A stretch of DNA of 64,000 nucleotides from Xiphydria camelus (taxonomy: Eukaryota; Arthropoda; Insecta; Hymenoptera; Xiphydriidae). Shown here one piece after another: positions 1-64,000 of the stretch (within the stretch, counting starts at the first letter, position 1; every line of letters starts with the position of its first letter). Where the stretch lies: positions 21,776,190-21,840,189 of the forward strand of contig OY783200.1 in NCBI GenBank assembly GCA_963678675.1, read 5' to 3'. The translations under genes were made by a program, and so were the position numbers. The notes below the pieces were generated by a model. It was not told the origin of the DNA. It was given only the letters and a program-made list of their open reading frames with translations, and did no database searches.

Positions 1-551
1 AGATCATGCTCTGTATTTGGTGGGACCAGCTCGGCATAGTGTATTATGAGCTGTTGAAACCGACCGAAACACTCACGGGCGATCGTTATCGAACGCAATT
101 AATGCGTTTGAGTCGAGCCCTGAAAGACAGACGGCCGCAATACTACGAGAGACACGACAAAGTGATTTTGCAGCACGACAATGCTCAACCCCATGTTGCA
201 AAAGTGGTCAAGACATACTTGGAGACGTTGAAGTGGGAAGTCCTACCCCACCCACCGTATTCTCCAGACATTGCTCCCTCTGATTATTACTTATTTCGAT
301 CGATGGCACACGACCTGGCTGACCAGCAGTTCCGATCTTACGAAGAAGTAAGAAATTGGATCGATTCGTGGATCGCTTCAAAAGATGACCAGTTTTTTCA
401 ACGCGGGATTCGTACGCTGCCCGAAAGATGGGAGAAAGTAGTGGCCAGCGATGGGCAATACTTTGAATGATAAATGTATAACCAGTTTTTTACCATAAAG
501 CCTTGATTTTCAAAGGGGAAAAAAACGGCGAAAGCAAAGCTGTACACCTGA
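1..551 (+). mobile_element. mariner-type DNA transposon, 3' part, cut by the window edge
   Basis: The segment holds the C-terminal transposase reading frame (6-470), a short 3' untranslated stretch, and a right terminal inverted repeat ending GCTGTACACCTGA at 551, followed by the TA target dinucleotide (552-553). The same 3' end, reverse-complemented and diverged, occurs at 31834-31930, so at least two members of this family are in the window. The 5' half lies outside. Confidence 0.9.
6..470 (+). CDS. mariner transposase, C-terminal part (first catalytic Asp is outside the window)
   Basis: This is the catalytic-domain tail of a Tc1/mariner cut-and-paste transposase. Visible are the WWDQLG block near residue 5, the HDNAQPH motif with the second catalytic Asp (residue 58 of this fragment), and PSDYYLF with the third. 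Exactly 34 residues separate these two Asp, which is the D,D34D spacing of true mariners. The frame then runs through the LPERWEKVVASDGQYFE-type C terminus to a stop at 468-470. No frameshift or internal stop is seen, so the tail at least is intact. The frame is open to the left edge, so the ATG at 6 is an internal methionine and not the real start. The first catalytic Asp (the TGDE region) must lie upstream. Whether the element is autonomous cannot be judged from here. Confidence 0.93.
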   Translation: MLCIWWDQLGIVYYELLKPTETLTGDRYRTQLMRLSRALKDRRPQYYERHDKVILQHDNAQPHVAKVVKTYLETLKWEVLPHPPYSPDIAPSDYYLFRSMAHDLADQQFRSYEEVRNWIDSWIASKDDQFFQRGIRTLPERWEKVVASDGQYFE

Positions 552-596
552 TATAAGTTAAGAACCATTAGAAATAGCTCAAATAAGAGTTAGAAA

Positions 597-655
597 TGGA
601 TAACGTTTATTGATAGGCAATTGGCGCTTGGTTCCCTATCAATAAACGTTATCCA
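597..655. repeat. perfect 21-bp inverted repeat (hairpin)
   Basis: Arms 597-617 and 635-655 are exact reverse complements, separated by a 17-base loop. The hairpin sits just downstream of the mariner end and matches no other repeat seen in the window. It could be a very short foldback element or an RNA hairpin. Confidence 0.85.
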
Positions 656-2010
656 AATGGTTAAAACACGTTAATATACAATGTGCACCGGCTTCTCATG
701 CGTTATTAGGCGAGAATCTATGAAATCCGGATAAGATACGAAGCTCCCTCGCTTCCTTGACTCGTATCTTAAACGAGTTATACTGTAGCATCGTCAAGAC
801 TGTAAAAGTAATTTCTTTTTTGTACCTCGAACCGGAGCAGACTGCTCTTGTAGATTGATGTACGCTGAAAATGAATTCGACTCTGATTCTTCCCCTCGTC
901 TCTCTAAACATAAATTTCTTCCGAAATGATCAGATAGATATTCACTATTTAAATAAAAAAGATCTCAACCACTGCAAACATTTAGGCGCGTAGATTTGCT
1001 CTACTGAAATGTAGCTTTATAAAATCATGTAGCAATGGATTGGAAGGTTTAAGAACAACAGTTTCCAGTGCCACAATTGCTATCGAAAGATAAATTTAAG
1101 TTTCATTGTAACACAGCCGTGAATATGACAAAAATCATCAATTTTCGTATATTCCACCTCAAGTATCTCAAAATTTCAGAGTCACACTTATTTTCCGCGC
1201 ACACAGATTTACACGAATCACCGAGTCCGGTTCGAGATACATCACTGTAGAGTCCTTTCTCTCTTATCGATCGTAACGTCGTCGCGAACGCGTTAAACAA
1301 AAAAAAAGAGGCAAGAGAAAAATCAGGCTGACTGCTCTCCGATCTCGAAATAACATATCTTCTTTGGTGGCAATGTATGTATCTCGTTTATTACCTCCGA
1401 ACTACACTCGACAAGCGACAGAGCGGCCGCTGGTCCTCCAACGTCTCGCAGCGATATAAATTGGATCGTCGACCGTCCATCGTCGTTTTCCGAGTGAACC
1501 GGAGCAAGTTTTTATTTACACTTGATATAAATACCTATGTATACGAATCGAAATGAAGGCCCGCGCTTCGACCCCGATCTCGATTCGTCAAACCTACAGC
1601 TACGCTCGGTCCATCTCTCTTCGATCGATGCGAAAGAGCGAGGCAAACGCGTAGTTCCGCGCACACTTAGGGTGCGTGGTAAAAAAGAAAAAAAAAGGGA
1701 GGTCATTCTTCCGTTTGACGTTACGTCATCGTTGTACTACGTTTCGAGGAGGGAAAGAGAAACGAACCGTGTCGCTCGCGAGAAATACGGATCGTTACTG
1801 CCCCTCCCGAGTGATCGCCGGGGCGAGGCGCGCGATTTCTCGTCTCGATCGCTCCGCGTCTTCGAGCGACCGCGCGCACCGTCCCTCGATCGACGCGGAG
1901 CCGTCCGTCGCGTGTTCGCGACACATCGGCAGGCGTCGCATCGAGTATCGAAGAAGGAACGTGTCTCGTCTGCGCGCGAGAGGCATCGTGCGAGGGCGGC
2001 GAGGACCGCG
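656..2010. other. intergenic region and probable 3' UTR of DRAP1
   Basis: No coding exon was recognised here. On the minus strand, downstream of the DRAP1 stop, a possible poly(A) signal AATAAA reads at 1516-1511, which would give a 3' UTR of about 0.5 kb. The stretch 1600-2010 is CpG-rich and open in several frames, as expected by chance in such composition. Confidence 0.4.
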
Positions 2011-4486
2011 CTACGTGTCGTAGTCCTCGTCGATGTTGGCGGTGTTGTCGAAGTTGGACGTCGGCGGCGTCGTCACGCTCATGTCCGTCGGATTGGTCGT
2101 GAGGGCGATGGGATTGACCTCGGTGTAGAAATTCGGTTGGCCGACCCGAAACGACGTGGGCACCGATATTTGGAACTCCGGGACGTGCGGCGGCGACGGG
2201 AGAGCACTCGCGACGTCGCTCGCGGCTCCTCCGCTCTCCGGCGAGCTCTTTTGACCGGTGCTCCTGGCGGGAGTGAGGGGGAGAGAGAGAGAGAGAGAAA
2301 AAAAAGGATTAGCTCGAATCCCGAGGGTCGAGATCGCGACGCGGACCCGCTTACTCGGCTTCCGAGCGACGAGGGGAGCGTTGCGGCGCGGACGGGCAAA
2401 CTATCGTGGGACGAGCGTCGGTCGTAACCGCGGCGGGCGTCGGAGGGGGCGTCGGCGTCTCCTCGTCCGGGCCGGCGACGTCCGGCAGGCCCTTGACCAG
2501 GTCCTTGAGGAAGTCGAATCGACTCTCTGAGAGGATGCACTGTTTCCTGTTTTGTGATAAAATGCGTTGTATTCCGTGTCGTCGTAATTCTCCGTTATTA
2601 TCGTGAATTCTTATTATGGATGGCAATTTATTAATAGTTCTAATTACCCGTTAAGTTTTCACAAAACCAAACCAAACCAAACCAAAATTATGATAAAAGA
2701 GTCGATGTGATTCTTTAATTGAACATTTAATTTATATTCCAAGTATTTAAAAACTATGATAATGGAAATTGACAAATTCGATGGAAGTGATTATCTTATT
2801 TAATATTAAATATTGGAAAATCTGAGCTTAATTTTGTCCCCGAAAATCGCACACAGTTCCCTGGTCTAACTTTAAAAGCATAAAACGTTTCTTGATGAAA
2901 TACGTCTTGAGGCCAGTTCGCGATACAGTTCCTTGGTGATTAAATTTTTGCTTTGTTTTTGTAATTAAATTATATTTTCCTTTTTTATATAATGAAGAGT
3001 TTGTACTTTTGCGTGGACATAACTTATAATCATTTAATAGAAAAGCTAGCTAATCCCAATTGGGTGATGAACATAAACAGAGTATTTAATAAATTTGTCA
3101 TCTATAAATATTTTTGAGAGATAATTTAAAATAAGTTTAAATGAATGTTCCTATAAAAATAATGTTTTCATCTTTGACATTAATATTACTGTGGTTTTTT
3201 ATAATTGAGATGTATAGAATTAATATTATTATAAGTTTGAAATATGATACAAGCTACTGCACTATTAGAATATGAACGTTGAACATTATAATTAAAAACG
3301 GAAAAATGTTTAATTAAAATTTTTCATATTCTTACGTTTCTTGAATTTTTTCAAAAAAATAAGGCAACTAAAATTGTTCATTTGTAATGAAATATTACTT
3401 TTATTTCACAAAGACTGTGTCCACTGTCCCAGACTTTTCACGAAATCATCTATAAAATTTCATCTTCTGAGAAAATGAACTAGCCCTTTAAAGCACACTC
3501 AAACTAATCCTTCTTTTTTTTCTTTATTTCAAATGTCTCATAATATTTTTAAAAGCAATTAAAATATTGCTTTTATTTCACAAAACAATCAAATTAATTC
3601 CTTTACTTAAAATGGCATTCATAATACTTTTACGTTTCTTGAACTTTTCCAAAAATAATAAGAAATTAAAATTATTTATTTTTATTCATAATAAAATATT
3701 GCTTTCACTTTACAAGCACATTCTCTTTTCTCGCGATTGTTCACGAAATCATATATAAAACATAAATTACTGAGAAAATGATCCACCCCTCGACAGCATG
3801 CGATCAAACTAATTCTTAAAATTTTTTTTCTCCATTTCAAGAGAAAATATCACAGGACAACTTTATGCAACCCAGTTTCCCCCACATAGTGGAGAACCAT
3901 TTGTATCGGCTAAAGATCGTTATCACGCTCACATGTGCGAGGGGCTGAGAGTCTTCGCGTTCTTGGCACTGGTAATCTGCATAGTTTTCGTCAGCAGCGA
4001 GTGCACGAACAGTTCCAGGGTTCTAGGTGTCGAGCGGTTAAGGAAACGCACATCGTCGACCCCCGAGTTCACAAATTCGACGCGACCCTTTTTGCGGCGC
4101 GCGAATCAATATTCAAAAAGGATATAGATTATGATCGGCACGGCCTGGGCGACTTTCCCCACTTCCTCGTCGGTCTGCATGATCTTCTTGATGCGACCCT
4201 GAAACATCGCGTTTTAGCACCACGAACCTAACCTCAAAATTCGCTCGATCGCCGCGTCGTCCGACATGCACCGACGGCGATAACCCGCGGACGTCCCGTA
4301 GCGACGGTTCAACGATAACAAAGAGGACGAGTGGACGCGCGCTTCGGCGACCGACGGATCGAGCCCCGTTGTTTTCCGATGCACCGCGCAAATTGAGGTA
4401 CGCTGTGGTGTTACATCGCAAGCACGTCGCTCGTGGTCCCTTACCGCTGGGAAGCGGGCGTTATATTTTTTCTTTTTACTTGGCAT
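2011..4486 (-). CDS. DRAP1: NC2-alpha / DR1-associated protein 1 (TBP-binding repressor subunit), complete, 5 exons
   Basis: This is the alpha subunit of negative cofactor 2, the histone-fold partner of Dr1/NC2-beta. The heterodimer clamps TBP on DNA in the nucleus and represses or redistributes pol II transcription. Coding exons (minus strand) are 4486-4445, 4198-4126, 4026-3933, 2546-2355 and 2263-2011, totalling 654 nt and 217 aa; human DRAP1 is 205 aa. The start is MPSKKKKYNARFPA, then GRIKKIMQTDEEVGKVAQAV, SRTLELFV, KTLSPSHMKQC and RFDFLKDLVKGLPDV, which together make the histone fold (about residues 10-90). A Pro/Ser/Thr-rich tail follows and ends in the acidic DEDYDT, like the vertebrate C terminus. 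All splice phases match. Intron 2 (4027-4125) is an AT-AC U12-type intron; introns 1, 3 and 4 are GT-AG. Intron 3 is 1.39 kb and AT-rich. The gene is divergent from TMC. Confidence 0.97.
2547..3932 (-). other. DRAP1 intron 3 (1.39 kb)
   Basis: AT-rich sequence between the exon ending SPSH(M) (donor GTGAGC at 3932) and the exon starting (M)KQCILSE (acceptor AACAG at 2547). It contains a short AACCAAACC-type tandem near 2662-2685 and two related AT-rich blocks around 3300-3480 and 3540-3760 that share the phrase 'attgcttttatttcacaaa'. No gene was seen. Confidence 0.6.
4027..4125 (-). other. U12-type AT-AC intron of DRAP1
   Basis: On the minus strand the donor reads ATATCCTTTTT directly after the exon ending ATAATCT. 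The branch-site motif TTTCCTTAACC lies shortly before the 3' end, and the intron terminates in AC before CTAGAACCCTG. Splicing here, and only here, restores the family sequence across ISRTLEL. No GT donor is available near the junction. The intron is 99 nt long. Confidence 0.93.
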
Positions 4487-5690
4487 TATCGCGCGACTCG
4501 TCGCACACTCCTCCGCGCCACGTTTGCCGCTCGGGAGAGACAAACGGCGAACCGCGAACACAAATTTAACCAAACTCCGCGACGAGTGCTCTTTCGAGTC
4601 GGCCGGGGACTGTGCGAATACGTGAAACACCGTCGCGCACGGCGGACTGCTCGATGAGTCGGTCAGGCGAGAACTGTCAAACTCGCGCGCGTTGCGACAC
4701 TACGGAAAATTCATGTGGCGTCACTGGTGGCACAATGGGTAACTTTTCTGAGCGCGAATTTTGAACGGAAAACCTTTCACGCCGAGACTAACACTTGACG
4801 AGCATGCCGCGAGACACTGCCGTGTCTCTTGATTATCAAGATAAGTATAGACGGCGCCAGCATTATTTGGGTTCCTTTCGGCGCTAAAAATTAATTACAC
4901 GATACCTATGTAGGTATGTATGTACCTACATTGTGTTTCAAGTAATTCGTTTCTAATCAGCGTTATTTAAGTTCACGTAATTCTGTTTTATCCCCATTAC
5001 ATTACCTGGTACTAAACATCAGAAGCTTTCAGCCGACAAATAGGTATAGCGCTTATCTAGAAGCTCCAGAATTCAGCCACCAGATAACACACACGTCGTC
5101 TTGCACAATCCCTTCCACAGTTCGCCAACTCCGCACTCATTACTCGTGCGCGCGTATCCGTCAAATAGACGTCACGGAGGCGCACGCGTGCGCCGTTATC
5201 GCGCTCCGCGAGTATCGCAGCCATGAAAGCGCGAGTACCGCACGTCGGAGTGTTTGTAACGTCAACGTCGTTTCGTCGATGAGCCTAAAAACTCCAACGC
5301 GGCTATCAGCGATTCAAAGTAACGTCGGCACTCAAAAATGATGAGTGTCGCGCTCGATCGTCCCTAGAATCCGCGTTCACGCGCGCGCGCGCCTTCTGCT
5401 CGACCCGCCCGGATGCACCGCGTCGTGTAAAAGTGTCAAGTGACCAACGCGATACCGTACTCTCGCTATCGGCAGCGATATAACATTTTTTCCGATAAAA
5501 TCTCATCCTCCCCGACCGATGCGCTCCGAATCGGTGCACCTCCTTGGTCCTTCCGCTGTGTCTCTCGGACGTCGTCCCTGCGCACACAGGCGACGCTACA
5601 CCGCGCGATAAGAGGGACGATTAGTTCCGAGGAACCGCGTAGATCAGGTACGTAGGGTAACAGACACTGTAACACTCAGTTAACAGAGTC
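4487..5690. other. DRAP1-TMC divergent intergenic region, CpG-rich
   Basis: GC- and CpG-rich sequence on both sides of an AT-rich centre, with no recognisable coding exon. Its position between two divergent genes makes it the likely promoter zone for DRAP1. A consensus splice donor (CAG|GTACGT) at about 5648 could end an untranslated TMC exon; this is speculative. Confidence 0.35.
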
Positions 5691-5727
5691 GTCCGAAAGT
5701 GGTCGGAGAGACGTTTACAAACCTAGA

Positions 5728-6620
5728 GAGCACAAAGCTAAAAGACGTCTTTAAGACGTCTTATGACCCACTTTCAGAATATTTGTATTTGTTGGCAGAT
5801 GGCTTTAAGACGATTTATCACTAAAAGTCGTCTGAAAGTGGAACATAAGTCGTCTTGAAGATGACCAAAAGACGTTTTTTAGCTAGTGTGCTATCCGGGA
5901 GGAGCTACGGATGTCTTTAAATACCCATAGAGCGCAAAGCCAAAAGACATGTTCGAGTTGTCTTTAGAGCGCCTTATGACTCACTTTTGGACTATTTTCA
6001 TTATTAAAAGATGTCTTTAGGATGACTTATGACTAAAAGTGGGACATGAGATGCCTTAAAGATGACTTAAAGACGCCTTATGTTCCACTTTCAGACGACT
6101 TTTAGTCATAAATCATCTTAAAGATGTCTTCCAGCGATAATAGTAGTCTGAAAGTGAGTCATAACACGTGCCAAAGACCACTTAAGGACGTCTTTTGGCC
6201 TTGTGCTGTTTGGGAATACAAGTTGGAAGGCTGGCTTTTAGTCATCCGTAGGCAGACTTAATTTTTGATAACTTAAATTTCGAATTATCCAACAGACATC
6301 TCTTAGATGACATGAAATATAACTTAACAACAAATGAGACATTAGACTGCCTACAAATGATATCAAAATGACTTTTTGGATTGCGTTGTTTGGGGAGCGA
6401 TAGCAGGACATCCTAGAGTAGCACAAGATGGAGATTCTCAAAAAATTATCTAAATGTAATACAAAATATGTATCCACAACGTCTGTCTGGAAGATAACTT
6501 ATATTTAAGATATCCAAAAAATAAGTCGTCTTCCGGACAGACATTAGGTACACATTTTCTATCATATTTAGATAACTTGTCAAGAATCGCTTTCTTGTGC
6601 TATTTGGGTTTGAATGTAAT
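5728..6620. repeat. cluster of foldback elements rich in AAGACGTC
   Basis: Termini of the form GCACAAAGCNAAAAGACGTC occur inward-facing at about 5729 and 6212, with a second inner pair at about 5893 and 5927. The phrases 'agacgtctt' and 'ctgaaagtgg' are repeated on both strands. A third, related inverted pair (GTCTGTCTGGAAGA... at 6481 against ...TCTTCCGGACAGAC ending near 6543) follows. No coding potential was seen. These look like adjacent copies of one short palindromic transposon. Confidence 0.65.
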
Positions 6621-6907
6621 TCAAATTATTGAATGGGATAAAAAGAAACGACTAGTGGAAAGAAATGTTCAATAAATTAATGATGCGCACAGAAAAATCT
6701 CACTGGTAAGAATCCCGAGTAAAATCTGCTCTATGAATATTTACAGCTGTCGGGGAACTGGGCTTAGTCGTCCGGCTATTGGGACGGTCCCCTTACGAGA
6801 TGCCGGGCGATCGAGAGCGCGAGTTTCGGACGAGCGACGCCGGCACGGGAGAATCGTAAGATCCCCTCAGAGTTGCCCACGTCGCGCGAGGAAGTCCGAT
6901 CGCTGAT

Positions 6908-9900
6908 ATGTCGGGAGGCGAGAGGAAGAAGCGCGGAGGCGGCAGGGGTCAGGGATGGGAAGAGGCCGGAGCGGAGTTCTACCAAGAGAGCTACCCGGCC
7001 GCCGTGGAAGCCGACCTGCAGCAGGCACTGCAGAGGGACCCGTCCCGCATAGCGACCCTGCTCCCCAGTAAAAAATCACGCGTCGGTAAGCACCTCGGAA
7101 GCCTTCTAATCGACGAGCTTCTGATTCGAGGCGCTCCTTTCGTTTCAGCGACGACCAAGCGGGTGCGGAGCGAGCCGCGGACGACCCTGAGGAGACGCAC
7201 GAGCACGCGCTCACGGGGCGCGAGCACCGCGAGGCGCGCGTCCACCAATGTTCACGACGCGGCCGTGTCCATGCTGCCTGATCTCTCGGAGAATCTGTCG
7301 AATGAGGAGCGCACCTGGGAGGAGATAATGCAGATCAAGGCGATGCCTGTTTGCATGGCGCGGAAGATGCAGCTGAAGAATCAATTGCAGGTAACGCCGC
7401 GGTACGAGCGTCTCGACTCGCGGACAATTTTGTTCGACGTGCGAGAAGGACGAATAGGAATTCATTGGATTCTATGTGTGTGTGTCTGAGATGATTGATT
7501 GGGATTTATCGAATTTTATATTATGTTTCCGCAAAAACGAGTAAAATTCCATTAAAAAAATATCTGGCTTTATAGTCCCTGTTTAGTTCGTTTTAGGGGG
7601 AATAAGGGAAATTTTGATTGAGAGAGATGCTCCAGAAATTAGAAACGTGTAGTAGTTTTAAAAAATAATAATTTTTAAGTTATTTATAGGGAAACACCAA
7701 TATTTTTTAAGTGAATAGAAGATGTTTTTATAACTTAAAAATTGATATCTTATGTTACTTAAATCTGAGTATCACAATTTGATTTAAGGAAAAGAGAAGA
7801 TTATTATATTTTAAACAAAATGATGATGCAGGTAAATAAAGTAGGAGTTATATTAATTTAACAAAAAAAAAATGGATCATTTTGATCCGTTTCACGTAAT
7901 CTGAAATGATGAAAAGACAAATTCAACTGAGAAGCTGAATAATGAGTAGTTTCAGAGGGAAAATATCGAATTATAGGGGGAAAATGGGGAAATTGCCGGT
8001 TTTAATCGTGAAAAAGGGAAAGTCTAAAGAAATTGAGAAATAAAGAGAAATAGGAAATACACGGTGAAGCCTGAAATAAAGCCCCGTATTTCGACGAATA
8101 CACATAAAATCCAATACATTCTTATTCATCCTCAGATTTTTATCAGTAGGTATTCGTTATTGCTGTGTCAAAAGCACATCGATTTCCCATGGGGGCTCTA
8201 CGAGATTTTTACAAGTTTTCTATGAGAATTTAATATTTTTTCAATAGGGGAGGTAGCTTTCCTGTCGCTACTCATACCTACCACTGTCTCCTAATGAAAA
8301 TACAGCAATTCCAGATATCCACTAGAAAAGTTAGAGGAGGACGAATAGGAATTCATTGAATTCTATGTATGAGTACCTGAGACGATTAATAGGAATTTGC
8401 CGAATTTTATATTACGTTTCTGCAAAAAAACCGAGTAAAATCTTACAAAGAAAATAAAGACCCGTACACGCCGTTCTTTTTGAAATTACTAGTAGAAGGT
8501 TACAACATTTTATTTACACACCTACCGCGCCGTCCCCCGGTGAAAAGACCCCATAGATTCCCTACGTAAATCTGATATGCTTCTAACACGGCAATTTCAA
8601 AGACTATCCCCCCCTCCTTCCCTCTCGTTTCAGAGCGCGACGAAGCTGCGACTGCAGGGTTTCGATCAACTCAAATGGCAACGAAGGAAGGCGTGGCAGG
8701 AGTTCCTAGTAAGACTGAAGGAGGCCTACTCGAAGATGGAGCTCTGGAGCGAGAGCCTGAAGAAGATCGGCGGCAACTTCGGCACCGGCATAGTCGCCTA
8801 CTTCCTCTTCCTCAAGTGGCTCATGTTTCTCAACGTCCTGCTGTTCGCGATAATATTCTCCGTCGTCGTGCTGCCCGCGATCGTCCTCGACGACCCGGCG
8901 AACGAGACGTGCGGCAACGCGAGCGACAGCAACGGCGTGGCCTGCTGCTCCGAGTGGTATCGCAGCGCGTCGAACGAGAGCGGCAGCGTGACCGATCTCC
9001 TCCAGGGCAGCGGCATCCTCGAGCACACCCTGCTCTTCTACGGCGTCTACTCCCACCGGGTCCACGGGGGTGACGCGAGTCCCGTGCGCTACGACTCGCC
9101 CCTCGCGTACCTCTGCGCGGTGATCGCCGTGTTCGTCGTGAGCCTCGTGGCGATCGTCAGGTCCGCCGCGAAGGGCTTCAAGGAGAGAGTCGTCGAAGGC
9201 GAGGGTCAGTTCTACAAGTACTGCAACCTGATATTCGGCGGCTGGGACTACTGCGTGCACAACGAAAAGTCGGCCGCGATAAAGCACAAGGCGCTGTACA
9301 ACGAGATGAAGGCCTTCCTCGAGGTCGAGAGGATGGAGGAGGAGAGGCAGAACCGCACGAGGGAGGAGAAGACCAAGCTCTTCCTCGTGCGGCTCCTCGT
9401 CAATCTGCTCGTCCTCGCGGTACTGGGCGCCTGCGGGGCGCTCGTCTACTACGTCATCGAGTTCTCATTCGACCGGGTAGGTCTGGGAAACGTCGCGCGG
9501 CCGCCGCCCCGCGATCTCGACGACGCCTCCTTCGGCAGAGTGGCGCGACTCTCCTTCGAGTACCTCCCCTACGTCTGCATAGTCGGCCTCAATCTCTTCG
9601 TGCCCTGCCTCTTCCGCCACCTGGTCGCCCTCGAGAACTACAGCCCGCTCTTCGTCGTCAGGCTGACCCTCTTCCGCACGGTCTTCCTGCGCCTCGCCTC
9701 CCTCGGCGTCCTGCTGTCGAGCTTCTACCGGCTGATCACCGCCGAGCGCGGCGACGACGAGTGCACCGACGACGCGACGGCGAGCGGACGACCCGTCTGC
9801 TGGGAGACGTTCGTCGGCCAGCAGTTCTTCAAGCTCTACCTCACCGACTTCTTCACGCAGTTCGTCGTCACCTTCTTCGTCAACTTTCCCCGCTCGCTCC

Positions 9901-10559
9901 TCGCGCGACACACGGACAACAGGGCGATGCGCTTCGTCGGCGAGCAGGAGTTCGATCTGCCGAAGCACGTCCTCGACGTCGTCTACTCGCAGACCATCTG
10001 CTGGCTCGGCGCCTTCTTCGTGCCGCTCCTGCCGCTCGTCGCCGCGATCGGCTCCTTCTTCCTGTTCTACGTGAAGAAGTTCGCATGCCTCGTCAACAGC
10101 ACACCCTCGAGCAAGGTTTACCGCGCGAGCCGCTCCAACTCGCTCTTCATGTTCGTGCTGCTACTCTCCTACGTCCTGGCCGTCGTGCCGGTCGCCTATT
10201 CCATCGCGGAATTCGTACCGTCCAAGTCCTGCGGCCCGTTTCGCGGCGCGGACACCGTTTGGGCCGTCATCGTCTCCGCCTTCGCGGACTTTCCCGGGTG
10301 GCTGAGATCGATCCTGTTCTTCCTGGGGACCGCCGGTTTCGGCATACCGGCCTTCGTGGTGCTCGCGCTGCTGCTCTACTACTATTACGCGGTCGCCGTG
10401 GCCAACAAGCACATGGTGACGGTGCTGAAGAACCAACTGGTGCTGGAGGGCCACGACAAGCAGTTCTTGTTGAACAGGCTGAGCGCCTTCATCAAGCAGC
10501 AGCAGGACCAGGCGAAGTACCGTCAGGACCAAGCCAACGAACTGGGCGCGTTCGCTTAG
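6908..10559 (+). CDS. TMC: transmembrane channel-like (TMC) protein, complete, 3 coding exons
   Basis: This is a member of the TMC family of multipass membrane proteins related to TMEM16/OSCA. Some relatives (TMC1/2) form the pore of mechanosensory channels; the function of this paralogue is not settled. Exons are 6908-7085, 7149-7390 and 8634-10559 (178+242+1926 nt), encoding 781 aa with matching phases. The N terminus is basic and Gly-rich, then EEIMQIKAMPVCMARKMQL, a typical TMC pre-membrane segment. Hydrophobic segments begin near residue 192 (GIVAYFLFLKWLMF) and about nine or ten follow. The TMC signature CWETFVGQQFFKL lies at about 529-541, before FFTQFVVTFFVNFPR. The C terminus (KQQQDQAKYRQDQANELG) is short. 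The length fits the shorter TMC4-8 class better than the very long insect Tmc; I lean to a TMC7-like gene but cannot prove the subfamily. The last exon is one long, very GC-rich block. Confidence 0.97.
7391..8633 (+). other. TMC intron 2 with palindromic miniature-element copies
   Basis: The donor is GTAACG and the acceptor CTCTCGTTTCAG. Arms of the common intronic palindromic element lie at about 7441-7560, 8085-8275 and 8276-8620, recognisable by 'gacgaataggaattcattg', 'gctgtgtcaaaagcacatc' and 'tttttcaataggggagg'. The centre (7560-8080) is AT-rich with nothing recognised. Confidence 0.75.
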
Positions 10560-11082
10560 ATCGTCGGCGGACTCGGAAACCGCGTCGCGAAATCGAATTT
10601 TGTAATTTTTTATCGACATTTTTACCGTGCATTTCCGCGCATTTACGAACGTTTTCCACGCGTACGCGCGTGTATATTCGGAGGGGAATGAAAAGTCCGC
10701 CTGTGTATCGCGAAGTGCCGCGGACGATTTCTCGCTTACGAAGTGCGCGCATGAATCGCGGACGATCCTCTGCTAACGCGCGACTCGAGTGTACATAGCT
10801 ATACGCGTCGTAACGAGTCCTCGTATACGAAGGGAGATAACGATCGATCGAGAGAACGGCGCTTTGCACGACGATAGCGCGACTGCGATCGTCGTGATAT
10901 CGGATCCGAAAAAAGCTGATTTCTATCTGGCGTATCGCGGATTTATGATCTGCCGTTATTTCTTCCTCTGTTTGTCGCGCAGGGTGACTAAAGCGAATGC
11001 CATTTACAAGCGTATCATTCTTTTAATTGTAAATACAACAACACGACATTTACTATTAATCAATATGCGAGGAAGTATTATA
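10560..11082 (+). other. TMC 3' flank / UTR
   Basis: CpG-rich sequence directly after the TMC stop that gradually becomes AT-rich. No gene and no convincing poly(A) signal were found before the mariner remnant at 11083. Confidence 0.35.
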
Positions 11083-11302
11083 TTAGGTTGTAACATAAAT
11101 TTGGAATAATTCTTGTTTGTTCAGGTGTGTAAAGCAAATTCAGTGACGTGTTATACCTCATTTGAAAAAGCTCGTTTTCTTGCGATTATTTTAAGGAATA
11201 AACTGTTTTGCTGTGGTTCGTGGTTAAAAAGTTACGCCGTTTATATAGAACAATGTCGACTCAACGTCAAAAACGTTATTCCAAATTTATGTTACAACCT
11301 AA
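11083..11302 (+). mobile_element. internally deleted mariner element (220 bp)
   Basis: Perfect terminal inverted repeats of about 27 bp, starting TTAGGTTGTAAC and ending GTTACAACCTAA, flank 166 bp of typical mariner leader. Just before the right end is ATG followed by seven codons (MSTQRQKR), which looks like the start of a transposase joined directly to the right terminus. TA precedes the left end; the right flank reads TG, so the target duplication has probably mutated. It differs from the mariner family at 1-551. Confidence 0.85.
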
Positions 11303-11654
11303 TGGAAGGAGCGATCGGACGGATACTTGTTTGCGATTATTCTTTAAGGTCTCCCCCCTTAATATATTGCTGTAGATATCGGTGTACCCTCGTATATAGA
11401 ACGAAACAGTCGAGGCAAATAAATAACCACATCCCCCCCCTTAAGGACTGGTTGCTCGGATCAATTAATAGATCCTCATGCGCGACGAACGGATAAAAAA
11501 CGGCATGGCAATTCGCGACAGTGGGAAAATTCTCAAACACGTGAGACTAAACTTTCTCGCCAGGAAAGAAACTTTCTGCGAAATGTGTCGAGGGATGCGC
11601 GAGAAGAATAGTATAATATGCGAACCGACGTTAGTGTAGTCGACGGTCGCGGTG
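11303..11654. other. TMC-RNASEH2C convergent intergenic region
   Basis: A short stretch with homopolymer C tracts (about 11346 and 11434). At 11539-11578 there is a solitary terminus (GTGAGACTAAACTTTCTCGC) of the same miniature element seen at 46411-46658. No gene was seen. Confidence 0.5.
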
Positions 11655-13808
11655 TTAACTGGCCAAATTGTCCGTGGTCGAGTGAAGCTAAAAGAATAAA
11701 AAAAGAAAAGGAAAAAAATAAGAGCTCCCCAATGATTGCGCGCGAAATGAAATTTGCCGTAACAAAAATTCACGACTCACCGCCTCGGCGATGTCTATCC
11801 AGTCTAAAGCCGCGGCGAAAGCGTCGTTTCGGGACGGAATCTTATCGTAGTTCCAATAAGTGAACCGCGAGAAGTTTCCGGTGCTGTATAAATTGCGTTC
11901 GGTCGCGTCGGGATCGGGTCGCTTGTGTTCGTAAAACGTTAGCCCCCGGTAGCCCTTCGGCACCGTTACGTTCGTACCGTTCAACGGATGGCCCCGGAAC
12001 GAAGCGTCCAAGTCTGAATATGCAGAGAAAAGCGTACGCGCGTAAACATGACGCTACCTCTTTGGCGAACGGTCGATTGCTCGCGGTGTTCCGCACGACG
12101 GCGAATCGCAAATGAGAGGCAAACGACGAGTCTCGCGTCCATCGCGATGCGCGGATCCCTATTGAAAAGATCCCATAGATTCCCCTAGGCAATTTCTATG
12201 GGTATCTGATGTACCTTTGACACAGCAAAAGTTTGAGAAGGACGAATAGGAATTCATTGGATTCTATGTATATGTATCTGAGACGATTGATAGAGATTTA
12301 CCGGATTCTATATTATCTTAATACTTCATTTATATCATTTTAATCTTATGATTTTTATGTTTTCACAAATCCAATTAAAATCTCATAAAGCAAATAAGGC
12401 CTGTACACGCCGTTCTGATTCGTAGTTACTGATATAACGTTATAAGATTTTATTTGTTTTTACAGATACACATAGAACCCAATACATTCTCGTTCATCTC
12501 TCTCGCCCAGGAAAAAATATTTGCATGTAATCATATACCGTCGTATTATATGATTGGATATAATCAAATTCGAAATTTGTCTCTATCTGATATAAGAAGA
12601 ACTATACATAATCATATATGAGATAAGATATGATTATATGTATATATTTAGATTTGAATAAAGTCAAAAGCTTTGTATGAAAATCTATGAAAATTTATAT
12701 CTTTTCAATAGGGGAGGCAGCTTTCCCCTCGTCACTCATACCTACCACTGTCCCCTAATGAAAAGATCTCTTAGATTCCCATAGACAATTCCTACAGGAA
12801 TTTGATGTGCTTCGGACGCAGCAATTCCAGATACCTACTGGAAAAGTTTAAGAAGGACAAATAGGAATTCATTGGATTCTATGTGTATCTGAGATGATCG
12901 ATAAGGGTTTATCAAATTTTGTGTGTATCCACAAAAACGAGTAAAACCCCATAAGAAGATGTAAGTTCTGTATACACTGTTCTATTCATAACTATAATAC
13001 TAATAGAATATTATGAGATTTTATTTATTTCCACAGATACAGATAGAATCCAATACGTCCTTATTCATCCCCATCAGTGGGTTTTTACGTGAAATCGGCG
13101 TATCAAAAGCACACCAAATTTCCCATGATGATTCTAGGGGATTTTCACAAGTTTTCTACAAGAATTTATATAAAATCCATAATGTCGCGTTACTAATGCC
13201 AAAATATCATTTACTTCGCTTTACGTGCTTCAGCCTAGTAAAGGCCAAAAGGGCTAATAAAAAAATTGAACTCGAAACTGATAGAAATACAGAAAGAAGG
13301 TCCAAAGACGGTAAAATAAAAATATGAAAAACTAAAGACAAAAGGGCATATAGGATATGCTTAAAGAGGCGTAAGTTTCTTAAAAATTACGAAAACTAAC
13401 GCCATAAGGGTGTATTGATATACATACAAGTACAAGCCTAAGATTGATACACCCTTATGGTATTAATTTTCATGATTTTTAAGAAACTTAGTGTCCCTTT
13501 GCTTCTAAGTTTGTCATAATTTGTCTTCGCTTTATTTAATCGTAATTAAACAAATCATTTTAAAAACGGAAATAAATTATTCGGCCTTTTGGCTTTGTAA
13601 AAAGGTACTTTTTTGCGTTAGTGACGCAATATTATCTTCTACACGATGAAAGATTCTTACGTTCGTCGTCGACTCGACGAATGTACGGGCTAAAGTAGGA
13701 TGAGATCTTGGCGGGTGCGTCCCCGTGAATCTTGCACGGCATGAGGTGCAAAACCGACTCGTCCTTCTCCAAAGTTTCCTTCTGAATGCGCAAGTGTATC
13801 GTCGCCAT
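11655..13808 (-). CDS. RNASEH2C: ribonuclease H2 subunit C, complete, 3 exons
   Basis: This is a non-catalytic subunit of the nuclear heterotrimeric RNase H2, which removes ribonucleotides from DNA and RNA from hybrids. Subunit C interleaves with subunit B to support the catalytic A subunit. Exons (minus) are 13808-13661, 12013-11781 and 11687-11655 (148+233+33 nt), encoding 137 aa; the human protein is 164 aa. Recognisable blocks are LHLMPCKIHGDAPAKISSYF near residues 20-39, FRGHPLNGTNVTVPKGYRGL in the centre, GNFSRFTYWNYDKIP, and the short C terminus ALHSTTDNLAS on a tiny third exon. Phases match at both junctions (1 and 0). All introns are GT-AG. Intron 1 is 1.65 kb and filled with repeats. 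The start ATG is the first in the exon, in a CpG-rich context. Confidence 0.95.
12014..13660 (-). other. RNASEH2C intron 1, repeat-filled
   Basis: It holds copies of the intronic palindromic element at about 12160-12500 and 12690-13170. Between them, 12520-12660, is an AT-rich block with repeated 'aatcatat/atatgatt' words, resembling a block at 48385-48555 in Alk intron 1. A hairpin lies at 13372-13490. Confidence 0.75.
13372..13490. repeat. imperfect hairpin with arms of about 48 bp
   Basis: The left arm starts TAAGTTTCTTAAAAAT and contains CCATAAGGGTGTAT. The right arm contains ATACACCCTTATGG and ends ATTTTTAAGAAACTTA. The loop is about 23 bp. Probably a small foldback element in the RNASEH2C intron. 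Confidence 0.8.
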
Positions 13809-14119
13809 GGCGCGCGAGCGATATGAGAATTACTTTTCTGTTTTTATTTCACGGCGCGTGAAAGAACGAGAGAATTTAGAGAATGAGAGCTTCTCGGGGA
13901 CCCAAAATTGCTCGACCAGACACTTTACCGCGTGTCCGTTGTTTACTCCGGTCGAACAATACGCCGTTAGCGCCGCTATTATGACAACAGAGAAAATACG
14001 AACTTTTTATACGAAAATACGTTACCACCAGTCGGTTACTTACCAACTGCTCACTGCTATTAAACCATTTGCATCATGCGCTTATTCGAGTGCTACACTG
14101 CATGAAAACTACGCTATTT

Positions 14120-14372
14120 GAGTGCTACACGGCAGGACCTCGTAACTGACGTAAAGGAAATTTTACAGGAGACTAAAATCTATGACTGTAATTCTAAAAG
14201 TGATTAAAAAAATGTTTTTAGTGATAAAAAGTAGCTCTCGTAATTGCTTTGAGCTATTTTCTCGCCAAAACGATTTTTTAAATCACTTAGAATTACAAAG
14301 TCATCATTTTTAATCTCTCCTGTACCTAAAATTTCCTTTTCGTCCGTTACGAGGTCCTGCCGTGTAGCACTC
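14120..14372. mobile_element. 253-bp miniature inverted-repeat element
   Basis: The left end reads GAGTGCTACACGGCAGGACC. The right end is its reverse complement, GGTCCTGCCGTGTAGCACTC, and complementarity continues imperfectly for about 110 bp. A further related fragment, GAGTGCTACACTGCATG, lies just to the left (14090). No coding sequence was seen. Confidence 0.85.
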
Positions 14373-15117
14373 GTATTGCATTTCAAGGACGTTCGATCCT
14401 TCCCTGTACTTTCACCCGGGCCCTTTCACTTTCACCTCACGGAATATTTCGCGCTCGGTGATAGCGGCTAGTCGCGGCGTGCGGAATATTCCGCGCTTTG
14501 ATGCAAATGGATTAACAACCGAGGCAGGCATCTCTACTGTTACCATTTCATAACAATCCGGTTGTTAGATTATTTGGGACAATTATCTAGCGTAGTAAGA
14601 CTAGATGCGCGAGACGCACACTATTTGAATCGGTGAGCCCAAGAACAGTACAAATGCATAAAGATAGTTTTGAGAAAATGGAAAAACATAATAACTTTAC
14701 AATGAGTGAAGTTGCGGTGTTGGCCATCATATAAAAGTTCTGATAGCTTTTTAGGTAAAATAAAAAAACCGAAAAATCACTCCCTCCAAGTTATAGGTAG
14801 AAGAAAAAAATGAATGCACCTGTACTGTTTTTGGACTCACTTTTTTTCTACTTTATTGAATTGTTGTGTATGATATAAGCTCTTGAAAACTGTAATGAGG
14901 GATGCTAAGTATGGGAACAAATGTGGTAGTTCTCAACTAGTTCCCGGATGGTTCTAGAACTGCCCCCTAAATTGCTCGTTGGAATGAACCTATCGACATT
15001 CGGGAGGGATATTCCAGGACTGCCGAAACTGGAGCACGGCCATCCTTGCGAGTGCTCCTTGTGTGTTCAGTCGAAAATTAGATACTCATACGGAGTAAAA
15101 AAATAATTCTCATATGT
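14373..15117. other. intergenic DNA at the left edge of the giant inverted repeat
   Basis: No gene was seen. The segment 14985-15117 resembles 16405-16560 inside the arm ('ggagcacggccatccttgcg'), so it belongs to the same repeat system. The right arm has no counterpart for it after its own end at about 42808. Confidence 0.5.
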
Positions 15118-15779
15118 CTCAAGCAAAATATGAATAATTGATGATAAAAATAATTTAATTTTAATCAAAATGGCTTGCTATAAACTCTGCATTAATTAAT
15201 CCGCAACATAATACAACTAAGTCGATGATGATTCGAATAATACTTAAAATTTCGTTGTCGATTTGAAACACGAGAGAATCTGATTGATTGGAGTCGGATT
15301 GAAAAAATTTATCGAAATGTGGGAATTTCTGCTTGATTGGGTTTTGATTGCCCAAGTTTTTGGACACTTGTTTGCAGGTGCCGGGGGGTCAATGAACTAC
15401 AGAGTTGCGAATGCACGGCTCGGTTAACTTCAGAGAGTGACTAGGAGATGGTGCTGGATGTTTGGTTTTACTCCGGTGTGATTTTTTCATTTTCAATGTA
15501 ATGATTTTCAGGAAAGCGATAAATATGGTTTGCAATTTCTCTTACCATGATTCTGTACAGTCATAGTGGCTCCATTAGAATGTTTCACAATGTATATAGG
15601 TATCTTTTAATGAACAGTTCCATAATAAAGTCCGTCCGATACTGATTACAACTGATTTTTCGGTTGCCTCGCGCTCGAGATAAAATCCTTCTCGTTTTTA
15701 TCGAAGTAAAAATCTGAAACTAAAATTGATGCGTTTTTATTATACTAAATTATAACGATTTTCTGTCATTTAATTTTTT

Positions 15780-16172
15780 TCATCGAGAAGCAAACATCAG
15801 CTGGTAAGCAACGCGGTTGAACGGGTTGTCTACATGCCGGAGCAGCTGTGCGTAAATTTCTGCACGAGATTCGTCGAAATATCGTATAAGTACGATAACA
15901 TTGAACATACCTAAATAATGTTGGAGGAAGAACTCAAAATGATTTCGACCGTTGCAGCATATCGTATCATCGATCTCAAAATTTCCCAAATTGAATTTCT
16001 CCAATCGAATTGAAAGATTATTGTTGATTTCAAAGATTAAATGAATATCCAGATAGCGTTGATTTATGCCATAGTATAATAGTCTAAAAATGTTAACCAG
16101 AGACTCGATAGTTATTACAAAAGTATCATCTGAAATTTTGAGAAACTGTAGAATCAGCTGTGGCTGAAACAA
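15780..16172 (-). other. 130-codon open frame of unknown nature in the left arm
   Basis: On the minus strand, a frame with a protein-like hydrophobic pattern runs from MFQPQLILQFLKIS to AYQLMFASR. The copy in the right arm (41759-42163) keeps the frame for about 107 residues and then shifts. Just upstream, in another frame, is a stretch reading FVQLIDVLLLYSKSLDPIRP. Together they could be the remains of one gene with a frameshift. I do not recognise the family, and it may be noncoding. Confidence 0.3.
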
Positions 16173-16783
16173 GAAGCTGAACTATCAGTGGTCTTATTGG
16201 ATCAAGAGATTTGCTATAAAGCAAGAGCACATCAATTAACTGAACAAATCTGCAATTAAAATATAAAAAATATATTATCAATTCTAGGTACAATAAATTA
16301 TTATCCTTATAATTAAATTCGTAAATATATATTGCAGGGGTGATAGCTGCCTATAATTCTCTCTTGAAAAGGAAAAATTAAATACTCTCGCAGGGAAAAT
16401 CGTACGCTAATATCGACATTTTCGGGAGGCAAAGTAGGGATATTCCAGGACTGTCGAAACTGGAGCACGGCCATCCTTGCGAGTGCTCCTTGTAAATTCG
16501 ATGTAAAATGCAGTTTATATTCAGTCGAAAATTAGATACCTACCCATACAGAGTAGAAAAATAATTCTCATATATCTCAAGCAAAATATGAATAATTGAA
16601 GATAAAAATAATTTAATTTTAATAAAAATGGCTTGCTATAAACCCTGCGTTAATTAGTCCGCGATATGACTAATAACTAAGTCGATAATGATTCGACTAA
16701 TAAATATTCGGAATATAATATGTAGAGGTATAATTTGTTCATAGGTTTTCTCAGAATAGATAGTTTATAATATTTCATATGTT

Positions 16784-17014
16784 TTACGGGCGCCAGGCAA
16801 AAATTGCGAGTCGCACCGACTTTCGTAGAATATAGAATAGACCTGCAAAGTAATAGAAGTTTCTATGCGCGACAATTTGCGGAGCTTTCAGATATGGTTC
16901 AGATAAGATAATACAGTAGGCGTTCCTTGCAAACTGGTACAAGTAATGACCCACACGGCTTTTACACCGATTTATCGAACCGGCGTCGCAGAATGGATGA
17001 AAAAGATATATCAA
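16784..17014 (-). other. 76-codon open frame identical in both arms
   Basis: The frame MIYLFHPFCDAGSINRCK... ending RLAIFAWRP is the same, residue for residue, in the right arm (40918-41148). Identity alone does not show coding, since the flanking noncoding DNA of the arms is also very similar. No family was recognised. Confidence 0.25.
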
Positions 17015-18898
17015 TTAGATATCAAAAATTACTGAAATAGAATTATTGCCTTGGACAAAAACGCGGTATTTATAAAGTTGCAACGAAAAGTGCATCCCAA
17101 TGCGACGCTGGTCGACGGTACCACGTTAGGGTACAAATTTTAATTTTCAGTTACACACACATGCAAAGAATATGTCTGGCAGCCTTGCGAGGCTAATCTT
17201 ACTAAAAAGGATAAGTCGACTATAATTTTTCAGCATAAATAAGCAAGTAAATTTGAGCCTCGATTATAATTAATAAGGTTTATGATTTTTCAGGAAATTA
17301 GAATCTTAATTTAATATAAAAAATTATAGCTCATATAGAAGCAGTTGTGATTCAATCTCAGCAGCTCTGGAATATCCCAGTTTGCCTCCCAACTGACGAC
17401 ACTGATTCACAACCAAATCTACAACGAACTCATTTTTTTTAAAGATACGATAAAAATCTACTAAAAAAAATGTCTGCTATAACTTGAACTTTTAAATAAA
17501 AATGAAATACGTAGGTATCGAAATGTAATTAAGTAATTTTTCTTTAAGTAATATTTAGTCAAAGAAGTCAAAGAAGTCAAAGTAGCAAATAAGTATAGAA
17601 AATTCACTCTCGCAAGCCCACTAGAGAAAGACAAGCGACAGTACGAGAGAAGGATAGTGCAAGAAGATCCGTGCGACACAAAAATTCCAGAGTCAACTCT
17701 GAAACGATCCCCCAGTGTCAAGAACTGGACGGAAAATTTCAGAAGATCCTCGGAAATTTTACACGCCGTACGGCAAGGGTGTGGCGCGACGAACGGCGTC
17801 CTCTTCACTGATGAGATTCTTCCTATGCGTACGAGTAATTCGTCACGTTTCATTGCTCGACGATCGCTCAAGTTCGGAGGAATCTTCAAACACCGAGCTA
17901 TGAGAAATCGTTAGCAATAAATGACAGAGACGAAATTCTCGCGATCTTGAAGTACTAAAGACCAATCCGCCCGAAGCAGACTCTGATCGATCACACTTTC
18001 AAGCATACATGGACCCCCCCCCCCCCCCAAATGCGTTGAGATTCAACGGACCCTACTAATTACCTATATTTAAAAAAACGAATGGCTATAATCGCGAAAA
18101 TCAGCAAGAGTACCTATGTATATTCACAAAATTCGGACATTTTCGCACTGATACATGCATTCGTCTCGTCAATCATTCTCTAATGTTGATCTTCGGTGAT
18201 GATCCAGCGTCGAGGGGGGAGATCTCGTCTCGACCCCCTCGCAGGAGCTGCAATACGACGCGAAAGCGATACACGGAATCGCGAATTTTTTAAGCTACGG
18301 ACTCTAAATCGTGACTCTATTGATCGTCCAAAGAAGGACAATTATTGCTAATGGGTTTATCGGTCGAACTTTAGTCCCTATTATTAGCTCTAGGATGAAA
18401 GTATAAAACGAGCAGAGAAGCTACCCTGAAAGAATCATAACCAAAGTGGATATCTGACCCTGAAAAAAATCCAAGAAACGAAGCTACCGCGATTTCCAAA
18501 GAGCCCGTATTAGAACTGGTAGTGATCAGGATTTTCTAGGCAAATGAGAGAAGTAACACGTCGTCCAGATGAAAGTTATGAATGTAAGAAAAAACGAAGT
18601 AAAGCAATCAACGTTAGAAGCGTTAACGAGCTTTCAATTATTACATTTCTTCGAGTGACGATATAAAAATAATTAAGCATCTCTTTGAAATTCGATTTTT
18701 ATTGAAGAGAGCGTACTTTATAATTACGTAACGAGAAAAACTGCATTGAAATGAGAGAAAATAAAGACTGGTCCGATTAAAATGCCGCTACAAATCGAGT
18801 TCTTTAATATTTTTTAGAAAAATTCAAATTCAGATGATAAGATAAGTGAAAAGAGATCCGCTACCAGCACCATAATACAAATCGGCTCTTTTCTTTCC

Positions 18899-18938
18899 AT
18901 CGCCAGGCTTCAGCCCCTCTTAAGGGGGCTGTGGCGAT
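18899..18938. repeat. stem-loop conserved in both arms
   Basis: ATCGCCA...CAGCCCC, loop TCTTAA, GGGGGCTG...TGGCGAT. Its mirror copy at 38993-39032 keeps the pairing. It could be an RNA structure, or simply unmutated arm sequence. Confidence 0.7.
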
Positions 18939-20790
18939 TTTTCCATCAGTTCAAGAAGCAACAATAAAATCGACAACGCGTCTCGCGAAACGAACAAATT
19001 TCGCTGACAAAGATTCATCTTGAATTCATCTACACGAAAAGTATCCACCGTTCGATGAGTTATCGATTTTTGATTTCTCGAGTTCAATTAATTCGCGAGC
19101 GTCGAACGGTGGTACCATCTCGCGATTATATTTGCAGCGAATTTTCGACGACAGTTATCCAAATAGCAAACGAGACAAATTTGAAACTAAGTATAAAAGT
19201 ATCTTCCCAAAACGCGTCTCGCTGCAAATCCCCTAAAGTGTTATCGTCGCGCCACACAGAAAAAGGGACAGAATGAGCGAAGAAAAGGCATATACAACGA
19301 ACCGATTTCGGTATAGCGCGTCATTCCGCGTACCGAAAGTCGGTTTGAGGAAATCTGAAGGGGGCACTCACCGATGACGATTACAGCCACCGCCGTTCTA
19401 GCTCCGACGTAACGTGGTAATCCAAAGTTTACTGCACAAAGAACAGAACAATATTGTCAGTCTAAAGCATGGCTGATTCGAGGTTCGTGGGGGAATGTAT
19501 TATACAATGTGGTTAACACCAGTATCCGGACACCCACAAAAATTTGGCAGATTTGATCGAGTGTTCTTACTAAATGGAATTTGTTATGGGCGTTCCCAGT
19601 TTATTGAAGATTCTTTCCCAGCAATTAATTCTTTTTAATACATTCAATAATTTATATCGTACCATAGTAACCTGGCAGATTTTACGAAGCCGACGGGGGA
19701 TATTTGAAGGAGTGTATCATGCGCGTCGAATTGAGAATAAAATACGCGAGGAAACGAACGTGGCAAACACGAAATGTCTGTATCGCGAACACCGAGAAAC
19801 TTCTAGAATTCTTGGGAGGTTTTTGTTTCGAAAGATTCGCGAGCACCACGATCATGCTCCCGGGTCGCGAAGCTCTCCGGTCTTCAAAATGGATTTCCGA
19901 CAATGTCCAGTCGTTCTACTGCAACAATTTTCTCGGAAGAGCAAAGGGAATACGAAAGGAGGGAGTGCGAGGCAAGAGCGCGCACCCGGTAAGCCAGACC
20001 GTGTCGAAATGGCATACCCTACCGCTGCGAGCTAAACAGCTCGCGTTACCTGTTGATCGCCGCGACTCGGCTGCGAGGCGCGCTCCACTCTCTCACTATA
20101 ACTAGGTACGACACATTCGAAACAAAGTATCGCAACGTTCAGCATCGAACGATGAAACGAATAAAAATAAACCCGAGCCTGTTTTAGAGTACGAAGAGGT
20201 ATTCCCTGTAATTTTATTTTAATATGGTCTTCCCATAAAATAAATATTTATTGCTATTTTTAAATTCAGTTTGAAATAATATACGTATTCGATATCGCAC
20301 GAAGAGAAAGACGTTCGACGGAATATTTATTCGCAGTTATAAGTCAAGCAACGAATATGAGAGAGAGAGAGCCCCCCTTACGATACACGAAAGAATGCAT
20401 AGAAACTTTTATTCTCGAACATCGATACGATTTTCCCTTATTTCGAAATTCCTCCCAAAAATCCCTGAACGTAACGAAAATGGCAATAAATATAATATTA
20501 CCGTTAGTTGTCGTCGCGTGTACATCCGCAGCAGCTGTAGCGTCGGTCTTGGCATTCTTGATATGAAACGAGCTCTCGATTTTGCTTCTGCTTACTGCAT
20601 CCCCGATGCAGCGTCTTCGTACGGAGTTCTCTCCACAGCATCCCGACTGATGTAGAATTTTTCACAAACGCGAAGGCGACAAAGTCCGTCACTGTCTCTC
20701 GTAAAACGAAAAGTTTGCACGCGATCTCTTGCACCACTTCGTGTCAACGCGTCACTGCCGTCCGAATGTTATACGTCAAAGCGATAGGTA

Positions 20791-22536
20791 CCCGGAGAAA
20801 TTGTCTCCCTCGCCACGAGCTTCGAGAGTCTTCGAAGCCACTTTACGACACGCGGAAACGAATACCGATGAAACTGTCCTCCTCTTCGCGATTTTCCGTC
20901 TCTCCGTGTCGCGAATTCCGACGCGACACCGCGACCCGAACAAGCCGAAAGGAACGACGAAGACGCTTCTCCCGTCACGAAAGGAAAACACGGCGCGAAG
21001 GAGTTCTTTCGAAACACGAGACCGTCTTAAAATGGCCGACGAGGAGGTATTTTTCTCATCGCGTCGGTATCTCGGCTCGCAAGGCATGTCGAGCCGCTCG
21101 TTCTCCGCAGGATCGCCTCACTGTCTCTCCGAGGATAAATCCGCGCGATATCCTCCCTGCCGCGTCGATACCGCTTATCCGCGAATTCAGCGTCCGATTC
21201 CCCGCGCCAACCCGCACGTGCGAGCGTATCGAAGGAACCGGCGAAACTGCGGTTCTTCTCGCCGAAGTCACGCGACTCGGCGCGAGGCTAGATTCAACCG
21301 TTACGCGTTCGATTCGTAACGTACGCTACCAACATATCGCTGCTTCCCGACAACACCGTCGCAACTCAACTACCCGGAGAAATTGTCTCCCTCGCCACGA
21401 GCTTCGCGAGTCTTCGAAGCCACTCTGCGACGCGCGAAAACGACTACCGATGAAACTGTCCGCCTCTCGGCGATTTTACGTCTCTCAGTGTCGCGAATTC
21501 CGACGCGACACCGTGACCCGAATGCGACGAAACGACCGACGGATACGCTTCTCCCGTCGCAAGAAGAAAACGCGGCGCGAAGAAATTTTCTCGAAGCCCG
21601 AGACCGTCTTAAAATGGCCGACGAGGAGGTGTTTTTCTCACCACGTCGGAATCTCTGCTTACAGGGCATGCCGGGCCGCTCCTTTTCCGCAGGATCGCCT
21701 CACTGTCTCTCCGAGGATAAATCCGCGCGATATCCTCCCTGCCGCGTCGATACCGCTTATCCGCGAATTCAGCGTCCGATTCCCCGCGCCAACCCGCACG
21801 TGCGAGCGTATCGAAGGAACCGGCGAAACTGCGGTTCTTCTCGCCGAAGTCACGCGACTCGGCGCGAGGCTAGATTCAACCGTTACGCGTTCGATTCGTA
21901 ACGTACGCTACCAACATATCGCTGCTTCCCGACAACACCGTCGCAACTCAACTACCCGGAGAAATTGTCTCCCTCGCCACGAGTTTCGCGAGTCTTCGAA
22001 GCCACTCTGCGACGCGCGAAAACGACTACCGATGAAACTGTCCGCCTCTCTGCGATTTTACGTCTCTCAGTGTCGCGAATTCCGACGCGACACCGCGACC
22101 CGAATGCGACGAAACGACCGACGGATACGCTTCTCCCGTCGCAAGAAGAAAACGCGGCGCGAAGAAATTTTCTCGAAGCCCGAGACCGTCTTAAAATGGC
22201 CGACGAGGAGGTGTTTTTCTCACCACGTCGGAATCTCTGCTTACAGGGCATGCCGGGCCGCTCCTTTTCCGCAGGATCGCCTCACTGTCTCTCCGAGGAT
22301 AAATCCGCGCGATATCCTCCCTGCCGCGTCGATACCGCTTATCCGCGAATTCAGAGTCCGATTCCCCGCGCCAAGCCGCACGTGCGAGCGCGTCGAAGGA
22401 ACCGGCGAAACTGTGGTTCTTCTCGCCAGAGTCACGTGACTTCGGCGCACAGGGCCGAATCTAGATTCAACCGTTTGGCGTTCGATTCGTAGCATTATAC
22501 GCTCCAACATATCGCTGCTTCCCGACAAGACCGTCA
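20791..22536 (+). repeat. 582-bp GC-rich tandem repeat, three units (left arm)
   Basis: Units begin with CCCGGAGAAATTGTCTCCCT at 20791, 21373 and 21955, exactly 582 bp apart. Because 582 is divisible by three, a 574-codon frame stays open through all units (20715-22439). Other frames on both strands are also open, which argues for stop-poor composition and not for a gene. Units 2 and 3 are closest to each other; unit 1 is more diverged. Confidence 0.95.
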
Positions 22537-22763
22537 CATCTCAAAATTTCAGTAGGAGCATTTAAAGCTTATTAAAAATTTTAATTAAAAGCTATTGTAG
22601 AATGATTTGCTGTCTGAATTTAGTGGAAGTCAAACAAATTCAGACACCCTAGTAGCAGAGGATATCTGTCAGACATCTACAAGATGTCTATATGTCTAGA
22701 AAATGATATCTATATTTGGTATAAATGTGGTCGAAATCAAGATTTAGTCAGCGCGTATATGCG

Positions 22764-24263
22764 CGAACGAATGCGTTTAGTGGCAGTTTAACAAATACGG
22801 AATTAGAGCATTGGCGACCTACGGTATGCAACACGCATATTTTACTTCCGCCTTTCTCGTTCCGTCGCTCGGTATTAGAACCCTGATTTAGGGAGGAGAA
22901 TGTACAAAACACGCTGTATTGAAAATAGAGGAATAACGCGGTATGCGCCAACCGATAGAGTTTTCGGTCGCCCTTTTACTCTATAAACGATTAAAAGACT
23001 GCATTTGATAGGAAAATTGCATCGAAACATCTTCTAAATCTTAGAAAGTACCATATAAAAAATTATCCGAAATCTATTGAATTTCTGAACGTATTAGCTA
23101 CCGATATTGCACTTCGAGCGGCAATATCTCACGAAGGATATCCTCCTTCCTCTCTATAAAGGATTGTAACAATGATTGGAATCTCCAAACTGTGAAAATT
23201 CTAACGATGAATCAATAGGAGCTACTCGAAACGCTAAGCAGCACTCTCTTTGCATTTACAATTAGCCAATTCGCTCTTTAGAGTCCACCGAAATGATTAG
23301 ACCAAAACCTTGCAAAATCTCGACGGTTGGCTCGCTACATCTTTCTCTCTGATTCCGTTGCATAATCGTAATCCCTCCTATACAACTTTTAATTCGCGAG
23401 GTTGTTATTTTCCAGCCAGACTGAACAGTTTTTAATTCGCCGGGTTGTTATTTTCCAGCCAGACTGTACTGACGCACTCCTGTGTTACCTAGTGACCCAG
23501 ACAGTGCAGTCAGCTGGTCAGCTGTTGCCCCGCTTCGGTCAGTAACCCTGCACTATACATCTCTGGCCGTGAAAGCGATAGCGGGTCGGTCTCCGTACTA
23601 TTCCGAACGAACATATCGGCTCTCCAAGGATTAGCCGGACTGGGCGAGAAAAATTAGGTTTATTTCCGTTATTAATCCTTTGACGAAAAAATTTTTCGAA
23701 TGAAAGTTATTTTGTTTCAAAAGGGGCATACGATGCATATGAAAGAGTTTAGAAACAGCTCGTCATTTTCGAGATACTAAAATCATCCTTGCTTTTTCTA
23801 AATAGATCTTGAAATTTTTGTTCATACAAAAATTATTCGACTCATTAAGACTAATAAGAAGGTGGAAAGCGAAATTGTCCTCTGTCTAATCCTTCGTGCG
23901 ATATTGCCGCTCGAAGTGCAATATCGGTAGCTATATTCAGAAATTCAATAGATTTCGGATAATTTTTTATATGGTACTTTCTAAGATTTAGAAGATGTTT
24001 CGATGCAATTTTCCTATCAAATGCAGTCTTATAATCGTTTATAGAGTAAAAGGGCGATCGAAAACTCTATCGGTTGGCGCATATCGCGTTATTTCTCTAT
24101 TTTCAAAACAGCGCGTTTTGTACATTCTCCTCCCCAAATCAGGGTTCTAATGCCGAGCGATGGAACGAGAAAGGCGGAAGTAAAATATGCGTGTTGCATA
24201 CCGTAGGTCGCCAATGCTCTATAATTCCGTATTTTTTAGACTGCCACTAAACGCATTCGTTCG
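22764..24263. mobile_element. 1.5-kb element with terminal inverted repeats of about 390 bp
   Basis: Left arm about 22764-23150 and right arm about 23890-24263 are near-perfect reverse complements. The outer end is CGAACGAATGCGTTTAGTGG and the inner end reads into 'accgatattgcacttcgagc'. The 0.75-kb middle has a 55-bp direct duplication (about 23389-23466, 'gttgttattttccagccag') and no coding frame of note. Probably a non-autonomous DNA transposon. Confidence 0.88.
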
Positions 24264-24821
24264 ATGCGACAAATGCTGATCGATTATCTTTCCGGATACT
24301 CGTGATATCGCGAAATCGTCGACGAGATATCGTAATCGTTCTTCCGAGCTGATCGACTGACCGCTAAATGCATCAACCGATCGTGCAGATGCATTGGCAA
24401 ATGGTTCGACGCCTTCGTCGTATTTATAACCAACAGCGATGTCGTAGAAAGAATTTTATGAGCATTCGTTTCACTTTGAATGAATGAATCGTCGATCGAC
24501 GTAAAAGTAACGTCGTATATCGACGTCAGTCGAATTCGAGACGACGTCATATCGATGTCGATCAACGATGCATTTCTCAGTGGAGATGCATTCATTGCAA
24601 TCGGGAGGATGCTCGAAACATGCCAGGAATTTTTAAAACGTTAGCGCAATAAACGTGAGTATCCTCCCTATATTATATATGTTGAATCGGACGATTTAAT
24701 GCTACAAATATCATTTTGCGAAGCCTAAAAACATTCATTACTTTTCATGCGGATTTAATATCGTGCAAGCGTTCGTTGTATCGTAGACGTGAAAATTGCA
24801 GCGAAATGCATTGATTACACA

Positions 24822-25710
24822 GCTCCACAAAAAAAAAATCGAAAAAATGCTTCCTCTGACCACACCAGTATATCTTTATGTTTTTGGGGTCGCTGAATCC
24901 GAATCCGGTGTCCGTTTGTCTCCATCACGTCACATTTCTTTTTAATCTCAAAAAACCATCAATCTAATCATGATTTTCAAAAAGTTAATGGACTTAAACC
25001 AAATTCGCTATAGGGGGTTTTTGGGTCGCTCATCACGAATCTGAAATCGGATTTCAAAAATTCAAGATGGCGGATCCAATATGGCGAACGAGATTTTTGA
25101 AAATCGACGGATTCATGCCGAATTTGGTATAAGGGGTTTTTTTTGGGTCGCTGATCATGATCTGAAATCATATTTTAAAAATTCAACATGGCGGATCCAA
25201 TATGGAGGACGATTTTCGAAAATTTTGAATTTTTGTAAATATAACTTCATATTCGTCATCAGCGATCGAAAAAACCCCCCTATACCAAATTTGGCATGAA
25301 TCCGTCGATTTTCGAAAATCTCGTCCTCCATATTGGATCCGCCATCTTGATTTTTTAAAATCTGACTTCAGATTCATGATCAGCGACCCAAAAACCCCCT
25401 TATACCAAATTCGGTATGAATCCGTCGATTTTCAAAAATCTCGTCCGCCATATTGGATCCATCTTAAATTTTTGAAATCTGATTTCAGATTCGTGATCAG
25501 CGACCCAAAAAACCCCCTTATAGCGAATTTGGTTTAAGTCCATTAACTTTTGGAAAATTATGATCTATTGATGGTTTTTTGAGATTAAAAAAAAATGTGA
25601 CGTGATGGAGACAAACGGACACCGGATTCGGATTCAGCGACCCCAAAAACATAAAGATACACCTATGGTCTGGTCAGAGAGGAAGCATTTTTTCGATTTT
25701 TTTGTGGAGC
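24822..25710. mobile_element. 889-bp foldback (palindromic) element
   Basis: It starts GCTCCACAAAAAA and ends TTTTTTGTGGAGC. Pairing continues inward through 'ttttggggtcgctgaatccg' and 'gtgtccgtttgtctccatca' almost to the centre. The arms themselves carry repeated phrases (AAGATGGCGGATCCAATATGG and TGGGTCGCTCATCA variants) on both strands. No coding capacity was seen. Confidence 0.9.
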
Positions 25711-25960
25711 CGTGTTAGATCCAAGGACGTTTGCAAAGACGAGCAACAATGCAGGTATCGTTTAATGTGACTTAGAAACTCGTTGCATATCTCTACAACC
25801 GTGAAAAAGTCTAGTCAATGCATGCCTATGCAGGCTCGGCAGCTATGATGCGAAAGACGTTTGCAGAAACGTTCTCCTACGCGAAGTTACACGAAACGCT
25901 CGGCTGCATTGTACCGATGTCGTTTGACAACGATTACAAGCGTAATTTATGCTTCAAATG

Positions 25961-26052
25961 TTAATCCTTAACTAGTATACACCTTTATTCTAACGTAACG
26001 ATTGAATGCGCTTGGGGTCTGGAGTGACCCCAGTATACCAGTTATGGGTTAA
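25961..26052. mobile_element. 92-bp TTAA-bounded miniature element
   Basis: The left end is TTAATCCTTAACTAGTATAC. The right end, read inward, is TTAACCCATAACTGGTATAC. An inner GGGGTCTGGAGTGACCCC palindrome lies beside the right end. TTAA at both borders is what piggyBac-type elements leave. Confidence 0.5.
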
Positions 26053-26388
26053 AACTGTAAGAAACATTCATCGAGTTCCGTACGTAATTAATATTGCTCG
26101 GGGTATTACAGAAACATTCGTTTTAATCCGAAAAGCCCAGGAATCTTCCAGAGTTTTCGAAGCTCGTCGTGATTTATAGATATTATTTCCCTGTAGTATT
26201 TCGTAGAGGATTGTTAAACTCGTTCCCCCCTGGATAGCAAGTTGCAACATGTAAACTCACGGACACGGGTTTCAATGTGTACGAAGGTCAGGCGAGTTGG
26301 CTAAGGGATACATTGTAGCTGCGTCGTCTATCGCTCTATCTCTCTATCGACCGCACGACGCGCATATCGTGCCCTCTCGCTCGCATCG

Positions 26389-26487
26389 TTCCAGAACCTT
26401 CGAGAGGCTTCGGTTTTCTCACTCGCACTCGCGGTCTTCCATTGCTCTCTCACTCGCACTCATGGTCGTGAATTTTCGAGAATCTTC
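26389..26487 (+). promoter_or_regulatory. two perfect three-unit heat-shock elements
   Basis: TTCCAGAACCTTC at 26389-26401 and TTCGAGAATCTTC at 26475-26487 both match TTCnnGAAnnTTC without mismatch. An AT-rich CTATATTA follows at about 26519-26526. This is the arrangement of a heat-inducible insect promoter, placed ahead of the exon-like units starting near 26.5-27 kb. Confidence 0.65.
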
Positions 26488-27490
26488 TATCCCCCACTCC
26501 CGACCACCTGTTGGCTGAACTATATTACCGAACGCAGCGGCGATTTCGGCGGAGTCTCCCAAGGGTTGTCAGCCCACTGGTAACACGGTGGGACGCTTTT
26601 TATCTGGCTTCCTACAGGAGGTGCTCCCCCTCCTTGTCTCGGTCATCTGCTGCATCAGGCTCAATCGTTAGCACGGTTCGAGACGTTTTGGGGCATCGGC
26701 GAGAGCCGTGGGCCCGGCGAATGCGAGGAAAGCATTCACGGGTTGCGATGCCGAGCCAAGGAGCCTGGGTGTGGGGCCCAGGGCCCCCGGAATATTCCGC
26801 GTAGGGCGGCTTTATAGTCGCCTCTTGCGCCGTTTAATCCGGGCGCGATAGGAGGAAGGGTGGGATGGGTGGGTGGGTCAAGAAAAGAAGAGAGAAGAAG
26901 ACGAGCGAAGACCAAGTGCCCGGCTCGACCAAGGATGGCCGGTTTTTGCATCTCCGTCGGAGATTTCCGGTGAGATTTCACTTCTTCCCGCTTTCTATGT
27001 GTTTCGCGATGATTCGATGTTCGCGATGTGTTTCTACGATGTGTTTCTGCGATCGCGATGTGTTTCTGCGTTTCGCGATGATTCGATGTCCTTGAAACGC
27101 GTTCCGTGTCGATTCGACCGGCTCGGAGCGAATTCTAGAGTTTCGACTTGTATTTTCGTGGAGCTTTGCTTCGTCGAGCGATTTCCTCGGGAAAACGCGG
27201 TCGTTTCTAATCGTAGTTTTTGTTCTCCGTCGCAGGCGGAGCGAAGGAGGATGGAAAGTCCACTACACGCCCGGGCTTCGACTGGGTCGTGGACTAGGGT
27301 CCCGTCACGAGCACTATGTGGTGAGTGTTATTTATTTCTGCAATAATTCGATCGATCCGCGGACTCGAAAATTTGCTTATCATAGAAGTTATCGGCTTTC
27401 GCGTCGTCGACCGATTCCTTTCGAAAAGTATATCCGCGTGCAATCCGTTTTTCGTGCGTCGCTCCAATTCAAATCGCTTCGAGATTATTT

Positions 27491-28037
27491 GAGGAGTTCG
27501 CGTGCAAAACCGGATATATCCACTTTTTACACAAAACCTCGTTTTGGTGGTTTCCGAGTGTAGGTCGCGCGCGCGCGTGATATCTATAGGTGCATATATT
27601 CGTCTACAGCCAAAACCGTATAAATCCCTTTAATATTGTTGAGTGAATTTCGACATTTGGAGCAAAACCGGTTATATCCAAATTTCGCCTGGACAAAGAG
27701 ACGGCAATACATATTTAATTTCTTTTGTTCTTTTTGCAACTACTACTTGAATAACTTACTTATTTTGTTTATTTAAACAAAATTAATATTTTTTTTACTC
27801 TATGTGTCTCATTTGTGTGCAAAACCGGATATGTTTAATGTTTCTTTGCCAATAACGCCAAGTTTTTTTTTAACTTTCGAAGGGCACCGTGGGGTCCGAC
27901 AGACCCCGGACCCATGGTATTCTATGTATACGAATAATAACGGTGCCCGTGGCGGGTAATAAATATGTAGAGTGTTTTTCATATCCCCTGAAACATTTGT
28001 AAAAGTGGATATATCCGGTTTTGGGTGCGAGCTCCTC
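27491..28037. mobile_element. 547-bp element with GAGGAG termini and 4-bp target duplication
   Basis: The left end is GAGGAGTTCGCGTGCAAAAC. The right end, read inward, is GAGGAGCTCGCACCCAAAAC; both continue into CCGGATATATCCAC. It is flanked by ATTT on both sides (27487-27490 and 28038-28041). The phrase 'caaaaccggatat' recurs inside. A related member is at 55954-56565. It sits between two exon-like units. Confidence 0.85.
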
Positions 28038-28561
28038 ATTTCCAGTGCGAATTAAAAATCTTGTTGTCTAATGATTCGAACATCGGCTTATTATACAATG
28101 TCGGTTCTCGCGTCGTCGGTCGAATTCGTTCGAAAAATTTCTCTCTGCGCAGTTCGTCTTCGTACGCGAATCCGATCCGAAAGTTCTTTATCGTTGTTTT
28201 TATCACGGTCTCCCGTCGTCCGTCGTTTTCTCCTGAAATAAATCATTTCGCTAATCGCGCAATTATTCCGTTATCGTAGACGGAGAACATAGGAAGTCGA
28301 CTTCGGGGGTCGACATATCCATTAAACCGCGGATTGTCGACGTTCGAGCGCCGTCACGAGTCTTATGTGGTGAGTACTATTTTATTTCAATCCCGGGAGC
28401 GTTCTGCGACTGTGCATCGGTTAAATTCAAACGCGTTCGTCGTTTTGGGAATATCATCGCGCTTTTAAGATTTCTTCGTATAAACGGGATATTCATTTTG
28501 AATCTTGTCGATGTGAATCCTCGACTATCATTCACGTAATAAATATATTAGAAACTTGTAC

Positions 28562-28722
28562 AATAGGAAGAAAAATGAGCGGGAAACAGAACAGTGCTCT
28601 CGATATAATCCAATCACTGCTTTAGAGCATCCTTTGCTAAAGCAATGATGTGATTGGTCGAAAGCGCTGGCTTCCGTTCTCCGTACCATACCTATTCCTC
28701 CTATTGCGCAGTGACCGTCAGT
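28562..28722. repeat. imperfect inverted repeat, about 160 bp
   Basis: CAATAGGAAG...CCAATCACTGCTTTAGAG pairs imperfectly with GCTAAAGCAATGATGTGATTGG...CCTATTG. A small miniature element in the spacer. Confidence 0.55.
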
Positions 28723-29689
28723 TCTCGTGCTGTCATTCCGTTCGAAAGAAATACAACGGTCGGTATCGTTTAATTGTTGCAGACGGAGTGAATTAAGGAC
28801 GCAATGTCCGGTTTGACGACGAATACGAGGCCTCGGCTTCGATTCGTGCGAAAGGCTGTCATCCTCGGGCTTCCATCACGAGTAATCATGGTGAGTTATG
28901 ACTAATTTCTTAATTCGCGAAGTTATTGCATTATTCGCCGCGCTATTTCGGATGCGCAGTCGTTAGTTCTCGAATTTCCCTCGCGTGTACGTTTCAACTT
29001 TGATTTTCATCGACGCAACGTTCGGTTCATCGTAGATTCTCGCGATATATTGCTCGAATTTCCGCAAATTATATTCCTTCGTTGATCCGAATACTCGTGT
29101 GTCTCAGATGGAACGAATAATGAATACGACGTTCGATTCGACGACGAAATCAAGGCCCGAGCTGCGATTTTCGCGAAGGGCTGTCGTCGCTGGGCCTCCG
29201 TCACGAATATTTCGTGGTAAGTTCTAATATCTCTTCATTTGAAATCAAATTTACATTCCATTTCGAACGCGATCATTAATTCGCGAGTTTGTTCACTGTG
29301 CGTTTGTTTCTACTATGATCTTTATCAAAAAAAAGCTCAATTCATCGTAAATTCTACCGGTTCTCGCATCATTGCTCGATTCCTCTCAAAATAAATTCCC
29401 TCGTTGATTCAATTGCTCGTTTGTCGTAGCCGGAGCTATTACTAAAGATAAAGTCGACTTCGAGGGCCGATAGCTTCGGCTGGACCGAAGACCGTCGGCA
29501 TTTGGCTCCGTCTCGTGATTTTCACGGTGAGTACAGATCGAATATAAAATCCTCTCGATATTTGAAAGACGATCGACCGAATTTCCTTCGAAAAAACAGC
29601 AATTTCTAACCGCAATTGTCTGTCCATTTCAGATACTCATCGGAAGGCCACATCTCACGAGACGAGCGTCGATGGATCCTCATCGCCGA

Positions 29690-31833
29690 GTAAGTCCCAG
29701 CTGTTAAAGTTCTTCCGTCGTCTCTCGGTACGCGATTTGGCGAAATACCGAGAGCGATGGTCGTATTTATCTATCCTCTCACTATCCTTTTTTTTCGCGT
29801 GGTGCAACGACGTCCGTGATATTTGCAGCGAAATGCGCGTACATTTGTACTCAGCTCCCAATTGTATTGCTTGGAGCGGAACGTTTTGTGTTCAGTTCGT
29901 TAATATTATACTTATCAAAATTATTTTACCTTTTGAGAGGGAAATATCAAATCTCTGTAAACGGTTCTTCTCTCGAATCAGGGCTCTAATTTTCGCTGCA
30001 AATTTAGATCTAAGCCCGAGGTGCGCAGACGTTCGGTGGACGCGAATCAAATGAAATTCCGACTTTTCTTTAAAAATTTAACATCGAACGTTCTGTGCAT
30101 CGATCGGAATATATATCAGGGAACTTGTTCGCTCAATCGCGGTACGCGAATACTTGAATACTTTTGTCGAATCGTTGCCAGAGCTCAAGGGAGCCTGGTG
30201 ACACTTTGAGACCAACTTAAAAGCTTGGTTTCACGCGTTTGAATCGCGGTCGGCTATTTTTCTTGGATTTTTTTCAGGAGTCGAGTCGCGTTAAAAAATT
30301 CGAGTTTTCTTATGTTTCTTTCAGAGTAGCTTCTCGTTCGTATTGTCATCGTAAAGCTAATAATAAATTGGTTAAAGTCGTCCGGTAAAAATACGATAGC
30401 ACTTTTCTAAAGTGCAGTCGCGGCGTAGAGTCTTAGAGAATAGGACAATCGCGAACCGATCTGTCTTTCGCGTCGTTTTCAGCAATTGAGAAGGGGTTGA
30501 GGAAGAATCTCCCCCTTCTCACACGGCGAGGGAGCTATCCAAAGGAGGAAGCGGATATACCACGTGCGAATGTTGAATGTATGTGTTGGTGAGCATGGTC
30601 GTTTTTTTGGATATACAGGGGTTAGGTAGGCTTTTCGCGATTATGGCCATCGTTTTTAAATATAGGTGGTTAGGTAGGGCTCCGATCTACGAATTATCGC
30701 GTCGCGAATTTGGCCAGTGTGACTGAGGGTGCGAGGTGTTGAACAAATTTACAGATAACTGCACCGTTGCAGTCTTGCCCGCTGCTAGTATTAATGCGGC
30801 TAACGATCGTTGGTCTCGTTTCGCTTTCTCTTCCGGCTCGAACTCGCGAGATAATCACTCTTCGTTGTCGCGCGGCTTTCATTTCGATGTTTGAAGGTTT
30901 CCATCGAATTCGAAAAGCGGTAGGCAAGGACACGCGAAGGGTATCCTCTCGCGAATTCGATTAAAAAATTTCGTTATCGCTTTCTGGAGCGCTCACGAAA
31001 CGCGTTCGCGTGCAATTGAATTTCGGGACGGTACAGCAATGCACCGTGAGTCTCTAAAAATTGCGTTCCATTGCTCTCGCCCGCGTTTTCCAACGATCGT
31101 TAGGCGAGGCAACGGCGAGGTCGCTAACACCGTGCTGCGTGGTGCATGGTGGCAATCGGTTTCGCAAGCCGTCTGCGACTTCGCCTTGCCAGAAGAAAGA
31201 AGAAAGAAGTCATCAGTGAAGAGGACGCCGGTCGTTGCACCACGCACCCGACCATAACGGTTCGTATAATTTCGGAGGAGTTCTCGAGACTCTTCTGCAA
31301 ATTTTCGAAATCTGCAGAACATATCGAGAATGAATCTGGAATTGAATACGTCCTATGGTTTTTCTTCTTTTCCTCTATCTTTCTCTCTCTATATATTTTT
31401 TCTTCTATATTCAGAAGAAAGCAAAGTAGGCGTGCGATTTGATATGCATTCATTCTGAACATATAATTTTCAGAATTTTAGAAATTCAATTAAGAAATAT
31501 TTAATTTCTCTAGTTCAATTTAATTAATTTTAATATATTTGACTATCATTTTTTTACCTATTCAAGTTCCTTGCTTTTGATAAAAGTCAATTCTCTTTGA
31601 ACGATATTCCATATCGTTTAATAAGCTTTAAAATTTATTTCTGGTGCACATTGAATATGCAATATTTTGTGAGATTTTCTAGTTCTCTTATTTAATCGTA
31701 AATTTTTGATACAGAAAATGATTTTTTGCAAACTGAAATATAGTAAAAGAAATGTAATAGTTCCACGTATAACTAATGGTACACTACAAATAAGGTTCAT
31801 GGCTATAATATTTTCAAAAGATTCAATCCAATA
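29690..31833. other. spacer DNA with a diverged internal copy of arm sequence
   Basis: About 30200-31300 resembles the right arm at 39440-40220 in the same orientation. Shared marks are 'cttggatttttttcaggg', 'gtagcttctc', the clusters around CTCCCCC, and GTGAAGAGGACGCCG. Divergence is much greater than between the two arms. The frame GATTGVLFTDDF (minus) resembles GATNGVLFTDEI in the arms, but the similarity is equally strong at third positions. 31330-31830 is AT-rich and empty. Confidence 0.6.
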
Positions 31834-32695
31834 GATGTACAGCATTGCTTCCGCCGTTTTTCCGAAATTCGAGGCTTTATTGTGAAAAACTGGTTATACA
31901 TTTATGATTCAAAGTATTGGGGCAGGGCCGTTGTTTCGCTTCATAAATCGCGGATCGCGGTAGTAGTACGTTAGGTCCGTTCGTAATCATTTATAATACA
32001 TAGCGCGATAAAAATTAAAGGAGAGAGTATCATATGTGGTGACTCTCACTGACGTGGGCGTGGATGGGGCCCTGGTCATTTCGCTTCATCAATCGCGGAT
32101 CGCGGTAGTAGTACGTTAGGTCCGTTCGCAGTTATTTATAATGCATAGCGCGATAAAAATTAAAGGAGAGAGTATCATATGTGGTGACTCTCACTGACGT
32201 GGGCGTGGATGGGGCCCTGGTCATTTCGCTTCATCAATCGCGGATCGCGGTAGTAGTACGTTAGGTCCGTTCGCAGTTATTTATAATACATAGCGCGATA
32301 AAAATTAAAGGAGAGAGTATTGAATTTGGAGACTCTCACTGACGTGGGCGTGGATGGGGCCCTGGTCATTTCGCTTCATCAATCGCGGATCGCGGTAGTA
32401 GTACGTTAGGTCCGTTCGCAGTTATTTATAATACATAGCGCGATAAAAATTAAAGGAGAGAGTATCGAATTTGGAGACTCTCACTGACGTGGGCGTGGAT
32501 GGGGCCCTGGTCATTTCGCTTCATCAATCGCGGATCGCGGTAGTAGTAGGTACGTTAGGTCCGTTCGTAATTATTTCGGGCACATGCATAAGAGCGCATC
32601 TTTCGGGTAGCATACGAATCTCGCGTTAAAAAAATTGGTCATCTTTTGAATCGAACGGCGGAGGAAAAATGGCGGAAGCAAAGTCGTACACCTAA
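31834..32695 (-). mobile_element. non-autonomous mariner derivative carrying a minisatellite
   Basis: Read on the minus strand, it begins TTAGGTGTACGACTTTGCTT (32695) and ends GCATTGCTGTACATC (31834), with TA on both sides (31832-31833 and 32696-32697). Its last about 85 bp match the 3' end of the mariner at 1-551, including remains of the transposase stop region (CAATACTTTGAATCATAAAT). The coding body is gone and is replaced by a 145-bp tandem array. Confidence 0.88.
31920..32570. repeat. 145-bp tandem repeat, about 4.5 units
   Basis: The marker TCGCTTCAT starts at 31936, 32081, 32226, 32371 and 32516, each 145 bp apart; the last unit is partial. Units include 'gacgtgggcgtggatggggc' and an inner small stem (GAGAGT...ACTCTC). 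The middle units are almost identical, so expansion is recent. Confidence 0.97.
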
Positions 32696-32699
32696 TAGT

Positions 32700-33830
32700 A
32701 TTATTCTGTTCGCATCGCACGCCTACTTTGATATATACATTTCGCATATACCATGTATTAGTTTAAGAAAACTTGGTGAGTACCACTGAAGTAAAAGTGG
32801 ATTAGATGTATAAGTTCTGTCAACCGGAGTCTCACTACGCAGTGTCCTAATTAAATATTTAAACATATAAATAAAGTCCTATAATTTATTTCAAACATTT
32901 GAAACACGTAGTATAGTATTGAACTTTATTTGTTCAAATGAAACTGCAGTTTATGCACGGAGAATGCTAAATTCACATTACAATTATTGTATCAATAAAT
33001 TTTATTAATTCAATTTACAATGCGCTTAACGCTGAAAGAATGTAAATACTTGTTAAAATGATATCATTCAAGCTCCTTCAGAGAATCATGAATTGCATTC
33101 GATACACAAAATATAAGATATTTTTACAGAAATTATATAATTATAATATTGAAATTTTATCAAGCTTGCAATTATTGATGAGTATTTATCATAAGAGTTA
33201 ATCACTGGAGAACATATTAAATGTTCTCAAAACGTCAGTGGGGCTCCGGTCTTGACCCCCGGAGGAAGTACTTGCCTTGTAGCAGTGAACTCCGGGAAAA
33301 ATTGAGTTCCGCGGAAATGTACCACCCTCACACGGTGAGGCATTCTTTATTATATAAAATGTGGCGCGTCTCGCCTTTTTGCTTGACGCCCACTTAATCC
33401 CCAATGCCTTCGGGCATCCTATCCTGGAAAGGATATCTCGACCCGATATTTATGTATATTATTGATACATAAATAAATAAACTCTTCCCTCGCCTCATCT
33501 ATCATTATTTTTAAGGGATTCATTGTGGAGTAAGAAACGAGGAACGATCGAGTAACATTGATCGCGTTCATCGCTTTCGTTTTCCCCGCAGTGAATCCGT
33601 GAAAAATGTTCACCTCTCATATAGGATAAGAGAATTTGTATAATTTTAATAAAGAAATATATCTATGTCTCCTTTTCCCTCATCTCACCATTCATATGAC
33701 ATCATTATTTTTTAAGGATTCAAATCGGGGTAAAGGATGGAGCAATGATTAATTGAAATTAATCATTTATCACTCCTTTTCCCTCCTAAGAATTCTTTAA
33801 AAATGTCATATATATCCATTTAATTTAAGA
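32700..33830. other. AT-rich spacer DNA, no gene recognised
   Basis: Mostly AT-rich sequence. A GC-richer island at 33180-33620 has inverted phrases (CTTGACCCCCGGAGG, GAACTCCGGG) but no recognised element or coding frame. The phrase 'ccctcatctatcattattttt' recurs at about 33488 and 33675, indicating an old duplication. Confidence 0.4.
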
Positions 33831-33839
33831 CTACTAATC

Positions 33840-34400
33840 ATTTTCTATTTCAGGTCTACGAATTAATACGAAACTTTCTTTTTCAGGGAATATAGATATA
33901 AGTTACTCTCTCTTTCCCGATTAGCCAAATGTTACAGATTTCTGTTACTCTGCTGTAAAATTACAAATGGAATGCAATTTGCAACGGCAGCTTGTCACCA
34001 AAATCATAGCACTCTGTGACACTCGGCTATCGGGCTTTGTTGTAGCTAGTGAATAGTTGTAATCTTTCTGCTTTCTGTTTCAGTTTGTCAAACTTCGTGC
34101 AATTACCTATAAAACGTTACCTTTCAGGTGGACTACGGCAATTTTTTGAGCTAAAATTAGATATAATTAATCGTTCTGCTTTCTGTTTCAGTTCGTCAAA
34201 TTTGGTCCCATTATACAGCGTTACTCTTCAGACGGTCTACGGCAATTTTTTTTATCTAACATGAGATGACTAATCATTTTGCTTTCTGTTTCAGATCGCC
34301 GAAATTTTAATGATGACATCTTTTTCAGGCAAACTGCGACTGTCTTTTATATTTAAATAAGACTATTAATCGTTCAGCTTTATGTTCCACTTATAGATTT
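33840..34400 (+). repeat. degenerate tandem repeat of about 97-108 bp
   Basis: 'ctttctgtttcag' or a close variant recurs at about 34071, 34179, 34282 and, more decayed, 34379 and 33845. It is followed each time by a 'cgtcaaa...tttcagg...ctacggcaatttttt' block. Each unit contains acceptor-like pyrimidine-AG stretches, which could mislead gene finders. Confidence 0.75.
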
Positions 34401-34669
34401 GGTCTTATTCTCGGGACACTGGATTTCTCAACTTCTAAAAAAGAGCTCAACACTTGTCGCCGTGGGAATACACGAAACTCTAGTTTATTATCATTAGTTA
34501 GGCTTCATCATCTTAGGGTATTTCATTTCATCTTCAGCTCCCGTGTCTTTGCAATTGCACCAGTTGCTTTTCCTTTATTATCTCTCTTTGTTCGTTTTCT
34601 CGTTACCGGCTATCAACCACATCCTTTCAATTATCCTCCTGCAATGTCGTTTCGTCGCTGGTGTCTTAA

Positions 34670-34930
34670 GCTTTTAGGCTCTTCGTTGAATTCGTGGATT
34701 CTTCTTTGAACTCGTAGGTTCTTTGTCGAATTCGTATAGACTCTTCGAACTCGTATAGGTTCCTCGTTGATTTCGTATAGGCTCCTCGATCTCGTTTAGG
34801 CTCTTCTTCGAATTCGTAAAGGCTTCGATCTCGTTTAGTCTTGTCGTCTTTGTTATAGGTAGATACATGGTCCTCTATAGGCTTCGCTCGGTTTTCTTAA
34901 ATTCCTCGTCGTCTCTATAGGCTCTTCGTT
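34670..34930 (+). repeat. degenerate short tandem repeat around TATAGGCTCTTCG
   Basis: About ten imperfect units of roughly 24-30 bp containing 'aggctcttcg' and 'gaattcgtat' or 'tctcgttt'. Open frames here are a by-product. Confidence 0.75.
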
Positions 34931-35829
34931 ATTATTCTACAGGTTTCCTACAACGCTCCTCGATTTTCCCTTCATCCTAAAAGTACATTTTCATACTTTT
35001 AAGTGGCAAGAAAGTAAAAGCCGTCATAAGCATGGTGTTGTTGCACAGACAGGGGAGCTTTCCTACATGTAGGGGATTCATTTACTTGTAAGGATAAGTT
35101 TGATAAAAGGAATTTGTTTTATTAATTAATTTTGTAAAACTCTACGATGGAAGCGGACTTTAGTTTTTAAACTAGTTTTTAATAACACTATGTAAGAGCA
35201 TCGACAAGTTTTCATTCGCGCCTCTCATTTTTTTATTTATACAGCCGGCCCTTGCATGCCGAAAGCATCGCGTGATAATTTATCGTCGCTGATATTTAAT
35301 ATCGGGAATTAGATTGCTAGAAACTTATCGATGGTCGCGGACCGTCGTTAGCAGGGACCTTCTCGTGGTACGGTCTGAAGGATCCGTAACGCTCGACATC
35401 GAGTCTTATGGATCTACCAACGCCTGCTATTTTGTAATAGAATCTTCTCGCGAGGGTATAGGATTTCATCAATATGACGGACATTCTATTCGTGGTAAAT
35501 GAATCGTTCAATTTGATAACAATTTTGAAAACGACATAAATCTGCTTTACGTCTTCGAAACTTCCCCCCATGGCCTGTCATCTTTGAGATCGCAACACTG
35601 GGAGAGATGCGATGCGTAAGTTGATCGTATGTTAAGTATTCGTGTTTTGATTGTTAATATATTGTGAATTAATTTTTCTTATTTTGTTAACCCGGAAGAC
35701 GGATTGTTAATTTTTTCCTTACAGCTATTAGCTTAGTCAAGGGAGAATTTACATCGAACCGAACCGTTATCATGGTTGGCGCTCTTGGCATAGCTGCTCC
35801 GGTTTGTTGGCAGTCTCTCTTCCAGGATA
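34931..35829. other. spacer DNA next to the right arm
   Basis: No recognised gene or element. The sequence is moderately AT-rich. Confidence 0.35.
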
Positions 35830-36060
35830 TCGCTGCTTCCCGAGAAGACCGTCACAACTCAAAATTTCAGTGGGAGCATTTAAAACTTATTACAAATTCA
35901 AATTAAAAGCTATTGTAGAATGAGTTTTCTGAATTTGTTTGACTTCCACTAAATTCAGACAGCACCTCATTCTACAATAGCTTTTAATTTAAATTTGCTA
36001 TACGCTTTTAATGCTTCTACTGAAATTTTGAGTTGTGACGGTCTTCTCGGGAAGCAGCGA
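35830..36060. repeat. palindromic inner terminus of the right arm
   Basis: GCTGCTTCCCGAGAAGACCG at the left is mirrored by CGGTCTTCTCGGGAAGCAGC at the right. Between them AAAAGCTATTGTAGAATGA pairs with TCATTCTACAATAGCTTTT. The left arm has only one side of this palindrome (22525-22650). Confidence 0.85.
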
Positions 36061-39000
36061 TATTTTGGAGCGTATGCTACGAATCGAACGCCAAACGGTT
36101 GAATCTAGATGCGGCCCTGCGCCGAAGTCACGTGACTCTGACGAGAAGAACCGCAGTTTCGCCGGTTCCTTCGACGCGCTCGCACGTGCGGGCTGGCGCG
36201 GGGAATCGGACCGTGAATTCGCGGATAAGCGGTATCGACGCGGGAGGGAGGATAGCGCGGATTTATCCTCGGAGAGAGAGTGAGGCGATCCTGCGGAGAA
36301 GGAGCGGCCTGGCATGCCCTGTAAGCAGAGATTCCGACGTGGTGAGAAAAACACCTCCTCGTCGGCCATTTTAAGACGGTCTCGGGCTTCGAGAAAATTT
36401 CTTCGCGCCGCTTTTTCTTCTTGCGACGGGAGAAGCGTATTCGTCGGTCGTTTCGTTGCATTCGGGTCGCGGTGTCGCGTCGGAATTCGCGATACGGAGA
36501 GACGTAAAATCGCAGAGAGGCGGACAGTTTCAACGGTAGTCGTTTCCGCGCGTCGCAGAGTGACTTCGATGACTCGCGAAGCTCGTGGCGAGGGAGACAA
36601 TTTCTCCGGGTAGTTGAGTTGCGACGGTCTTGTCGGGAAGCAGCGATATGTTGGAGCGTACGTTACGAATCGAACGCGAAACGGTTGAATCTAGCCTCGC
36701 GCCGAAGTCGCGTGACTTCGGCGAGAAGAACCGCAGTTTCGCCGGTTCCTTCGACGTGCTCGCACGTGCGGGTTGGCGCGGGGAATCGGACGCTGAATTC
36801 GCGGATAAGCGGTATCGACGCGGCAGGGAGGATCGCGCGGATTTATCCTCGGAGAGACAGTGAGGCGATCCTGCGGAGAACGAGCGACTCGTCATGCCTT
36901 GCGAGCCGAGATACCGACGCGATGAGAAATACCTCCTCGTCGGCCATTTTAAGACGGTCTCGTGCTTCGAGAGAACTCCTTCGCGCCGTGTTTTCCTTTC
37001 GTGACGGGAGAAGCGTCTTCGTCGGTCGTATCGGCGTGTTCGGGTCGCGGTGTCGTATCGGAATTCGCGACACGGAGAGACGCAAAATCGCGAAGAGGAG
37101 GACAGTTTCATCGGTATTCGTTTCCGCGTGTCGTAAAGTGGCTTCGAAGACTCTCGAAGCTCATGGCGAGGGAGACAATTTCTCCGGGTACCTATCGCTT
37201 CGACGTATAACATTCGGACGGCAGTGACGCGTTGACACGAAGTGGTGCAAGAGATCGCGTGCAAACTTTTCGTTTTACGAGAGACAGTGACGGACTTTGT
37301 CGCCTTCGCGTTTGTGAAAAATTCTACATCAGTCGGGATGCTGTGGAGAGAACTCCGTACGAAGACGCTGCGTCGGGGATGCAGTAAGCAGAAGCAAAAT
37401 CGAGAGCTCCTTTCATATCAAGAATGCCAAGACCGACGCTACAGCTGCTGCGGATGTACACGCGACGACAACTAACGGTAATATTTATTGCAATTTTCGT
37501 CACGTTCAGGGATTTTTTGGGGCAATTTCGAAATAAGGGAAAATCGTATCGATGTTCGGGAATAAAAGTTTCTGTGCATTCTTTTGAGTATCGTAAGGGG
37601 GGCTATCTCTCAACGAACGTCTTTCTCTTCGTGCGATATTGAATAGGTATATTATTTCAAACTGAATTTAAAAATAGCTATAAATATTTATTTTATGGGA
37701 AGACCATATTAAATAAAATTACAGGGAATACCTCTTCGTACTCTAAACAGGCTCAGGCTTATTTTGATTCGTTGCATCGTTCGACGCTGATCGTTGAGAT
37801 ACTTTGTTTCGAGCGTGTCGTATCTAGGTAACCTAGTAAGAGAGAGTGAGCGCGCCTCACAGCCGAGTCGCGGCGATAACAGGTAACGCCAGCTGTTTAG
37901 CTCGCAGCGGTAGGGTATGCCATTTCGACACGGTCTGGCTTACAGGGTGCGCGCTCTTGCCCCGCGCTCCCTCCTTGCGTATTCCCTTTGCTCTTCCGAG
38001 AAAATTGTTGCAGTAGAACGACTGGACATTGTTGGAAATCCATTTTGAAGACGGGAGAGCTTCGCGAACCGGGAGGACGATCGTGGTGCTCGCGAATCCT
38101 TCGAAAAAAAACCTCCCAAGAATTCTAGAAGTTTCTCGGTGATCGCGATACAGAAATTTTGTGTTCGTCACGTTCGTTTCCTCGCATATGTTACTCTCAC
38201 TTCGACGCGCATGATACGCTCCTTCAAATATCCACTGTCGGCTTCGTAAAATCTGCCAGGTTACTATGGTACGATATAAATTATTGAATGTGTTAAAAAG
38301 AATTAATTGCTGGGAAAGAATCTTCAATAAACTGGGAACGCCCATAACAAATTCCATTTAGTAAGAACACTCGATCAAATCTGCCAAATTTTTGTTGGTG
38401 TCCGGATACTAGTGTTAACCACATTGTATAATACATTCCCCCACGAACCTCGAATCAGCCATGCTTTAGACTGACAATATTGTTCTGTTCTTTGTGCAGT
38501 AAACTTTGGATTATCACGTTACGTCGGAGCTAGAACGGCGGTGGCTGTAATCGTCATCGGTGAGTGCCCCCTTCAGATTTCCTCAAACCGACTTTCGGTA
38601 CGCGGAATGACGCGCTATACCGAAATCGGTTCGTTGTATATGCCTTTTCTTCGCTCATTCTGTCCCTTTTTCTGTGTGGCGCGACGATAACACTTTAGGG
38701 GATTTGCAGCGAGACGCGTTTTGGGAAGATACTTTTATACTTAGTTTCAAATTTGTCTCGTTTGCTATTTGGATAACTGTCGTCGACAATTCGCTGCAAA
38801 TATAATCGCGAGATGGTACCACCGTTCGACGCTCGCGAATTAATTGAACTCGAGAAATCAAAAATCGATAACTCATCGAACGGTGGATACTTTTCGTGTA
38901 GATGAATTCAAGATGAATCTTTGTCAGGGAAATTTGTTCGTTTCGCGAGACGCGTTGTCGATTTTATTGTTGCTTCTTGAACTGATGGAAAAATCGCCAC

Positions 39001-42000
39001 AGCCCCCTTAAGAGGGGCTGAAGTCTGGCGATGAAAAGAAAAGAGCCGATTTGTATTATGGTGCTGGTAGCGGATCTCTTTTCACTTATCTTATCATCTG
39101 AATTTGAATTTTTCTAAAAAATATTAAAGAACTCGATTTGTAGCGGCATTTTAATCGGACCAGTCTTTATTTTCTCTCATTTCAATGCAGTTTTTCTCGT
39201 TACGTAATTATAAAGTACGCTCTCTTCAATAAAAATCGAATTTCAAAGAGATGCTTAATTATTTTTATATCATCACTCGAAGAAATGTAATAATTGAAAG
39301 CTCGTTAACGCTTCTAACGTTGATTGCTTTACTTCGTTTTTTCTTACATTCATAACTTTCATCTGGACGACGTGTTACTTCTCTCATTTGCCTAGAAAAT
39401 CCTGATCACTACCAGTTCTAATACGGGCTCTTTGGAAATCGCGGTAGCTTCGTTTCTTGGATTTTTTTCAGGGTCAGATATCCACTTTGGTTATGATTCT
39501 TTCAGGGTAGCTTCTCTGCTCGTTTTATACTTTCATCCTAGAGCTAATAATAGGGACTAAAGTTCGACCGATAAACCCATTAGCAATAATTGTCCTTCTT
39601 TGGACGATCAATAGAGTCACGATTTAGAGTCCGTAGCTTAAAAAATTCGCGATTCCGTGTATCGCTTTCGCGTCGTATTGCAGCTCCTGCGAGGGGGTCG
39701 AGACGAGATCTCCCCCCTCGACGCTGGATCATCACCGAAGATCAACATTAGAGAATGATTGACGAGACGAATGCATGTATCAGTGCGAAAATGTCCGAAT
39801 TTTGTGAATATACATAGGTACTCTTGCTGATTTTCGCGATTATAGCCATTCGTTTTTTTAAATATAGGTAATTAGTAGGGTCCGTTGAATCTCAACGCAT
39901 TTTGGGGGGGGGGGGGGGTCCATGTATGCTTGAGAGTGTGATCGATCAGAGTCTGCTTCGGGCGGATTGGTCTTTAGTACTTCAAGATCGCGAGAATTTC
40001 GTCTCTGTCATTTATTGCTAACGATTTCTCATAGCTCGGTGTTTGAAGATTCCTCCGAACTCGAGCGATCGTCGAGCAATGAAACGTGACGAATTACTCG
40101 TACGCATAAGAAGAATCTCATCAGTGAAGAGGACGCCGTTCGTCGCGCCACACCCTTGCCGTACGGCGTGTAAAATTTCCGAGGATCTTCTGAAATTTTC
40201 CGTCCAGTTCTTGACACTGGGGGATCGTTTCAGAGTTGACTCTGGAATTTTTGTGTCGCACGGATCTTCTTGCACTATCCTTCTCTCGTACTGTCGCTTG
40301 TCTTTCTCTAGTGGGCTTGCGAGAGTGAATTTTCTATACTTATTTGCTACTTTGACTTCTTTGACTTCTTTGACTAAATATTACTTTAAGAAAAATTACC
40401 TAATTACATTTCGATACCTACGTATTTCATTTTTATTTAAAAGTTCAAGTTATAGCAGAAATTTTTTTTAGTAGATTTTTATCGTATCTTAAAAAAAAAT
40501 GAGTTCGTTGTAGATTTGGTTGTGAATCAGTGTCGTCAGATGGGAGGCAAACTGGGATATTCCAGAGCTGCTGAGATTGAATCACAACTGCTTCTATATG
40601 AGCTATAATTTTTTATATTAAATTAAGATTCTAATTTCCTGAAAAATCATAAACCTTATTAATTATAATCGAGGCTCAAATTTACTTGCTTATTTATGCT
40701 GAAAAATTATAGTCGACTTATCCTTTTTAATAAGATTAGCCTCGCAAGGCTGCCAGACATATTCTTTGCATGTGTGTGTAACTGAAAATTAAAATTTGTA
40801 CCCTAACGTGGTACCGTCGACCAGCGTCGCATTGGGATGCACTTTTCGTTGCAACTTTATAAATACCGCGTTTTTGTCCAAGGCAATAATTCTATTTCAG
40901 TAATTTTTGATATCTAATTGATATATCTTTTTCATCCATTCTGCGACGCCGGTTCGATAAATCGGTGTAAAAGCCGTGTGGGTCATTACTTGTACCAGTT
41001 TGCAAGGAACGCCTACTGTATTATCTTATCTGAACCATATCTGAAAGCTCCGCAAATTGTCGCGCATAGAAACTTCTATTACTTTGCAGGTCTATTCTAT
41101 ATTCTACGAAAGTCGGTGCGACTCGCAATTTTTGCCTGGCGCCCGTAAAACATATGAAATATTATAAACTATCTATTCTGAGAAAACCTATGAACAAATT
41201 ATACCTCTACATATTATATTCCGAATATTTATTAGTCGAATCATTATCGACTTAGTTATTAGTCATATCGCGGACTAATTAACGCAGGGTTTATAGCAAG
41301 CCATTTTTATTAAAATTAAATTATTTTTATCTTCAATTATTCATATTTTGCTTGAGATATACCGAGAATTATTTTTCTACTCTGTATGGGTAGGTATCTA
41401 ATTTTCGACTGAATATAAACTGCATTTTACATCGAATTTACAAGGAGCACTCGCAAGGATGGCCGTGCTCCAGTTTCGACAGTCCTGGAATATCCCAACT
41501 TTGCCTCCCAAATGTCGATATTAGCGTACGATTTTCCCTGCGAGAATATTTAATTTTTCCTTTTCAAGAGAGAATTATAGGCAGCTATCACCCCTGCAAT
41601 ATATATTTATGAATTTAATTATAAGGATAATAATTCATTGTACCTAGAATTGATAATATATTTTTTATATTTTAATTGCAGATTTGTTCAGTTAATTGAT
41701 GTGCTCTTGCTTTATAGGAAATCTCTTGATTCAATAAGACCACTGATAGTTCAGCTTCTTGTTCCAGTCACAGCTGATTCTACAGTTTCTCAAAATTTCA
41801 GTTGATACCTTTGTTATAATTATCGAGTCTCTGGTTAACATTTTTAGACTACTATGCTATGGTATAAATCAACGCTATCTGGATATTCATTTCATCTTTG
41901 AAATCAACAATAATCTTTCAATTCGATTGGAGAAACTTAATATGGGAAATTTTGAGATCGATGATACGATATGCTGCAACGATCGAAATCATATCGAGTT

Positions 42001-42808
42001 CATCCTCCAACATTATTTAGGTATGTTCAATGTTATCATAGTTATACGATATTTCGACGAATCGTGTCGAAATTTACGCACAGCTGCTCCAGCATGTAGA
42101 CAACCCGTTCAACCGCGGTGCTTACCAGCTGATGTTTGCTTCTCGATGAAAAAAATTAAATGACAGAAAATCGTTATAATTTAGTATAATATAAACGCAT
42201 CAATTTTAGTTTCAGATTTTTACTTCGATAAAAACGAGGAGGATTTTATGTCGAGCGCGAGGCAACCGAAAAATCAGTTGTAATATATCGGACGGACTTT
42301 AATTTTGGAACTGTTCATTAAAAGATACCTATATACATTGTGAAACATTCTAATGGAGCCACTATGACTGTACAGAATCATGGTAAGAGAAATTGCAAAC
42401 CATATTTATCGCTTTCCTGAAAATCATTACATTGAAAGTGAAAAAATCACACCGGAGTAGAACCAAACAGCCAGCACCATCTCCTAGTCGCTCTCGGAAG
42501 TTAACCGAGCCGTGCATTCGCGACTCTGTAGTTCATTGACCCCCCGGCACCTGCAGACTGGTGTCCGAAAACTTGGACAATCGAAACCCAATCAAGCAGA
42601 AACTCCCACATTTCGATAAATTTTTTCAATCCGACTCCAATCAATCCGATTCTCTCGTGTTTCAAATCGACTCCGAAATTTTGAGTATTAGTCGAATCAT
42701 CATCGACTTAGTTGTATCATGTCGCGGATTAATTAATGCAGGCTTTACGGCAAGCCGTTTTGATTGAAATTAAATTATTTTTGTCTTCATTTTTTCATAC
42801 TTTGCTTG
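35925..42808 (-). repeat. giant inverted repeat, right arm (about 6.9 kb)
   Basis: Mirror copy of 15118-22650. It has two instead of three units of the roughly 580-bp repeat (boundaries near 36610 and 37188), which accounts for most of the length difference. It ends abruptly at about 42808, after 'atactttgcttgag', where a tRNA-like sequence region begins. Frames at 37857-38357, 38655-38876, 40018-40275 and 41759-42163 mirror those in the left arm, with small changes. Confidence 0.93.
36035..37190 (-). repeat. about 580-bp GC-rich tandem repeat, two units (right arm)
   Basis: Unit borders with CTCCCGG-type sequence (TTTCTCCGGGTA on the plus strand) lie at about 36610 and 37188. The content matches 20791-22536 in reverse. 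Confidence 0.93.
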
Positions 42809-43170
42809 AGGTGACTTCACAGTAGTGGCATTGTGAGACCACGCGTTGACTTTGAGAAACATCGCAGTGATGTCTTGCTGCGTGCCCGCACGGGTACCAC
42901 TGTGGCATCACGAAGTGTGAGCACGGTGAATGAAGTAGGATTTTGCAAAAAGGGAACGCACACGCAGTGACTTTACCGACTTTACAGTGGTTGATGATAC
43001 TGCCCGTGTGCGACGGGTGCTGCCGCCTGCCAACCCGCTTAGTGGGGTCGGTTTTTTTTTTCCACACCCTACCGGGACTCGAACCTGCGCTCTACGAGCT
43101 GCTTCGAAACTGCAGGGCGAATGCTTTCGCGCTCTACCAATTGAGCCACCGACTCTTCAAGTGGTATTGG
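42809..43170 (-). mobile_element. tRNA-derived SINE-like sequence
   Basis: On the minus strand from about 43160, an A-box-like TGGCTCAATTGGTAGAGC is followed by a good B box, GGTTCGAGTCC (43085-43075). Unlike a true tRNA, the acceptor ends do not pair and the T stem is poor. The sequence then continues through an A-run (43050-43062 on the complement) into a unique body. It lies exactly at the outer end of the right arm of the giant inverted repeat. Confidence 0.55.
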
Positions 43171-43292
43171 TCGACTCCGGTTATATATAGAAACCGGACA
43201 TGGCAGTGACTGCTCGCGAAGGTTCTTTCCATTAAATTTTAAAAAATAATTTCATATGTACTTTCTTTTTCAAAACAGTAACGATTATAACA

Positions 43293-43456
43293 ATTAATCG
43301 TTCATCATTTATAGAATATTCGTCAAGAATCATGTTAAAGTTAAGTTCACGATGAAACTTCTATACTATATGAAATTAATCATTCATTATTTGTAGAATA
43401 TTCGTCAAGAATCACATTAAAATTAAGTTCACGATGGAACTTATATTATATAATTT
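43293..43456 (+). repeat. 82-bp tandem duplication
   Basis: Two imperfect copies begin ATTAATCGTTCATCATTTAT (43293) and ATTAATCATTCATTATTTGT (43375), each continuing through 'agaatattcgtcaagaatca'. Confidence 0.85.
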
Positions 43457-43499
43457 TTACTGAACAATTTGGATTTTTTGCAAAGATAAAGTCACCGTA

Positions 43500-44353
43500 A
43501 CCTTGGTTAGAGCTCTTCACGGACCTACCCTAGCTTTCACGATGAATAAGCAAAGAAAACGAACGCAGCTTCGATTCGACGAATCGACGAACGTTTCTCG
43601 CGCCTTCCCGGACTTGTTCCGCGTTCGATCGAATCTCAACCGAACCCCAGGCGCCCGCGCGCGCGCGCGCGCGCGTGCTCCTCCGACAGGATGATGCGTA
43701 CCGGGATACGAGTGGGAAGGGGGAGAGGGAGCAAATCGATTATCGCCCCGCGTTCTATTCGGCTCGAATCCGCGCGTGGATGCGGTCAACAGCCGGAAAC
43801 ATTGGAAATTAACGCGGGATCGACGCGCCGCTCGGCGCACACACAGGTACGGGAAGCGGCCGAGCGTCGCATCGATCCCCGCTGCGCCGCGTCGCGCGGC
43901 GTCTTCGCGCGGCACCCGGGATGACTCGCCCTCGCGCGGTCGCCCAAGGTCACGGGCTCAAGCCCGCTACTATGTATACCGATGTTCCGCTGGCCGCGCC
44001 GCGTCTTCGCCTCGGTTTTCCACGTCCGGTTGCCCCCCTTCGATTCGATTCGCGCGCAGAGCAGGCGTAGCGTTCGCGCGAACAGAACCTCCGCTCTTCG
44101 CGCCAAGATGAACAAGGGCAGGGGAGGAAGGAAGAGAGAGAGAGAGGAGAGAGAGAGACGCTCGCACACTCCAAGGCGCAGCCGCGCGACGCGGGTCGTC
44201 GCTTTGCAGGGGCGGAGTCCTTCGCTCTCGCCAATAACGTCGCGGCCAGCTTTTTGGAAGCTCTCCAAACGTCGTGCACAGCAGTCCGTATGTGCGACGG
44301 GACGGGAAAATCGCGCCGCGAGTTTCCGACGTGAAGGAGATAGATAGGGAGAG

Positions 44354-44398
<45 letters not shown>

Positions 44399-45430
44399 AC
44401 TCGCATTACGACGTCGGAGAACCTCGAGAGTTAAATCCGCGGTGGTGGTCGTCGGTCGCGGGATAAATCTCCATCTATACTCGCTTCGCAGAGCTCTTCG
44501 GCGCGACGAGCGGACGACCGGGGCGGGGAGTGCTTATTTCCGTCGCGCGCGCGCGCGCGCGCCTCGGTGAATCACGGCGATCGGCTCCACTCCACCTGTT
44601 CATCGGATTGCGACACCCTCGGAGCAAGACGGAGAGTGGTCCACGGTGGAGAGGAAGAGGGTGGGGGAGAAGGGGAGGTTTGACTCGTGAAAAGAGTGCG
44701 CGAATTAAATGTCGTCGACTCGCGATCGCGTCCCGCCCGACGCTTCCAGCTGTCATCCGCGGAGGTAAGAGATTCGCGGCGGATGCTGCGAGCATCTGCG
44801 GGGAAATATTGCGCCGAGGGATTAGACGCGGGGTGCGAGCGCGCGCGCGCGATTACTTTGCGGAAGATGCTGCGTCGTGTCCTGGGGAGGAGGATCGCGA
44901 CGCGCACGTGCGCGCAGAATAGAAATAAGGGCGTTTTCGAATCGCGGGATGCCGCGACTAAGACGGACGTACCTATCAATTTTAGCCAGCGGCGCGACAC
45001 GACGCGTGTCCCACGCACTTCCTCTCTCACGCTCTCGCGCGTAGGTGGAAGGAGCGCGGCAGAGTCGTCGCCGCGCCGCTCGAACGATCGACGCTCGCCG
45101 TCGTATCGGCTTCTGTTCCGCGCGCGCGGATCTTATAAAGCGTGAAGTCGGCGGGGAGGATAAGAGGCATTTGAGAGAGAACGTTTAGCCGATACGTGTG
45201 TACAAGCGTGTGAGAATAGATTCCGCGCGGGCAAAATAATGTTCAGCGGGGAAATGCGTTTGCGATTTTTGGCGGCGTCGTTTAGCGTGGAAATGTCATG
45301 AGGGGTGCTTTATTTCAAACGCTGCTGAAAGCGGGATGCGAACGGTCCGATGCTTTCTACGTCACAGCTTTCCGTGGTGCAGCGGCGCCGGCCAATTGTA
45401 ATCGGGGAAGGTGTCACGTGGTGTCGGATT
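43500..45430 (+). promoter_or_regulatory. CpG-rich region upstream of Alk, probable promoter and 5' UTR exon zone
   Basis: A strongly GC/CpG-rich block with (CG)n at 43651-43676 and 44547-44564 and (GA)n at 44353-44397. Two features could belong to Alk transcription. One is a consensus donor GGAG|GTAAGAG at 44764/44765, which could end an untranslated exon. The other is a TATA box TATAAAG at 45134-45140 in CpG-rich DNA. A matching acceptor CTTTCCTCGCAG ends at 47296, 167 bp before the Alk ATG. No coding sequence is supported in the block. Confidence 0.45.
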
Positions 45431-45439
45431 CGGAGCGCG

Positions 45440-46380
45440 CGGATTCCTATTGAGAAGATATATCATAGCTTCTCATAGAAAACTTGTAAGAATCCCATAG
45501 AATCCTCACACTGAGAAAAAAATAGTCTAAAATAATTTTGTCGAGATAATTTGATAATCTGAAAAGGTATTTGTTGAACCATCCAAGTGTTTAGCTCGCT
45601 GAGGTCAAAGTTTTCGTGAAATCGAGCAAAGAATTTTGCAATTCCAAAAAAACGTTTTATCGGCTCGCATTCATTTAAAATATCGCGTTAGCCCAACCAA
45701 GACTTTTTTCAGTGCGTGGGAATTTGATGTGCTTTTGACACAGCGATTTTGGATACCCTGCACTGATAAAAATCTGAGAGAGATAAATAAGAACCTATAT
45801 GTTCTGGATTCTGTATTTATCTGTAGAAACAAATAAAATATTGTACGGTTCTATTAGTAATTGAAGACACTGCTGCAAAAAGGAGGTAGCTCCATTTGGG
45901 AAAAAGGAGGCAGCTCCATTTGGGGCAAAATTATCTTGAAATCTGTTGTAGATATCGAAAAAAAGTTAAAATAAAGAATGTTCACCTATATTTTTACTAG
46001 AAAAAAGCTGCTATACATTTTTCACATATCTCCATTGAGTTTTAAGATGAGTGCCTTTTCAAATTTAAACAGAGATTAAGGGGCGAAATGGAGCTGCCTC
46101 CTTTTTGCAGCAGTGTCTTCAATTACGAATAGAATGGCGTGTAACAGGTCTTTATTTTCTTTATGGAATTCAATTTGTTTTTGCGGATAAATATAAAATT
46201 CGGTAAATCCCTATTTATAATCTCAGATATACAATATAGAATATAATGAATTCCCATGCGACCATCTCAAACTTTTCTCTCGGATATCGGGAATCGTTGC
46301 GTCTGAAGCACATCAGAGTCGCATAGAAATTGTTTATGGAAATCTCTATGGGATCTTTTCAATAGGGATAGCCGCGTTGA
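45440..46380. mobile_element. palindromic intronic-type miniature element with two nested insertions
   Basis: The ends are CCTATTGAGAAGAT (45449) and GGGATCTTTTCAATAGG (about 46370). Inside are an ACACTGAGAAAA...TTTTTTCAGTG element (about 45509-45717) and a 258-bp element at 45863-46120. Confidence 0.85.
45863..46120. mobile_element. 258-bp element with AATT target duplication
   Basis: Near-perfect terminal repeats of about 35 bp start GAAGACACTGCTGCAAAAAG, with AATT on both sides (45859-45862 and 46121-46124). Removing the element and one AATT restores CTATTAGTAATTACGAATAG, which is exactly the sequence of uninterrupted copies of the host element. Confidence 0.93.
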
Positions 46381-46410
46381 CGTCAAATGATTTCAGGTCC
46401 GTATAACATA

Positions 46411-46658
46411 TGTGAGGCTAAACTTACTTGCCAGGAAAGAAACTTCATTTAGTATTATCTAATTATTTATGAATGTTTGGCCTATATCGATATAAGACTT
46501 TATTGTGGATAAAAACGTAATGTTCAAAAAAGTATTATACAAATATAAGCCAAAAGCTCGCATTTAATTTATAATTTAGTAATTTATAAATTATAAAAAA
46601 TAATAAGGAGATAATAGTAAGTAATTTAAGTTTTTTCTGGCGAGTAAGCTTAGCCTCA
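46411..46658. mobile_element. 248-bp miniature element, GTGAGGCTAA family
   Basis: The left end is GTGAGGCTAAACTTACTTGC. The right end, read inward, is TGAGGCTAAGCTTACTCGCC. A second diverged copy lies at about 48628-48818 and a lone terminus at 11539-11578. Confidence 0.85.
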
Positions 46659-46959
46659 TATGATATGTACCTCCCTGCTGAATATATCTAGTGGAAAATA
46701 ATATGAAATTGTACAATAGAAAGGATTCAAAAATACTATAAAGCGTGAAGTTCTATAATTTCTTATAATTTTCACATTGAATATCATAAAAAAATAGTAA
46801 AGATCGATACAAGCTCTGTATAAGTTTCTACAGTATTTAATATAAAAATTATGAGAAACGATTGATTTCACGCTCTGTAGTATTTTTCAATCATTTTTGG
46901 TATATTCAATCGCTTTCTACCGGAAATGTTTGGCAGCGCTGCATATCCGCACAGCTCGG

Positions 46960-47180
46960 TCTTAACATTAATCTTGTTATTGCAGATTTGGAAAGTTTGG
47001 TCAAAATGATCAACCCTGTATTTTTGTTCATTTTCCGCCTTATCCGAGCTGGAGAACGAAGATTTTTAAATGCAGCTACGTCACAGTCTAGTGCGCGTCT
47101 TGGCATAAGTGCGTCTCTCTGCCTTTCCGATGACGTCACAATTTAATAAAGAGAAACGCATTTATAACTCAGCGAACAAT
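46960..47180 (+). repeat. interspersed repeat shared with Alk intron 19
   Basis: CCGAGCTGGAGAACGA...GCATAAGTGCGTCTCTCTG...CGATGACGTCAC...GAGAAACGCATTTA is matched, on the minus strand, by 62030-62220. No transposase or pol III boxes were recognised. Confidence 0.75.
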
Positions 47181-47463
47181 AATTTTTTCGAATCGCTTCC
47201 CTTTCGTGTGTCATCGAATATGCATGCGAATTATAAATTAGATTTAAAAAATATGAATACTTCTTCTATATACGTTAAAACCGACTTTCCTCGCAGGATC
47301 TAACGCGTACCGGTTTCCCACGAGCTTGCGATCACGATCCACGACGGATGACGCGACGCGACGACGGCGCAGCGGCGTACGCGGAGGCGGGGTGATGCCG
47401 ATCGGCGGTACCGCGGCCGCTCTTTACACTGCGATGCACTGAACGCGATCAAACGTCGAAGTG

Positions 47464-64000
<16,537 letters not shown>

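Follow-up and report, generated by a model that had tools for sequence, protein, structure and literature searches.

The inverted repeat of Xiphydria camelus described here is read, with modest confidence, as a locus of two layers: a multi-copy, probably transcribed and spliced body that lies within a palindrome undergoing gene conversion. The window is a stretch of 64,000 nucleotides from this hymenopteran, whose genome is 357 Mb. The copy in the window is designated w, and the contigs with other copies are C17, C20, C21, C24, and C28. In the first layer, the body (at about 23-35 kb) is one copy of a large dispersed family without a recognised protein. In the second, found in the branch on C28, C21, and C17, a 7-kb sequence flanks the body and forms inverted arms at four loci. 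Duplication or ectopic recombination, for the most part close to chromosome ends, may have produced the copies, and not a transposase.

The features of the locus are collected in Table 1. Comparison of the window with itself by BLASTN gives an inverted match of 15118-21951 with 42810-36028 (6849 columns, 96.1% with gaps), and this match reaches further inward, to about 22646 on the left and 35928 on the right. Global alignment of 15118-21950 gives 97.2% identity over 6767 aligned columns, with 190 substitutions and 22 indel events (81 gap columns). The original prediction of a giant inverted repeat with two long arms a few percent apart is thereby borne out. The spacer is not featureless and is itself a dispersed repeat.

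Table 1. Features of the inverted repeat (positions in the window).
Feature	Position	Strand	Remarks
Outer tandem piece A1	14991..15242	+	repeated at 16436-16702; right arm ends within A1 at 42810
Left arm	15118..22646	+	homology to right arm begins at 15118 and closes at 22646 in short hairpin TCTGAATTT..AAATTCAGA
Low-divergence arm block, conversion tract(s)	16214..19694	+	0.66% between arms; 5.6% and 4.8% either side
Three 582-bp tandem units, left arm	20789..22544	+	middle unit a recombinant of the other two
Spacer (body)	22647..35927	+	one copy of dispersed repeat family, at least 38 loci, ten contigs
0.9-kb palindrome in spacer	24817..25715		86% self-complementary
Island 1	26540..26868	+	invariant runs 26540-26643, 26645-26808, 26833-26868 in eight aligned copies
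Five homologous exon-like repeats, ~100 bp each	27222..29532	+	GT[AG]AGT donor-like ends at 27321, 28370, 28891, 29217, 29527
Island 2	31077..31376	+	invariant runs 31077-31118, 31136-31305, 31318-31376 in eight aligned copies
145-bp tandem array in spacer	31934..32576	+	4.4 copies
Island 3	33215..33445	+	low divergence vs C21 copy; comparison excludes C24 and C20
Short palindrome, right arm inner end	35821..36069		85% self-complementary
Right arm, inverted copy	35928..42810	-	BLASTN self-comparison and global alignment
Two 582-bp tandem units, right arm	36028..37190	-	self-comparison

An assembly artefact, in which two haplotypes or copies were joined in inverted orientation, would fit the identical stretches of up to 660 bases between the arms. 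Such a join is scarcely credible: each end has a different flank, the unit numbers of the arms are unequal, and an independent two-armed copy on C17 shows the same left-right differences in its inner arm. Because C17 repeats the two-armed layout with different flanks, the structure is not due to chance, and assembly error appears unlikely.

Matches elsewhere in the genome establish both arms and body as multi-copy in the assembled sequence. For the arms, with 40 of the 164 candidates scored, 15 matches of at least 1.4 kb mark at least 11 loci spread over three contigs; four of the 11 have the two-armed layout. For the spacer family, 38 of the 146 candidates were scored, which places it at no fewer than 38 loci across ten contigs; a further search, in which 24 of the 458 candidates were scored, yielded at least 211 matches. 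These counts contradict a locus-specific duplication lacking copies elsewhere, which had been named as the opposing case. The body is found in C17a, C28c, C28d, C28e, and C21x, and also in C24 and C20; its arm-flanked branch lies on C28, C21, and C17. The two-armed copies have unrelated flanks. Rearranged copies with a single arm exist besides them, and the C20 body has no arm within 6.9 kb upstream. On the five contigs whose length is known, 22 of 24 spacer-family loci sit less than 8 Mb from a contig end, a threshold picked after looking. Variable ends, rearranged one-armed copies, and this position near contig ends would also suit passive, functionless segmental duplication near chromosome ends, with any conserved islands being conversion hot spots or chance. 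That explanation has a minor but real probability, and the islands described below bear on it.

Gene conversion between the arms is indicated by the distribution of their differences. The substitutions had been described as scattered, but divergence is uneven and falls into three blocks (Table 1). It is clustered: the dispersion index is 3.21, a value that 2000 shuffles never approach beyond 1.73, and the longest identical run between the arms (660) exceeds the longest in those shuffles (at most 384). A quartet site-pattern test compared the left and right arms of the window with those of the C17 copy (wL, wR, C17L, and C17R). At 16214-19300, 57 sites group the arms within a locus and one groups them by arm type, with the sites clustered at 17323-17335 being non-independent events. 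At 19301-21370, the counts are 0 within-locus and 26 arm-type sites, of which the nine in 20501-21370 deserve less weight than the 16 in 19695-20500, since the right arm of C17 is both truncated and diverged there. The outermost block is mixed (8 within-locus, 3 arm-type, and 4 of the third kind). Against the C28d arms, w has 297 within-locus sites (1+131+86+79) versus 2.

Site patterns switch within the arm: the outer-middle part groups by locus and the inner part by arm. In the converted tracts, arms group by locus and against their own history, as is characteristic of a gene-converting palindrome. Because the inner-arm left-right differences are common to both loci, it can be taken as established from the alignments that copying between C28 and C17, which are different chromosomes, took in the entire two-armed unit. 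The same comparison firmly places the homogenisation of the outer-middle parts within each locus and later than this copying. Gene conversion, upon arm pairing within a chromatid or between sisters, would be the means of homogenisation. The bodies of the C28 and C17 copies are closer to each other than are most of their arms, so later body exchange or selection is needed, the two being inseparable here. Of the earlier suggestion of a stalled palindromic duplication kept alike by gene conversion, the conversion is upheld by the three-block divergence and the quartet sites, and the stalled single event gives way to a multi-copy family.

Conversion between the arms of long palindromes is known chiefly from sex chromosomes. 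A narrow search of open-licence literature met no published description of a structure such as the present one. Human Y palindromes such as P6 share with it the large inverted arms around a spacer, homogenised by gene conversion. The human Y study reports kilobase-scale conversion tracts for P6 with a mean of 2068 bp, compared with one block of ~3.5 kb here, and arm identity above 99.9% in human palindromes, compared with 97.2% here (PMC3723533). Unlike those palindromes, the present unit lies on a hymenopteran contig not known as a sex chromosome, shows no recognised gene in the arm that was searched, and occurs in multiple copies on three contigs. The family comprises several palindromes, and its one-armed and seemingly armless members serve as natural controls, from which the order of copying, conversion, and decay is directly readable. 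It thereby offers a natural setting in which to study how non-protein DNA is copied and how it stays uniform.

In a giant foldback DNA transposon, the arms would be terminal inverted repeats mobilised by a transposase supplied from elsewhere. This would account for the four loci at which a body lies between inverted arms with unrelated flanks. The long inverted terminal repeats of Galileo-type foldback elements are present, and the arms hold internal tandem units. Galileo and other foldback transposons likewise have long arms with internal tandem repeats; in Galileo, the longest copy measures 9021 bp and its arms 4246 and 4680 bp, a copy without transposase and with 4.2-4.7 kb tandem-repeat arms is on record, and identical target duplications are 7 bp in most copies (PMC4168063). 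Here, by contrast, the unit is 27.7 kb and the ends are not shared: all ten outer arm ends examined differ. Matches of only 5-6 bp occur near the ends of w, C17, and C28b, none of them placed as a target duplication, and C28d has none. Because the ten outer ends differ and no convincing target duplication was found, the inverted repeat fails, as judged from its sequence, as a classical foldback transposon. The armless C20 body and the one-armed copies also count against this explanation, which is unlikely. The earlier proposal of a new class of giant foldback element keeps its copy number (at least 11 arm and 38 spacer loci) and loses its shared ends and target duplications.

Protein searches agree with this assessment. 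Pfam was searched with six frames of 15001-37502, covering the left arm, the spacer, and the inner 1.6 kb of the right arm, with stops as X. No family exceeded its cut-off in this part, including any transposase domain, the Maverick/Polinton genes (family B polymerase, integrase, and capsid), or any domain in the left arm. The claim of no recognised mobile-element protein holds for this part. Seven weaker matches were seen, none with a stretch passing on its own; the best was SH3_retrovirus (E 2.1e-5, 24.7 bits against a cut-off of 27). In the C28b spacer, the transposase search took in 3 of the 12 frame pieces. A flanking TMC gene, with 61-72% identity to named Hymenoptera among the 120 matches listed, rules out that the window comes from a bacterium or virus.

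A putative hairpin-RNA locus, in which both arms are read through into long double-stranded RNA and siRNAs are directed against homologous transcripts, is very unlikely. The arms would pair across 7 kb at 97%. The Drosophila simulans hairpin-RNA loci Nmy and Tmy are autosomal inverted repeats matching target genes, with known targets and siRNAs (PMC10292708); the likeness here lies in the inverted repeat. A transcript of about 27 kb would be required, and the left arm has no match to a recognised protein family.

The preferred two-layer reading draws its functional part from discrete islands in the body, which alignment of the copies firmly indicates to change far less than their surroundings. 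In eight copies on five contigs, the longest invariant runs are 170, 164, and 104 bp, against a maximum of 99 in 2000 shuffles. At 26613-26912, w, C24, C20, and C21 differ by 0-1%; at 26913-27412 they differ by 4-14%, except for 1-4% at the last bin edge, 27413. Island 1 is kept at 92% in C28b, although most of the C28b spacer no longer aligns. Invariant runs beyond all shuffles and this retention argue against passive duplication, as do the one-strand bias of donor-like sites and the homologous exon-like repeats; conversion among copies could mimic part of this pattern. Some dips against C21 (34350-34950) fall where the remaining copies vary to an ordinary degree, and a low divergence from C21 by itself is therefore no proof of constraint. 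The arm also has a conserved island of 100 bp, at 16900-17000. Folding is better than in shuffles for island 1 (z -3.4, 26535-26830) and island 2 (z -5.3, 31052-31376); for island 3, z is -2.7 on the + strand and -2.9 on the opposite strand. The islands may be exons or structured RNA parts maintained by selection. Two substitutions in island 1 between C28b and the window seemingly preserve base pairs, a comparison made by eye that carries little weight.

Donor-like sites in the spacer number 10 on the + strand and 2 on the - strand, and at least 10 on + arose in 3 of 300 first-order simulations. At 26413-31900, six of seven are invariant among copies with letters there. Scored on donors, this strand bias and conservation are those of a multi-exon transcription unit. 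The five exon-like repeats can be aligned with each other at a mean column identity of 67%. Together with the islands, these donor-ended repeats make the body look like a + strand transcription unit. No phase is open in all five repeats over 33 codons; one stays open across the final 31 codons in every repeat, and a coding product is therefore conceivable. Several spacer frames are open in all compared copies, e.g., 30895-31254 (+), 30996-31352 (-), and 33201-33449 (-), and comparison of spacer open frames over copies gave no trustworthy third-position coding pattern. A consensus RNA structure of the five repeats was tried and rejected, the covariation term being unfavourable (+3) and 2 of 17 pairs changed on both sides.

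No Rfam family reached its gathering score within the window, and no tRNA was found there. With a laxer threshold, 19 matches were obtained in the spacer, each of them under the gathering score and most of them to miRNA models. These fall mainly on the palindromes at 25.1-25.3 and 35.8-36.0 kb. Island 1 had no match, and a mir-1422 model inside island 2 reached 26.5 bits against a gathering score of 60.

Dispersed multi-copy noncoding gene families and duplicons resemble the present family in their high copy number, frequent chromosome-end position, and constrained islands. The present family differs by its 13 kb size, five tandem exon-like repeats, and converting palindromes. Should the conserved islands prove to be multi-copy RNA, they would represent a large gene family invisible to protein-based annotation. 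A bolder and rather improbable form of the reading makes the body an RNA gene that propagates itself or acts like a drive element. It would be a large noncoding locus, spliced and without a protein of its own, that has been amplified within one insect lineage to dozens of copies on many chromosomes, with its RNA islands under selection. In one branch it would have acquired a palindrome, and conversion between the arms would hold the copies uniform.

Smaller repeats vary among the copies. The 0.9-kb palindrome is also present in C17a, C28c, C28d, C28e, and C24, and none was seen in the C20 copy. The 145-bp array is longer and reiterated in C24 and C20. At the right arm's inner end, the short palindrome is possibly a remnant of an older palindrome centre. 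The 582-bp units contain a 574-aa open frame with 0 protein matches at E 0.001 (7998 scored candidates); its openness is put down to the GC-richness of the unit and to a length divisible by three (582 = 3 x 194). The predicted counts of three units on the left and two on the right are correct. Unit L2 has 4 differences from L3 over the first 420 alignment columns and 0 from L1 over the remainder. Because L2 is L3-like and then L1-like, the unit alignment establishes one unequal crossover as the origin of the third left-arm unit.

The inverted repeat described in the original prediction is confirmed, as are its unequal unit counts: the left arm contains three 582-bp tandem units (L1, L2, and L3), and the right arm contains two. 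Over 15118-21950, the arms are 97.2% identical, with 190 substitutions in 6767 aligned columns and 22 indel events. L2 is identical to L1 over the final ~220 alignment columns and has four differences from L3 within the first 420. A two-unit array that underwent one unequal crossover would be expected to give this product. Such a crossover in the left arm can be regarded as established, and the right arm retains the older, two-unit state. The right arm terminates inside a tandem piece of the type that holds the left arm's outer end. The arm's inner end is contained in a small hairpin, and the short palindrome there resembles what would remain of the centre of a formerly closed palindrome.

Features of the inverted repeat, in window positions
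Feature	Position	Strand	Basis or placement
Left arm	15118-22646	+	window self-comparison
Right arm	35928-42810	-	inverted copy of left arm
Spacer (body)	22647-35927		between arms
Short palindrome	35821-36069		at right arm's inner end
Tandem piece holding left arm's outer end	14991-15242, again at 16436-16702		
Island 1	26540-26868		inside body
Island 2	31077-31376		inside body
Island 3	33215-33445		inside body

Just within the left arm's inner end is a further inverted pair, 22764-23139 and 23889-24263 (378 columns, 95.5%), enclosing 750 bp. A 100-bp arm stretch at 16900-17000 (mirror ~40930-41030) diverges by 0.9% among 13 arms, with adjoining bins at 4-7%, and carries a GGTTCGA motif on its minus strand.

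Divergence between the arms falls into three blocks: 5.6% at 15118-16213, 0.66% at 16214-19694, and 4.8% at 19695-21950. Its dispersion, 3.21, exceeds the highest value seen among 2000 shuffles (1.73). The copy on contig C17 was used as a test of arm history, through site patterns among the two arms at two loci. At 19301-21370, 26 sites join the left arms of the two chromosomes to each other, and likewise the right arms, and none groups by locus; the two-armed unit therefore predates copying between C28, the window's contig, and C17. At 16214-19300, grouping is by locus at 57 sites and by arm at one, part of the 57 being clustered (17323-17335) and possibly one event; the arms were therefore overwritten inside each locus after copying. 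The grouping switches between 19056 and 19639, and the outermost block is mixed (8 within-locus, 3 arm-type, and 4 third-kind sites). In the comparison with C28d, another arm locus on C28, grouping is by locus along the whole arm (297 sites to 2). The earlier proposal of gene conversion is upheld by the three blocks and the C17 comparison, and whole-unit copying between C28 and C17, then arm conversion within each locus, can be taken as demonstrated by the site patterns. Human Y palindrome P6 has conversion tracts of comparable scale (mean 2068 bp; PMC3723533), so the scale of arm conversion here is ordinary. In the structural properties by which that class is tested, the locus works like a converting palindrome.

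The arms have relatives elsewhere in the assembly. Within the 357 Mb and 38 contigs compared (window at C28:21776190-21840189), the arm core 16600-19600 has at least 15 matches, each 1.4 kb or longer, spread over no fewer than 11 loci (40 of 164 candidates scored). By contig, these loci number at least six on C28, four on C21, and one on C17, and the multi-copy state is thereby shown. Inverted arm pairs 18-22 kb apart are observed at four loci or more: the window, C17a, C28b, and C28d. The comparison covered five further arm loci (C28e partially) and, from C21, the body part of a single locus. The window's layout is repeated in C17a and C28d. C28b has two arms, the right one shortened, and a mostly different spacer; C28c has a left arm only; and C28e has a right arm with a reversed body. 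A second body piece, at C28:24059920-24064173, is oriented opposite to the C28e body. The partly read interval C28:24035411-24066393, comprising an arm, the reversed body, this second piece, and an arm fragment, is apparently a still larger palindrome.

A new foldback element had been proposed, and the existence of further copies agrees with it. The ends do not: all ten definable outer arm ends differ from one another, and near them there are only 5-6-bp matches, none placeable as a target duplication. Flanks of different copies are unrelated except for 0.2-0.7 kb matches. Since shared termini and target duplications were sought and not found, the locus is not classed with the foldback transposons. 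The nearest known element in build is Galileo, described in PMC4168063 as reaching 9 kb in its longest copy, with 4.2-4.7 kb arms containing tandem repeats. Galileo copies have identical target duplications (PMC4168063), whereas none was placed at this locus or the copies examined. A role for the locus as a hairpin-RNA source is a less probable alternative.

The body is dispersed more widely. Stretch 27500-31500 has at least 118 matches at 38 or more loci on ten contigs, nearby matches being merged (38 of 146 candidates scored). Stretch 31450-35800 has at least 211 (24 of 458 scored), some at loci beyond those of the first stretch. On five contigs of known length, 22 of 24 loci of 27500-31500 are within 8 Mb of a contig end, a threshold picked after inspection of the data. 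Body copies on C24 and C20, outside the arm family, keep the window's order from ~24.8 kb and ~23.4 kb, respectively, to ~32.5 kb and lack 27490-28038. Past ~32.5 kb, the order changes, and both a 145-bp array and the piece at 34.5-35.1 kb recur. No arm was found upstream of these copies (within 6.9 kb for C20 and 1.3 kb, the stretch compared, for C24), and their left ends differ. The body is therefore the wide family, with the arms confined to one branch within the extent searched. The spacer also holds ancient arm-like sequence at 30242-30684 and 31201-31387, 64-67% identical to the arm and inverted relative to the left arm.

The body also varies less between copies than the arms do over most of their length. 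For the window and C17a bodies, 13 of 14 one-kb bins show 97.1-99.3% identity (69.3% in the last); for C28d and C28e, identity is 98.1-99.8% in the 24.5-34.5 kb bins (77.7% at 23.5 kb, 96.5% at 35.5 kb). The corresponding arm cores agree at 95.4-97.1% and 95.9-96.1%, with the exception of the inner left arm between window and C17a (98-99.5%). Between window and C28d, the body diverges by 1.4-2.7% at 24.5-33.4 kb and 4-5% beyond, and the arms by 7-18%. This may reflect exchange of bodies between loci at a later time than that of the arms, or selection on the bodies.

Against the C21 copy, body divergence dips to ~0-3% at 26550-26999, 31050-31349, and 33150-33449 (the two last bins at most 3.3%). 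It dips further at 32700 and 34350-34950, where other copies are as variable as elsewhere. Four lineages, including C24 and C20, show divergence of 0-1% at 26613-26912, 0-2% at 31113-31312, and 4-14% at 26913-27312. In eight aligned copies from five contigs, invariant runs extend to 170, 164, and 104 bp at the longest, 2000 shuffles yielding none above 99, and constraint on the islands can be considered established by these alignments. Island 1 is kept at 92% in C28b, whose remaining spacer is mostly unalignable. Relative to shuffles, single-strand folding gives z -3.4 for island 1 and z -5.3 for island 2, with a smaller gain for island 3 (z -2.7, -2.9). An invariant 49-bp run at 30621-30669 adjoins two TTAGGTAGG motifs, reminiscent of the insect telomere unit.

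Donor-like GT[AG]AGT sites number ten on the plus strand of the spacer and two on the minus, ten being reached in 3 of 300 simulations. Six of the seven at 26413-31900 are invariant among copies with letters there. Five of these seven sites each terminate a ~100-bp repeat, and the repeats, alignable with each other, have the arrangement of a gene whose exons have been duplicated. No reading phase stays open across 33 codons in every one of the five, although one does so across the final 31 codons of each; the indels separating them do not have lengths divisible by three, and a common RNA structure is unsupported. Given the islands, strand-biased sites, and aligned exon-like repeats, the body is probably a unit that is transcribed and spliced, and a noncoding product seems more likely than a coding one.

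An ancestral body most likely underwent many duplications, for the most part close to chromosome ends. In one branch, a 7-kb flanking segment would have come to flank it on either side as an inverted pair, or a palindrome that had been closed would have been split by a body; the relic centre fits the second of these. The two-armed unit was copied to C17, or from it, most likely via ectopic recombination or template switching. After copying, arms within each locus converted one another, and other copies would have lost one arm. We infer the copying route, transcription, and selection on an RNA.

The reported lack of a recognised mobile-element protein is borne out for 15001-37502 (left arm, spacer, and the right arm's 35.9-37.5 kb): translated in six frames with X at stops, it has no Pfam family above cut-off. 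Seven matches fall below, the best being SH3_retrovirus (24.7 bits, cut-off 27), none of whose stretches passes singly. The flank contains a TMC gene at 8577-10559 (E 3.5e-41); among the 120 proteins listed, its identity to the named Hymenoptera is 61-72%, with Cephus cinctus at 72%. A MAM match close to 49.3 kb, below cut-off at 18.1 bits (threshold 26.4), and the glycine-rich frame 56531-57313 are reminiscent of the Alk receptor gene. Short local interspersed repeats are dense at 12-14 kb and in most flank bins of 46-64 kb, with the fullest 2-kb flank bin at 44% and some flank bins at zero, and are nearly absent from 16-44 kb (3-15% in 3 of 14 bins, zero in the remainder). An open frame at 6-470 resembles the C-terminal part of a mariner transposase, and spacer 31833-31919 matches its end (456-549, 94 columns). 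In the C28b spacer, L015:3733-3885 on the minus strand has a 51-residue match to Pfam Monjiviricetes_fusion, a fusion glycoprotein family of viruses (31.8 bits, cut-off 27; E 5e-8), which marks an endogenous viral fragment in that sister copy.
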